Shown piece by piece: positions 1-64,000 of a stretch of DNA of 64,000 nt (positions are counted from its first letter, which is position 1; each line of letters opens with the position of its first letter). A program made the translations under genes and the position numbers. The stretch is from Pyropia yezoensis. Lineage: Eukaryota; Rhodophyta; Bangiophyceae; Bangiales; Bangiaceae. The notes beneath the pieces were generated by a model. The model was given only the letters and a program-made list of their open reading frames with translations, was not told the DNA's origin and ran no database searches. Where the stretch lies: contig CM020620.1 of the NCBI GenBank assembly GCA_009829735.1, forward strand, positions 22,666,020 through 22,730,019, in the 5' to 3' direction.

Positions 1-463
1 AGTTGGGCGCCCCGACGGGGGTGCCATTGTAGCCCGTCGACACGATCCGCCGGTCCACCGTGACGACCGCGCCGACGCGGCGGCGCATGCAGTTGGTGCG
101 CGCCGCGGCCAGGCGGGCGAGCGCCATAAAGTAGGCGTCCCAGGGGGGGCGCCGGTGCGCCGGCGACAGCAGGTCCGCCGCGTGCAGCGCCGCGTGCAGC
201 GGCGGCAGCGCCGCGTGCGCGTTGAGGATGGTCAGTGCGGGGCGGACACGCGGAAAGGGGGAGGGGGGGGTGCCGGGGGGGGCGGGGGCGGGGGCGGGGG
301 GAACCGCCCGGCATCGTCCGCGCCCACAAACGCGGCCAGCGAGTGGGGACAGTCGGGGTGGGGGTGCGCGTGGATGGCGTCTGCCGCCGCCGCCGCGCCG
401 CCATTCGTGTGCGCCCGTGCAGTTGGTCCGTCACCAACGGCGGCGGCGGCGGCGCCACCGCCG

Positions 464-500
<37 letters not shown>

Positions 501-883
501 GACCACCGCCGTCCTCGGCTCCCCCCCCCCCCCCCCCCCGCCAGCGGCCGCCACGGCGGGCGGCGGGGTCCCGCACGGGCACCCCCCCCCCCCCCCAGCC
601 TCGCCACGTGCCGCGCGTACCGCACGAGCACCGGCGCGTCGACGCGGACGAGGAGGAAGTAGGGGCGTTTGGCGAGGCCCGCCACCGGGTCCAGCTCCCC
701 CCCCCCCACCGACCGGATGACCACGTGGACGGCGGGGCGCCAGGCGGCGGCGAGCAGGCCCGCCCGGCGGGGGGAGAGGAGCTCCGCCACGCTGTCCACG
801 CGCGTGGCGCCAGTGGTGGCGGCGAGCCACGCGGCGACGGTCGCTTTGCCGGCGCAGGGGGGGCCAATGAGGCCAATGATCAT
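1..883 (-). CDS. dCMP deaminase with N-terminal P-loop domain (partial, frame-broken)
   Basis: Deaminates dCMP to dUMP for dTTP synthesis. ATG at 883 opens a P-loop-like domain (IGPPCAGKATVAAWL) followed by KRPYFLLVRVDAPVLVRYARH, the layout of the fungal DCD1-type enzyme. After a low-complexity insert the frame changes. A stretch reading HSLAAFVGADDAGRF lies near 300-350. The start of the deaminase domain (LLSPAHRRPPWDAYFMALA, then NCMRRRVGAVV and STGYNGTP) reads from about 230 to 1. The first and last blocks share one frame and the middle block is in another, with switches at long poly-C and GCC tracts. The HAE and PCxxC zinc motifs would lie beyond the window edge. The frame breaks could be homopolymer errors, a real lesion or unrecognised introns. 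Family assignment is firm; the gene model is not. Confidence 0.8.
439..596. repeat. GCC microsatellite and poly-C tracts inside the dCMP deaminase gene
   Basis: A GCC/GGC trinucleotide run (about 439-510) is followed by a 19-base C run (521-539) and a 15-base C run (582-596). They would encode Gly, Ala or Arg runs depending on frame. They coincide with the place where the deaminase reading frame is lost. Confidence 0.85.
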
Positions 884-1919
884 GGTGTGCGGCCGAGGGA
901 GACGGAATAGGGGGGGGGGGGGGGAGGTGAGTGGATGGACGAGTGTAAGGGGATGACAAGGGGGGGGGAGGGAGGGGGATAGCGGCTGGTGGAAAAATAT
1001 GGTCAGGGGGCGGGGGGGGGGGGGGAGGAGGGGGGGGAAGGGGACCTGGCGATGGCTGGCGCTGCCACGGGGAGGGTGGCCGCACTGCAGCGGGGGGGGG
1101 GGGAGGCTCTTTCGCCGAGAGCCTCGTCGACGCCACAGGGTCCCTGTCAAGGATGACGTCGATTTCAGAGCCGCCCGCCCGCGCCGCCGCACGAGCCGCG
1201 GCGCGCCCGTCTTGATCCGCGGCGCTGCCGCCCAGGCCGGGACGCGACGGCGGCGGCGGCGGCACGCGCCGCGGCCGACGCGCCGCAGCCCGGCCGGCGC
1301 GCGCGTCGACGCGCTGCCTTGGCGGCTCTCACGAGGCGAGAGGGGGGGGAGGAGGTGGGGGGGGGGGGGGGGTGGAGGGGAGGAGGGGGCGGTGGCAGGG
1401 GGGCTGGTGGCGGGGCGTGTGACCACACCCCCGGCGGCCCGTGCGCACCGCGGAGGCGGTGGCGGTCTTGTTGCTTGTCGGCGGTTGGGGGGGAGTGTGA
1501 GGGTTTTTGGGGGCACGCCTGCGCGTCGGGGGGGGGAGGACTCCCAGACGGCTGTGGGCGGGCAGGGCTGGCCGGCCGGCCGCCCCCACGAGGGAGGGGG
1601 GGAGCTACGGCCGCGTCGGTGCCGGCCGCCCCCGGCCAGCGCCGCAGCAGGAGACGAGGGGGTGGTGGGGTGGGGAGGGCGCCCGGGGGGGGAGGAGGGG
1701 CTGCCCCCCAAAAGAGGGGCGGACGTGTGCGGGCGACGGGGGGATAACGCACAAAGAGGGTTTGCAAAAAAAAAAACAGCGCACAACGACGCAGGCGGGC
1801 ACACCCTATTCCCTCGACGCGGCCGTGGCCCCCGCTCACTTGTATGTACATGGGGCGCTGCGCTGCGCTTTGCGGGGGTGCCCGCCAACCAAGGGGCACC
1901 CCACCCACGCACGGCCTGC
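884..1919. other. Intergenic region, G-rich homopolymers
   Basis: Upstream of the dCMP deaminase and downstream of the DOMON-Hint gene. It holds many runs of 8-14 G and one A10 run near 1766. Long open frames here are an effect of high GC; none resembles a known protein. Confidence 0.6.
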
Positions 1920-4900
1920 CTAGTAGACCACCGCCGGGCCGCCCGGCAGGACGCCCGCCAGCCGGGAAGAGCCGGTGAGGAGGGCGCCCAGCCAGCCGCC
2001 GCCGAGCGCGTACGCGGCGCGGAGGGGCGCCAGCGCGGCGGCCGCCAGCCGTGGCTCCACCGCCGTCGTGTAGGTGGACGCCACGACGCCGTCGACGAGG
2101 ATGTCCCCGTGGAGGGTCTGCGGGTTGTACAGGCCGCGGCCGGGCCGGGTCGCCACGGCCGTCACCACCCCCGTTGACCCGTCGGCCCGGACCAGCACGT
2201 CACCCACCACCACCGTGCCCGCCGCCGCCAGCCGCCCATTGACCGACAGGTAATGGCCAGGCGTCAGCCGCAGCGCCCGTGCGTGCGCAGAGCAGGTGTC
2301 CTCGATGGGTGCAACAGTCAGCTCCACAAATGTCGACACCGCCGCGGCATCCGCGTGCGTAAAGGCAAAGACGTCCGAGAAGCGGCCGCCGCCAACCGCC
2401 ACCGTGTCGCCAATCGCCAGCTCGTCCATGCGGACGCGCGCTCCTGACGCCAGCGTCGCGGTCGCGTCGGCCGGGAAGCACGCGGCCACCGCATCCGCTA
2501 CGCCAGAGGCCGCCTCACCGATATCGTCCCCGTTGGCGGCAGGCGATGGCATCGGAGTCACGCGAACGCCAAACAGGTTCACGATGCCTGCCTCAGCCAG
2601 CGTGTGGCCGGGAAGGTTCGTCAGCGACGGCGCCACCTCACCAATCGACCAGATGGCGTTCGTCATCGGGCCCCCAATCCCAGGCACCGCCGACAGCGGC
2701 CGCTCAAAGTACACCTTGATCAGCTCACCGTCCCGCTCCGCTGACACGTTGTCGTACGCTCCCATGATTGCCGCGTCCTCGGCAGGCTGCACACCCGCCG
2801 GTGTGCGTGCTGCAATGGAGTACACCCGCGCCGTCGTCTCCCCGTCCTCGGTCGTCACACCAATCACAGCCAGCTTGTTCGGGTTGCCCAGCATCAGCTG
2901 GTCCGCCCCAGAAAAGCTGAACGCCGCCCACCCAGGCGTCACCGCCGTGAACAGCATTATCAGCGTATCGTTGGCGGGGTTGGTCTGCCACAGCAGCCGC
3001 ATCCCAATGTCGCCAGCCAGTGTACGGCACGAGCGGAACTGCATGGGCCCGCCGTTGTAGTCAATGAGGCAATCAGGGTTAGGCGTCGCCATGGGCGCGC
3101 CCCCAACAGGCGCCACCACTGGAGCCGGACTCGCGACCGGCACAGGGGTCGGCGTCACGCGCACGCCAAACAGGTTCACGATTCCTGCCTCAGCCAGCGT
3201 GTGGCCGGGAAGGTTCGTCAGCGACGGCGCCACCTCACCAATCGACCAGATGGCGTTCGTCATCGGGCCCCCAATCCCAGGCACCGCCGACAGCGGCCGC
3301 TCAAAGTACACCTTGATCAGCTCACCGTCCCGCTCCGCTGACACGTTGTCGTACGCTCCCATGATTGCCGCGTCCTCGGCAGGCTGCACACCCGCCGGTG
3401 TGCGTGCTGCAATGGAGTACACCCGCGCCGTCGTCTCCCCGTCCTCGGTCGTCACACCAATCACAGCCAGCTTGTTCGGGTTGCCCAGCATCAGCTGGTC
3501 CGCCCCAGAAAAGCTGAACGCCGCCCACCCAGGCGTCACCGCCGTGAACAGCATTATCAGCGTATCGTTGGCGGGGTTGGTCTGCCACAGCAGCCGCATC
3601 CCAATGTCGCCAGCCAGTGTACGGCACGAGCGGAACTGCATGGGCCCGCCGTTGTAGTCAATGAGGCAATCAGGGTTAGGCGTCGCCATGGGCGGACCGC
3701 CAACAGGCACCATCACCGGCGCCGGAGTGGGCGCGCCGCCACCCGGCGGCAAGAACGGCAGACCAACTGGACCGGGCGCCGGAACAGGGGTCGGCGTCAC
3801 GCGCACGCCAAACAGGTTCACGATTCCTGCCTCAGCCAGCGTGTGGCCGGGAAGGTTCGTCAGCGACGGCGCCACCTCACCAATCGACCAGATGGCGTTC
3901 GTCATCGGGCCCCCAATCCCAGGCACCGCCGACAGCGGCCGCTCAAAGTACACCTTGATCAGCTCACCGTCCCGCTCCGCTGACACGTTGTCGTACGCTC
4001 CCATGATCGCCGCGTCCTCGGCAGGCTGCACACCCGCCGGTGTGCGTGCTGCAATGGAGTACACCCGCGCTGTCGTCTCCCCGTCCTCGGTCGTCACACC
4101 AATCACAGCCAGCTTGTTCGGGTTGCCCAGCATCAGCTGGTCCGCCCCAGAAAAGCTGAACGCCGCCCACCCAGGCGTCACCGCCGTGAACAGCATTATC
4201 AGCGTATCGTTGGCGGGGTTGGTCTGCCACAGCAGCCGCATCCCAATGTCGCCAGCCAGTGTACGGCACGAGCGGAACTGCATGGGCCCGCCGTTGTAGT
4301 CAATGAGGCAATCAGGGTTAGGCGTCGCCATGGGCGGACCGCCAACAGGCACCATCACCGGCGCCGGAGTGGGCGCGCCGCCACCCGGCGGCAAGAACGG
4401 CAGACCAACTGGACCGGGCGCCGGAACAGGGGTCGGCGTCACGCGCACGCCAAACAGGTTCACGATTCCTGCCTCAGCCAGCGTGTGGCCGGGAAGGTTC
4501 GTCAGCGACGGCGCCACCTCACCAATCGACCAGATGGCGTTCGTCATCGGGCCCCCAATCCCAGGCACCGCCGACAGCGGCCGCTCAAAGTACACCTTGA
4601 TCAGCTCACCGTCCCGCTCCGCTGACACGTTGTCGTACGCTCCCATGATCGCCGCGTCCTCGGCAGGCTGCACACCCGCCGGTGTGCGTGCTGCAATGGA
4701 GTACACCCGCGCTGTCGTCTCCCCGTCCTCGGTCGTCACACCAATCACAGCCAGCTTGTTCGGGTTGCCCAGCATCAGCTGGTCCGCCCCAGAAAAGCTG
4801 AACGCCGCCCACCCAGGCGTCACCGCCGTGAACAGCATTATCAGCGTATCGTTGGCGGGGTTGGTCTGCCACAGCAGCCGCATCCCAATGTCGCCAGCCA

Positions 4901-5654
4901 GTGTACGGCACGAGCGGAACTGCATGGGCCCGCCGTTGTAGTCAATGAGGCAATCAGGGTTAGGCGTCGCCATGGGCGGACCGCCAACGGGTGCCATCAC
5001 CGGCGCCGGTACTGGCACGACGACCTGCTCGGGAGCAGGCATCATGCCGCCGGGGAAGCCGCGGGGCTGGTAGGGTGCCATCATCTGCGGACCCATCACA
5101 ACCGGCTGGAACCTCCCCATCCCTGGCCAAGGGCGGGCCTTGAGCGTCGGCACCGTGACAGGCAGCATACCTGCCGTCCACACCATGGGCACATAAGTAG
5201 ACGCCATCACGGGCGTAGGCATCTGGCGGTGGAAATAGACCTTGACCAACATCCCATCCAGCTCCGACTCTAGCTGTGACACTCCATGACCCGTGCCCCG
5301 ACCACGCAGCGCCACAACAGCCGCCTCGGCCCCGCTGCCGTCATACTTCAACGCCCCCACCACAGCCACCTTCGGCGGCAACCCAAACGTGTAGTCCGAG
5401 TCAACGAGGGAAACGGCCGCCCAGCCCGTAGCGGTCAGCGACGCAGGGTAGGTGTACATAGCCGTCAGCACGTTGTTGGCACCCATCGACCAGTACATCC
5501 GCATCCCAGCGGTACCCATCGGAGCGCACGAGTCAAAGGTGTGAAGCGACCCGCCAAAGCGCATGTCGCAGGGCGGCGCAGCGGCCCCGGAGGCCGCAGC
5601 GCCCACAACCGCCGCCACAACGGCAGCAGCCGCCAGGCGCAAGGACGGGGCCAT
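1920..5654 (-). CDS. Secreted five-DOMON protein with C-terminal Hedgehog-type Hint domain
   Basis: 1,244 residues from the ATG at 5654, chosen because it starts a signal peptide (MAPSLRLAAAAVVAAVV). An upstream in-frame extension would run through the TATA box. One divergent DOMON domain (about 26-175) precedes four almost identical DOMON repeats that begin with MATPNPDC at residues 228, 442, 656 and 855, joined by Pro-rich linkers. DOMON domains bind heme or sugar at the cell surface. Residues 1059-1244 form a Hint domain: CFPADATATL with nucleophile Cys1059, the TPGH block (Thr1131, His1134), NPQTLHGDILVDGVVASTY, and a tail resembling the end of the Hedgehog Hog domain. The catalytic residues for the N-to-S acyl shift are present, so self-cleavage before Cys1059 is likely, releasing the DOMON part possibly linked to a nucleophile. 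The acceptor is unknown. No transmembrane cytochrome b561 domain is present. Confidence 0.9.
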   Translation of the reverse strand: MAPSLRLAAAAVVAAVVGAAASGAAAPPCDMRFGGSLHTFDSCAPMGTAGMRMYWSMGANNVLTAMYTYPASLTATGWAAVSLVDSDYTFGLPPKVAVVGALKYDGSGAEAAVVALRGRGTGHGVSQLESELDGMLVKVYFHRQMPTPVMASTYVPMVWTAGMLPVTVPTLKARPWPGMGRFQPVVMGPQMMAPYQPRGFPGGMMPAPEQVVVPVPAPVMAPVGGPPMATPNPDCLIDYNGGPMQFRSCRTLAGDIGMRLLWQTNPANDTLIMLFTAVTPGWAAFSFSGADQLMLGNPNKLAVIGVTTEDGETTARVYSIAARTPAGVQPAEDAAIMGAYDNVSAERDGELIKVYFERPLSAVPGIGGPMTNAIWSIGEVAPSLTNLPGHTLAEAGIVNLFGVRVTPTPVPAPGPVGLPFLPPGGGAPTPAPVMVPVGGPPMATPNPDCLIDYNGGPMQFRSCRTLAGDIGMRLLWQTNPANDTLIMLFTAVTPGWAAFSFSGADQLMLGNPNKLAVIGVTTEDGETTARVYSIAARTPAGVQPAEDAAIMGAYDNVSAERDGELIKVYFERPLSAVPGIGGPMTNAIWSIGEVAPSLTNLPGHTLAEAGIVNLFGVRVTPTPVPAPGPVGLPFLPPGGGAPTPAPVMVPVGGPPMATPNPDCLIDYNGGPMQFRSCRTLAGDIGMRLLWQTNPANDTLIMLFTAVTPGWAAFSFSGADQLMLGNPNKLAVIGVTTEDGETTARVYSIAARTPAGVQPAEDAAIMGAYDNVSAERDGELIKVYFERPLSAVPGIGGPMTNAIWSIGEVAPSLTNLPGHTLAEAGIVNLFGVRVTPTPVPVASPAPVVAPVGGAPMATPNPDCLIDYNGGPMQFRSCRTLAGDIGMRLLWQTNPANDTLIMLFTAVTPGWAAFSFSGADQLMLGNPNKLAVIGVTTEDGETTARVYSIAARTPAGVQPAEDAAIMGAYDNVSAERDGELIKVYFERPLSAVPGIGGPMTNAIWSIGEVAPSLTNLPGHTLAEAGIVNLFGVRVTPMPSPAANGDDIGEAASGVADAVAACFPADATATLASGARVRMDELAIGDTVAVGGGRFSDVFAFTHADAAAVSTFVELTVAPIEDTCSAHARALRLTPGHYLSVNGRLAAAGTVVVGDVLVRADGSTGVVTAVATRPGRGLYNPQTLHGDILVDGVVASTYTTAVEPRLAAAALAPLRAAYALGGGWLGALLTGSSRLAGVLPGGPAVVY
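2548..4973 (-). repeat. Four tandem DOMON-coding repeats (642/642/597 bp spacing)
   Basis: Copies start (coding strand) at 4973, 4331, 3689 and 3092 and are nearly identical at DNA level, including third codon positions. The two 5' copies share ATC and GCTGTC variants where the two 3' copies have ATT and GCCGTC. The third linker differs (VASPAPVVAPVGGAP). This pattern indicates stepwise duplication or gene conversion. Confidence 0.95.
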
Positions 5655-5833
5655 GGCGGTTGGCAACGTCGAGGGCAGGGCCAGGGGGAGAGGGTAGCGG
5701 CAAGGCAACTGGAGAACGGCCCACGCCCCAACGCGGAGGATAGCCGGGATAGGGTAGAGGAGGTCCAGCGATGGGACCGGCTTCGATGAGGGTTGGAGAG
5801 AAGAGATGCCTCCTCCGTCGGCACCGCGGCCGC

Positions 5834-5840
5834 TATATAC
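5834..5840 (-). promoter_or_regulatory. Putative TATA box of the DOMON-Hint gene
   Basis: The minus strand reads GTATATAG about 180 bp upstream of the ATG at 5654. The surrounding sequence is GC-rich, so the motif stands out. Confidence 0.45.
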
Positions 5841-7032
5841 CCACCGCGGGGAGAAGGGTACAAGGGCGGAGGGGAGGAGTGAAGCCGGGGCTGAGCGGAG
5901 AAATTGCCCACAAGCACTGCTACGGCGTGCTGCACCGGTGCGCCCGCCGCCAGCCACTGACGGCCACCACCATCGCACAGGCTACCCAAGCTGCCACGAA
6001 CCCACGAACCCAACACCGTCTTCCAGCGGGGTGTCTAGGCGCCTCCACGCCTCAGGCGCGATCCTCTATCCACGGCAGCACAGCCATGACCATAACGTGC
6101 GCAGGCCTGCGTCACCCGCCCAGTGGGGTCTTCCAACCAAGTCACTGGGGTGGGGGCTTGCCACTGGGGCCAACACTGCCCATCGCGCAAAACGAGGACT
6201 CACCCCCCGTACGAAACCTGCACCGCACAAACCGATCAACGACCTCTGCCCCCGAACATGGCGGCGCACCAGGGTGTTGGCTGTAGCACCTGGTACTGCC
6301 GCGGCCACCAACCGCCCCTTCCCCGCCGCCACGGCAGTCGGCTCGTGGCACCAGCGGAAGCAAAAATCCAGAGCGCGGCCCAGCCACCGCTTCGTGTCTG
6401 CCGCTGGCGGTGATTGTGGGGAGTGGGCACGGGGCTCTGGGTTCGCTACGGAAGACCGTGCAGCATCCTTGTCGACGTGAGCGGCTACAAACGAGGGCCG
6501 TGGAGCGCCATGGCGACTATGATGGCCAGGTCGAATCGTGGAGCGTCTGGACGACCACACATGGGCTCGCGTGGGTAGTCGTGGCGCGCGCGACGGACGG
6601 GCAGTCGCGGACAAGTCGTGGCGCGCGGAGCGCGGGATGCTCACACGCTCGAAAGGTGGCAGCCCATGGCGGTCTCAATTCCGGTGCACAGTACAGTACG
6701 TCTGACAAGATTTATTGTCAAGTAGTACAGTTTTTTATTGACACTTATATCGCGGCACGATTCTGGTTGTGCGAAGTAAGTTTGCAGACCCTGTCTCGTG
6801 CAGATCACAATCTCAAGCGATTGCGGTGGATGCTGCGGGACACTGCAACTTGAGTCACTCCGCAATGGACGCTGATCCCGTTCGCAGCATGCTGCACGTC
6901 GCAACGATGAGGTGGCTCGCGGAATCTCCTGCGATGCGCCAGCTGGAGGCGGGTCTTGTCCGCCGCGTCGTCGCCCAGCCGCCACGCGGTTGGGCGACGA
7001 CTGGGTGACGGAATTTGGCGTGTCGCTTCCAA
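5841..7032. other. Intergenic region between divergent DOMON-Hint and TspO genes
   Basis: Mixed composition, with a lower-GC patch near 6680-6850. Several open frames of 60-220 codons exist on both strands. None has a recognisable domain or a convincing start. Confidence 0.5.
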
Positions 7033-7294
7033 TGTGCTGTCCCTGCCGACACTGCGCAGCCCTTTGTCCCCGCTGTCCTGCGTAGACCCCTCTTCCGTCA
7101 CGCTTTCTCTTCTGTCACCGTCGCGCTCTCCCTAGTTCCCTTTCACGACGGTGTGCCGCATCCATCGCACCGCGTGTGCTGTCCCCGCTGACACTACACG
7201 CCTGCCTTCTACGGCGCTGAGCTATATCCCCCCTCTTCACGGCACGGCTTTTTCCTCTGCTACCTTGGTGCTGTCCCTAGTCGCCCTTCTCGAC
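7033..7294. repeat. Imperfect ~118-bp tandem duplication upstream of TspO
   Basis: Segments 7033-7149 and 7175-7294 share GTGCTGTCC...GCTGACAC-like starts, a CACGGCTTT/CACGCTTTC-like middle and a CCCTAG...CCCTT end at an offset of 142-145 bp. The second copy contains TATAT at 7223-7227, about 75 bp before the TspO ATG, and the first does not. The region probably includes the TspO core promoter and 5' UTR. Confidence 0.55.
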
Positions 7295-7299
7295 CTGCG

Positions 7300-7884
7300 A
7301 TGTTGGACCCTCAAGCCCTCTTTTCTGTCTCCCTGTCCATTGCGTTTCCAGTGTTGTTGGGCTTTGCCGGTGCCCGCTTCACGCTCAACTCGGTGCGCGA
7401 CTGGTATCCGTCGGTGAAAAAACCATCGTGGGTCCCTCCAAACGTCCTGTTCCCCATTGCGTGGACCCTCCTCTACGCATCCATGGGGTTGGCGGCGCAC
7501 CGGGTCGCGTCCTTGACGGGCTGGCTTTCTCGCGAGCTGCTGGTCTACTATGCTGGGAGCTTGCTGCTGAATGTGTCCTGGTCGCCGATCTTCTTTGGCT
7601 TCGGCTGGATGGACGTGGCGTTGGTCGTCATTTTCACCCTGTGGGCAGTTGTTGCGGGTGTTTTGATCCCGGCCTTTGCACGTGTGGATCCTACCGCCGG
7701 AGCGCTTCTGGTGCCGTACGCGTGCTTCTTGACGTTTGCTATGGCCCTTAACACCAGGCTGCTCATGCTCAACCCGCGGGAAGTCGCGTGGAAGGGCACC
7801 TCCCGCCTGCTGGTGGGGCGTTTGGGGGTAAAGGGGGGCACTAAGCGCAAGACTCCCCCGCGCATGGCGCCGCAGGAGCTGTGA
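7300..7884 (+). CDS. TspO/MBR family tryptophan-rich sensory protein
   Basis: 194 residues with five predicted membrane segments. Family landmarks are WYPSVKKPSWVPPN, FPIAWTLLYASMG, LLLNVSWSPIFFGF and ALNTRLLMLNPR. TspO/translocator proteins bind tetrapyrroles and cholesterol and are linked to porphyrin stress responses in bacteria, plants and algae. Localisation here could be mitochondrial, ER or plastid-envelope; no clear presequence is seen. A basic tail of about 30 residues after the last helix (KGGTKRKTPPR) is an extension. Single exon, divergent from the DOMON-Hint gene. Confidence 0.92.
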   Translation: MLDPQALFSVSLSIAFPVLLGFAGARFTLNSVRDWYPSVKKPSWVPPNVLFPIAWTLLYASMGLAAHRVASLTGWLSRELLVYYAGSLLLNVSWSPIFFGFGWMDVALVVIFTLWAVVAGVLIPAFARVDPTAGALLVPYACFLTFAMALNTRLLMLNPREVAWKGTSRLLVGRLGVKGGTKRKTPPRMAPQEL

Positions 7885-8866
7885 AGGTGGCAGCCATTGC
7901 GCATGAGTATGGAGCGCACCGCGGCGTGGACGGCTGTCGATGGCCTACGTCACGACAGAGCGCCGGTGGTGGTACCTAGCTGACGGTGACACCCAGCTGG
8001 CGTTGGTACCCACCTGATGTGTGTACCCAGCGGACGTTGGTGTCTAGCTCGCTCGGGAACCCAGCGCGGATGTTGGCACACGGCGACGCTTTGCATTCTT
8101 AGGAGGCGGTCGCGCAGCGCCGCCCGGCTGGGCCAGGCTAAGGCGGGGGGTGCCGCGGCATTACGGCCGCGCCACTCCCAAGGCGTGGATGAGCACATGA
8201 GTTTTGCTGGCGGAAGTGTCACCGCGCTCACCTGTCGACCCATGCGAGCGCGGTTCTTGGCGAGACTGGCGAAGGTGGTGCGTGGCACGGGTGAGGGCCT
8301 GCGCGGCGTGACTGACCGCGCAAGCACCCAGCTTGAGGCGGACGAGCGATATGGGGTCGTTTGCGCTATACATATGTGCACGCGGTGCATGATCAATAGT
8401 TTTGGTGCCTGCTGAGAACACGCCTGTATGGCTTCACCCTGCCATTCCAGCACCAAGCTGTGTCGTGCGTAGTCCTTTGTGCATCGACCGACGTCCAGTA
8501 ACCGGCACAGTCAATCCCCGACCTTGTACCACCCCCGTATAAGCCCAGGTGGGCCTATAACGAGTTGGCCGACAGTCTTCCACAGTCATTCAGAGCAGCG
8601 AGAGAGGCGCGGGCGGCTTTTCTGGAGCGATTGATTGGCGAGCACGCACCTGCGTCGCGGTGCCTACAGCTGTAATGCTCGCCATAGGGGTGGGTCATCA
8701 TCGAGGAATGACTGTACATCACATCTACCAGTCACTATTCCCGTCGTCGTCACCGCCTTCCGCCGCCTCGTCAAAGGGAAATGCCTGAGGTGCAAGAACG
8801 CCATCAACCAGACAGAAAATCCAGGAATTACTCGATCCCCCCGTACTGGTCTCGGCTCCCCCAGCA
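7885..8866. other. Intergenic region downstream of TspO
   Basis: No recognisable gene. A short repetitive stretch of ACCCAGCTGG / ACCCAGCGGACG-like motifs lies at 7970-8075. Confidence 0.5.
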
Positions 8867-9495
8867 CAGCACTGGTTATCCCCTGTCAAGATACAAGCCC
8901 GATTTGCTTCGTTGTGCAAATTCTTGCCCTGCTCGAACACGGAAATGAACGGCTTGAGCATAATTTTGCTTTTCTGATCGAGGGGATGGGCTGAGGCCAA
9001 AGAATCTCCACCAGGATGACCGACACGACGGCCGCTGTCGGTGTTCTGCCAACCAATGACAACAGCGGTGGCGCTGCTGTTTGCTGGATAGAGCGTTCCA
9101 TTGGTCAGAATTGACGCCGTAGATGTCGAGCAAGGTGGAGAGATTTTTCCAAGCAGACCCTTGAAAGCTGTCGTCGCGCAGGTTTTTGCTTAACCAGTGC
9201 GAGAGATTGCGCGGTTTTTAAACGCGATTGTATAAACATTGCACCCAGGTGCAGCGATGGTCGGTCGCTTCTTTGCGCTTCACGAGAGTGCTCTCCTGCC
9301 CCGTGCGCTTCCGGTCATACCTAGGGAGGTGGCGACTACCAATCGCCCGAGCTGTTATAGGCAGAACGCGAGAAGCAGGGGTAAAAGCGGTGTCTATGAT
9401 GCCTTGAGGGGGGGTCAATGCAGGTTTTATGCAGGTTTTTGCTCGAAAATTTCCCAAAAAAGCAAGAAAAGTTTGACAGGCGATAAGCAGTGCTG
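8867..9495 (+). mobile_element. MITE-like DNA element, copy A
   Basis: 629 bp bounded by inverted ends. The left end reads CAGCACTGGTTATCCCCTG; the reverse complement of the right end reads CAGCACTGCTTATCGCCTG. No transposase-like protein is encoded. The same element occurs in opposite orientation at 10201-10843. No exact target duplication is visible, so the superfamily is open. The CAG end resembles hAT-type termini, but that alone is weak. Confidence 0.75.
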
Positions 9496-10200
9496 CGCAG
9501 GGAGCAGCGCAGTGCGGCTTAAAGCGTGGTCACGGAATCGGCCCGATTTCTTGCTCAGATCTGTTGTCGACTTCTTGCAACCCCTCTGTATGGCATGCTG
9601 GAGGCCTACGAATCAGCTTGTTTTTTTGGAAGTCTTGTTCGCGACGCTTCTGCCCGGAAGCCACGTGCTCATGATACACGACGTGAAGCGTCACCATCAG
9701 AGCTCTCTTGTGATGTGCTTTGAGCACATGGCCGTCGTGCAACTATACCATTTGGCAGTTTTATGCAAGTAGACAAGAAAAGCGCTTGCGCAAACGCTCA
9801 TGACCAAGTGCACATTCGCGAAAAGTCTGGTCAATATCTCAGGGTTAAGGAAGTGCTTGTTGACGTTCTAGCAGTGATTGCTGACTCGCTTGCGCGAAAA
9901 GCTGCCACGATCTCATGTCTGCGGACGGTCACGCGGAGTGTGATTGCGTAGTTTCAGTGTCTCCAACCATGACTTGGCATCTATAATTTGTTTCCATTCT
10001 CTGAGTCTTACTTTGAATACGTTGGGTACTTGTGCGTTAGTATCTGCCACCAGCAGCTGCTGCAGCCGCCTGGCCCTGACGGCGGAAGAGTCTGCGACGT
10101 ATCTGGGCCGTTCTGCTTCTCCCTACAGGTTGCGCCGCCGTCCCCGTCAGTAATGGGGCTGCCTCGTGTGAACTGGAGGGTAGGTCAATGACGCCAAGCG
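9496..10200. other. Spacer between the inverted MITE copies
   Basis: 705 bp without a recognisable coding region. A stretch near 9530-9590 (GCCCGATTTCTTGCTCAGATCT) loosely resembles the outer part of the flanking elements and may be a degraded fragment. Confidence 0.45.
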
Positions 10201-10843
10201 CAGCACAGCTTATCGCCTGTCAAACTTTTCTTGCTTTTTTGGGAAATTTTCGAGCAAAAACCTGCATAAAACCTGCATTGACCCCCCCTCAAGGCATCAT
10301 AGACACCGCTTTTACCCCTGCTTCTCGCGTTCTGCCTATAACAGCTCGGGCGATTGGTAGTCGCCACCTCCCTAGGTATGACCGGAAGCGCACGGGGCAG
10401 GAGAGCACTCTCGTGAAGCGCAAAGAAGCGACCGACCATCGCTGCACCTGGGTGCAATGTTTATACAATCGCGTTTAAAAACCGCGCAATCTCTCGCACT
10501 GGTTAAGCAAAAACCTGCGCGACGACAGCTTTCAAGGGTCTGCTTGGAAAAATCTCTCCACCTTGCTCGACATCTACGGCGTCAATTCTGACCAATGGAA
10601 CGCTCTATCCAGCAAACAGCAGCGCCACCGCTGTTGTCATTGGTTGGCAGAACACCGACAGCGGCCTTCGTGTCGGTCATCCTGGTAGAGATTCTTTGGC
10701 CTCAGCCCAGCCCCTCGATCAGAAAAGCAAAATCGTTTTCGAGCTGATCATTTTCGTGCTCGAGCAGGGCAAGAATTTGCACAACGCAGCAAGAGATCTG
10801 GCCAAAATCGGGCTTGTATCTTGACAGGGGATAAGCAGTGCTG
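10201..10843 (-). mobile_element. MITE-like DNA element, copy B (inverted)
   Basis: 643 bp, the reverse complement of copy A with high identity in the inner half. The outer half is more diverged and retains about 14 bp missing from copy A near the GATTTTGGCCAGATCT stretch. The ends carry the same inverted repeat (CAGCAC...TTATCGCCTGTCAAA and TTGACAGGGGATAAGCAGTG). Together the copies form a ~2-kb palindrome with a 705-bp loop. Confidence 0.75.
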
Positions 10844-13639
10844 CGAAGCCCGCCCGGTGTGGAGCATGGCGACAGTGCCACGACTGTCGTGGCACCAGGA
10901 CGCACATGTGCCACTGGGCGACATGAAACCCGACAGGACAGCCAGGCCGTCGGGACTAGTGCACGGACGATGAACGGGCAGGCGGACAGGAATGTCCAGA
11001 CGGGCAACATGACTACCGTTGCAGACGAGGGAGAGGGAGGACCGGGATGAGGTCCGGTGGCAGCAATACCATTCTTTCTCACACCTCGTACAACTCTGGC
11101 TAGGGGTAGTGGGCGCAGATGAGTCGAACTTGTGGGCAGTGCATCGCTAGTCCTGGAGATGCGTGGAATGCGGCGGGGAAGGGGGAGGGTTTTTCAACGT
11201 ATATGCGTGCATGGTGGGTGCTTAGGAAAGAAGAGTGCATTTTTTGGTCTTTGAGGCGAAGCGTCGGCATGGTTGTTCTTCGTGGAGAGTGCACAGAGCG
11301 AAACGCGAGTTGGTGACATGGGTTCTGCCAACTACGCGGGACGCAATCAAGCTGAGAGAGTCCCAGGAAGCAGCCCAACTACGCCCAACAAACTGTAATT
11401 CGTCCGAAGAAAATTGGCACTATCTCTCTGTTAAATCTTCTCTCTGAGGCTCTGTGTGATGTCTATTGCGGTACGTGTTCGCTATGTGCAAGGACCCCAA
11501 TAATTTCATTGGGTGACAAACCGTCAGAGATTGTTTCTCTCGCGCGGGGACAACGGCATTTTTGCAAGAGTTCTGTTCTTCTGCGCAGATTGACTCTCTC
11601 GTTCTGACGACTGCGCCGAGGGGACTGAGCAAGAAAAAAACAAGAAAAAGATGTCGCACCTCTGACTGATGACTGCTCCGCATTGCAGTGCAAACAGTGC
11701 GATCTGAGCTTTTTTCGAGAACTCTGTCCGCATCGAACGGGGAAGAGGCCCAGTTGCGAACTCTCCCCATTGTTGAGTGCATCACGCCGAGACCGAGGGA
11801 AAACGGTCGAGATCGCACAAGAAAACAACAGTTTTTTGACCTACCAGCGTTCGGTAAAAGATCCGCTGCGACTGCAGCCCATCATCGTCTTCTCAAGATC
11901 ACTGTGCCAACGAAGGCTATTGGTCGGCTCTCAGCAACCAGCACGCGATTGGCTCATGGTCTGTTGTGGTGCTGTTGCTGTTGTCGCTATGAGACACAAT
12001 CCAGAGAACAGCAATAGAGGAGTCAGAATCCTCAGGAATCTTGGTGAGGCGCATCATCTTCTTTATGACTGGAAAAAGCGCTAACTTTTGAATGGTTCGA
12101 ACAAGTCGCAGGCTTCACTCACAACCTCAGTTTTATGATGCTTAATCGCTCCCCTTCCGTTGAACGTCGCGCTCTTCGCTCAGCTCTTTCGCTTCCCAAA
12201 CGTACCACGTTGCGTCATTCATGGAAAGCCGAAGTGGCACTCGGCGTGATGGAGCGGACAGCATAGACAGTGAGGGCGTTCGAGCGACTTGCCGGCGAGG
12301 CTCGGCCGCTGCGTGTAACGGGGTGGAGGAGCCGCCAATTCAGGAAAGGCATCCCCAGAAGAACATGAAAACGGGGTATTGATCGCGGCTCAGATGCGCC
12401 CAAAACCCTTCGGGACTCTAGGCGCGTAGCGCCCAGAAAAAGCCCCTTAAGCGGATCGACTCCAATTAACGTCGCGCCTCAAATGCGTTGCACATTGACT
12501 ATCGTCCTTGATAAACCTATTTTCCAGCTGTGCGATGACCCAATTTTTGAGTGGAACGTACCTTCGTTCTACACTCTTTCAGGTGTTCACACGTGTGGCC
12601 TGTTCGTTGCACGGGGTGCTAAGCGTGCTCATCGCAAGCGTGAAACACGCGACTTTTCTTTCGCGTACTACGCATGCTCTTTCAGAATGTTTTGAAAGGC
12701 CCGGCACGCGCAGTCGCACACTCACGGGTAAATCATACACTGAACGATTTTTGTGGCGCGTCCATTCGTTAGGTACGCTGGCCGCAAAAACGAGACGGCC
12801 AGTTGGTACTCTCCTTGTTGTACTGATGCTTACAGGCTTCATCGAGGTTATCAAGGGGAATTTACTTTAGCACAGAGTTCGTCGGGAACACTTGTTGTGG
12901 CTCTCGTGCCAAACGTTTCGCAAAGTATGTCGCAAGAGTACGACGCTCTTGAGGCGAATCTCAAAATTCGCTTGCTCGCTGCCGACGATGTGCCCGTCGT
13001 ATCTATCTATATATCTAGGAGGACTCTCATCGCTAAATTCACAAAATTCCTGTAGATACGTTTCACCGAAAGTGGTACGCTTCACAACGACTGGTTGATT
13101 TTGAGCGATCGTCGGGGGTCAGATTTTCCCATCTCATGGAGGTTTCTGGGGTATCCGTTCGGGCCTTACCAGGCAATCGAAACTGCCATCTCAAACCACA
13201 GCCGCCCAACTGCCTCGAGTCGCCATGTGCTCCAGGGGAGGTCTAAGGGGACTTTCTGGAAGAAGAAGTCCACATCTGGCAATGAAGAGCGCATAGAACC
13301 GAAGGAAGGAATCCGGACTCACCGATGCCATGTCGCGCCAGCGTCCGGCTCAGACCCCCATCCAGCACACCAAGTTGGGTCGAGGCGAGAGTCAAGGCCC
13401 TCGCAGGTTTGGTTGGGCGCAGTCTGATTCCGTCCAGTGCGCATCCTATCGCACTTCTGAGCGCAGGACGAGCCTGAAATACTGTATTTCTATTTTCACG
13501 GGCACTTGGGCAGTCTGTGAACCTGTAAAAACTGCAAATTTCCGCCACAGGCGTCGAAGAGGACTTGAAAGGGCGCGAACAGGTCCGCCGACTGTATAAT
13601 AGGATCTTAAAGGTGTATCTCATGCAATAAGGCGGATGA
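10844..13639. other. Gene-poor region of lower GC
   Basis: About 2.8 kb with composition unlike the host genes. Open frames of 60-130 codons occur on both strands, with no domain, zinc knuckle or catalytic motif that I recognise. It is probably old repeat-derived DNA. Confidence 0.5.
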
Positions 13640-13854
13640 GCAACACCAATCGTTGCGCCAGCAGAAGTGTATGAAGACGTCATCAGCGAGAGGCGTCCGT
13701 CACACCAAAAGAAAGAGCATCTCAAGGGCATCACAGCCAGCGCAACGCCTTTTCTTTTTTTGATGTGTTCTCCGTCCTGGAGGGCGATATCAAGACGACT
13801 GGAGCGTTCTGCACGAGCTCTCTGCCCGTTCGTCGCTGCCAGGCTTCTGAGTAT

Positions 13855-14323
13855 TGTGGCAAAAACCACAAGCACACACGGCACCCAAGTTGGGGCGGTG
13901 TACCAGGGCTGCCTCCCGTGTCGGGGGAACCGGAAGAAGTGCAAGTCGCACACACTCTGTCCCTGTTGTGGGGCAAACCCCCCACGGACAAACAAGAAGA
14001 TGGTGTGTGGTCCAACAGTTTCTTGGTCGGGACGGGGACGCAGGGCCAAGCCCCGCTGTCCCTCCCCTTATCCCCCCAGGGTCCACTCAGAATCTCGCCA
14101 CTCAGAATCTCCCACCCCAGCACCTGCCCACCGGGCCACACGAAAATTCAAGACGATAAATGCAGAAAACCCTCAAATCCAAGTTGGATTTACTACTAAG
14201 CTAACTATCCCAAACTTAGGGAATATGGACCCAAATGCAGGGGGAGGAACGGATCAGGCTAGTGGCCTGCCGCCCCTTGCATGGCATGTGTTGCCCCCCT
14301 ACCTGGGGGTCAATACTGCCACA
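13855..14323 (-). repeat. 3' LTR of element 2
   Basis: 469 bp, TG...CA bounded, matching 22763-23231 with three substitutions. Left flank is AGTAT. Confidence 0.97.
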
Positions 14324-14336
14324 CTCCCCTCTCCTC
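14324..14336 (-). other. Polypurine tract of element 2
   Basis: The minus strand reads GAGGAGAGGGGAG directly next to the 3' LTR, the expected plus-strand primer site. Confidence 0.8.
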
Positions 14337-14661
14337 AGTTCCGACCGACCCGGTCGGCCCTGTGAGGGGGTGCGTAAACGCACGTCTCGGCGTTGGGGGC
14401 GCGACTTGCTGTCCCCCATCGAGTACGTAACACGGATGTGGAGGCGGTCACGTTGACCGCCCCTCTCCTCAAGCTTGCCCACTCGGCAGCTTGCTCTCCT
14501 CAGTTCACACTTCACCATCACCACCACCTCCCCTTCACCTTCCACTGGGCCGCCCCACGCTGGGGAGGCCACCCGTATACCCACGATCCGAGTCCCCCTC
14601 AACTCGAGGCGGGTCTCGTGCTGCGATAGCCAGAGCGTCTCTCCCCAACTTGGGGAGAGCC

Positions 14662-16587
14662 ATGGCGACTCCGGGAGTGGAGACGGACTCTCTTGACGAG
14701 CGCATGGAGGACACCTCCTACGGTGCAGCACCCGCCGGGACTTCCGGCGGGGGCTCCGCGATCGCTCCGGGGGATGGGACTCCCGCGTCACCCGGCTTTG
14801 GGTTGACGGCGGGGTCTCCCCCGGAGGCGGGACAAGTTGTCCCGCGTGAGGCCTTGGGGCGGTGGTTTTACCCCGCTTGGCCTCTTTATGAGGAGGGGTT
14901 GACTGTTCTTCGCTGTGGCCGACTTGGCGCAGCGATGGGCCGGGTATGGGACCGCCTACGGGAGAAGTATCCCCGTAGGGTCGGGTTCCCGGCCGGCTTC
15001 AGGACGGACCAGTTTGCCTTCCTGGACGACGAGGAGGTTGAAGACGTCCAACGTGCCAAGGTCATGGTGGACCGCGGGGGAACTATCCCGGGTCCCGGCG
15101 ACTTGCCGACCTTCACGTGGGACGCTGTGGCAACTCGCCCACCGTACCTCCACGAGGCCGATCCGCACACTCATCACTTTGATGTGCGGATGGAGAAAGA
15201 CTTCCGGCGAGGTCCCTACTTGGTGACCTCGGCTCAACTTGAGTTTCCTCAACAGTCTGCTGCCAGTAAGGAGCAGTACTATCCGAAGAAGCCCGAGTGG
15301 TGGCCTCAAGTTGAGGTCCCCTACGGGTTCCCGGCGTTGTTGCCCCGGTTGCTTGACCACTTCGGCTCCGTCATGTTGACGGCTGCCCCTGATCACCTGG
15401 TGTGGGCCATGTTGGCCACCCAGTGGCTCCTCGAGGTCATGTCGACCTGGGTGTCCTGTGTTCAGCGGCGGGGGATGCTCTGGCATCTCCCCCTCCGGCT
15501 CATCCAGGGTTTGGAACAGCTCACCCCTCAGCTAGTTGCTGAGGGGTGCTCATCAGGACAACTCACTCTACTTGAGGAGATGCTCCGGCTCCATAAGTTT
15601 ATCGAGTGGGAGAGCATTGAGCACAAGTTGCGCCGCCCCACTCGTGGGCCCAAGGACGATGGCGCACTTCGCCAGTTCGTGTGGGTCGCTCGTGAACTTC
15701 ACGACGGCCGTGTGGTCCTACGAGAGGGGTTGGGCATCGGGGACTACCCGTATGCCCCGGGGGTGGATCGCCACACTGCGCCACCCCCGGACAAGCCCAT
15801 AGTTATGGCCGTGCCGTCCTATGATGACCACATGACTCAACCCACTGCGGGAGCCCCAAGTCGGGGTCGCAGTTACACCCGGGTACCGCCACCTCGGCGG
15901 GCCCCTCCGCTTCCTCCTGTTCCTTTCCAACCTCACGGGAACATCCCGATCAGCGTGGCCGTGGAGTCTTCCACCCCGGTGTCCCCCAACTTGGGGGCCA
16001 CCCTCCTGACGGTATACCCCAAGTTGGTGTTGCCGCCCACGCCTCTAACCTCAGAGATGATGATCACCACGTTGGTGCGCACCATTTCCTGGTTGGCCGC
16101 GTCGACCGAAACCCTACAGAGTTCCGAGACTCCTCAACTTGAGGAGCGCGTTCGTACTACAGTAGCGACCGCGAGTTGCGAGTCGGTGGCGGAGTTTATG
16201 ACAGCCGAGTTGGCTCGTATTGGGGCTATTATGCCCCAGCCAGCCCCACTTGGGCGTGGCAAACGTCGCGCGAGCCGGGCATACTCGCCTCCTCGCCGTC
16301 GTCGCCGACACTCTCGGCGCTCTCCCTCCGTGTCGGAAGACGAGTTGTCTTACTCCGTCTCGGAGTCCTCTACCCCGTCGGAGACGGAGTCTGTCCAGCG
16401 TCTGCGTCGCAAACTTGCGCGCAAGACCAGGCAGAAGAGTGGCCACGGTCGGCGCCACTTGCGCGACCGTGAGGGGCGCGACGGTTCCGACTTGGAGCCG
16501 CCGCCCCCTCCAACGAGTGGAGACCGTTATCGGCGTGGGTCTCGCCGCTCGCCTCCACGTGGGGGCGAGGGCCGTGGAGTGGGATAG
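14662..16587 (+). CDS. Antisense gene of element 2, unknown protein with RS-rich tail
   Basis: 641 residues from the ATG at 14662, encoded opposite to gag-pol and ending 129 bp from the pol stop, tail to tail. No known domain recognised. It is homologous to the antisense protein of element 1; shared blocks include EVPYGFPALLPRLLDHFGSV (EVPCGFPARIPVLVAYFGSV in element 1), GMLWHLPLRLIQGLEQL and VVLREGLGIGDYPYAPGV. The C-terminal ~110 residues are rich in Arg and Ser (RRRRRHSRRSPSVSEDE, RRKLARKTRQKSGHGRR), like an RS or RNA-binding tail. Frame integrity over 1.9 kb and divergence under a conserved pattern argue for selection. Function is unknown: an accessory RNA-binding, structural or regulatory role is possible but unproven. 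Confidence 0.8.
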   Translation: MATPGVETDSLDERMEDTSYGAAPAGTSGGGSAIAPGDGTPASPGFGLTAGSPPEAGQVVPREALGRWFYPAWPLYEEGLTVLRCGRLGAAMGRVWDRLREKYPRRVGFPAGFRTDQFAFLDDEEVEDVQRAKVMVDRGGTIPGPGDLPTFTWDAVATRPPYLHEADPHTHHFDVRMEKDFRRGPYLVTSAQLEFPQQSAASKEQYYPKKPEWWPQVEVPYGFPALLPRLLDHFGSVMLTAAPDHLVWAMLATQWLLEVMSTWVSCVQRRGMLWHLPLRLIQGLEQLTPQLVAEGCSSGQLTLLEEMLRLHKFIEWESIEHKLRRPTRGPKDDGALRQFVWVARELHDGRVVLREGLGIGDYPYAPGVDRHTAPPPDKPIVMAVPSYDDHMTQPTAGAPSRGRSYTRVPPPRRAPPLPPVPFQPHGNIPISVAVESSTPVSPNLGATLLTVYPKLVLPPTPLTSEMMITTLVRTISWLAASTETLQSSETPQLEERVRTTVATASCESVAEFMTAELARIGAIMPQPAPLGRGKRRASRAYSPPRRRRRHSRRSPSVSEDELSYSVSESSTPSETESVQRLRRKLARKTRQKSGHGRRHLRDREGRDGSDLEPPPPPTSGDRYRRGSRRSPPRGGEGRGVG

Positions 16588-16716
16588 TCTAGCATGCGTG
16601 CCTAGTTGGCAGCTGCCCTTGTTGTGAGAGTGTGAGGGTTAGGGCTGTAGTTAAAAGCCACTCTGCGTACCACTTCGACTTGAAGCACTCTCGTGGCACT
16701 GTTGCTCGGCCTTCCC

Positions 16717-19700
16717 TCACGTTGAGGGAGGGCTGTTAGGGTCTATCTCATTCCGGGCACAGTACGACCGGACCTTCTCAGCGGGAAGGTCCTCCACATA
16801 CTCCCACGTATCATCCTTGGCTTTGTAGCCAAACCAACGCACCCTCAACATGAGGCGGTCAGTGTCTTCATCCCATCCGTGGTCGATGAACTTATCGAAC
16901 ACGTGCTCCTGCGGGCCCTGTTTCGCCGCAGGCAGTGAGGGGAGGCGCCACGACTCCAACGCACGTGCCCAAGCTGGGTCGCCTGCAGGCGGTGGTGCAA
17001 CTTTGACCACGTCCTGTCCGTTCACTGTGCGGACCCCATCGTCACTTTCGATGGTGAAGCGCCGCCCATCAGTACGAAGGACCTGGTACGGTCCCTTCGT
17101 CTGGAATACCAGCTTACCCCCAGTTGGGGTGTGCGAGTGTACCAGCACCCAGTCACCCTGCTCGGGGACATGTTTGGCATTGCGCACCTTTTTGTCAAAG
17201 GTACGCTTGTAGCGCTTTTGTGCTTTGTCCATCTCAGCCCTGACTTTAGGGATGAGGTGTTCCAGCCTAGCAGCGAACTCCGCCTTACTCTCAGTAGGAG
17301 TAGGCGTACTGCCACTACCCTCCCCAGTTGGGAGCGACCGCCGCACGGCAATAGACCGCACACGACGGGGGGTCACAAAAGCGAGGGGTACTTCCCCTGT
17401 AGATGAGTGAACCTGCGAATTGTAGGCAGTAGTAAGGATAGAAATGTATTGGTCCCACGTCTTCACGTGCTCACTCACATAGTGGCGCAGCTGCCTAACA
17501 ATAGTTTTGTTGAAGCGCTCCACCTGCCCATTAGTTTGTGGGTGGTAGGGGGTGGCATAGTTTGCCTTAACCCCCAACATATCCAGCACTCCCTGAAACA
17601 GTACAGATGCAAATTGCGGTCCATTGTCCGATAGTGTACTATCTGGGATGCCATACGCGGCAACCCAGTGATCTAGGAAGGCTGACACGACCGACATGGC
17701 CGTGATCTCTGCCAGTGGGATCGCTCGCGTAAGTTTCGTGAAGCGGTCACAGATGACCAGGAGGTACTGGTTGCCCTCCTCGGTTACGGGCAGTGGCCCA
17801 AGGATGTCCATCGCCAACGCGGCGAAGGGCTCCTTGGCCGGGAACAATAGCATAGCCGTACTAGGCCGCCGTTCCATCAGACGATTCTGTGCACAACTTG
17901 TGCAGGCAGCCACCCAACTGTAGATGTCCACCACCATGGACGGCCAGTAGTACCTGGTCCTCAGGGTCTGGTACAGTTTACTAGACCCCAGGTGTCCACC
18001 CGTGGGAGCGTTGTGCTCCCTCTCAAGGATACTGTCCTTGAGGAATGCGGGGACGACAAGTTTTTCGGTCCCCTGGAATACCCCCCTCCTCATGAGGAGG
18101 CCATCGTCTCCCAGAAAGAAGCGCGTCTCAACCACCGTATCCAGTATATCCCTCTGCGACTTGCAGAAGGGATCCTCGGCCTGGGCCTTCACCACCTCGT
18201 CCAGGGACAGGGGCAAGTACCTCTTGCTCCCTGGCGCCTCGGGGTTCAACGCCTGACCCGAGCGCGTGACTACCCCCACAATGGGGATGTCCTCATCGAC
18301 TGGGTTAGTGTCCAGCCCCTCGGTAGGTACCCGAGAGAGGCCGTCGGCAAGGGCATGTTGCCTGCCAGGTCGGTACTCAATGTCAAAGTTGAAGGGTGCC
18401 AGTCGCACCCTCCACCGGTTGAGACGAGTGTTCGTACAGTCCGTCTTAAAGATGAACTGCAACGCGCGGTGGTCACAGCGGATGAGGAACTTCTCACCCT
18501 CCAGGTAGTGACGAAGTGACGTCACCGCCCACACCACTGCGAGTCCTTCCAACTCGGTGACTCCGTAGTTCTTCTCGGCCGAGTTCAGCCCCTTACTGAA
18601 GTATCCCACCGGCAAGTACTCCTTGTCCGGCTGCTGCTGAAGCAACACACAACCAAGTTGGTCGTACCTAGCGTCCACATCCAGGATGTAGTGGCCTCCA
18701 AACCTGGGAATAGCCAAGATGGGGGGCTTCAGCAGAAGGTCCCGAAGAGTCTCAAAGGATTCCTGCTCCACCCGACTTGGGGGAGGCAGGTTCTTCGGTA
18801 GCGTTGAGCTCACTAGCTCATTCAACGGCTTCGCCACCTTGGCGAAGCCCTTGGTGAAACGTCGGTACACGTTACACATCCCGAGGAAGCTCCTCATCTG
18901 GGTCTGGGTCCGGGGGTACTGAGCCTTACGTATGGCCCTCAAGTTCTTCTCGTTAACACTGAGACGCCCCGGACGGACAACATGTCCCAAGTACTCCACC
19001 TCTTGAGTGAAGAGGTGGCACTTACTCGCCTTCAGTGACACACCGGCGTCAGCAAGTAGCTTGAACACCTGGCCAAGATGGCCAATGTGTTCCTCCGGAC
19101 TTCGGGAGAACACAATGATATCGTCTAGGTACACAAGACAGATCTGCCACCGTACTCCGGCCAGAATCATGTCCATAGCGCGCTGGAAAGTTGCCGGCGC
19201 GTTACACAGACCAAACGGTAGGCGTTTGCACTGGTAGGTACCACAGTGACAGGTAAAGGTAGTTTTATGCCTGTCCTCCGGGGCAATGGGAATTTGCCAG
19301 TACCCCGCGTTACAGTCCAGGGTAGAGAACACGTTTGCCTCCCCCAGGGAGTCCAGACAGTCATCCATCCTAGGTAGGGGATAACTGTCCTTCACCGTGC
19401 TCTCGTTGAGCTTACGGTAGTCGATACAAAACCGGGGGGTCCCATCAACTTTGGGGACGATAACCACCGGACTCGCCCACTCGGCGTTGCTGGCCTCGAT
19501 CACATCGAGGGCCTCCATGCGAGCAACTTGCTCCTTAACGAGGGCCCTTGAACGAGGTCCTCCCCTATACGGTTGTTGGCGTATAGGGGGTGCACCGGGC
19601 TTCAACTCGATCCGGTGTTGGGTGGCTCTCATGAGTCCCAATTGACCATCCCACAACTTGTGATATTGGTCCAAGAGGCGTTCAACTTGAACCCTCAACC

Positions 19701-20700
19701 GGGGGGGAACACCCTCCATGTTCACATGGGGCCGAGGAGAGGTGGCCGACTTGGCTTGATGCTTCTCCTTTCCGGACTTCGGGTCGCTACTTGCGCCCGC
19801 GTTGAGGGTGACCGCTACTACCGGTCCCTCATGTTGGTCGATATAGCCGAACTTGGCTCCCGACTTGAAGTACTTGGGCGTCGGACTCAGGTTCATCACC
19901 TGGATCCTCCACGGGACTCCGGCTTTGGAGTCCATCGTGCCAAGGGCAACATGCACTTGGTGCTTGCGAGCAAGACGGGGGTTAGGGTGCACCAACCCGT
20001 TCCCCGAAAAATCAGTTACAACGTCAACGTGCGCCACCGAATTGGGGGGCAACGTGACTTTGCGGGCTAAACGCAGGGTAGCAGTAAACCCTTCCCTCAC
20101 AGAGCAAACAGGCTTCGACTGTGAGACTGTCACAGGAGCCACAGACTTTCCCTTACCAAGGATGGGGATAGTCTCCCCATTCATCAACTTGACCCAGTAC
20201 TCGGGGCCACAGATCAAAGGCACTTGTGTTACGACATAAGGGGTACCCAGAAGCAGGGGTACCGATATATTCTCAACTACGCCATAGGTCACGTCGACCT
20301 CATGGGTCCCCAACCTAGTTGGTAGGGTCACGGCACCAACGATGGGAAGTACCCCACCATTGATGTCAATCATATGGTCAGCTTTGGACCTCCAGCGTTG
20401 GAGCTTCACCTCCTTTGGTAATAGCGACTTGCGTATCAAGGAGGCTCCTGACCCGGTATCAAGTACGATACGGGTACAGCATGCACGGCCGGGGGCAAGT
20501 TGCACCCGTCCAGCCACCTGGAAGTTCTCACCCGTCAGCACCGCGATGACCCGACGTGGGTTTACGTTCTTGGGGAGTCCTACCCGAGGTGGGCGGACTC
20601 CCTTAGGTCGCCGCAGTATCCGGCACGGTTGGTTCGTCCTCCTGGCCCACTTGGCCGAGGCTGCCGTTGTGAGCTTCGGACGACCAGCCCCAACGGTCAT
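16717..20700 (-). CDS. pol: Element 2 Pol polyprotein (PR-RT-RH-IN-chromodomain)
   Basis: 1,327 residues in one frame. The retropepsin has DTGSGAS with Asp81. RT has YLDD at 524-527, preceded by RFCIDYRKLN and followed by VEYLGHVVRPG. RNase H has LDVDARYDQLG. The integrase has an HHCC finger (HNAPTGGH...CTSC) and a D,D-35-E core at Asp965, Asp1025 and Glu1061. A chromodomain lies at about 1265-1315 (LMLRVRWFGYKAKDDTWEYVEDLP), which places it with the chromoviruses. The ATG overlaps the gag stop as ATGA, in the -1 frame relative to gag. All catalytic residues checked are present. Confidence 0.96.
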   Translation of the reverse strand: MTVGAGRPKLTTAASAKWARRTNQPCRILRRPKGVRPPRVGLPKNVNPRRVIAVLTGENFQVAGRVQLAPGRACCTRIVLDTGSGASLIRKSLLPKEVKLQRWRSKADHMIDINGGVLPIVGAVTLPTRLGTHEVDVTYGVVENISVPLLLGTPYVVTQVPLICGPEYWVKLMNGETIPILGKGKSVAPVTVSQSKPVCSVREGFTATLRLARKVTLPPNSVAHVDVVTDFSGNGLVHPNPRLARKHQVHVALGTMDSKAGVPWRIQVMNLSPTPKYFKSGAKFGYIDQHEGPVVAVTLNAGASSDPKSGKEKHQAKSATSPRPHVNMEGVPPRLRVQVERLLDQYHKLWDGQLGLMRATQHRIELKPGAPPIRQQPYRGGPRSRALVKEQVARMEALDVIEASNAEWASPVVIVPKVDGTPRFCIDYRKLNESTVKDSYPLPRMDDCLDSLGEANVFSTLDCNAGYWQIPIAPEDRHKTTFTCHCGTYQCKRLPFGLCNAPATFQRAMDMILAGVRWQICLVYLDDIIVFSRSPEEHIGHLGQVFKLLADAGVSLKASKCHLFTQEVEYLGHVVRPGRLSVNEKNLRAIRKAQYPRTQTQMRSFLGMCNVYRRFTKGFAKVAKPLNELVSSTLPKNLPPPSRVEQESFETLRDLLLKPPILAIPRFGGHYILDVDARYDQLGCVLLQQQPDKEYLPVGYFSKGLNSAEKNYGVTELEGLAVVWAVTSLRHYLEGEKFLIRCDHRALQFIFKTDCTNTRLNRWRVRLAPFNFDIEYRPGRQHALADGLSRVPTEGLDTNPVDEDIPIVGVVTRSGQALNPEAPGSKRYLPLSLDEVVKAQAEDPFCKSQRDILDTVVETRFFLGDDGLLMRRGVFQGTEKLVVPAFLKDSILEREHNAPTGGHLGSSKLYQTLRTRYYWPSMVVDIYSWVAACTSCAQNRLMERRPSTAMLLFPAKEPFAALAMDILGPLPVTEEGNQYLLVICDRFTKLTRAIPLAEITAMSVVSAFLDHWVAAYGIPDSTLSDNGPQFASVLFQGVLDMLGVKANYATPYHPQTNGQVERFNKTIVRQLRHYVSEHVKTWDQYISILTTAYNSQVHSSTGEVPLAFVTPRRVRSIAVRRSLPTGEGSGSTPTPTESKAEFAARLEHLIPKVRAEMDKAQKRYKRTFDKKVRNAKHVPEQGDWVLVHSHTPTGGKLVFQTKGPYQVLRTDGRRFTIESDDGVRTVNGQDVVKVAPPPAGDPAWARALESWRLPSLPAAKQGPQEHVFDKFIDHGWDEDTDRLMLRVRWFGYKAKDDTWEYVEDLPAEKVRSYCARNEIDPNSPPST

Positions 20701-22643
20701 TCGTTTCCCGCCGACTTGGCGTCCGAATCTGAGGGCGGGGAGGAAGACGACGAGTCCGAGGACGACGTGTCCGCCTCCTCCGCCGAGGGTGTGGCGACCG
20801 CGACGACCGGTCGAGACCCACCCTCGCGGCGTGAACGTACTTCGCTCGTAGCCGACTTCTTACTCGCATTCCTAACAAGTTGTTGGATGCGTTTACTCAA
20901 CTTGGGGCAGTCATATGCCCAGTGTCCATCGGAGTTGCAGTTCCAACACCGATGGTCAGTTCCCGGAGGGGTCTTCCCAACTGGGGAAGACGAAGAGGTA
21001 CCCTGGGAAGTTCCCACGGCAGCTACCACCCTCTCCTTGCGGATTCGGCGTGCCTCTCTCAACTCTCTGGCCTGGCGCGCCTCCTCCCGTTCCTTGGCCA
21101 ACTCGGCCTGACGCTCCTGGCGTTGTTCCTCCCGCAACTTGCGGTAGGCCTCGCCTCTGCGATAGGCGAACCTGGCCAACTCGGCCAGGGTCGCCCGGGC
21201 AGTGTTATGCTCCCGGGTCTCCATCCGGACTGACCAATGGAGTCCCTCCACAAACCGACTCTTCACCACAGCTTGTGGATGAAGAAACCCACAAAGATTG
21301 TTGAGCTTACGGACTCGCTCCGCAAAGGACAACTCGTCCTCCGCCTCTTCCTGATGGGCTTGCGTAAACTCCTCGACTTGAGAAGCCAACGCTGCCTCAT
21401 CAACCATGGCTCTCAACAACCAGTTGACGAGCTCCAAATAGGACGTCACCTCCCCAGCGCCTCCACTTGAGGAGCTGGGCATGACGGACATAAGTTCTGT
21501 CCGTAGGTCGCCCTTCGTAAACTCCTGTAGCATGTAAAAAGCCATGCCTTCACTTATGGCATTGTCGTCACAGGCTTTTGTGAAACGACGTAGGAACTCA
21601 AAGACACGGAGGGGGGGAGTTCCATCCCACTCCGCTCTGTGCCCAAAAGAATGAAGTGCATTCTTCTTGGCACGGCCCATAGCTCGGGCCTGGTCAGGAC
21701 CATACGCCACCGACTTGTTGTTGAGAGCGTAGGTCTCACAGTCAAAGATCCGCTGGTAGACCGGGTTGGCTGCCTGAATCTTGGGCGGCACCTCACGTTG
21801 AGGGAACAGCCGCTGTGGCACTGGGGTAAGTCCACCCTCAGTGCCTGTAGTCTGGTACGGCGAGCTTGGTGTAGCCGCCGGCGTTTCCGAGGGGAACTCC
21901 CCCGTGAAGGGCGTACGCCCCACCGCGTATGGTGTGGCTCCCTCATTGGGAGTCACAGGTGTCGCCCCCAGTTCGGGGCGACCCGAGATAGGCGTGGGGA
22001 GGGATTCCCCCTGCGCCTGTGGGCTCGAAAGCCCCAATCCGGTCTGGACATTCAGGCCATCTGGCAAACTCGCTACAATCTGATTCAGAATAGTATTCGT
22101 CATCGTGACCACCAGGTCCGGCAAAGTCTGCCGCAACACATTGGTCGCCTCCCGACGGACAGTTTCCGCGAGGAGTGGATTGACGACTCCAGTTGAGTCT
22201 CGGTCCGCCTCCGGGAGTCCACCTGAGGGGTAACCACGTTCCTCAGGGGTCTCAACCGGGGGCATGGGCGCGAGCCCATCGCCGACCAACGGAGGTCCAC
22301 CGTCCTCCGAAAGCCTAGTTGGCGACGACTCCAAGCCAAAGTTGGCTCCAACCCGAGTGGAACCCGCGGGGACAGTCCTCACCCCTTGGGACGTTCCCGT
22401 TGAGTATACCACGCGGTGGCCAGACTTCGGCCCACCCACATCAGAAGTGTCGCCCGAGTGAACTCCCGACTGAGTCGGGGTGGCCTGTTGCCCGCCCGTA
22501 CTTCCAGTCCTGCTGGCTTGAGGGACCTCTAGTCCCTCTGCGACCCCAGGTAAACCCACCTGTGTCTCACCAGTATTCAAAGGCACTGAAGTACGTGCGT
22601 CACCCGTGTACTCCCCGGACGACGGGGGGTCCGAGCTAGCCAT
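20697..22643 (-). CDS. gag: Element 2 Gag
   Basis: 648 residues from the ATG at 22643 (MASSDPPSS), about 100 bp after the PBS. The N-terminal third is disordered. The capsid-like core has WDGTPPLRVFEFLRRFTKACDDN and EVTSYLELVNWLLRAMVDE. A charged coiled-coil stretch (RQERQAELAKEREEARQAREL) leads to one CCHC zinc knuckle starting at Cys566 (CWNCNSDGHWAYDC). The acidic Ser-rich tail ends at a TGA overlapping the pol ATG. Confidence 0.93.
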   Translation of the reverse strand: MASSDPPSSGEYTGDARTSVPLNTGETQVGLPGVAEGLEVPQASRTGSTGGQQATPTQSGVHSGDTSDVGGPKSGHRVVYSTGTSQGVRTVPAGSTRVGANFGLESSPTRLSEDGGPPLVGDGLAPMPPVETPEERGYPSGGLPEADRDSTGVVNPLLAETVRREATNVLRQTLPDLVVTMTNTILNQIVASLPDGLNVQTGLGLSSPQAQGESLPTPISGRPELGATPVTPNEGATPYAVGRTPFTGEFPSETPAATPSSPYQTTGTEGGLTPVPQRLFPQREVPPKIQAANPVYQRIFDCETYALNNKSVAYGPDQARAMGRAKKNALHSFGHRAEWDGTPPLRVFEFLRRFTKACDDNAISEGMAFYMLQEFTKGDLRTELMSVMPSSSSGGAGEVTSYLELVNWLLRAMVDEAALASQVEEFTQAHQEEAEDELSFAERVRKLNNLCGFLHPQAVVKSRFVEGLHWSVRMETREHNTARATLAELARFAYRRGEAYRKLREEQRQERQAELAKEREEARQARELREARRIRKERVVAAVGTSQGTSSSSPVGKTPPGTDHRCWNCNSDGHWAYDCPKLSKRIQQLVRNASKKSATSEVRSRREGGSRPVVAVATPSAEEADTSSSDSSSSSPPSDSDAKSAGNE

Positions 22644-22740
22644 GTTGGCTGACGATCCGTATGACACGGTCCAAGACCACCGTTCCTCTGAGACAGAGGG
22701 CCCCCTACACCCGGGTGCACCCGGAGGTAAAGTTTACCTC

Positions 22741-22760
22741 TGTCCCCTGCTGCTCCACCA
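22741..22760 (-). other. Primer binding site of element 2
   Basis: Two bases after the 5' LTR the minus strand reads TGGTGGAGCAGCAGGGGA, starting with the TGG expected to pair with a tRNA CCA end. Element 1 has a closely similar site, which supports the call. The tRNA is not identified. Confidence 0.7.
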
Positions 22761-22762
22761 AA

Positions 22763-23231
22763 TGTGGCAAAAACCACAAGCACACACGGCACCCAAGTTG
22801 GGGCGGTGTGCCAGGGCTGCCTCCCGTGTCGGGGGAACCGGAAGAAGTGCAAGTCGCACACACTCTGTCCCTGTTGTGGGGCAAACCCCCCACGGACAAA
22901 CAAGAAGATGGTGTGTGGTCCAACAGTTTCTTGGTCGGGACGGGGACGCAGGGCCAAGCCCCGCTGTCCCTCCCCTTATCCCCCCAGGGTCCACTCAGAA
23001 TCTCGCCACTCAGAATCTCCCACCCCAGCACCTGCCCACCGGGCCACACGAAAATTCAAGACGATAAATGCAGAAAACCCTCAAATCCAAGTTGGATTTA
23101 CTACTAAGCTAACTATCCCAAACTTAGGGAATATGGACCCCAATGCAGGGGGAGGAACGGATCAGGCTAGTGGCCTGCCGCCCCTTGCATGGCACGTGTT
23201 GCCCCCCTACCTGGGGGTCAATACTGCCACA
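22763..23231 (-). repeat. 5' LTR of element 2
   Basis: 469 bp, the partner of 13855-14323. It is followed on the plus strand by the AGTAT target duplication. Confidence 0.97.
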
Positions 23232-23566
23232 AGTATCAGACTTGCAACTACCTATGGGACACGTGAGGCTCGTAGGATGCGAAGGGTCGCGCGTACCATG
23301 AAACACTCTTTTGCTTGGTACCCTAATTTCTCTGGCAAGGAGGCCCTGAAAGCGTTCACGTGGCTCCGCAAACTGGCAAAAGCGTGTAACGACAACGCGG
23401 TATTCGAGGGCATGGCCCTTTATGCGATCCCACATTTCCTCTCTGGTGACGCGGAACTGCGGTACACACGGGCCCTTCCGGACTCCTCCAGCGCGTCTGG
23501 TGGGTCCTCGATCACAAGTTACCCAGAGGCCATTAACTGGTTCCTAGAGAGGTACGCAGAGCCCCG

Positions 23567-24105
23567 TGTGGGAGATTGGGCCGGAATTCGGTACCAATAC
23601 TTTGGAGATTCGGGTCAAGTGGACCTGACCGGAAGTCGAAGTTCACCCGACCCACGATGGTGAAACTTCTGACTTCTGGACGGAAATTCGACCAGGACTT
23701 CCGACATACTAGAGCAGGGTAATGCTGCTGGTATTTGTTTCTTGGGATTTTTGCACGGGAGCCAGACGGATTTCTACGCTTTGAGTGCTTTGCATGTGGA
23801 GTGATATGATTGGTTTATTTGAGGGTTCATTTTCTGAGTGTTTTGAGGGGTTGCGTGAGTGTGTGAGGAGGGTTGATAAGGAGGGACAGCAAGGCGGGGT
23901 GGGCCCACCTTGGCTGGGGAAGGAAGTAAACACCGTCTGGCTCCGACACATCTTGTTCGTGCCTTGGTGAGTGGACCCGCTCACCACACGCAAGTCGCGT
24001 GTTCGGCGGTCTGGACGTGCTTGCTTCCGGTGTCCCAAGTTGAGATATCGGCAATACTCCTCTTCCTTCCCTGACTCGGGGTTGGTGGTTGGGAGTACTG
24101 CTACA
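23567..24105 (+). repeat. 5' LTR of element 1
   Basis: 539 bp, TG...CA, with 99.6% identity to the 3' copy (two substitutions counted by eye). Confidence 0.97.
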
Positions 24106-24107
24106 GT

Positions 24108-24127
24108 TGGTGGATCAGCGGGGGAGA
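24108..24127 (+). other. Primer binding site of element 1
   Basis: TGGTGGATCAGCGGGGGA begins two bases after the LTR. It differs from the element 2 site at two of 18 positions. Confidence 0.7.
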
Positions 24128-24422
24128 GGATATCGACTTTGGTACCTCCCTTGACCGGAGACGGGACCAAGTTGGCCCCTCTCCCCCTTCGGCACCGAGA
24201 CTTCCGGTGACACGATCGACTCGCCTACGTTCCGAGCGTTCGCTGGGTGACGAGGTTGGCCACCGTGAGTCTTGGTGGGAGACCCGGAGTTTCGGGAAAC
24301 CTCACCGCCTTCCTTGAGGCAGGTGGAGGGGTGGAACGTGCTCTAGGAACTCCCTAGCTGACGATCCCCGACTCTGGACACCGTTTGGTCGTTTTGGTTG
24401 ACTCCACGTGACTCTTGTGGAG

Positions 24423-26186
24423 ATGGCTGGTGAGGGAGACCCCCCCATTGCGCCGAGTGTACCTGGGGAGGGGGAGCGTAGTCCTCCCCCGACGGGCGGA
24501 GTACCACCCAGGCCGGGCAGTGCGGATGTGGTGGGTCCAGAGGTTGGACCCCGACGGCGGTCGGCCAGGTTCCTTCCCAGGCCGTCCCCGGAAGAGACGG
24601 GCGGAGTTCGCCCTTCTCCGGTGGGAGCGCCGAGCCAGCGTCAGGCTCCGGCAACCCCTTCGGGGAGTGACGACACTCACTTCGGCATGGGACCGCCGAC
24701 CGGCAGAGGTGACGGGACGGGGAGTTCCGTACCCCGGGTTGGTGGGTCCGCGCCACGACTGGTGCCGGAAGGACCGGGTGGGAGCTCGAGTCAAGCTCCA
24801 CCTGGGTCATCCGGTATCGTGGATGACTCGGTGATGACTGCCATCGCACAAGTCGTGCGAGAGGAGGTGGGGAAGGCGTTGAAGGGGAATACCCCTCCGC
24901 CTGAGCAGGCCTCGAGGCGTCAGAAACGACAGGAGATTCGACGTACTCTCCGTCGTGAGGTGGACTCAGAGTCTGAGTCCTCTACAAGTGGCCAGTCGGG
25001 TGAAGAGGATCTTACCCGACGTGGTCGTGTGACTCACACGGACCGTCTTGGGACTAGAGTCGTCCCAGGAAAGATCGTGGTGAATAATCCATTGTTCAAG
25101 GATGTCTTCGACTGTGAGACATATGGGTTGGTCAACAAGTCGTTGACCTACTCGAATAGTCAGGCCCGTACCCTGGGCCGGCGCAAGAAACACGTTGCGC
25201 AATCCTTCGGGGTCCGTTCAGAATGGGACGGGACACCACCCCTGAAGGTCTTCCAGTTTTTGCGGAAGTTCGCAAAAGCCTGCGATGACAATGATGTCTC
25301 TGAAGCTGAAGCGTTTTTCATGCTTCAGGACTTCACCAAGGAGCCACTCCGCTCCGAGGTGATGAACGTCATGCCAAGTCGGCATGGTGGGAATCCGGGT
25401 GAGGTGACTTCCTACCTGGAGTTGGTTAATTGGATCCTTCGTCTTCACGCAGACGAGGCTTCCTTGGCTGTGCAGGTTGAAGAATTCAACCGCGCCACCC
25501 AGAGTAAGGGTGAAGAGGAACGGGAGTTCGCTGAACGACTCCGTCAGCTGAACGTCCTCTGTGGATTCCTATATCCCCAAGGAGTCATTAAGGGACGCTT
25601 TGTGGAGGGTGTCCACCGAGCAGCTCGAGCGACTGCGCGAGAGCGTAATACTCCGACCATGACTCTGGCGGAGTTGGCACGCATCGCCCAGACTAAGGGT
25701 GATGAGTACCGCTGGCTCGTGTCTGAGCAGCGGAAGGAACGAGAGAAAGAAGTTAAGGGAGTGGAAGCAAGTCGCTTCCGCAGAACTGCAAGGGTGCCTT
25801 CCTACACGCGGACGTACCCTGCAGTACCTTCGTCCTCAACTCGAGAGATGGAAGGTATGGTGGCCGCTATCCCTGATAAGTCACAGGGAAAAGCGGGGCT
25901 ATCGGCGTCAATGAGTGATCGGCCGTGTTGGCAGTGTTCCAAGTCGGGACACTGGGCAGCCCAATGCCCCACTCTGGACGTTCGACTGAGAGCCCTGTTG
26001 GCTCGTATTGGGAAACTCGGTATTCCGAGGACTGATTCGGATACCCGGCCGCACACCACACGTGTGACGGCCATGACTCAACCTAAGTCAGAGGATGAGT
26101 CCACGCTTGAGAAGGGGGAAACCTCTTCCCCCAGCTCAAGTGGCAAGGATACTCCATCATCCGAGTCGGATGAGGGAAACGCCTAG
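24423..26186 (+). CDS. gag: Element 1 Gag
   Basis: 587 residues from the ATG at 24423 (MAGEGDPPI). The N-terminal region is disordered and Pro/Gly-rich. The core is homologous to element 2 Gag (VFDCETYGLVNKSLTY, WDGTPPLKVFQFLRKFAKAC, GEVTSYLELVNWILRLHADE). One CCHC knuckle lies at Cys502-Cys505-His510-Cys515 (CWQCSKSGHWAAQC). It ends with an acidic Ser-rich tail. The pol frame is -1 relative to gag and is open across the gag stop. Confidence 0.93.
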   Translation: MAGEGDPPIAPSVPGEGERSPPPTGGVPPRPGSADVVGPEVGPRRRSARFLPRPSPEETGGVRPSPVGAPSQRQAPATPSGSDDTHFGMGPPTGRGDGTGSSVPRVGGSAPRLVPEGPGGSSSQAPPGSSGIVDDSVMTAIAQVVREEVGKALKGNTPPPEQASRRQKRQEIRRTLRREVDSESESSTSGQSGEEDLTRRGRVTHTDRLGTRVVPGKIVVNNPLFKDVFDCETYGLVNKSLTYSNSQARTLGRRKKHVAQSFGVRSEWDGTPPLKVFQFLRKFAKACDDNDVSEAEAFFMLQDFTKEPLRSEVMNVMPSRHGGNPGEVTSYLELVNWILRLHADEASLAVQVEEFNRATQSKGEEEREFAERLRQLNVLCGFLYPQGVIKGRFVEGVHRAARATARERNTPTMTLAELARIAQTKGDEYRWLVSEQRKEREKEVKGVEASRFRRTARVPSYTRTYPAVPSSSTREMEGMVAAIPDKSQGKAGLSASMSDRPCWQCSKSGHWAAQCPTLDVRLRALLARIGKLGIPRTDSDTRPHTTRVTAMTQPKSEDESTLEKGETSSPSSSGKDTPSSESDEGNA

Positions 26187-26224
26187 CCGCTGGGACCAAG
26201 ACTGACCCAAAGGCTCCAGCGGTA

Positions 26225-27073
26225 ATGAAGCGGGTTGCTTCACACTCACCGACCCATGGGAGAGTGAAGGTCCTGACTCGACCTCGAGGGGTGAGGCCTA
26301 GAGACAAAGTCTCTCCTCAGAAGCACGACCCGAGTCGGATTGTGTCAGTGCTGGTAGGGAGTAACTACCAGGTCGCAGCTCGACTCTGGCTGCAGGATGG
26401 ATATGAGTTTACCTCTCGTGTCATAGTCGACACAGGCTCTGCTGCCTCTCTCATTAGGCAAGACTTATTGCCAGAGGGGACGGATGTGAGTCCCGCCGGC
26501 TCACCCGAGTGGCGTATGTTTGATGTCAATGGGGGACTCCTCCCCATTGTTGGGTCTATTGCATTGACTGTTTGCATTGGGTTGTACCAGACGCAGGTGA
26601 ACTTTGGAGTAGTCTCCAATATGTCAGTCCCCGTACTCCTGGGAACTGACTATCTGGACCTCCATGTCCCGGCCGTCTGTGGACCGGAAGGGGTAATCCG
26701 AATGCGTAATGGAGAGACTGTCCCCATATTGCGTAAAGGGAGGACTGTTTCCCCTACGACTCATCAACCTAGGGAAAACTCTCCCAAGGGTGGAGGCTCT
26801 ACGACCCATGTACGAGTATGTCAGGGTACGGTAGTCCCGCCCCGATCAAGGACCTTTGTGCGAGTACGCACACGGTTTCGAGGGAATGGACTCGTTTCCC
26901 CCGTGGACCGAGTCTATCATACTCACCAAGTGCAAGTTGCATGGGGCCCCATGACTTGTGGGGATGACCAAACTTGGTGGGTGGAGGTCCTCAACACGTC
27001 GGAGGAACCTCGACGACTCCCCGGAGGCATGAAGATTGCGTCGATACCTTTGAGGGGAATGTCGTTGCTGTGA
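26225..27073 (+). CDS. Element 1 Pol part 1: aspartic protease
   Basis: The first ATG in this frame is 38 bp after the gag stop. Retropepsin motif VDTGSAASLIR (Asp codon at 26429-26431) is followed by NGGLLPIVGSIAL and VPVLLGTDYLDL. It corresponds to the first ~330 residues of element 2 Pol. The frame terminates at 27071-27073 just after the region where homology passes to the -1 frame. Expression may use a -1 shift from gag or re-initiation. Confidence 0.85.
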   Translation: MKRVASHSPTHGRVKVLTRPRGVRPRDKVSPQKHDPSRIVSVLVGSNYQVAARLWLQDGYEFTSRVIVDTGSAASLIRQDLLPEGTDVSPAGSPEWRMFDVNGGLLPIVGSIALTVCIGLYQTQVNFGVVSNMSVPVLLGTDYLDLHVPAVCGPEGVIRMRNGETVPILRKGRTVSPTTHQPRENSPKGGGSTTHVRVCQGTVVPPRSRTFVRVRTRFRGNGLVSPVDRVYHTHQVQVAWGPMTCGDDQTWWVEVLNTSEEPRRLPGGMKIASIPLRGMSLL

Positions 27074-30000
27074 CTCAACAGCAATGGAAGGATATTGGAA
27101 CGGCAGGCTCTGCCGACCAATCGAGTTCATCGACGGCTAAGTCGCCGACGGTACATCGGGAGAACATCCCAGAGTGTCTACATGGACGACTGGATGAGTT
27201 AATCCAGAAGCATCACAAGTTGTGGAATGGTGACCTTGGGCTCATCAAGGCCACCGAACACAGAATCGTGTTGAAGCCAGGGGCTAGGCCAGTTCGCTTG
27301 AGTCCCTACCGTATGGGACCAGACTCACGGGAACTCACCCGAGAGCAGGTCCAACGGATGCAAGACATGGGTGTCATTGAGCCTTGCTCAAGTGAGTGGG
27401 CCAGTCCCATAGTCTTGGTGCCCAAGTCAGACGGCACGATGCGGTTCTGCATCGATTATCGTAAGCTAAACGAGCGGACGGTAAGGGATAGTTACCCCTT
27501 ACCCCGTATGGACGATTGCCTCGACTCACTCGGTGAGGCACAGTACTTTTCCACGTTGGACTGCAACGCGGGGTACTGGCAGATACCCATCCGCAAGGAG
27601 GACAGACACTTGACCACCTTTACGTGTCACTGTGGAGTTTATCAGTGTACACGGCTCCCTTTCGGGCTTTGCAATGCACCTGCGACTTTCCAGCGTGCTA
27701 TTGACTTGATACTTGCCGGAGTCAAGTGGCAGATCGCCCTGGTGTATCTGGACGATATCATTGTGTTCTCCGGGACTGCCGAAGAACACCTGTCCCACTT
27801 GGACAGAGTGTTTACCCTGTTGGGTGAAGCAGGAGTAACACTCAAACCTACGAAGTGTCACCTCTTTAGTAATGAGGTGGAGTACCTCGGCCATATAGTC
27901 CGGCCAGGTCGCATTCTGGTCAATGAGAAGAACCTCATGGCCATCCGTCGGGCGAAGTTCCCCCAGACGCAGACTCAACTCAGGAGCTTCCTGGGTATGT
28001 GTAACGTATACAGACGCTTTGTGGCGAACTATGCCAAAGTGTCTGCACCGTTGAACCACTTGGTAAGTTCCAAGATGCCCAAGCGCTTGGATGCTCCCAA
28101 ACCCCCGGAGCAAGAAGCGTTTGATAGGTTGCGAGAACTCCTCTGCAACCCACCGGTGTTAGCGATCCCCAGACCGGGGGCTCACTACATTGTTGATGTG
28201 GACGCAAGTCACGACCAACTCGGTTGTTGCTTACTCCAACAACAGCCTTCGGGGGAGTATTTACCCGTTGGCTACTTTAGCAAAGGACTCTCACCGGCCC
28301 AGAAGAACTATTCTGTGACGGAGGTAGAGGGCCTTGGCGGAGTATGGGCAGTCTCCATGCTACGGCCATACATCGAAGGAAGGAAGTTCCTCATTCGATG
28401 TGACCACAAGGCTCTGAAGTGGATACTCACCACTACAGCCTGTACGAATAACCGACTCAATCGATGGCGACTCTGCCTCGCTGAGTTCGATTATGATGTT
28501 GAGTATCGGCCGGGCCCAAAGCATGCGGTTGCAGACGCGTTGTCTCGCATACCGACGGATGGGAAAGACTCTTCCCCCATCCCTGAGGAACTCCCTCATG
28601 TGGCAGTGACCACTCGCTCCGGAACTGTCCTCGACCCGAGGATGCCTGGCATGGCCAAGCTATTACCCGTGTCTCTGGATGAGTTTGTCCAGGCACAGGA
28701 GAGCGACAAACTTTGTCGACGACTCAGAAAGGAGCTCGACCAGGCTCAACCGACTCGGTTCTTCCTGAATGACAACGGCATACTCTGCCGTAAGGGATAT
28801 ACCCAGGGGGACAAGCAAGTCGTCGTCCCCAAGGAGTTACGCAAGAGTATCCTCCAACGGGAGCACTCCTCACCGTTGGGTGGACACCCAGGGTCTACGA
28901 GGATGTATCAGACCCTACGCAAGAAGTACTATTGGCCATCACTCGTGGCTGATGTGTACGGGTATGTAGCCGCATGCGCGACTTGCGCAAAGAATAGACT
29001 CATGGAGTCCCGGCAGACTTCTTCCATGAGACTCTTTCCTGCAACAGAGCCGTTTGCAGCGATAGCAGTGGACTTACTCGGTCCACTACCACGAACACCA
29101 GAAGGATATGAGTACCTTCTGGTGATGTGTGATCGCTTTACTAAGCTCACACGGGTATCCCCACTCAAGGATATCACAGCCGTGGACGTTCTGAGTGAGT
29201 TACTCGACGTCTGGGTTGCCAGTTATGGCATCCCCGACTCTATCCTTTCGGATAACGGACCACAGTTTGCTTCCGTCCTGTATCAGGGAGTCATGAAGAT
29301 GTTGGGGGTGCAGACGAATTTCGCAACCCCTTACCACCCCCAGACTAATGGGCAGGTGGAACGATTCAACAGGACTCTAGTGCGCCAGTTGCGTCACTAT
29401 GTGCATGATCATGTAGTCACATGGGCTCGTTATGCGTCACTACTCGTGACAGCATACAACTCCCAGGTACACAGTAGTTCGGGAGAGGCACCGTTTGCCT
29501 TCGTCTGCCCCCGACGACTTCCGTCAGTAGCTGTGGAGCGTCTCACCCAGACAGAGGGTGAGACTTCGACTCAAACACCGAGTCAGGCGAAAGCCTCCCT
29601 ACTCCAGAGACTGGAGGAGATGATATTCCTTCTCCGGGCTACTATGGAGAAGGCCCAAGCTCGTTACAAGAGGTACTTCGATGTCCGAGTCAGACATCGT
29701 CGCGATCCGCTCCGAGTTGGAGATTGGATTTATGTCAACTCCCACGACAATAAGGGAGGGAAATTGGTCTTCAAAACTCTGGGACCATATCACATCCTTA
29801 AGACGGATGGCCGGCGGTTAACCATCGAGAGTGATGATGGTATCCGGACGATAAATGGGAATCACGCGACTCGCGCACCCGAGCCCCCAGAGGGAGATCC
29901 CGCTTGGGAAAGGGCCTTGCAAGCATGGAAAGTCCCATCCTTGCCGACCTCCTCGAATAAACCGTTGGAGGGGGTATTCGACAAGTTTGTCAGACACGGA

Positions 30001-30210
30001 TACGATAAGTCGGGGCGACTCATGCTCCGAGTCAGGTGGTTCGGGTATGGACCAACTTCCGACACATGGGAGTTTGTAGAGGACCTACCAGTAGAGAAGG
30101 TCCGTAGATACTGCCAGGCTGCGGGCATATCTATACGCCGACGTAGCACTCGTACGTCGGGGGATGAAGTCCCTGCTCCAAGCCAGAGCAGAGCGGCAAG
30201 CCAACCATGA
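26974..30210 (+). CDS. Element 1 Pol part 2: RT, RNase H, integrase, chromodomain
   Basis: The frame is open from at least 26974; homology to element 2 Pol begins near 27045 (TFEGNVVAV against HEGPVVAV). RT YLDD is at 27745-27756. RNase H DVDASHDQLG follows. The integrase HHCC finger includes HSSPLGGHPGSTR and CATCAKNR, and the D,D-35-E Asp and Glu codons are at 29251 and 29359. A C-terminal chromodomain (LMLRVRWFGYGPTSDTWEFVEDLP) is present. No ATG opens this frame, so the protein must come from frameshifting or the frame has been broken. Confidence 0.9.
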   Translation: MVGGGPQHVGGTSTTPRRHEDCVDTFEGNVVAVTQQQWKDIGTAGSADQSSSSTAKSPTVHRENIPECLHGRLDELIQKHHKLWNGDLGLIKATEHRIVLKPGARPVRLSPYRMGPDSRELTREQVQRMQDMGVIEPCSSEWASPIVLVPKSDGTMRFCIDYRKLNERTVRDSYPLPRMDDCLDSLGEAQYFSTLDCNAGYWQIPIRKEDRHLTTFTCHCGVYQCTRLPFGLCNAPATFQRAIDLILAGVKWQIALVYLDDIIVFSGTAEEHLSHLDRVFTLLGEAGVTLKPTKCHLFSNEVEYLGHIVRPGRILVNEKNLMAIRRAKFPQTQTQLRSFLGMCNVYRRFVANYAKVSAPLNHLVSSKMPKRLDAPKPPEQEAFDRLRELLCNPPVLAIPRPGAHYIVDVDASHDQLGCCLLQQQPSGEYLPVGYFSKGLSPAQKNYSVTEVEGLGGVWAVSMLRPYIEGRKFLIRCDHKALKWILTTTACTNNRLNRWRLCLAEFDYDVEYRPGPKHAVADALSRIPTDGKDSSPIPEELPHVAVTTRSGTVLDPRMPGMAKLLPVSLDEFVQAQESDKLCRRLRKELDQAQPTRFFLNDNGILCRKGYTQGDKQVVVPKELRKSILQREHSSPLGGHPGSTRMYQTLRKKYYWPSLVADVYGYVAACATCAKNRLMESRQTSSMRLFPATEPFAAIAVDLLGPLPRTPEGYEYLLVMCDRFTKLTRVSPLKDITAVDVLSELLDVWVASYGIPDSILSDNGPQFASVLYQGVMKMLGVQTNFATPYHPQTNGQVERFNRTLVRQLRHYVHDHVVTWARYASLLVTAYNSQVHSSSGEAPFAFVCPRRLPSVAVERLTQTEGETSTQTPSQAKASLLQRLEEMIFLLRATMEKAQARYKRYFDVRVRHRRDPLRVGDWIYVNSHDNKGGKLVFKTLGPYHILKTDGRRLTIESDDGIRTINGNHATRAPEPPEGDPAWERALQAWKVPSLPTSSNKPLEGVFDKFVRHGYDKSGRLMLRVRWFGYGPTSDTWEFVEDLPVEKVRRYCQAAGISIRRRSTRTSGDEVPAPSQSRAASQP

Positions 30211-30260
30211 GTACAAACACATACCATGGCTCTTCAAAGATTCTCTACTAACAAAGCCGA

Positions 30261-32255
30261 CTATGGCACAATACAAAACGAGAAGAACACACACCACTCT
30301 TCTCGCCAAGAAAAGAACAAGTCGTTCGACCGCTGACTCTTGCGTTCCATATGCCCACCCCCACCACTATAGGGACCGCCCGACCACGAACCCCCAGGGT
30401 CGTAGGCCGGTAGCGGAGGGGCGTAACCCACTCGGGAGGGCCCCGGAGTGGAAGCACTGGGAGGGGCCCGCCGACTCGCGGACCCATCCCCGTCGTAAGA
30501 AAGATGTCCGGAGGTACTCCCTCCGTGACGCGGAAGCTGCTGCTGAGTCGACAGCAGCCGTTGGACAAACTCATGTCCAACCGCGAGGCGAGTGACCTCA
30601 GCTGCCAATGACTGTCGCGCCGTGGCTGAGTCGCCCGACGCGAGGAAGTGACTGACACGCCGGGTGACCCAAGCCAACGTGTCAAGGGAGGCCACGAGTG
30701 AGGCCTCCACCGTGGCGTCATACATGATGGCTCCCAAGTTGGGAAGCATCTCGCCGACGCCACGCGCAATCGGCATGGGTACCGGAGTTCGGACCCGTAG
30801 CGAACCCAACGCCACGTCGGGGAAGGGCTCGAGGAACTGGAAGGGTGGAGCCTGAGTCGGCTCCACACCCCCCGAGGTCGGAGTCGCGACCCGCGGGGAA
30901 GACGTCGGCACAGCTCGCCCGCGGCTTCGAGGGGCTCCTCGATGAGCACCACGACGAGTCGTCGCCGATGACGTCGCCCACCCAGAGCCAGGGGGCGACG
31001 TAGAGGGAGTAACCCCCTCTGCGTAGGGAAGGGAAGAGTCCCCCAACCCCTCACGCAGGAGCAGCTGCCCCTGCATCAGAGTATGGGTGACATGGACGAA
31101 CTCCCAGGGTGGCTCACTCTCCAACCCTGGCTCTGAACGCTTGTTGCGGCGGAGGAAGGGGTCCAGCTGCGCCCAATCGAGTCGATTGTGCAGGGTGACC
31201 ATACCCTTGAGGAGGAACGGAGCCAGGTCCCCCGCGCCCAAGGCTAACCAGTGGAAGCCAAGGGGTTCCATACCCTCCACCAGAGCCGGTGGGAGGTGCC
31301 ACAGGTAACCCCGATGGACTACATCGGAGTACCAGCTCCGAGCCACCACAACCACCCAGTGCGTGGCGAGGTAGGCGAAGACCCGGTTACCCTCCGAGCT
31401 GGAGCGTAGCACGGAGCCAAAGTAGGCAACAAGGACGGGGATCCGAGCCGGAAACCCGCAAGGTACCTCCACTGTCTCCCACCACCCTGGGAGAAGAGGG
31501 TACTGGTGCTCACGCTCCTCCAGAGGTACGTGGGTGAACTCCACCCGCGACCCGTGGATGAGGAAGCCCGAGGAGCCCCGGAGTCGGAACTCCTCTCGCA
31601 CCACACCATGTTGGGTGTGGGCGTCCTCTCCGCCCAGGTAGGGACGAGGAAGGGCACACCACTCGGTAGACACCACCGCGTGGGTGTCGTCGATCTCCAC
31701 GTCGCCCGACCCCATGGCGAGGGAGGCTGACAACGCCTGGACTTCAGGCGCGTCCGCCAGGCAGAGTAGCGCTGGTAGGTCGCAGACCACCCCATCAGGT
31801 AGAGTCACCTGGTTGGGGTACCGACGAGTCCGGCGGTACCATACGTCGGTCCGCCGTGGCTCGGGGATGATCAAGTAGACATCCTTGAGCTTGCAGTCGG
31901 GAAGCTCCCCGACTGACTTGGGAGGCGCCCAGGCTCGGGGCCCCATAGGAGGACGGGGCCGCGGCGGGAGTAGCAGCCGCGACTCAGGAAGGCGGGGGAT
32001 GGGAGTCACATCCCCTTCCGCCACCGGGTTGGAAGACCCATCCCCCGGTGGGACCACAGCCGAGGGGGCAGTAGGAGGTGATGGAGCGGGGACGGCTGAG
32101 GCGGCCGCCTCCGACCCTCGCCCGGGACGAGTCGTCTCCATGGCCGACCCCCGGCTGAGAGACTCCTCAGTCCCGAGGGCCTCCTCTCCCGCCCGTCGCT
32201 TGTCCGACAGAGACGTCGGAGACGGGGATAAAGGCCGACTCGGCTCACCCGCCAT
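30261..32255 (-). CDS. Antisense gene of element 1, unknown protein
   Basis: 664 residues from the ATG at 32255, opposite to gag-pol; its stop is about 50 bp from the pol stop. No known domain. Collinear similarity to the element 2 antisense protein runs through the middle: GWWETVEVPCGFPARIPVLV, YLWHLPPALVEGMEPL, QLLLREGLGDSSLPYAEGV and a helical block around LVASLDTLAWVTRRVSHFL. The tail lacks the long Arg/Ser stretch of element 2 and is Gly/Ser/Pro-rich. Conservation of position, orientation and sequence in two diverged elements suggests a real accessory gene. Confidence 0.8.
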   Translation of the reverse strand: MAGEPSRPLSPSPTSLSDKRRAGEEALGTEESLSRGSAMETTRPGRGSEAAASAVPAPSPPTAPSAVVPPGDGSSNPVAEGDVTPIPRLPESRLLLPPRPRPPMGPRAWAPPKSVGELPDCKLKDVYLIIPEPRRTDVWYRRTRRYPNQVTLPDGVVCDLPALLCLADAPEVQALSASLAMGSGDVEIDDTHAVVSTEWCALPRPYLGGEDAHTQHGVVREEFRLRGSSGFLIHGSRVEFTHVPLEEREHQYPLLPGWWETVEVPCGFPARIPVLVAYFGSVLRSSSEGNRVFAYLATHWVVVVARSWYSDVVHRGYLWHLPPALVEGMEPLGFHWLALGAGDLAPFLLKGMVTLHNRLDWAQLDPFLRRNKRSEPGLESEPPWEFVHVTHTLMQGQLLLREGLGDSSLPYAEGVTPSTSPPGSGWATSSATTRRGAHRGAPRSRGRAVPTSSPRVATPTSGGVEPTQAPPFQFLEPFPDVALGSLRVRTPVPMPIARGVGEMLPNLGAIMYDATVEASLVASLDTLAWVTRRVSHFLASGDSATARQSLAAEVTRLAVGHEFVQRLLSTQQQLPRHGGSTSGHLSYDGDGSASRRAPPSASTPGPSRVGYAPPLPAYDPGGSWSGGPYSGGGGHMERKSQRSNDLFFSWREEWCVFFSFCIVP

Positions 32256-32288
32256 CTTGAATAACCTTGACCAACTCGGTGAGGTTGA

Positions 32289-32985
32289 GCACGGGGGGGG
32301 GATACGACCCGCTCCCCCTCCTTGACCGCCACCAGGTTAACTCAACCTGGGCCTTGAACAATAGGGGGGGGACACGACCCACGCCCCCCACCGACAGCGA
32401 CGTCGCCCAACACAAGGGCAGGGCGGGGAAGACACAACCGCGCCGACGGAGACGACAAGGGGGGGGGGGACACGACCCACGCCCCCCAACGAAGACAAAC
32501 GGGGACGACACAACCCCGCCAACGAGGACACAGGGGGGGGACACGACCCACACCCCCCAACGACAACAAAGAAGCCCGACACAAGGGGCAGCGCGGGGAA
32601 AACACAACCCCGCCGACGAAGAGCAACGAGGGGGGGACACAACCCACGCCCCCACCGACAACGAAGACGCCCGACACAGGGGCGGGGCGGGGAAGACACC
32701 ACCCCAAGCGGCGACACAAACCGCACGGCGGGAAGGGACAGACCCGCCGACGCGAGGGAGCAGCGGCGGGAAGACACACACCCGCCCGCACACACGAAGG
32801 GGAGAGAAGACCCCGCGCCGGCGGCCGAGTACCACCGCCGGCGACCGAGTGCAACACCCCCAACTCGGGGTGCGCACACCCCTCAACCCTGACTAGAAGG
32901 GGGGGGAAAGGAGTGAGGAACACCCCGCAGAGAGCCAGCTGGGGGTGGATCGAGTTCTAAGGGGGGGACACAACCCGACCCCCCG
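32289..32985 (+). repeat. Degenerate tandem repeats in element 1
   Basis: Units contain a G run followed by GACACGACCCACGCCCCCC and an ACGAAGACA-like spacer. Cores occur near 32289, 32363, 32457, 32531, 32627 and 32957 (spacing 74-96 bp in the core array). It lies between the antisense gene start and the PPT, so it would be upstream of, and might regulate, the antisense gene. Confidence 0.75.
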
Positions 32986-33419
32986 AGAGCAACCGTACCC
33001 CAACTGAAGGGGCAGGTGCAGGTCGACGTTCCGAGTGAGAACGTCGACGCCCTACTCCTCCAGTTGAGGGGCAGGAGGTGTGGCGGAGGAACGCCGACAT
33101 CCAGGTTAGGGGGCTCACCCACACGGGAGTCCACCCGTGGAGCACCCTGACCAGGTGGGGGACGACTTTCCCCGCACACCTGTTTCGCGTGGAGAGGGCT
33201 CCTCTACCCAGTGGCAGGGCAGAGAGCGCACCCCACGGAGAGGGACTGCCTCTCCCGGAGGGCCCCGCCAGACGCGAGTGCAACCCCGGCGTAACCCTGG
33301 TGCACGCTAGACGCCAGCGATGCACCGTACCTTGCATCCCGACTCGGGAATTGCATCCTCCTCTCCCGGTCACTGCGACTCGCAGCTGATTGGACGCCCA
33401 CCGGGACGGCTGGACTTTT

Positions 33420-33432
33420 GAGAAGGGGGAAA
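33420..33432 (+). other. Polypurine tract of element 1
   Basis: GAGAAGGGGGAAA directly precedes the 3' LTR. Confidence 0.85.
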
Positions 33433-33971
33433 TGTGGGAGATTGGGCCGGAATTCGGTACCAATACTTTGGAGATTCGGGTCAAGTGGACCTGACCGGAA
33501 GTCGAAGTTCACCCGACCCACGATGGTGAAACTTCTGACTTCTGGACGGAAATTCGACCAGGACTTCCGACATACTAGAGCAGGGTAATGCTGCTGGTAT
33601 TTGTTTCTTGGGATTTTTGCACGGGAGCCAGACGGATTTCTACGCTTTGAGTGCTTTGCATGTGGAGTGATATGATTGGTTTGTTTGAGGGTTCATTTTC
33701 TGAGTGTTTTGAGGGGTTGCGTGAGTGTGTGAGGAGGGTTGATAAGGAGGGACAGCAAGGCGGGGTGGGCCCACCTTGGCTGGGGAAGGAAGTAAACACC
33801 GTCTGGCTCCGACACATCTTGTTCGTGCCTTGGTGAGTGGACCCGCTCACCACACGCAAGTCGCGTGTTCGGCGGTCTGGACGTGCTTGCTTCCGGTGTC
33901 CCAAGTTGGGATATCGGCAATACTCCTCTTCCTTCCCTGACTCGGGGTTGGTGGTTGGGAGTACTGCTACA
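33433..33971 (+). repeat. 3' LTR of element 1
   Basis: 539 bp, the partner of 23567-24105. It is followed by the CCCCG target duplication, after which the interrupted gag of element 3 resumes. Confidence 0.97.
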
Positions 33972-34436
33972 CCCCGCGCACTGGCCCTGGCACAGGACAG
34001 ATTCAGTCGGGCCGCTAAGGAACCAGACGAGGGTATCGAGGCCTTCGCGGTCCGTCTCCGGGGCCTGACGGAACTGTGGGGGAACCTCCATACCGAGGGC
34101 ACCATGAAACAGCAGCTGATCCAAGAACTCACCGAGCACCTGCGCACTGACGCGTTTGTCTACAATGTTCCCGACCGTCCGTACCAGCAGCTGGTCACTT
34201 TTACCCCGGGCAAGTACAAGGCAGCCACGGACGTTATCAAGATGGCCCAAGGGTCCTCTTCGAGCAAGGCTGGTCCCTCTGTTTCCACCCGCGGGCCATG
34301 CTTGGATCTGATGGCTATCCCCGCTGGTGATGGTATCACGCCTTTGTAGCGGTCGTTCTGTGGACCTGTGGGCCTGCCCGTCGGAACGTGCCTTCGAGAG
34401 AAGCCATCGGCAGATGATCCCGCGAGGTCCACGGCT

Positions 34437-34882
34437 TGCCATCACACCAATCACAAGCACCCCTGCGTGCCACCAGGCCCCCCAGCCTGTGGCAAAGAAG
34501 TGCAAGTCGCACACACCTATCCCTATTGTGGGGCAATCCCCCCAAAACGAAACAAGATGATGGTGTGTGGGCCAACAGTTTCTTGGTCGGGACGGGGAAG
34601 CGAGGCCAAGCAACGCTGTCCCTCCCCTTATCCCTCCAGGGTCCTCTCAGAATCTCGCCACGCAGAATCTCCCACCCCAGCACCTGCCCACTGGGCCACA
34701 CGAAAATTCAAGACGATAAAATGCAGAAAACCCTCAAATCCACGTTGGATTTAGTATCGAGCAACACATCCCTGACTTAGGGAAATCCGGGATCAAATGC
34801 AAAGGGAGAAGCGGGTCAGAACAGCTGGCTCCCGACCCCATGTGGCGCGCCTTGCCCCGTAAGTCGCGCCAGTTCTGCCACA
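34437..34882 (-). repeat. Diverged solo LTR related to element 2
   Basis: Shares long stretches with the 469-bp LTR (GCAAGTCGCACACAC, CAACAGTTTCTTGGTCGGGA, CACGAAAATTCAAGACGATA) but with many substitutions and indels. The TGCC...CTGCCACA ends are approximate, and no clean target duplication is seen. No internal region of the same orientation follows, so it is a solo LTR or a remnant. Confidence 0.75.
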
Positions 34883-36469
34883 CAGCCCTTCCCTCACAAG
34901 AAGAACACCCTGCAAGTTAACCCAGGAACCGCAATAGTTCCTGAAAAGAATGCGTCCCCGTGCTGGGCCCGGCCTACCCAATTCTAAGCCCCTTTCGTCC
35001 AAGCCAGGACTAAAACATGGCCCATTGGCTCACCGCTTGAGGAGCATTAGTCTGCGAAAAATTCTCGCCCGGCTTTAGTCCTAATCACATAGGTCCCCGC
35101 GCCGGGGCGCACATGACGAAACATAGGCTGGCGGGCCCACGTATGAGTATCGACACTGCGACGCAGTCTGCAGACTAAATTCAGGCTTCGCCTGGCCCGC
35201 GTATGGCGAGGCAGCTGGGGGGGGAGGCTTCCAGGTCAATCTCGACATGTGTACTTATTAGCGGACGTGCAATACATGCTGCATGTCCCCAGTGTATGTA
35301 TGATTAACAGGCAAATGAAGGTGAGACAAAACATCTACGGCAACCATATAGAGTTTTGCCAAGCGCCCAAGGCGGTCTTAATGTCCCCTTTTAGGGATCG
35401 CTAATCCGCGAACAGGGCGCGCTGCGCCCCGTCTCATCCTGGCACCAACATCTCGCCTTAAGTGCAATCAACCATAAAATCACAAATAGAAGCGAGGTCC
35501 GAGTCACCTCATGTCAAATAGGTCAGCTGTATGAATGGACAATGCGAATCAAGATTACTTCTCATGGAAATACATACATTTCAAGACCACACATGCTAGA
35601 CGAGGATGAGGTTGTCTCAGCAACGTCAGCGCATTTAAAGGTCATCCTTTGCCTCCGTCGCGTTGAAAGAGCGGTAAGTTTCTCTCACAGCAAAAATTCT
35701 CGCCACACTGTGTTGTGATAATAGTGTTGTTATCGCTCAAAAGCCCTGCTTGCAGCTAGACCGGCGATTGACATCGTTCTCCATCGAGGCTGGAACCAAG
35801 TAGCCCCAGTTCGCGTGTATGGTCATCTCCGCCTCCGAATACATACATTGGCGCTTGTTGAATGAAATGCTGGCAGCCTGAGACCAAGACATCAAGTCAG
35901 TTTCTGAAGAAAAAAACAATCTGTTGGCCGAAAACTGCAAACAGCTTCTTGAACGACCAACCATTTTCTTATACAGGCGGCCACACAGCGCCTAAACAGA
36001 AGGCAAGCTTTTCACTGTCAGTAGTACCATCGTTGAAAATCTTGGCAGGATATCGTGTTTCATTTGATCCTTGAGAAATAGAAACTGGGAGTCTGGCGTG
36101 CCGCGCCACACCGGTCCGGGAGTCGCTCTCGTGCTCCCTTCACGTTTGCTGAGAACTTTTCTGAGTGAGTTAGTCTCAGTCCTCCGACAAGAGTTCCAAG
36201 AACCAGTGTACAACCGAATATTGACTGTTTTGCTATTACCCCAGCACTGGATTGATCCAAAGACCCACAACAGCGCAAGAAAGGCAGTATGAAACCATGT
36301 CACTTTGTCAGCTGAAGGCGAGACAACAGGAGGCCATGATGGCCCGACTGCCAGAAGCGGACAAGTGGCTGCAGCAATGACGGCCCTCACCCCCATCGTC
36401 GACAGGTCGAGACGCTTTTCTCTCTCGCCAGGAGTCTCCTCCATTTGGGTACCACGAAGGAGGACCAAG
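34883..36469. other. Gene-poor region
   Basis: Lower-GC DNA right of the retrotransposon block. I see no gene, tRNA or recognisable repeat. Confidence 0.5.
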
Positions 36470-36577
36470 GGGATCATTCGTGACACAGGCGTTTTTCAGG
36501 CTTTTCATTGGTCATATTTACCTATGTAAATATGACCAATGAAAAGCCTGAAAAACGCCTGTCTCACAAATGATCCT
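36470..36577. repeat. Near-perfect 51-bp inverted repeat (hairpin)
   Basis: The inner 37 bases (36485-36521) pair perfectly with 36526-36562 around a 4-base loop. Pairing continues outward to about 36470/36577 with two mismatches. It is AT-richer than its surroundings. It could be a foldback element, a small-RNA precursor or a relic of a DNA transposon. Confidence 0.9.
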
Positions 36578-39107
36578 GTTATTCTTGTTATTTACTGGAA
36601 CGGTCGAAAGTGGCTATTTGTGCGCGACACGGTGTCGCGCACGCGAGTCGATGGGCGTGACTTTGGCGCTGTCAATTTTTGTATTTCGAACTTTCCACAG
36701 CGGGGCGTCTCCTATTCCCAAGTGGGCAATAATAATTAGGGTGACAGCAGTGACCAGTTGGGGCCGCCCCCCACACCGACGACGGCGGCCGCGTCCGCTG
36801 CCCCCGACACTGCCAGCTGTGTAGTCAGCACCCCGTTATGAGCTCAGCGGCAGCAGCGTCGGGCACGCGCGCCATGGCCATCGGTACCGCTCATCCCCCC
36901 GTTGTCGCCTGTGGCGGCGTCGCTGCTTGCTCAAGTGGCGGCCAGCGAGAAGTGGTCAACTGTTCTTGTCCACACGCCGAAGAGAGGTGTGCGTACTGCG
37001 GCGCGCGTGTCGCTTCCCCGTAATCCAGCGAGACCGGCCCTCATAGAAAGCTCTGCAGCTGGGAAAGAGACTTTGCCGCGAGAGAGAGAGAAGGGACTAC
37101 GTAGCTATCAGTGGGTGAGGAGGTACTTCCGCAGCGGCGGCAGATGGACCTGATCGAGCGGAACCGGACGATGACGGGTGGTCAGGCCGAGGAGCCAAGC
37201 CCCGACGGTGCCACTGGGTCAAAGAAGTGAAAGATGGGGGGTTACAAGCGGCGCTTTTGGGCGCGTCGGCTTCTTCGCAGGCGTGATTAAGGCGCGACCT
37301 GTGCGCCCTACATATATCAGAAGCGCCTCGCGCCCCGCTAAAGAAGAGCTCTCTTCTCAACCCTGTGTAATCATAATTCGACTGGTTGAACACTCCTGGA
37401 TTGGTACCTGGCGGAGTCTAATTGGTGTTTGCGACCTTGTCATCGGGGGTGCTTGACAGTTAATCCGTGACGGCCAACCCAAACGTCTACTCGACGGCTA
37501 ATCCAATGGCGACTTGTTCGATTCAGTATCGATTTTGGTGCGATTCGATTCGGTGCTCTCCGACTTCCACATGCTGCGAGTATCTGCTTCTCCGAACATG
37601 GGTATTACGCTACACGGCCCTCATGAGCAGCCACTACCGCCGTCACCCCGCAGCCGCCCCCCGCGATAATATAACTCAAACAGCGTGGCTCACTCAATTT
37701 ATGCGTGTTGTCAGCAGGAGTCGACCCTACCCAGTGCTCTCCAGGGCGTTTCCTTCGGCGCCCCTTAAATCCGCCATATATCGAGTCACTTCCCTCTCCA
37801 ATTTTTCAACTTTCACGCACCAGCTGAAGCAGGCAACAGGGGCAGAGTGTGCGCGTGCAGCATCGCTACGATATTGTGCTGATGGAGTCATCGGCTGCGT
37901 GGAACGCGACTTGTGAAGCGGGCCGCCCAGCTGCCTGTCCGTACACGCAGATGATAGTCTAGTAGCTCCTTTCGCGGAAAGGGGGCTGCTGTTATGTCCT
38001 GGTGTGTCCTGATATCAGTGTGTGTCCTCGCCCCAGGTTTAACAACGGGCTCAAATGAGATTTAGCTTACCCACGTAATGTGTTCGTTGTGAAATTTAAT
38101 AAGTCTTGCAAAAACGAACTGTGAGAAGGCGATCATGATTGGCGAGCACAGAACGCCTGCTGGGGCTCCGCACGAGCCGTCAACGCCGCCTTCACTGAGA
38201 CCTCTGCCTGGGCCTGGGGAAAAGCGGCTGGGTAAGATGTCTGGGAACAGCGTCGGGGTGTGACCGACGCCTTCCCAGATTTTTGAGACTTCCCAGACGC
38301 TCTCTCACGTGCTTTACCTGACGACTTCACTGGCTTTCCCCGATGCATACTTTCTCACACGACATCCCAGATTAGCACAAACAGTATCCCAGACTTTCCA
38401 AGACCGGTTTTTGTACGACGGACGAGGAGAGGATGTTACTGGCGAGCATGCGAATGAGCGGCGAGACGGGGTTTGCCGCAAACGCGGGGACCCGCAGCGC
38501 AATGGTGCTAGAACGGTGGTTCTGGATTCAGCCTGAATACGGATGGGGTCTCGCTGGTACAATCAATCCGCGATGGTCGTCCACCTCTTTGGCACGAACG
38601 GCGGCTTTACGCATCCGGAGCCGGCTATGAGAGCTACTTTCCCAACAACAAAATTTTCATCAGTACCGCCCTCCATCGTGGGATCAAGCGCGGTCGAACT
38701 TGACAGTAGCGCGGAAGTCCTTGCACTTCGCAACAAGAGCGTGTCTTGATCGCCCATCTGAGCGGTGCGGATTTAACCGGGGTCCCCGAAAGGAAGAGTA
38801 CAGTATTATTGCTTTTTCACTGGCCAGGACTGCTGATAATCTGAAGAACCATTGAAGTCCGAATTTGTTGTGTTTATTTGTCACAAGTCTTGGGCCAGAC
38901 ACCTCTTCACCACACAACCAGCTGCCTTTCCTGCGAGACATGCTCTACTCCATCCCCAGCGCCTCTCCCGACACACCCCGCCCCGCATCCCCGGTCGCCC
39001 ACGCTGATATCACCCGCTCCCCCCTGCTTCACTGCACGTCCCGTCCCGTAACTCTGGTTAATTGTATCACCCTCTGTTTTTTTTTTCCCGTGGCCACGCC
39101 CGTCGCC
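36578..39107. other. Gene-poor region upstream of ATP synthase d
   Basis: 2.5 kb with only short open frames lacking recognisable domains. The last ~100 bp contain pyrimidine-rich DNA (a T9 run near 39080) that is probably promoter/5' UTR of the next gene. Confidence 0.5.
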
Positions 39108-40427
39108 ATGGCCGCCCGTGCCGCTCTGGCCCGATCCGTCCGCCCGCTGCTGCTCCGGCGGGGTGTGGCGACCACCACCCCCGCCGCCGCGGCAGCGGCG
39201 GTGGCGACCACCGGTGCTTCGCTACGGGCAGAGTTGGAGAAGTTGCAGCGTTTCTCTCCCAACCTGCCTGAAGAGACGGCGGCAGTGCTATTGACGCCGG
39301 AGGTGCGGGCTGACGTTGCGGCCATTACGGCGGCGGAGGAGGCGCTGATGGGTGCGATCGACACCACGGATGTGTCAGTGGACTGGGTAGGTTGTCCGAT
39401 CTCTGTGCTTCCTTCTGTTTTTACCTCCCTGTTGGGAGGTAGTGCACGAAGTGCGGGAGAAGTGGCCGTTCCTGCGGTGTCCTTGCCGCCCTATGTGTGG
39501 TTCTAGGCCTTATCCGGGGTGGGATTGGGTCGCGAGTGGGGAGTCTTCGAGGGCACCTGAAGAAAGGCTCTCTCATTTTCCCGTCGTTGATCACAAGCAG
39601 TTACGACATTGGCCCAAGTTGGGAGGCTGAGTTGGGGGGCTGCGTTGGGCACGCGGAATTGGTACCGATGTGCTCGATGTGCTTCCTGTGAGCTGTAGCC
39701 CGGGGTCCATCGGGGCAGGCGTTTGCTCGAGGGGGGGTGCGCTGGGTTCTGTGAGTACCGACCGAATGACTGGGTCGCAGACCGACGTGTATCGTGTACT
39801 GTATAGCCTCAGCTGTGCTTGAGCGCTTGTTCTGACATTTTGTTCCGCTGTTGCCGCCTGTCGTCTTCTTGGCTGTTATGTTTTGATGCTGCTGTCGCTA
39901 CGTTTTTTATTTTATTGTGTGGCACTCTGTCTGCCCTCGTTTTATTGACTGTGCCTTCCTAGAACGAGTGGTCGTCCAAGATTACGTTCCCCGGCCTGGT
40001 GGACACGTTCCGCAAGTCCCATGCCGCTATCATCCCCGAGGACCCATCTGCTCTCGTTGCCGCTGCAGTGGCGGACGCCGAAGAAACGCTGCGGCCGCTG
40101 CAAAAAGAAGCGGCCGCTGCGGCTGATGCGACGAAGGCGGACCTCGAAACGGTGGACGCCCACCTGGCCGACGCCACCTGGTTTGCCGAGTCGGTGGGAG
40201 AGTTGACGACCGCTGAGTTTTGTGAGCGCTACCCTGCCACCGCGGCGGCCGCCGATGAGGATGTGCGGGCCGAGGCATGGGCGCTGACTGACCCTGCAGC
40301 CGGCGTGAATGAGGCGGTTGCGGCGATGAGCGAGAAGGATGCTATGGCCGCTCTTAATGCGAAGGGGGAGGAGGCTCTGGTGGCTGCTGTGAAGGAGGGC
40401 AAGGATACCAAGGTTCTGGTCGAGTAG
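39108..40427 (+). CDS. Mitochondrial ATP synthase subunit d (two exons)
   Basis: Peripheral-stalk subunit d of F1Fo-ATP synthase. Exon 1 is 39108-39386, intron 39387-39962 (GTAGGT...CCTAG, phase 0), exon 2 39963-40427, giving 247 residues. The N-terminus MAARAALARSVRPLLLRRGVA is a typical mitochondrial presequence. Matches to the plant subunit: DW...W followed by GLVDTFRKSHAAIIP (plant DWDYYRKG..VDKYKEAYDSIEIP), and LTTAEFCERYP...DEDVRAEAW (plant MTADEYFEKHP..DEIRNDNW). Ala- and Glu-rich helices fill the middle. It is longer than the usual 160-180 residues because of the presequence and Ala-rich spacers. Convergent with argC. Confidence 0.82.
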
Positions 40428-41050
40428 ACGGAGCACTTGGCTTAATGGACTGCGTGTGTCGAACTTGCGCACGCGCATGTTTGAGTCGTGTGAGGCGGTT
40501 GCCAAGAGGTAAGGTAGTCCTGGCCTGCGCTACCTGGCCATTTGTGTCCCTGCTATCGTTCGGTCGTTGCATGATGACCAGTGCTTTTTGTGGCAACGAG
40601 GTTGTGTTGGACCCAAGACGGCTATTCATGGTTGGAGGGTTTTGAGAACCCATTGATATTGCCTGCGATGTGTGATGCCGGTGGCTGAAGAGGGATAACG
40701 TAGTTTGGTTGTACTGTTCCTTTCGGTCTGGTCCGTCTCTTGAAGACTCTTCAAGACGGCAGGGATTTTCATCTTGTTTTTCTTTGTGCCACACTCGAGG
40801 CACGTGCCTGTCTCTCGCCCATCAGCACTGCTAGTCATGGACGGGTGATGCGACCAACCACTTGTGCTTTCCATTGGTATCGCTTCCGTCATGGGAGAAA
40901 TCGCCGCGCTTTCTGATGCACCCAAAGATAACGTATCGTCGAGACCACCCCGTCACACCCGGCCCGTCGGGCAACCTATCACCCTTTGAATGAACGATTG
41001 GTGGGCATCCGTGCTCGCTCACCCCGTCTCAACCGTCTTCTGCCGCCTTG
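40428..41050. other. Convergent 3' region
   Basis: Untranslated and intergenic DNA between the subunit d and argC stops. No other feature seen. Confidence 0.5.
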
Positions 41051-42334
41051 TTACGGGAACACGGGGGTGGAGCCCAGACCCGCAGACTCGTCGAACCCAC
41101 ACATCACGTTCATGTTCTGGATGGCCTGGCCGCTCGCCCCCTTGACAATGTTGTCAATAACGCAGACGAGGATGGCGCGGCCCGCCACGCGGTCGGCGTA
41201 CACTCCCATCACCGCGTGGTTGCTACCCCGCACATGACGGGTGTGGGGCGGCGCCACCCCAGACGGCAGCACGTGCACAAACGGCTCGGCCGCGTAGGTG
41301 GTGGCGAGGCACTCGCGGAGGCTGTCGGCCGTGGCGCCGTCAGCCAGCTTGACATAGATGGTGGACAGGATGCCACGCGACAGGGGCACCAGGTGGGGCG
41401 TGAAGACCACGTCCACGGGCTGGCCCGCCGCGTCCGACAGGCCCTGCTCAATCTCGGGCGCGTGCCGGTGCGACGCCACACCGTACGCAGACATGCCGTC
41501 TGCGGCCTCACAAAAGAGGGTGCCCACCTTGGCCGCCCGCCCCGCCCCCGTCACCCCCGACTTGGCGTCCACAATGATGTCCGCCGGTTTGATGAGCCCC
41601 GCCGTCAGCAACGGCACCAGCGGCAGCTGCGCCGACGTTGGGTAGCACCCCGGGTTGGCCACCAGCCGCGCACCACGGACGGCGTCGCGGGCAAGCTCGG
41701 TCAGTCCATAGACCGCCTGTGCCTGCAGCTCCACCGCCGCGTGCGGCGCGCCGTACCAGGTGGCGTACATGTCCACGTCGCGCAGCCGAAAGTCCGCAGA
41801 CAGGTCCACCACGCGGACCGTATCGAGCGGCAGCTGCGCGATGATCGTCTGGGTGGTGGCGTGCGGGAGGCAACAAAACACCACGTCCACCTCCCCCGCC
41901 AAGCACGCGCTCACCACGGACGCGGTGGTGGTCAGGTCGGGGAGGGAGGCGACAAAGCCGCCCGGCGGGCCAAACGCCAGGTGGGGAAACACCGCGCCCA
42001 TCGGGGAGCCCGCCGACCGCTCCCCCGACAGCGCCGCGATGGAGGTGTGGGGGTGGCTCGACAGCAGCCGCAGCAGCTCGGCGCCCGTATAGCCCGATGC
42101 GCCCAGGATGGCCACCCGCACCGCCCCGGGGCCGTCGGAGGCCATGACCGTCGATGTGCGCGCGCGGGCCGCTGCCGCCGCCGCCGCCAAGCCACCGCCG
42201 CCGGTGGGGTCGGCCAGCCGGGCTGCCCGACCGGGGAGGGGCTGCCCCATCGGGGGCGGCGCGGCAGACCGGCCGCCGGTACGGCCGCCGGCCCGCAGCC
42301 AGGCGAGCGCGGGGGCCGGCACAAATGCGGCCAT
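41051..42334 (-). CDS. argC: N-acetyl-gamma-glutamyl-phosphate reductase, plastid-targeted
   Basis: Reduces N-acetylglutamyl phosphate to the semialdehyde with NADPH, third step of arginine synthesis. 427 residues from the ATG at 42334. The first ~65 residues, Ala/Arg/Gly-rich, look like a transit peptide. The dinucleotide site is VAILGASGYTGAELLRLL. The active-site Cys230 lies in NPGCYPTSAQLPLVPLL. Family blocks VDAKSGVTGAG, VASHRHAPEIEQ, FTPHLVPLSRGIL and DNIVKGASGQAIQNMN are all present. Single exon. It shares a 472-bp upstream region with the divergent RRF gene. Confidence 0.96.
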   Translation of the reverse strand: MAAFVPAPALAWLRAGGRTGGRSAAPPPMGQPLPGRAARLADPTGGGGLAAAAAAARARTSTVMASDGPGAVRVAILGASGYTGAELLRLLSSHPHTSIAALSGERSAGSPMGAVFPHLAFGPPGGFVASLPDLTTTASVVSACLAGEVDVVFCCLPHATTQTIIAQLPLDTVRVVDLSADFRLRDVDMYATWYGAPHAAVELQAQAVYGLTELARDAVRGARLVANPGCYPTSAQLPLVPLLTAGLIKPADIIVDAKSGVTGAGRAAKVGTLFCEAADGMSAYGVASHRHAPEIEQGLSDAAGQPVDVVFTPHLVPLSRGILSTIYVKLADGATADSLRECLATTYAAEPFVHVLPSGVAPPHTRHVRGSNHAVMGVYADRVAGRAILVCVIDNIVKGASGQAIQNMNVMCGFDESAGLGSTPVFP

Positions 42335-42806
42335 GGCGGAGGGGGGGAGGGGGGGGGGAGAAGGGCGCGGCAGGTCGGCGGGGAGGGCAGCCGCGGGGAC
42401 TGGACACGGGGGAGGAGGGAGAGAGCACGCGCACAAGGGGGTGTGCGTGAAGGGCCCTAGGGCAGCAGCAGGGTGATACAGAGAACTGGCGCCGCAGCAG
42501 GGCAGACCTGCCCGCAGGCAATGATGCTCTGACCCCCCCAGCGCAGCCTCTGTGGCCAGCACAGCCGACGACCTGGATCGCTCGTCAGGGAGGAGATGTG
42601 TCTTACTGTAATGCAGTCTGGCTCAACGGGATCCGGTTGTTCTCACAACTTTTTTCTATTCCCTCTTTTTTTCGCTCGCAGTCGCCCACGGTGGACGTGA
42701 CGCATGCCCGACGCCACCATCCCGCAACGACCCCCCCGTCCCGTCCCCCCCACCACCCTTTTCCCTTTCGCCCCCTACCTGGTTTGTCCGGCTAGGCTCC
42801 ACAACC
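42335..42806. promoter_or_regulatory. Shared upstream region of argC and RRF
   Basis: Bidirectional intergenic DNA with G-rich tracts next to argC and a pyrimidine-rich stretch before the RRF start. No clear TATA box. Confidence 0.4.
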
Positions 42807-44511
42807 ATGTCGGCAGCGGTCCCGCTGCGGCGCTTCCTCCTCGACCGGCTGCCCGCCCTGGGGCGCGTGCCGGTCGCCGCCGCCGTCTCTGCCACCGCCG
42901 CCGCCGCCGCCGCGGCCACCCCACTCGCCGCCGCCGCCGCCGCCGCCGGCGTACCCCCCCCCCGCGTCGGGGGCTTACCCTCCTCGCGACGCCCCCCCCC
43001 ACCAGCCGGCGGTGGCCACCCGATCTAGGCGCCCGCCCGACCACAGGGGCCGGCGCGTGTCGCGGGAAGAAGAAAAAGGCGGCGGCGGCGGCTCACGCCT
43101 CCTCCCCCCGTCGCCGCCGTCGCGGTGCGGCCACTGAGGACGCTGCCGCCGCCGCCGAAGACGCATGGGGGGGGGTTGGGGATGAGGACCCCGACGAAGT
43201 GGACGAGGACGCCATCGCCGACGCCGCTGCGCGGATGGACGACCACGTGGGGGGGCTGCGGCGGGAGCTTGGCCGCCTGCGGGTGGACGGCGCGCACGCG
43301 GGGCTGCTCGATGGTACGTGCCGGGGGGGGGGGGGGCTGAGGTGGGGCCGCAGCGCGCCGGGCTCCTGCTTTGTCGTCATCGCAGCTGGCGCAGGGTTTG
43401 GGGGGGGCGGCGCGCCACCGCCCTGGAGTGTCCAGTGATGTTGGTCGGGGAAATGGAGGGTGTGGGCGGCGCTTCGCCATTGCCGGGTGTGCCCCTCCCC
43501 CTCTCTGCCCCTTTGCCAGCGTGGGGCGGGGTCGTCATGGATGGGCCCACACCCCTCGCTCCCACCCGCCTGACGTCGCCTCTATGGTCACTGACACTTT
43601 CCGCTGCCCGCCGCCACCCCCAGCCCCGTCGCGGTGCGCCTTGAGGCACCCCGCCGCTGCTATCCTGTTTGGGTTCCCCATCCTGTTTTACTTGCTCCCT
43701 TTGCACCTGCCCCCCCCGCTTCTCCCTATCCCCAGACGTGCGTGTCCCCGCGTACGGCGGCGTCGCTCCCCTGGCCGACCTGGCCACCGTCGCGGTCCGC
43801 GACGGCGGCCTGCGAGTGGGCGTCCACGACCCGTCGCTGGTGGGGGCGGTGGACAAGGCCATCCGTGGGGCGGGGCTGGGGCTCAACCCGGCCCCCGCGG
43901 GGGGGGGCGGGCTCACCGTGCGCGTGCCCCGCGCGTCGGCGGCGACGCGGGCAGAGATGGTCAAGGTGCGTGGGCCAGGGGGGGCGCGAGGGGGAGGAAG
44001 TGGGGGGGGGCACGTTGCAGGTCTGGGGCTGCCTCGGGTGGTGTGCTGGCCAAGTGCCTGGGAAGGCGGCCTCCTTCGGGGGAGGGGGGAGAGATGGGCG
44101 TTGGCGCGGCGCACTGAGAGACAACGGCGGCCGCTCGGTTGCGCACTTTCGGGGTTGGGGGTGACCTTAGAGACTGACACGCCGTGTGGGCCACCGCGGT
44201 CGGTTTGCTGCGGCGGCTGCGCCTTGCTACCGGCTCTTTGTGTTTCTGCCCGTGCCCACGTGCTGGCGGGCCCTTTCTGGCGTTGGCTGGCGCGACCCCG
44301 CCCCGTGCAGACCGTCGCCCGCGCTGGCGAGACGGCGCGCATTGCCATCCGCGCCGCCCGCCGCCCCGTCCACGACGCCATCCGTGGGCTGGACGATGAG
44401 CGGCGGCGAAAGGTGCTGGCCAAGGCGCTGGAGCGGGCGTCGGAGGGGGCGCTCGCGGCGGTGGCTGCCGCCGTGGCTGCCAAGACCGCCGACATTACCG
44501 CGGGGGGGTGA
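42807..44511 (+). CDS. Organellar ribosome recycling factor (three recognised exons, frame break near start)
   Basis: Releases ribosomes after termination together with elongation factor G. ATG at 42807 begins a mitochondrial-type presequence (MSAAVPLRRFLLDRLPALGR). The mature part is in another frame, entered between 42960 and 43060 after C-rich tracts. Then MDDHVGGLRRELGRLRVDGA ends at 43313; intron 43314-43735 (GTACGT, phase 1). The exon 43736-43965 has VRVPAYGGVAPLADLATV and IRGAGLGLNPAPAGGG; intron 43966-44310 (phase 0). The last exon, 44311-44511, has RAGETARIAIRAARRPVHD and ends at TGA. These match RRF core motifs (YGxxTPL, LGLNPxxDG, EeaKvAvRNiRRD). The first junction might be a 35-bp GT-AG gap (43012-43046 region), a homopolymer error or a different start. 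Confidence 0.78.
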
Positions 44512-45016
44512 GGGAGGGGGAGGGGACGGCGTGGCGGTGGTCCGTGGCGTGGCGATGGTCCGTGGTGGGGTGGGTAGAGCCGGTTGGCAGAGTGGGAGTC
44601 GTTTGGTGACCATCTTGGCGAGGTGCGGGAGAGGACGTATGTCGAGGCAGCCGAGTGCTGCGAAGGTGGCGATACTGTGGGGCTTCGGCCACCAGCACTC
44701 TCTGAGCACCGCCGCACGCGCCTGGTATTCCTACCATCCCTGCCAGACTAAGCACTTCAAGACCCCCCTGTTGGCCGCCCTGCTCTTCATTCGCGTGTGG
44801 GCTAGCGGTAAGGGCGGGGGTAAAGGCCCATCCACAATGGGACGCGCGTCCCCCACTTGGGCATCACAACGTTGCGCCACGGCTCTTTCTCGCACCTCCA
44901 CCTCCCCCCCCACCCCTCGCTTACGTCCCCAACCCCCTACTCCCCCACACCCCCGCACTTCCTGCCCCTCCCCCCATCTCGGAGCCCGCTCTGTCTCCAT
45001 CGCCACGACGCCGCCC
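44512..45016. other. Convergent intergenic region
   Basis: Between the RRF and calmodulin-like stops. It has short tandem GTGGTCCGTGGCGTGG-like repeats at about 44530-44575 and C-rich DNA at 44900-45000. No gene seen. Confidence 0.5.
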
Positions 45017-45469
45017 CTAGCTCAGCAGCTTGGCGGAAAACTCGGCATAGTTGATCTTCCCGTCCCCGTCTACGTCCGCCTCGGTCAGCATCTCGTCCAC
45101 TTCCTCGTCGGTCATCTTCTCGCCCATGGAGGTGAGGACGGCGCGGAGCTCGGTAGCCGACAGGCTCCCCGACCCGTCCTTGTCAAACACGCGGAAGGCG
45201 GCGCGGAGGTCTTCGGCGGTCAGCCGCCCCGAAGCCGACGCGGCCGCGGCGGTGACGGCGGTGACCACCTCTGCGAGCAGGAGGGAGCCGTCGCCGTCTG
45301 CGTCGGCTTCACGGGCAGCCGCCGCGACGGCCGCCTGGGTGGGATGGTAGCCCAGCGCACGGAGGAGGGTTCCGAGCGAGGAGGCGGGCATGGAGCCTCC
45401 TCCGGGAGGGGTCTCGAAGAGCGCGAACGCCTCGCGCAGGTTGGTCATTTCTTCGGCAGAGAGGGGCAT
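45017..45469 (-). CDS. Calmodulin-like EF-hand protein
   Basis: 150 residues, calmodulin size, from the ATG at 45469. Four EF-hand positions are recognisable. The first ([13 protein letters not shown]) has lost the Asp/Glu ligands and should not bind calcium. The loops at 56-67 ([12 protein letters not shown]), 96-107 ([12 protein letters not shown]) and 132-143 ([12 protein letters not shown]) are canonical. The C-lobe ([29 protein letters not shown]) is close to true calmodulin and the N-lobe is diverged and Ala-rich. This makes it a calmodulin-like sensor rather than canonical calmodulin. Divergent from RecQ. Confidence 0.93.
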
Positions 45470-45924
45470 GCTGGGCGACACGGGGGGGGGGGGGCGCAGG
45501 GTGAAGCAGACAAAGAGGGAGGGGGAAAAGCCACAGGGGCAGGAGGTGGTGGTCACAGGGAAGGGGAAGGGGGCAAGGCACAGAAGCAGGAGGTGGCAGT
45601 CACCGGGAAAGGGGGAAAGTGAGAAGGGAGCGTGGTGCAGGGGGAAGACTTGAGGAGTTGAGGCTCGCGATGACGGGAGCACCTTGTCCTTGCAGAGCCG
45701 CACCCCACGCTCTCCCTCAATGTCACTTGGAGGTAAGACTTGACTCGGTAATTAGAACAACTTATGTGAGTGTGTGCATGATTTAGATCTGTGGGAGCAC
45801 GCCTTGGACGTGGCATGGCGTAGGTCACTACGAGTCGGCCGTCTGCGTGCGAGCCGACGCCAAACGACGGTCGTCCGACACCCACCTTGCCACGACCCCT
45901 GTGCTCTGCCACGCACAATGCGCC
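45470..45924. promoter_or_regulatory. Bidirectional upstream region, calmodulin-like / RecQ
   Basis: 455 bp between divergent starts. It contains a ~48-bp imperfect duplication (GCAGGAGGTGG...CACAGGGAA at about 45540 and 45587). Confidence 0.45.
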
Positions 45925-48873
45925 ATGTCACTGCTGGACGATGGAGATGACGACCTATTTCTTTCCGTGAACCTATCTTTTGTGCTGCCTGCAGGGTCTG
46001 TAAGTGCAAGCGTGGGGGGGACGCCCGCCGCAAGGGGGGTCGTGGTGGTGAGCGACGGCGACGGCGACGTCAACGGAGCGATTGACGTAGACAGCCTTCC
46101 GCCAGAGGTGGTCGATGTCGATGGGGGCCCCCATGCGACACACTCGTCCGCGGGGAGCGCGGATTGTCGGGCGGCTGGTGCTGCCGAGGTTCCTGCCGAG
46201 AGTGTTGGCGGTGACGCCGCTGCCGGCGACGCCCTTTCCCGCACCCTGCACCAGTACTTTGGATACACCAGCTTTCGGCCTGGCCAGCGAGGCGTGATTG
46301 AGGCCGTCTTGAGCGGCCGGGACACTTGTGTGTTTTGGGCAACTGGTGCTGGCAAGAGCCTCTGCTTCATTCTTCCAGCGCTGCTGGACCGTCGGCGGGT
46401 GGTGGTGGTGGTGTCTCCATTAATATCGCTAATGGTTGACCAGGCAGCGAAAATCAACGCTACCATTGGCGGCTCAGCCAGCACCCCCCTGGCGACGTAC
46501 CTGGGGAGTGCGCAGGCCGACGCGGGAGAAGAGGCGGCCGCCCTGTCGGGTGAGCGCCCTGTCGTTTTTCTTTCCCCGGAAAAGGTCATGGATGGGTCGA
46601 CGGTGCCTCGGCTGGACGCCCTCCGCCGTTCGGGCCGCCTGGCGCTGATCGCCATCGACGAGGCGCACTGTATTCTGCAGTGGGGCGAGGCATTCCGAAA
46701 GGACTATGGTTGCCTCACCGGCTTGCGTGGCAGCCTTCCAGGCGTCCCGCTGATGGCGCTCACCGCCACGGCGGCCCCCGACCACCGTGCAGATATTTGC
46801 TCCCTGCTTCACCTGCACGACCCGTATGTGGCGTCTGCCTCTTTTGACCGCACCAACCTCGCCCTTCGCGTGCAGACACTGGACGCAGGTGCGGCAGGCA
46901 AGGCGGCTGTAGTGGACCGGCTCGCGGCGGAGCTGCTCGTGCGCCCTGAATCCACGATTGTGTACGTCATGACCCGCAAGTACTGTGAGTCCGTCCACGA
47001 TACGCTGACAAAGCGGGTACGGCGGGCGCGACCCGCCGCGGGGGCTGCGCGGAGCGGTGGGCCATCGGCGGCACCGGTGCGGGTACGTCGGTACCACGCG
47101 GGTCTCAGCCTGGCGGAGAGAGCCGAGACGCACCGTCAGTTTGCGCAGGGTATCGCGACGGTGGTGGTCGCGACCGTGGCGTTTGGGATGGGCATTGACC
47201 GGCCCGACGTCCGGTCGATTGTAATGCTTGGCCCACCAAAGACAGTGGCCGAGTACATGCAGCAGGCTGGGCGAGCGGGGAGGGACGGTCGCCCGTCGCG
47301 GTGTCTGATGGTGGCATCCCAGCACGATTTCTCCTCGTACCTGTCCCCATTTTACATGAGGGGCCTGTCGGAGCAGAGCCAGGTGGCCATGGCCGCGAGC
47401 ATTGAGGCTCTACGCAACTATGCACACGACACGACGGTTTGTCGTCGAGCGGCTTTGATGCAGCTTTACGGGGAGACTCCCTCCTTTGACCGCTGTCCGC
47501 CGGGCACAGGTGCGTGTGACGTGTGCGATCCGCCGCCTGTTGGTAGCGTGCCCGCCCGCCGTGTCCGCGGGCAGGCCGTTGGCGGCGCCGGTCCCATCGT
47601 GATGAACCGCGCTGCTCTCGCTATCCTGCTTCGTGCAGCTGATGGACCTGCCCCTCATGGATACAGCCGCCCCTCCATCGTTTACCGCACGCAAGATAGC
47701 TGGCGCATCAACCGGAAGAATTTGTCGCCCGCTGCGATCGCTGCTGAGCAGGCGCGCATGGTCGCCATGCAGAGGGCACGGGCGGCGGTGCCGGCTGGCA
47801 CGCCGCTGGACATCTACTACTTCCGCTCCATTTTCAACGTCGTTGTGCAGGCGGGTCTGCTGCAGTCGGGCGCGTCTGACACGAAGTATGGGGGCCCACG
47901 GCGCCCCCCCATACGGTACCCAACCTTCCCCTTGACACCCGCGGGTCGGGAATTTCTCGCCCGCCCAAACACTGCGTCACTGCCGGCGCCGCCGCCTCCG
48001 TCGGCGGGCGGCGGGCCGATGCGGGAGCTGGTGGAGGCTGGCATCGACGCCATGGCGGTGTTGCCATCCTCAGAGGTGGCCATCGGCTCGGGCCCTATCA
48101 TGGCCGCGTATCTCAACTGGGCGCGGTTGCTGACCGCCGCGCCGGCGGTCGGGCCCGCCACTCGCTCCCACCTGCAGGCCCTCTTGAGCGCCGTTCATGG
48201 CTGGCGGGACGCGGCGGCCGAGGCAGCAGGCGTGTCGCCTGAAGAGCTTCTGCCGCCGCACCTGGCGGTAGCAGTAGCCACCGCGCGGCCGGCCAGTGTG
48301 GAAGGTTTGCGGGCATGTGGTGTACGGGCGGCGGGACTGGACGGTCTCGTGGCGGTGCTGGACGACTGGCGAGCGGGCAAGGGTGACTCTGGCGACAGTA
48401 GGGGGGGGGAACTCGACGGAGGGGCCATGGATGATCCCATCCTGAGCGACGACGAGGCACCCGCACATGCGGCGGGGCGGTGGCCGCCGCATCCGTTGGC
48501 CACGGGCGGTGGCCCGCCGCCCCGAATCGAGATGGCGAGCGCCATTGCAGCGCGGTCGGGTGCTACCGCGGCAGATGGCCCCGCCGGTGCTGTAACTTCT
48601 CATGCCATTGCCTCCCCTCCCCCCCCTGCGGGGACGCCGCTGAGAGCGCCCCTGGGGCGGCGGCCCCGGGTCCCACGGGCGCCGCGCATGCCGCGGCTGC
48701 CGCGGCAACCGCGCGAGGGCCCAGCCACCTCGGGGCGCGGCTCACGGGCCGGTCCTTTGCCGCTCCCTGGGCCCGCCGCTGCTGTACCTTCGTGGGTGGC
48801 GGCTGCGGAGCCTGGCGGGCCTCGGGCAGACGCAAACGAAGATGTACAGGGGCCCAAACGGCGACGCGTTTGA
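45925..48873 (+). CDS. RecQ family ATP-dependent DNA helicase
   Basis: 3'-5' DNA helicase of the RecQ/WRN/BLM group, acting in replication and recombination repair in the nucleus. 982 residues from the ATG at 45925 (MSLLDDGDDDLF). Motif 0 is FGYTSFRPGQRGVIEAVL. Walker A is ATGAGKS (139-145). DEAH is at 245-248, followed by CILQWGEAFRKDY. Motif III is ALTATA. Helicase C has YHAGLSLAER and VVVATVAFGMGIDRPDVR, and motif VI is QQAGRAGRDGR (446-456). The zinc-binding subdomain follows (CRRAALMQLYGE...CDVCDPP). The C-terminal ~350 residues are Pro/Ala/Gly-rich and end PKRRRV, a likely nuclear localisation signal. A winged-helix part is only weakly visible and no HRDC domain is evident. Confidence 0.95.
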   Translation: MSLLDDGDDDLFLSVNLSFVLPAGSVSASVGGTPAARGVVVVSDGDGDVNGAIDVDSLPPEVVDVDGGPHATHSSAGSADCRAAGAAEVPAESVGGDAAAGDALSRTLHQYFGYTSFRPGQRGVIEAVLSGRDTCVFWATGAGKSLCFILPALLDRRRVVVVVSPLISLMVDQAAKINATIGGSASTPLATYLGSAQADAGEEAAALSGERPVVFLSPEKVMDGSTVPRLDALRRSGRLALIAIDEAHCILQWGEAFRKDYGCLTGLRGSLPGVPLMALTATAAPDHRADICSLLHLHDPYVASASFDRTNLALRVQTLDAGAAGKAAVVDRLAAELLVRPESTIVYVMTRKYCESVHDTLTKRVRRARPAAGAARSGGPSAAPVRVRRYHAGLSLAERAETHRQFAQGIATVVVATVAFGMGIDRPDVRSIVMLGPPKTVAEYMQQAGRAGRDGRPSRCLMVASQHDFSSYLSPFYMRGLSEQSQVAMAASIEALRNYAHDTTVCRRAALMQLYGETPSFDRCPPGTGACDVCDPPPVGSVPARRVRGQAVGGAGPIVMNRAALAILLRAADGPAPHGYSRPSIVYRTQDSWRINRKNLSPAAIAAEQARMVAMQRARAAVPAGTPLDIYYFRSIFNVVVQAGLLQSGASDTKYGGPRRPPIRYPTFPLTPAGREFLARPNTASLPAPPPPSAGGGPMRELVEAGIDAMAVLPSSEVAIGSGPIMAAYLNWARLLTAAPAVGPATRSHLQALLSAVHGWRDAAAEAAGVSPEELLPPHLAVAVATARPASVEGLRACGVRAAGLDGLVAVLDDWRAGKGDSGDSRGGELDGGAMDDPILSDDEAPAHAAGRWPPHPLATGGGPPPRIEMASAIAARSGATAADGPAGAVTSHAIASPPPPAGTPLRAPLGRRPRVPRAPRMPRLPRQPREGPATSGRGSRAGPLPLPGPAAAVPSWVAAAEPGGPRADANEDVQGPKRRRV

Positions 48874-49124
48874 GATGGTGCTTTTGACGTGGTGCGCATA
48901 CTTTAGGCACGCCCTTGACGTCTCTTTCAGCTGTACTCGCAAGCGGCACGGCATGTTTGATTGCCCCTCGTAGCTTGGTCTTATTGGCACTAGCCATGGA
49001 TGAGTGAGACCGGTATTCAGGGACAAGAGGATGCGCTCATCAGACGTACTACATACATCATAGGCAGAATCCATTCATTGTTTATCATCCGGCAGCAGCG
49101 TCGTCCATCCACCACTCAGCTTCC

Positions 49125-50279
49125 TCAGCTGTTCCCGTCCTTCTCTCCTTCCTCCCCACCCCCTGTCAAACGCTTGTACTCTGCCCACGACACAAAGCGG
49201 CCACCCAGCCGAGCACGTCGTGTACTCTCCACTGCACGCCGCACGTAGCGCGTGGCACCCGAGAAGTCACCCCGCCGTTTCTTTTTCCGAAATCGCGCCA
49301 GCGCCGACGCGCGCGCGGCTGCCGCTGCTGCCTGTGCGGGAGAACGCCGCTGCTGCGGCCTGGCTAGCGCTGGAAGGGGCAGCGGAAACTCTTCAGCAAC
49401 CGTTTCAGCGGTCGCCACTGTTGCTGACGATGGCACCGCCGCCGCTGTCGGAGGGTGAGCCGCGCGGCCATCCGCGATGGACCGTTTGTGAACGGCTTCC
49501 AGCGGGGTGATGGGTGAGCCAGGCGATTGACTGGGCTGCCTGCCTCCTTCCAACGCGTGACTGGACTTGCGACCTCGTCGCCCGGGCATTTCGGGGTCAG
49601 GCAGCATAGGAGGCGGCGGGGGGTCCCCGAACTCCTGTTGGGCGCCCTCATTTCGCAATTCCGGCCGCGATCGTCGCCATGAATGGGTTGGCCTCCGCAG
49701 GTTGGCAGGAAGGCTGGCATTCAGGGAGGCCGCCACGGCCGCCGCCGTACCTGGCCAGTCACGAGGGCGCCTCCCGTCAGCCGCAGACAATCTGGAGAGG
49801 CGATGGGAGCTTGACGGGAACGATGGGGTGGCGACGGGAGATTCACCACGAGAGCTATCGCCGCAAGAGTCACAGCGGCTGCTCTCGTCCTCGCTCTCGC
49901 GGCCACCATCTGCGGTAGTGCTCAAGCCACTAAGCAGGCGTGGAATGGTGGAAATGCCGTCCCAGGCGGTCTTGCCGGCCAGAGGTAGCCTGTGCGAGGT
50001 ACCCCAACGTTCATGATCAATATAAGGAGACCTGCCGACGAGGTCGCTCACTTGTTGCGGCGACGCCCGCCCGCATTGAGGCAGTCTCCCTGTCCCAGCA
50101 GATGGCTGCAGAGCGGAAATGATGAGCGGCGGCGGCTCATGCCCCAGCAAGAGAGCTAGTGACACAGGGGGAGAGCTTGCGAGCAGGGATGGCGTCTGAA
50201 GAGGCACCAGCTCGGCTGAACCACCGCAGGCGTACCCATCAATGACAGTGTCGTCAGCGTCGACATCAGAACAGCCCAT
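49125..50279 (-). CDS. CCT-motif protein (CONSTANS/TOC1-like C-terminal domain)
   Basis: 384 residues from the ATG at 50279 (MGCSDVDADDT). Residues ~1-310 are low-complexity Ser/Pro/Arg-rich without recognised domain. Residues ~324-368 form a basic CCT-like motif (ALARFRKKKRRGDF, then TRYVRRAVESTRRARLGGRF), matching the RxxxLxRFRxKKxxRxFxxxIRYxxRK...KGRF pattern. CCT domains in plants and algae mediate DNA or NF-Y interaction and nuclear import in light and clock regulators. No B-box, GATA or receiver domain is visible upstream. Convergent with RecQ. An intron nearer the 5' end cannot be excluded. Confidence 0.72.
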   Translation of the reverse strand: MGCSDVDADDTVIDGYACGGSAELVPLQTPSLLASSPPVSLALLLGHEPPPLIISALQPSAGTGRLPQCGRASPQQVSDLVGRSPYIDHERWGTSHRLPLAGKTAWDGISTIPRLLSGLSTTADGGRESEDESSRCDSCGDSSRGESPVATPSFPSSSHRLSRLSAADGRRPRDWPGTAAAVAASLNASLPANLRRPTHSWRRSRPELRNEGAQQEFGDPPPPPMLPDPEMPGRRGRKSSHALEGGRQPSQSPGSPITPLEAVHKRSIADGRAAHPPTAAAVPSSATVATAETVAEEFPLPLPALARPQQRRSPAQAAAAAARASALARFRKKKRRGDFSGATRYVRRAVESTRRARLGGRFVSWAEYKRLTGGGEEGEKDGNS

Positions 50280-51251
50280 TACTTGGCAGAGCCCGCTGTG
50301 GGTCAGCTGACAAGTACGGTTCCAAGAAAGAAGGGGCTTGGCTGGCCTCGGCCAGCGCCACAAGCTGCAACGCTTTCTCGTCGCCCCTCAGTAACATCCA
50401 CGGGCCACGGCGGGTCCGGATGCTGAGCCGCCGCACATAACAGCAAACTCACCGAGCCGCCCACACCTCGTGGCGGTAGCGGGTGAGGCCAGCACATGAA
50501 ATAGCCGTGCTCCAACACGAGGCAGACAGCCATCGGCATTGAGAGCAGGAGGCAAATGAGCAGCCACTCGATCCTGCAGTGCCATCGCCATCAGCTACAG
50601 CTGCCTGACCAACCATATCCACCCCAGCCACTATCTGCGCGTGCGGTACGCGCGTTTCGAACGGAGACAGCATGCAGGGGACGAAATTGAAGCGTGTCGT
50701 CAAGGGCGCAGGGGGAGTAGTCATGGCGTGGCGCTGCATTCCACGAAAGCGAAAGCGCCCGCTGAGGCGATCCCAGTCTCAGCACCTCAGGGCCACTGCC
50801 CGTCTCACGCTGTGCCCGTGCACGAGGGGGGGGGGGCGCCTGCACGGCCCAATTCCGTTGTCCGTCCGCCCTGCCTCTGAGCAACCACGTGGCCAGTGAC
50901 AGTATGTCAAGATTAGAAGCGCTCGTGCCGCAGATCACCGCCGTTTCGTATCCGCGCTCACCAGCAGTCGTCGCTTTAGCTGTCTGGAATATCGGCCAGC
51001 CGCACTTCGCACGAGGTGCAAACGCAAACGACTGAGCAAATCTCGCAACTAGTCCACCACAGCTAGCAGGGCAGCACGCGACCTGACGTCATCGTCCATG
51101 TATGTATAGTACGTACATACGTACCACATACGGGCACAAAGGCAAGGAAACTCTAGGAAATGCATTATGGAAAAAAAAACAGGGACGCGCAGTGACGCGC
51201 AGTGATAAAAAATCCCAACCTTAGGGGAACGTACATTCGCCTCGCATCCTA
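50280..51251. other. Intergenic region
   Basis: Between the CCT-motif gene start and the translocator stop. Only short open frames, none recognisable. Confidence 0.5.
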
Positions 51252-53273
51252 TTACTCTGCGGCCTTCTTCTCCGGGTAGCGGTTCTTCGCGAGGGAGTAA
51301 AGCAGCACCCCAAAGAGGGCAATGGCCGACCCAATGAGCCCATTCTGCGTCAGCGGGTTCTTGAACACCAGAATCGACACAGCCATGATGATCACCCGCT
51401 TCGTGGTGTTGGCCACCGCGTGCGTAATGGGGTGAACGTTGCTCAGCGCCAGAAAGGCGACTTCCTGGTACGTATGGAAAAAGAAGCCCGACGCCAGGAT
51501 GTATCCCAACAACGTCAGCGGCGTGACAGCCGCACCTGCACCGGCAGTGGCAGCCAGCCACCCGGCCTTGAGCTTCCACCCGTCAATGAGAAGGGCAAAT
51601 GGCGCCAGCATCAGCGCGGACATCACTGTCAGCACACCAAACAGGTTCACAGGTCCCATGTTTTCCCCCTTCGGCGTGTTCATGCTCAGCTTAGAGAAGA
51701 TGTTGCGGGCCGCGAACGCCACGTTGCTGGTCATTGCCGAGAGAAAGCCCATCCAGGTAAAAGACAGCTCGCTGACAGACGCCAGAATGACACCTCCAAT
51801 CACCGGCAAAAGCGAAAGGTACACCGGCAGCGCGAATACACTTTTCAGGAAGATAGCCGAAGCTGCGACCTGGAACAACGGCTCAGCAGACTTGACGACG
51901 TGCGAGAAGCTGCGTATCAAGAAGAAAGACGAGTTCAGTAACAAAAGGCAATCAGCACGCCGAGAACAGGTCAGAGAGCATTAGTATGCGTCACAAGCGG
52001 AAGACCATAGAAATCGAAAGTGCCTCGGAGCGCCATATGAGCAAGCGCATTCCACACGGAGGGCCAGGGAACAAAAACCACTTTCACGGTAGAAAACATG
52101 AAGTGGGATTGATGAGGTCGCGAGAACATACGACACAGCAACCGCGCCCAGGGAGCAAACGGTGGAAACGTGGCCAATCGTGTGGCACAGAGCCACAACG
52201 GACAGCGCCTTGACACCCTCCTGGGGTACGATGGGGCGCTTGCGAAGCTTGATAGCCCATAGCGTCACACAATACACAACGCCAAAGACCAGTTGAACCC
52301 AAGAAACAAACCAGGGAAGAGGTAGCCAGTTCAACACTCGCTTGTTGGTGATGTTGTACCCCTGTATGTGTAAGGGCACCGATGGAGGACAAGAATAGAG
52401 GTGCGACATAAGAAGGACGTAAGAATGACCCGCGCCGATCAAAACCAGCACTCACCAACCGTCAGTGTCACTCCCGTCGGCTAACCAGACAACAGCCAGA
52501 GGCAAGCCACTCGCCACAACGTCACAAGACAAAAGAAACCCCGCCATCCAGAGAGAACACACGAGCGACAAGACGCAATCCTCGAAAAGAGAGCGTACGG
52601 TGTTGGAAAGCGTACGATGTTGAGGAGGTACCACATGCCAATGAGGGCGGAGACCTTCAGGGTCTGCGCGGTCGTGGCCTCCTCCGAAGCAGCCCCAGGG
52701 GACGCGGCCATGCGCAATGAGGAAGGCGCCGCAGTGATAGCCACACGGCGGGTCTGAAGTGGGGCCTTGCTCCCCACTGACGCCAACACGCTCCGCCTGC
52801 ATAGACGCATGCATAGAGTACGAATGACAGCCCCAGGGGTCAGCAGATAAGCATCACCACGCCAATTCCCAGAGCCGCCACACGAATGCGCGGGACGTGT
52901 CATACACCAGCCACGAAGACAATCAAGCAATCGACGCGAAAGCAGAGTGAGTGTCACAGAGAGCCGTTGCAGCGAATTAGGAGAAAAAGCAAGGCACAAC
53001 AAAAGAAAAGAGAGTGAGGAACGCAGGTGAGTGATGCACGTTCCTGGCGCCCCCGTCGCCCAGAGGTATCGGGGCAGACTGGTCATTGGCTGAGCATCAC
53101 ATGGACATCACAGCTCTTCCTCCCCCATCATCAATCTCCTCTCCCCACAAAACCACGTACCCATAGCGAGGAGCGACCGCAAACGCCCCCGGCCGGGCAG
53201 CCAAAACGGACACGGACGCCGGGGCCCGCGCCCGAACGCTCACCCCGCTCGGAGCGGCGAACGCGAACGCCAT
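51252..53273 (-). CDS. Plastid phosphate translocator (triose-phosphate type), four exons
   Basis: Exchanges triose phosphate or related C3 sugar phosphates for phosphate across the plastid envelope. Exons on the minus strand are 53273-53161, 52796-52616, 52361-52132 and 51909-51252. The introns of 364, 254 and 222 bp all have GTACG/GTATG donors and AG acceptors, and the phases (2, 0, 2) agree. The joined product is 393 residues, the usual length. Exon 1 is a transit peptide (MAFAFAAPSGVSVRARAP). Family motifs: IGMWYLLNI joined to GYNITNKRVLNWLPLPWFVS, LGAVAVS joined to FSHVVKSAEPLFQ, and HPITHAVANTTKRV with the conserved Lys-Arg. Substrate choice among TPT, PPT and GPT is inferred, with TPT favoured. 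Divergent from the E2 gene. Confidence 0.93.
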
Positions 53274-54248
53274 GGTGGCAGCAGCGAGCGACACGTGCGC
53301 GTCTCCAATGCCGCTGCGGCAGCTGCAATAGCAGCAGCGGCGGTGGTGGTCACAACGGTTGCGGCGGTGGCGGTGGCGGAGGCGGGGGCGGTCAGGACAG
53401 CAGCCGAGGCACGAGGTCGGCGCGGGTCAGCCGGGCGATGAGGGGCCAACACTCCCCATCCGCTGCCACGCGGATCAATCACTGCCGCGCGGGGAGTGCC
53501 GCCGGGCGGTACACATGTGGGGCGCTCGTCTGAGTGCCCTCCTCGCCTCGCCTCGCCACGGCGGTGCCTGCTGCCCGCCCGGCGCACCAATGGAATCTTT
53601 GGAGGGCCCCATCTGACGGGAGCGATCTCGCACAGTCCAGGCACGGGTGGGCGGGAAGGGTTGTTTGGTGCAAGCTCGACGGCCCGAAGCCCCCCGACCA
53701 CACACACTCGGTTTCCTCCGAGTGCATTGCTCGCGCTTAATTTTGCACGTCGTGACCGGTAATCTTAGAATACATTTACCAAATGGTTTCGACAGAAAAT
53801 GACTTGATTTGAAGTACTCCAGTAATTTTATATTATTTAGGTATCCTCACAGTCCTGCCACCAAGGGGGTGACGCGCTGTTGAATGACGCACGTGGCTGT
53901 GCCCGCACCGCACTTGCACATCGGGCCTCTCAACCCCCAGCGCTAACACGACCCGCCCTCCGTTTCTGTCTGGTCATCCTCGACCTGCTCGGCTGCAACG
54001 GCCCAGTTTTGCGCACCTTCCCACACCTGGTGCTCTGTGGTTGCCGCTGTTGACCCCCCCACCCCCCACGTGCCACTGCGGGCGACTCCTGTGGTTTTTG
54101 GGGGGGATTGTACTGCCTTCCTTGTTGGTCGTGGACGGGGGCACTTCGCAGTTTTCGTCGTGCGGGTGCGCCCTCATATTCTCTCTCCCCCCGCGTGTGT
54201 GATCTTCTTGCTGCTGGGGCGCTCGTGCTGGCCCTCGGAGGCGGCGCT
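53274..54248. promoter_or_regulatory. Bidirectional upstream region, translocator / E2
   Basis: 975 bp with a GC-rich left part and a distinct AT-rich patch at 53755-53845 (TTTTATATTATTTAG). No gene seen. Confidence 0.4.
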
Positions 54249-55429
54249 ATGTCGACACCTGCGCGGCGGCGGCTGATTAGGGACTTCAAGAAGCTTCAGC
54301 AGGTAAGGTTTTTGGGTGGGTTTTTTTTCTTGTCGGTTCTTTCTCTGGTCGCTGGCGAACAGCGGTCACGTGTGTCCTTTTTTGTAGTTTGAAAGTGCGC
54401 TGTGGCGAAGGGCTGTGGTTCTCTGGGGTGTGTCGACCATGTAGCCAGGGGTGGCTTGTTTGTCGCGAAGGCCCGCTTCGCCCTGGCTTACACGTATGTG
54501 TTCTTTGTGGCTAATGCTTGACATGAGGATGTCGATGGGTGTTTTCTTCTCCCGTTGCTGATGCGTTGTCTGCGCATTTTTTACAGGACCCCCCCAGCGG
54601 GATTAGCGGCGCGCCTTGTGACAATGACATCATGAAGTGGAGTGCGGTGATTTTTGGGTAGGTGCTGGCAGGCGTTTGCTAGGGTTGCTTGCTGCTGTGC
54701 CTTGCATGCTTTGTCGTTGTTCTTTTTGGGGTGTGCTCGTGGTCCACAGGGTTGTTCGGGCGCTCTGAGAGTGTGAGGCTATGGCTCGTTGTGGATTGTG
54801 CTTCGCCCAGACGCCGGTGCTGAAGGCTGGCATGGCGAATGTGTTGGTGGCGGCTGACCTATGGTTGGGGTTGGACCGCCTGGGAGTTGGCTACGGAGAG
54901 AGGTTGTCGTCCCGGTGCACGGACTGACAGCCCGCTGCCCTTGACTTGCTCCTCGCTCTGTCCATCTGCATTGGCGTGTTTCGTCATACCTGCTTGTTTG
55001 TTTTGAACGTGACTTGCTGCTCTCACTTGTGCTCCTCACTGCCTGGCATCTTCCTGTACGTGCTTTTGCCGACATTCCACCAACGCGTCATATTGCTACA
55101 GCCCAGATGACACAGCTTGGGAAGGTGGCACCTTCAAACTCACAATGCATTTCACGGAAGACTACCCCAACAAGCCCCCCGTCGTCAAGTTTGTGTGCCG
55201 CCTCTTCCACCCCAACGTCTACGCGGACGGCGGTATCTGCCTGGACATCCTTCAAAACAACTGGTCCCCCATCTATGACATTGCCGCCGTCCTCACGTCT
55301 ATCCAATCGCTGCTGTGTGACCCCAACCCAAACTCGCCGGCCAACTCGGAGGCGGCACGGCTGTTCCAGGAGAACCCGCGGGAGTACCACAAGCGGGTGC
55401 AGGCAACTGTGGAGGCATCGTGGACGTGA
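54249..55429 (+). CDS. RAD6: Ubiquitin-conjugating enzyme E2, RAD6/UBC2 type (three exons)
   Basis: Accepts ubiquitin from E1 and, with RAD18- and BRE1-type E3s, modifies PCNA and histone H2B. Exons are 54249-54302, 54587-54657 and 55102-55429. The introns (284 and 444 bp) have GTAAGG/GTAGGT donors and ACAG acceptors, phases 0 and 2. The product has 150 residues and begins [18 protein letters not shown], the RAD6 N-terminus. The UBC core has [20 protein letters not shown] with catalytic Cys88, the same number as in yeast Rad6, and [18 protein letters not shown]. The acidic tail of yeast Rad6 is absent; the protein ends VEASWT. Confidence 0.97.
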
Positions 55430-56826
55430 TGATGGTCGACTGGGGGTGGCGTGCCAATGAGGTGGACGCGGGGGGCGGCAGTCCGCGGGCGTGGGAGCAT
55501 GGGGAGTATGGCGCAAGGGCACCAGTCGTGGGATGGTAGCATTGTGATGGGCTGGGGCGCGTCCCCGGTACGCACTGTGTGGTGGGAAGGGTCGCGGCGC
55601 TGGGGCCGTTGTGGCCCTGTTGCGGACTGACCACGCCCGCTGACCTCGGGGTCTGCGTGCTCCATGCGCCGGGCACTGCTGCCCTCGCCGAGTCCTGTCA
55701 TGTCTCTTTCTCATGGTTTTTTTTTTTTCCATCTCTTGTTCTCCTTTGCGGGCTTGGTCCCATTGTTGTATGACATTTCTTTTGTGTACATACGCTGGTC
55801 TGTTCGCGGCTTCCTGTGGGGGGACTCATGAGGCGGCTCCTGTCCGGTACTCCCCATCCCTCTCGCCTATGCGGTACGAATATTGCTCGGGCCACGGATA
55901 CCCTCCGCAGGCGCCTACGCCTCGCCTCTGTGGCAGCCCACTCAGAGCTGGGCAGCGATTGAATAGAAAGAAAAAACTGTTTGTACATCCCAGGGCGACG
56001 ACACCCAGGGACACGCCCGCCCCCGGCCCCCACTCATCCCACTCCCCCATCCCCGCCCCTCCCCTCAAAGTCACCAAACGCGTCCCTTCTGGCAAAGTGG
56101 GGAACGAGCGAGGGGGTTGGTGAAGCCGCTGCCGGTGTCCCCCCAAATAGGGCGTCGGCACACTATAGGCGCAACAACCTCCAACAGGACATACAAGAAG
56201 CGAAGAAACCCCCACCCTCCCCCATGGCCCACTTGCCGCCCCGCGCTGACGCCGGCGCGGCACGGAAACCGGTGGAGCCACACACACAGCATAAAAACAG
56301 GAAATCACACAACGGGAGCAGTCACGACGGGCAGGCGGAGGGAGTGGGGGAAAGGGGGAGAGGTGAGTACCTCCCCCGCCGCTCCCCACTCCCCACACAC
56401 ACGGTGCTCGGTCGTGAGCCCAGAAAAAGGCAAAGAAAGACTGAAAAAAAATAAAGGTCGTCACATGGGGTTCCGCACCGGGTCCATGGCGCGTGCAGTT
56501 CACCGGGAGACCGCCGCCCCGAGATCAGTCAGGGAGCGGCGGCGCCCCCGTGACACGGGGAGCAGGGACAGCCGCGCGGGCAGTCCCAACCGCCACGGCG
56601 CACCCAAACGCTCTTTGCCGCTGGCAGCGCCCTTGTTGTCCGTCGGTCGTCATCGCATCCCTACCGCCACTCCGACCACCACACCCACCACGCGTGCTCC
56701 GATCGTCCAGGAGGAGCCCCTCCACAAGCGACGGAGGGGCACGCCGCCAGCGGCGACGCGGGAAGAGAGGAGGAGGGTGCTCCGTGCCACCCCTGCACGG
56801 GAGGGATGTGCGCGCGGCTCGGTGGC
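55430..56826. other. Convergent intergenic region
   Basis: 1.4 kb between the E2 and MYB stops. Open frames in the GC-rich part have no recognisable motif. Confidence 0.5.
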
Positions 56827-59800
56827 CTAGACTTTGCTCGCCTTGGGTGCCTGTCTCCTCGCCTCGTCCGCCGCCAGCGCGCGGGCCGACTCGACGGCAG
56901 GCTCCACCGGCGGCGGCGCGGTGCGCGCGCTGGCCTCGCCGGCCGGAACGGCCACCTCAGACAGGGCCGCCGCGGCAGAAGGGGAGGCCTCGCGCTTGGC
57001 CATCGTCCCCGTCGGTGTCGCCGCGCCCGCAGCTACCGCGCCGCCGCTGCCTGTGCGCACCACCGCCATGCTCGCTGCGGCACCCGCGCCACGTTCTGGC
57101 CCCGCAGCAGCGGAGGCGGCCGACGGTAAGCAGGACGCCAGTGCGCCAGCGGGTGCCAGCCGCGCAGCCTCCACTTTGACCGTGGGAGGCAGTGGCGGTG
57201 GGTCAGGCCGGGTGTCACCAGTGTGCACGCCATTGGCGGACGCCGCCCGTACCGGGGTAGCCGTTGCTGCTTCCGGCACACCAGACACGGGCACAGGCGA
57301 GGTCGCGGACGTCGGCGCGGCAGCGCCCATGGCCGCCCCGGCAGACACTGCGACTCCCGCCGCCGCCGCCGCAGCGCCTGCTGTCGTCGGCGGAGTGGGT
57401 GGTGTCACAGGTGACGGGGCCGACGAGGGAGGCGCCCCCGTCGGGGCGGCCGCACCGGCGGCCGCCGCTCCCAATCCCGCTGCCGCCGCAGGCGCACTGG
57501 ACGGCACCTGGGCAGAAGAGGGAAGCGCGGCAGCCTCTGTCAAGGGCGCCGAGGCCGGCGCCCCCCCCCCGCGTCCCCCGCCAAGCGACCGCCCCACCGG
57601 CGCAGCGTGCACGCCCGGCGGATCCGTCACGGGCGCCGCCGCGCCCGCCGTGGACGCCGTCGAGTCAGTGGTGCCAGAGCCGCCGCCGCTGCCGCCGCCG
57701 CCGCCAACGCACCCTTCACCCCCCGACGGCGGTCCGCGGGGCTCTCCATGGAGGAACGCCGCGGCAGTCAGCGCCGCGCTCTCCGCCGCAGTCGCCGCCG
57801 CCGCGGCGGCCGCCACCGCCGCGTCGGTCTGGCTCGTCTCGTCCCCCGCGCCGTCAGCCACAGCAGCGGCGGCTGCCGCCGCGACCGCGGCCGCCGCGGA
57901 CGAGTTGTGTGGCGACGGGGCGCCTGGGCCCGCTCCGCCCCCGACACTGCCCAAAGGCGTCTCAAAAGGCGGGTGGTGCGGCAGGGCGACGGCGCCAGCC
58001 GCAGCTGCGCCACCGCCCTTCAGAGACTCGTCCTCGCCGCTGCTGTCGTCGCTCGTGCTGGTCGATCCGTCAGCCGAGATTGACGCCAGGAGCTGCTCTC
58101 CAAAGCTCTCCACAGTGTATGAGTTGAAGGGGCCAAGGGAGGAGGTACTCCCGCCACTCCCAATGCCCTTGACGTCCAGCAGCGGCCCACCGTCCAAAAC
58201 AGGGTGGCCGCTGTCTGCACCGGGTACAGCAGGGACTGGTGGCAACGCGGCGGTGCCACCCAGGCCCGACGCTGCCATGGCCGCCGCGGCCGCCGCGACC
58301 GCCGCCGGGTTGGCCGCCGCTGAACCCCCGCCAGACCCGCGGAAGTCCACGCCGCCCCCGGCAACGCCGACGGCTCCGCCACGCGCGTCTGGGTGCTGCC
58401 TAAGTGGTGCCCCAGCCCCAGCCGGCGGGTGAGGAGGCGGCCCCGCGGGGGTGATAGGGGTCCCTGCAGTCGCCGCCGCGGCGGCGGCAGACACGGCCGC
58501 AAACGCCGCGGTGTTGGGCGTGGACGGCCCGTCGCGTCGCTGCTTGGCCGCCTCCCGCTCCAGCTTCTTCTCGTACTTTTGGTGGTGCGTCCGCACCTGC
58601 TTGGCGTTACGGGTGCCGACAATCGCAGCGATCTTGACATAGTTCTTAGGGCCGTAAATCTCCACCGCCTTGAGGAAACGCTCATGCTCCTCGGCCGTCC
58701 AGTAGCGGCTCTGCTTACTATAGAGGGGTAGATTAGGGGAGGGAGAGAGAGGACAGGGACCCGGGAGGGGAAGGCACCACACAAAACCAACCAATAGATG
58801 ACAGACCACCCGCCAGCCAAGAGCAAACCGCGAGAACAACAGGTGAGTGGACGGCCATCAGGCATCAGCCGAGGAGATGAAGCCCTACCGTGCCCACACA
58901 GCCCACACGAGCAACGACCACATCCGCTCGTCCGCCAGCAAGCCACCCTTTCACCCCGCCCCCTTCCGCGCGCGTGCAGTCTCCCAGCCTCCTGCCCTCT
59001 CCTACAGCACGTACGTTTCCCCCCCATGATTCGGAGTGTTGGGCAAACACGGGCTGTGCCCATAAAGCATGGGCGTGCCGAGACCAGGAGACGCCAAAAA
59101 GGCCGCGGTCGCGGCAGCCGACAGGCCGCCCATCCCACCCCCGCTCCCCCCTCCCGCCATCGTCGGCATACCCATGGACGACGGGAAGGCCACCGACCCC
59201 GGCGCGGCACCATACGCGCCGGAAGGCACCAGCCCCGCCGGCGGCGGCGCCTCGGTTTTGGCCGGGTACCCGCCCACGCCGCCGCCTCCCGCCGCCGCTG
59301 CTGCCCCCCCGCCGGCCGTCGGCGGATGGGCGCCCCTGCCCCCAACGCCCCCGACGCCACGGCCGCCAGCCATGGCCGGTGCCGGCACCCCCGACGACGA
59401 CGGCACGCCATACGCGTCGACAAGAGCTGGCGTCCGCGGCTCACCGTGGCCGCCCAGCCGGCCGACATGCGGGCCGTAAACACCCGGCGAGGCCATGCCG
59501 ACGACGCCCCCCGGACCAGCGGCACCATGGCCACCGCCGAGCAGCCCGGGTCCATGTAACATCGTGGGGGTGCCCAGCTGCTGTAGCGCCGCCGGCTGCA
59601 AGTGAAGGCCCGAGCCGTCCATAGAGGCACCCAAAAAGGCCGACGTCCCGGGTGGCAGGCCCGGCAGGCCCATCATGCCCGAAGACACGTTAGCCGCGCC
59701 TGCTGCAGCTGCTGCCGCTGCTACTGCTGCCGCTGCTGAAACAGCTGGTCCCTGCCCATGCCCGTGCCCCTGTCCATGTCCGTGCCCATGCCCATGCCCT

Positions 59801-60819
59801 TGCCCTTGCCCGTGCGCCTGACCAGGCCCCTGCGCGTGCGCCTGCCCATGACCCTGCCCGTGTGCTTGCCCGAATACCTGCCCATGCGTCTGCCCATGTC
59901 CATGCCCATGTCCATGCCCTCCCCCATTCCCTCGCCCATTCCCCAGACCGGGAGAAGGCGGCGGGTGGCCACCGCCTACCAGCCCCCCTGGTGACGGACG
60001 GTGGTGGGGCTGATGGTGAGGATGGTGGAGTGGGTGACCCGTTGGACGCACGCCGCTCCCCTCTCCCGCCACCGACGCTGCTGCTGCCGCTGCCGCAGCC
60101 GCCGCAGCCGCCGGGTGGTGCGCCCCCGCTGCTGCCGCTGCCGCCGCCGCCGCTGCCGCCGCGGCGGGCGACGTGGCGGCCAGGTGGGCGGGCAGGCCCG
60201 CCGAGACAGTTGCAAACGCCTGTGCGGCGCTCATGCGCTGGATCTTGGCGCGCTTGCGGTCGAGCTTGCGCTCCAGCTCGGTGATTCGCTTGGCCTGCTG
60301 CACAACGACCGCGTCGAGAAGGCTCTTGCGCACCCGCAGGAGCTCCTCAGGGGGAAGCGCCGCGCCTGCCACCGGAGGGGCGTGATGGGGCGGGGGGGGG
60401 GGAAGCGGCGGGGGGGGCCCCGCGGCCCTCGCCCCGGCCGGCGAGGCCGCCGGCTGCCGTACCACTGCTGTACTCGCCCCCGCACCCGCCCCAGCCGCCG
60501 ACCCAGCTGTCGACAGCGCCCCTGCCCCCCCGCCGCCTGCGGCCGACGCGCCGTGCGCACCCGACCCCGACAGCGGCGCACGTCCGCTGCCGCCACCGCC
60601 GCTACCACCGCCGCCGCTGCTGCCACCGCCGCCGCTGCCACCGCCGCCACCCCCTCCTCCTGCCCCTCCCCCCCCGCCACCACCACGGGCGGCGGCGGCG
60701 GCTACACGAGCCGTAGGCGCCACCCCCCCCGCCCCGGCCGCCCGCGACCCGCCGCCGCCGCTGCCGCCAGCAGAGGGGGGAGCCGCGGCCGGCGCGTCGA
60801 CAGCCGGCGGCCCCTCCAT
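56827..60819 (-). CDS. SHAQKYF-class single-repeat MYB transcription factor (two exons, 1,231 residues)
   Basis: Exon 1 is 60819-59015 and exon 2 is 58717-56827. The 297-bp intron has a GTACGT donor and TATAG acceptor, and phase 2 matches on both sides, joining GGET to KQSRYW. The SANT/MYB domain at about 606-654 reads RYWTAEEHERFLKAVEIYGP, then NYVKIAAIVGTRNAKQV, ending RTHHQKYEKKL, a variant of SHAQKYF. Related plant and algal proteins are DNA-binding clock, sugar or differentiation regulators. Residues ~158-198 form a coiled coil (QQAKRITELERKLDRKRAKI). The rest is very low complexity: Gly, Ala, Pro and a His-Gly-Gln repeat block. The start at 60819 (MEGPPAVDAP) is the first good ATG; an additional 5' exon is possible. 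Confidence 0.85.
59740..59960 (-). repeat. Coding hexanucleotide repeat (His-Gly / Gln-Gly)
   Basis: Imperfect 6-bp units (CCATGC, CCGTGC, CCTGCC on the plus strand) encode alternating His-Gly with Gln/Ala substitutions in the MYB protein. The uninterrupted period is characteristic of a coding minisatellite. Confidence 0.85.
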
Positions 60820-63800
60820 TCCATGCGCCGTGCCGGGCGCCTCCTCTGGATCGATGGGCGGCGCCACCCCACAGCCGCGGCGCGCGCGGCCGTCAACAAA
60901 CTCAGAGGACGGAGGGGGCGCTGCTACGCCCACAAAAAAAGGGAACACGCAAAGAGGGCGGCGGGAGAGAGCAGAAGGCCCTCCTTCCTCCCCTCCCCCC
61001 CCTCCCTCCGTGCAGCTCCCCCCCCCCCCTCCCGACCTCCCCCCACTTCAACCCGGTGCGCGTCAGTGGCACAAAATACAACAAACAATCACACACAATC
61101 ACACAACGACAGCAACAACAACCACGACACCGTCCCCAGTTTGGCAAACGCCCCCCACTGACGGGGGCGGCGCGCCAGAAGACGGTCGGTATGGAAAGGA
61201 GTAGCGGCAGGGAGGGAAGAAGAAGAAAAAACAGAGATGATCACCACAATGGGCACGGGCAAGAGGGGGGGGAGCGAAAGAGGGGCAGGGGAAGCTGCAC
61301 CCACCTCACCAGTGCATAGGGGCGCGGCGCCTCACGGCCGGCAACCTCCGGAGGATTGAGCAAGAGCGTGAGCAGAACGCGCGCGGCGGGGGAGTGCCGC
61401 CCGGCGGCCGCCCGCGCGCTGGCCTACAGCGTCAGGAGGCGCCGCGGCGCCCGGCCGGGTGCGTGCGGCGGCAGCGGCAGCGCGGCCGGCCGCGTCAATG
61501 GCGCGCCGACAATGGGGCGCTCGCGTGGACGGCAGCGGCGCCAATCTCCGCCGTTCGACCCCCCCCTCGAAGACCCCAGACGCACCCACCCCACTATGTA
61601 CACACCCCTCCCCGCCCCCCGCGCCCCCCCAGAGTACCCACTCAGCCCGGGAGCCCCGCAGGTACAGTCCGGGAGACCGATCCCTCCCCCCCCACCAGCC
61701 AACCACCACGTCTGCGGTTGCCCCCCTCCCCCCTCTCCCCCACGCCCCACCGAGCGGGCAGAGAGGCGTGGGCGAGAAGGGAGGGAAAAAAAAAAAAAAA
61801 AGACAGAAACAACTAAAAACGCGACACTCGGACGCGGCGGCAGCAGCAGCGCCCCACGTGCGCGGCCGGCGTGGAGGCGCACGCGCGCGCGTGGCGGCGC
61901 GCGTTGGGGCGGGGGGTGGGGCGGGGGGTGGGGCGGGGGGGGGGAGGAAGCGCCTGGTCAGACCGGGGCAGACCCCCGTGCGCGCCACCGCGCCGCGGCC
62001 CGGCGGCGGCGGGTGGGCGGCGGCCGAGCGGGCAGACGGGTGGGCGCGACCACGTGCACGGACGGGGCAGCGGCAGCAGCAGCAGCAGCAGCGGCGGCGG
62101 CGGTGGCGGCCGGGCACCCCACAGCGTCAGCAACGGCCGCGCAGCTTCCGCCCCACCACCACGGCGCGGGGTGGGGCGGGGGGCGTGACAGCAGCGGCGG
62201 CACGACAATCCCCTGGTCCCTCCCCCCCCAGGCCCCCCGCGGCCGACGCCCTCCTCACGGTGGTGGTATCAGGGGCACGTCGGGGGGTGCGACCTCCCGC
62301 CGGCCGCGGCTCGACCGCCGAGGGCACAATCGCCGTCTGCACGCAGCAGCAGCAGCCAGGGACGCGCCCACCCCACCTCACCCCCCCCCCCCACTCATCG
62401 ATCGTCAACGGCGGCAGCGTTGGACCGCACAGCGGCGGCGGCAAAGGTGGGGGGGGGGGCGGCACGGGGGGCGCCGCCACCCCTTCGGAGAGCACAACAA
62501 CAATCCGCCCCCCCAGGTGGGACTGGTAAGCAGGATGCCACGTGTAAACTGCGCGAGATCAGGGCACGCACGCGCGTTGCCGTGTGGGGGCCAGTGTGGG
62601 GGCAGGGCCTTCCTTGAGCCAAAAGGGGGATTGGGAAAGTGGGGGAGGCGACACTGTCGACGGTCGCGCGAGGTGAATCGTCGCCACAGCAGCGGCCAAG
62701 CGGCGGACCTGGCGCTCCGCCACCCCCCCCACCGGTGAGGAGGCGGAGCCCCTGCGGACACCAGACGTCGGGTGGTTTGTGGCACACCGGCTTCTGTCGA
62801 TGCGTGCGTGGGGGGGGGTTTGGGGAGTGTGGTCGGGGGGTCCCACCGGCGACCGACCGCGAAGGCCCCACGGGAGATCGCTTCGTTATACGTAATTCTA
62901 CGCTGAAAACGCTAACAATTATGTATTGTTCCTATGATCTCGGCGCCTTAAGCTCTGGTGCCGCGCCTCCGTTCATACATAGCTAGCTACACCCCTCAGC
63001 GGCGTCTGGAGGGGCGGGGAGCCGCCGGGGCGGGTAGCCGTCGATGCGCCCCACCCTGTGGCGGCAAGGGCTGGAGCACGGCGTCGACAGTTCAGGTTGT
63101 CGTCACTCCTTTCGCACCCGCCGGCCATGCCCGCCGCATCATGTAATCCCAGATGCGTCGCCAGTCCCAGTGATCACTAGCGTGATGCCAACGGCCCTTC
63201 TCTGTCCTGCCGTCTGCCTCTCCGGCGTCAGGCCCGAGGGCACCGCCGGCCAGCCGGTGTGGGGGGACTCTTTGTTTTGCGTGTGTGCCTCTGAGTGCTA
63301 GGCAGTACATTGCGCGGTGGCCTCCGCCTCCACTTGTTTTGCGTGTGTGCCTCTGAGTGCTAGGCAGTACATTGTGCGGTGGCCTCCGCCTCCACGGGGA
63401 CGCCAACAAGGACTCTCGCCCTCCGCGTCTGGTGCTAGACGTTCCCGAGCTCCCACGCCAAACTGGCCTCCTTTCGCAGCCACCGCATCTGTTGATGCCG
63501 CTGTTACCGCCCCACGTTCCCTCCGCTGCAACAAGCTCCTTGGTCAACGGAAAATGTCCGGCGTCCACTGTCCGCGGCAGCGAGCCCCACTCCCGCCACC
63601 ACCCGCTCGCCTCGCCCACCGACTTAGCGCGGGGACAAGATAAAGCAGCATGAACAAACATGCATGCCCGACACGGGACCAGCTACGCCGCCCTCCGCTG
63701 TCCTGATGAGCGGAGAGGGTCTTGGGTCAAGATTGAGTGCGGCTGACTGACGGAAAGCACCCCCCACATCCTCGTATCAACCGCGCGCCGGCCGGTCGGG

Positions 63801-64000
63801 CCTCATCGCCTCCCTCCACCCCCCGCCGCGGCCATCCAAGGTAGCACGGCTGCGACATGGACACCCGCACAGGATCTGCACAGACCCACGCAGCTTACCT
63901 CCCCCTTCTTCACTCCTGCCAGCAGCTCGAGGGTCCGACGGGCATCGTGACTCGGCCGGCGACATGGACGACGAGACGGGACGGGAAGCGGACCAAGGAT
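60820..64000. other. Low-complexity GC-rich region at window end
   Basis: Upstream of the MYB gene. It holds G and C runs, an A16 run at 61786-61801, and GGGGCGGGGTG repeats near 61905-61940. Very long open frames on both strands are explained by the base composition. No domain recognised; upstream exons of the MYB gene could be hidden here. Confidence 0.5.
63272..63395. repeat. 62-bp tandem duplication
   Basis: Two adjacent copies (63272-63333, 63334-63395) containing GTGTGTGCCTCTGAGTGC. They differ at one internal base (TGCGCGG versus TGTGCGG) plus the first few bases. Confidence 0.9.

What the first reader, a model, noticed from the sequence alone, without database searches (positions are those of the whole stretch)
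14662..32255. Conserved antisense gene carried by two diverged chromoviruses
Both complete Ty3/gypsy elements carry, between pol and the PPT, a 641-664 codon gene on the opposite strand (14662-16587 and 30261-32255). The proteins align through several blocks (EVPYGFPALLPRLLDHFGSV / EVPCGFPARIPVLVAYFGSV; LWHLPLRLIQGLEQL / LWHLPPALVEGMEPL; LREGLGIGDYPYAPGV / LREGLGDSSLPYAEGV). Position, orientation and frame are conserved although the elements differ in LTRs and much of gag-pol. Plant Tat/Ogre Ty3 elements are known to carry extra genes, sometimes antisense, but this protein resembles nothing I know. It could be an accessory gene with its own promoter.
Basis: partly seen in the sequence, partly recalled or inferred. 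Interest (0 to 1): 0.9.

Follow-up and report, generated by a model that had tools for sequence, protein, structure and literature searches.

The report
Backwards gene kept by seaweed retrotransposons
Two distantly related families of jumping genes in a red alga (most likely nori) both carry the same extra, backwards-written gene of unknown protein family, and mutation patterns show it is kept working as a protein, so these elements probably need it to spread.

Summary
Both complete Ty3/gypsy elements carry, between pol and the PPT, an antisense ORF of about 640 codons. The two proteins are homologous (29.6% over 453 columns, E ~1e-46). The host looks like a Bangiales red alga. Its genome holds 103 (B) and 694 (A) places with an aORF marker.

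The frame is selected as protein: variants shared between copies have omega 0.12 (A) and 0.27 (B), singletons 0.69 and 0.73. Three diverged intact copies give 0.05-0.24. The gag-pol strand below both ORFs has 10-23 stops in each frame.

The arrangement matches known antisense accessory ORFs of plant Grande/RIRE2/Retand and fungal Boty. The protein has no Pfam match, and the plant TRP28 model finds nothing in this genome. Expression, promoter and function could not be tested; both structure models failed.

Verdict: a real accessory gene, a new variant of a known kind, in a host lineage for which my paper searches listed no such report. A regulatory role is inference.

The parts
13855..14323 (-). 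3' LTR of element A (469 bp)
   Evidence: self-BLAST 99.4% to 22763-23231, TG...CA ends, TSD AGTAT
14324..14336 (-). PPT of element A (purine run next to the 3' LTR)
   Evidence: read from the sequence
14662..16587 (+). antisense ORF of element A, 641 aa
16717..20700 (-). pol of element A: protease (weak match), RT, RNase H, integrase, chromodomain-like C-terminus
   Evidence: Pfam
20697..22667 (-). gag of element A with CCHC zinc knuckle
   Evidence: Pfam
22763..23231 (-). 5' LTR of element A
23567..24105 (+). 5' LTR of element B (539 bp)
   Evidence: self-BLAST 99.6% to 33433-33971, TSD CCCCG
24408..26186 (+). gag of element B with CCHC zinc knuckle (just below Pfam cut-off)
26225..27073 (+). 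protease part of element B pol; lies in another frame than RT in this copy, other copies differ there
   Evidence: 41.7% to A pol; alignment to other copies
26974..30210 (+). RT, RNase H, integrase, chromodomain-like C-terminus of element B
   Evidence: Pfam
30339..32255 (-). antisense ORF of element B at family length (638 aa and stop position); this copy reads on to 30261 (664 aa)
32363..32705 (.). short diverged tandem repeats with G-runs, between the aORF start and the 3' LTR of B
   Evidence: self-BLAST, sequence
33420..33432 (+). PPT of element B
   Evidence: read from the sequence
33433..33971 (+). 3' LTR of element B

Best explanation
Each element carries a true accessory gene, encoded on the strand opposite gag-pol and inherited from a common ancestor of families A and B. 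SHOWN: the frame is selected as protein; the two proteins are homologous; the gene sits tail-to-tail with pol (83 of 100 listed B places, 9 of 10 sampled A copies). INFERRED: it is transcribed separately, from an antisense promoter in the 3' LTR or in the stretch between aORF and LTR (338 bp in A, 1177 bp in B), because the genomic RNA cannot encode it. Its protein has a conserved core of about 250-300 residues rich in invariant Trp, His and Pro, then a proline-rich linker, and in A a strongly basic Arg/Ser tail. It most likely acts as a regulator or chaperone of the element's own cycle (transcription, RNA export or packaging, or nuclear import), as proposed for plant antisense ORFs such as Grande GENE23 and, in retroviruses, reported for HBZ. 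Confidence: coding and selected about 0.97; separate antisense mRNA about 0.85; nuclear regulatory role about 0.45.
For: Shared variants: A 8 nonsynonymous / 31 synonymous (15 copies), B 19 / 30 (40 copies); 0 of 5000 permutations as low. L068 vs A: 9 / 56, omega 0.05; L070 vs A 0.23; L055 vs B: 78 / 109, omega 0.24. pol gives the same shared-low, singleton-high pattern. Sense strand closed in all frames. Presence; in all 20 six-kb stretches fetched, pol lies next to the aORF on the other strand. The named database relatives are four Pyropia vietnamensis proteins at 44-52% identity. A's last 211 residues have net charge +15 with several Arg runs. Analogues: PMC7264820 (parts 1-2 of 3), PMC11963269 (passages).
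Against: No RNA data. No recognised domain. AlphaFold2 failed twice (mean pLDDT 33.4 and 43.7), so no fold supports any function. The basic tail is weak in B (+6). One close A pair, L062, gives omega 0.73 (7 synonymous, 15 nonsynonymous). Of 10 A copies chosen without regard to frame only 3 have an intact full-length frame, and A has fewer aORF than chromodomain marker places (694 against 1084), so many copies may have lost or never had it.
Confidence: 0.62

Rival explanations
1. The antisense protein counters host silencing: a fast-evolving anti-silencing factor, as VANC is for the VANDAL21 DNA transposon of Arabidopsis (recalled).
For: The aORF is the least conserved gene between A and B (30% against 42-64% for gag, protease and RT-to-chromodomain), as expected for a factor in a conflict, yet is under constraint within families. 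Family A is very abundant (1084 chromodomain markers).
Against: No similarity to any family in Pfam. Fast divergence is common to many accessory proteins. No methylation or small-RNA data. The frame shows omega below 1, not above.
Confidence: 0.2
2. The function lies in the antisense RNA, for example copy-number control as with Ty1 antisense RNAs, and the open frame is incidental.
For: Antisense RNAs that inhibit Ty1 are known (cited in PMC4007536, passage). An antisense transcript over the 3' part of the genomic RNA could form dsRNA.
Against: Protein-level constraint in the antisense frame: frames 2 and 3 of the same strand and sense frames 1 and 3 show none. Sense frame 2 looks constrained (0.35) because its third positions coincide with the aORF's; it holds 23 (A) and 15 (B) stops. 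The proteins are homologous although the DNA of A and B shows no BLASTN match over the aORF.
Confidence: 0.06
3. A captured host gene, carried along in antisense orientation.
For: Retroelements do capture host genes; antisense capture is conceivable.
Against: In all 20 six-kb stretches fetched the aORF lies next to pol; no Pfam domain; constraint across many transposition events. Searches of the genome score only the best candidates, so a single diverged host homologue could be hidden below the repeats.
Confidence: 0.07
4. An env-like or a second gag-like structural protein.
For: Located where env sits; low-confidence models of the core are mostly helical, as capsid is.
Against: Antisense, no hydrophobic segment of transmembrane strength (maximum 19-residue Kyte-Doolittle 1.23 and 1.38), no profile similarity to the elements' own gag (hhalign probability 0.2%; only two gag sequences, so weak).
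Confidence: 0.04
5. Chance or artefact: long antisense frame because the region is GC-rich and copies are young.
For: Copies are about 98% alike, so few stops are expected anyway, and the intact counts come from best-scoring lists.
Against: Synonymous excess with permutation control, and omega 0.05-0.24 at dS 0.12-0.25; homology between A and B at protein level.
Confidence: 0.01

Closest known systems
Retand / RIRE2 / Grande (plant) antisense aORF between pol and 3' LTR
   Same: Position and orientation; long pol-to-LTR region, often with tandem repeats, as in B; function unknown. Grande GENE23 is reported nuclear and transcribed from its own promoter (PMC7264820, parts 1-2 of 3 read; Gomez-Orte 2013 itself not read).
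   Different: Retand is a non-chromovirus lineage of flowering plants; 97% of its clusters encode TRP28 (PF04195) there (PMC11963269, passages). PF04195 has no match in this genome, though that search had no positive control over the cut-off.
Boty-like elements of Botrytis with the antisense gene brtn
   Same: gag-pol with a CHROMO domain and the extra gene brtn (PMC4227169, passages), which the cited title calls antisense; also in PMC7264820.
   Different: Fungal host; BRTN sequence not available here, so homology of the proteins was not tested. Zhao 2011 not read, only cited.
Retroviral antisense proteins (HTLV-1 HBZ)
   Same: Antisense gene of a retroelement coding for a nuclear protein with a role in the virus cycle (passage in PMC11963269).
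   Different: HBZ is much smaller (recalled); no sequence relation shown.
Algal chromoviruses (e.g. Chlamyvir)
   Same: Ty3/gypsy with chromodomain in algae (PMC6317226, passages); one abstract says chromoviruses occur even in red algae (PMC3605345, start of abstract in a listing).
   Different: No antisense gene mentioned in the passages seen. PMC3350952 (passages) reported no retrotransposon chromodomain in the red algae it examined, for Porphyra yezoensis from ESTs only.

Membership tests
Ty3/gypsy chromovirus | paired LTRs with TG...CA and 5-bp target duplication | tested here: met
   A and B
Ty3/gypsy chromovirus | gag, then protease, RT, RNase H, integrase in this order | tested here: met
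   protease in A only a weak match (E 0.057), protease in B by its 42% identity to A
Ty3/gypsy chromovirus | chromodomain at the integrase C-terminus | tested here: inconclusive
   PF00385 at the C-terminus of both, E 0.0015 and 0.0028, below the curated cut-off
Ty3/gypsy chromovirus | RT phylogeny within chromoviruses | not tested
   no reference set was at hand
Plant Tat/Retand antisense aORF | antisense ORF between pol and 3' LTR | tested here: met
Plant Tat/Retand antisense aORF | TRP28 domain (PF04195) | tested here: not met
   no Pfam match for the two aORF proteins or the 7 members of A1, none in the genome at E <= 10 (of the 14 control genomes one rang, below the cut-off, so sensitivity is not shown); very remote homology not excluded
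Plant Tat/Retand antisense aORF | non-chromovirus pol | tested here: inconclusive
   chromodomain-like C-terminus speaks against it, below the cut-off
Boty/brtn-like antisense gene | antisense gene in an element whose gag-pol has a chromodomain | tested here: inconclusive
   antisense gene met; chromodomain below cut-off
Boty/brtn-like antisense gene | homology to BRTN | not testable with these tools
   no BRTN sequence was at hand
env-like third ORF | sense orientation and transmembrane segment | tested here: not met
   antisense; Kyte-Doolittle maxima 1.23 and 1.38
Protein-coding gene | purifying selection in the claimed frame | tested here: met
Gene with its own promoter | antisense transcript | not testable with these tools
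   no RNA data

The most novel reading that the evidence does not exclude
Red-algal chromoviruses evolved, independently of flowering-plant Tat elements and fungal Boty, a new family of antisense-encoded accessory proteins that switch the element between expression and replication or shield it from silencing. This would mean that antisense accessory genes in the pol-3' LTR gap are a recurrent solution of LTR retrotransposons across kingdoms, like antisense genes of retroviruses.
Probability: 0.3. Interest if true: 0.8.

Novelty: new variant of a known kind. Interest (0 to 1): 0.62.

Why it matters
In the papers seen, antisense accessory ORFs of LTR retrotransposons are described from flowering plants and from Boty of fungi, and their roles are open. 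Here is a case in a third, very distant lineage with clean evidence that the frame is selected as protein: two families with about a hundred and several hundred marked copies in one compact, chromosome-scale genome, where shared against singleton variants separate selection in source elements from decay. It suggests that the arrangement arose more than once or is very old, and it makes the question testable: strand-specific RNA data from this alga would show whether and when the gene is expressed.

Tried and rejected
Pfam with the two aORF proteins and with all 7 members of alignment A1: no family. PDB sequences with the A1 profile: two chance matches at E 2.3. PF04195 against the genome: none; its control genomes include no match over the cut-off. 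I recalled a loose resemblance of the GFPA...YFGS...LW core to plant TRP28 proteins; no call supports it. Gag origin by profile comparison: none, at low power. Structure: two AlphaFold2 jobs, 7-row full length (pLDDT 33.4) and 17-row core (43.7); both too poor, so no fold search was made. Intactness counts as evidence: dropped as the main argument, since those lists are ranked by score (A 58 of 64 matches without stops; 60 of 69 matches of the relative P0009 without stops), while A copies picked by chromodomain show much decay (3 of 10 intact). Not used for selection: A vs B omega (0.44) and L060 vs B (0.32 over 344 codons), both with dS above 1.4. For B the tool listed 100 of 123 chromodomain places and 100 of 103 aORF places; I entered all 100 chromodomain places and the 88 aORF places on C1, C2 and the part of C3 they cover. 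At least 3 of the 17 misses have an aORF match by protein search (next to C1:6927849, C1:23646558, C2:8507179). For A the same comparison was not made, because only the first 100 exact matches of each marker are listed.
Full report
What is there. The window lies in a 107.5 Mb assembly of 11 contigs, three of them large (43.6, 34.3 and 29.4 Mb). The only relatives of the antisense protein that carry a name are four hypothetical proteins of Pyropia vietnamensis, a red alga of the Bangiales. Size and contig number fit Neopyropia (Pyropia) yezoensis, nori, as I recall it; no call names the host. The window holds two complete Ty3/gypsy elements. A (minus strand, 13855-23231, 9.4 kb) has 469-bp LTRs that differ at 3 positions and a target duplication AGTAT. 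B (plus strand, 23567-33971, 10.4 kb) has 539-bp LTRs that differ at 2 positions and a duplication CCCCG. The stretch between them encodes part of a third, related gag, into which B is inserted and which A borders. Gag and pol have the usual domains, with a chromodomain-like end of the integrase that stays below Pfam's cut-off.

The antisense frame. Between pol and the polypurine tract each element has an ORF on the opposite strand: A 14662-16587, 641 aa; B 30261-32255, 664 aa in this copy but 638 aa in the family, since 19 of 20 fetched loci have a stop at codon 639. It lies tail-to-tail with pol, 129 bases apart in A and, at family length, 128 in B. The proteins align at 29.6% over 453 columns, E ~1e-46 (1e-45). 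In the alignment of B, A and five database relatives (29% identity to B for A, 35-59% for the others) 44 columns are invariant, 40 of them in residues 123-368 of B. Across 10 relatives, columns with letters in at least 8 keep, among others, D211, H216, R220, E222, WW258-259, P265, GFPA267-270, W300, W308 and LWHL318-321 (B numbering).

Is it coding? Three tests say yes. (1) Variants among copies, with a permutation that keeps base and CpG context: those shared by two or more copies are strongly synonymous, A 8 nonsynonymous to 31 synonymous (expected 26.5 to 12.5; omega 0.12; 15 copies), B 19 to 30 (expected 34.2 to 14.8; omega 0.27; 40 copies), with 0 of 5000 permutations as low. Singletons, mostly mutations after insertion, are much less constrained: 53 to 30 (0.69, P 0.07) and 124 to 76 (0.73, P 0.015). 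pol shows the same contrast by the simpler count: shared 0.09 (integrase end, 40 copies) and 0.03 (RT region, 15 copies), singletons 0.46 and 0.56, against 0.24 and 0.61 for the B aORF in that call. So the aORF is constrained, less tightly than pol. (2) Diverged copies: L055 against B, dS 0.245, dN 0.058, omega 0.24, full-length and open; L068 against A, 56 synonymous and 9 nonsynonymous changes, omega 0.05; L070 against A, omega 0.23; but the close pair L062 against A, 7 and 15, omega 0.73. (3) Frame control: the other two frames of the strand and sense frames 1 and 3 show no constraint. Sense frame 2 appears constrained (0.35, 0.32) because its third positions are the aORF's third positions, but it carries 23 (A) and 15 (B) stops, and every sense frame under A and B carries 10 to 23.

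How general is it in the genome? The protein search scored 67 of 2814 first-look candidates for B and 64 of 15210 for A. A 36-base marker in the B chromodomain is found at 123 places and one in the B aORF at 103 (up to 3 mismatches; no match of the reversed control). Of the 100 chromodomain places listed, 83 have the aORF marker within 1.5 kb, 73 of them at exactly 371 bp; at least three of the other 17 have an aORF by protein match. For A the counts are 1084 chromodomain and 694 aORF places; the difference was not resolved. Ten A copies taken by their chromodomain marker, and lacking an exact aORF marker in the list, were read: 9 carry aORF sequence, 3 with a full open frame, 6 with indels, stops or truncation, and 1 breaks off just after pol. 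So the gene belongs to both families, and dead copies decay as expected. The intact counts from ranked lists (58 of 64 for A; 60 of 69 matches of P0009) are biased and are not my argument.

What might it do? Neither protein has a Pfam match, a PDB sequence match, or detectable similarity to the elements' own gag (low power). Neither has a transmembrane-like segment, so an env role is unlikely. A has a basic C-terminal part (net +15 in the last 211 residues, with Arg runs), B only weakly (+6); that would suit nuclear or RNA binding but is not conserved in detail. AlphaFold2 gave mean pLDDT 33 and 44, so I ran no fold search. The gene cannot be read from the genomic RNA and needs its own antisense transcript; the interval from start codon to 3' LTR is 338 bases in A and 1177 in B, with G-run repeats in B. 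I infer a promoter there or in the LTR. A regulator of the element's own cycle is the likeliest role, by analogy and by mode of evolution: constrained in each family but the most divergent gene between families (30% against 42-64%). An anti-silencing factor is the main rival.

What is known. Antisense ORFs between pol and the 3' LTR are described in maize Grande, rice RIRE2, Silene Retand and bean PvRetro13, and in Boty of Botrytis; functions are unknown, and Grande's protein is reported as nuclear and transcribed from its own promoter (PMC7264820, parts 1 and 2 of 3 read). Retand is a non-chromovirus lineage; 97% of its clusters have antisense ORFs with TRP28, a domain said to occur only in flowering plants (PMC11963269, passages). 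Boty-like elements combine a gag-pol with a CHROMO domain and the gene brtn (PMC4227169, passages), so an antisense gene in a chromovirus-like element is not new as such. PF04195 finds nothing in this genome. My ten answered paper searches showed no report of such a gene in red algae among the rows listed; they cover open-licence full texts, and most listings were capped. An older survey found no retrotransposon chromodomain in the red algae it looked at (PMC3350952, passages), while another abstract says that chromoviruses occur in red algae (PMC3605345, start of abstract in the listing).

Verdict. It is a new variant of a known kind: antisense accessory gene, unrecognised protein family, new host lineage. 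Expression and function remain open.

Noticed in passing
window 1923-5978 (-): 1352-codon ORF with a Hint module at its C-terminal end (PF01079, E 1e-20); it overlaps repeats of about 600-640 bp spacing at about 2540-4730 that also give repeated plus-strand ORFs.
   Followed up: partly
window 8904-9498 and 10198-10792: Inverted repeat with 595-bp arms, 98% complementary, 699 bp apart; possibly a DNA transposon or fold-back element.
   Followed up: no
window 23235-23561: Part of a third, related gag (31% and 40% to gag of B and A) between the two elements; reading of the sequence after B (33972 on) suggests that it continues there, not tested.
   Followed up: partly
window 34495-34819: Stretch 88-90% identical to part of the LTR of element A, possibly a solo LTR or an LTR of a sister family.
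   Followed up: no
genome G000: Family A has 1084 chromodomain-marker places in a 107.5 Mb genome; if each were full length (9.4 kb) they would make up nearly a tenth of it, an upper bound.
   Followed up: partly
L056-L059: B-type aORFs whose open frame matches the family over its first 420-480 codons and then departs from it; recombination, insertion or frame change, not resolved.
   Followed up: no
L023, L029, L031, L032, L034, L036, L039: B copies with an aORF but only part of pol matched within the 6-kb stretch fetched; may be insertions, deletions or non-autonomous derivatives that keep the antisense gene.
   Followed up: no
window 45847-48870 (+), 41054-42562 (-), 56830-58839 (-): Likely host genes: RecQ-type helicase, semialdehyde dehydrogenase, Myb-domain protein.
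   Followed up: partly
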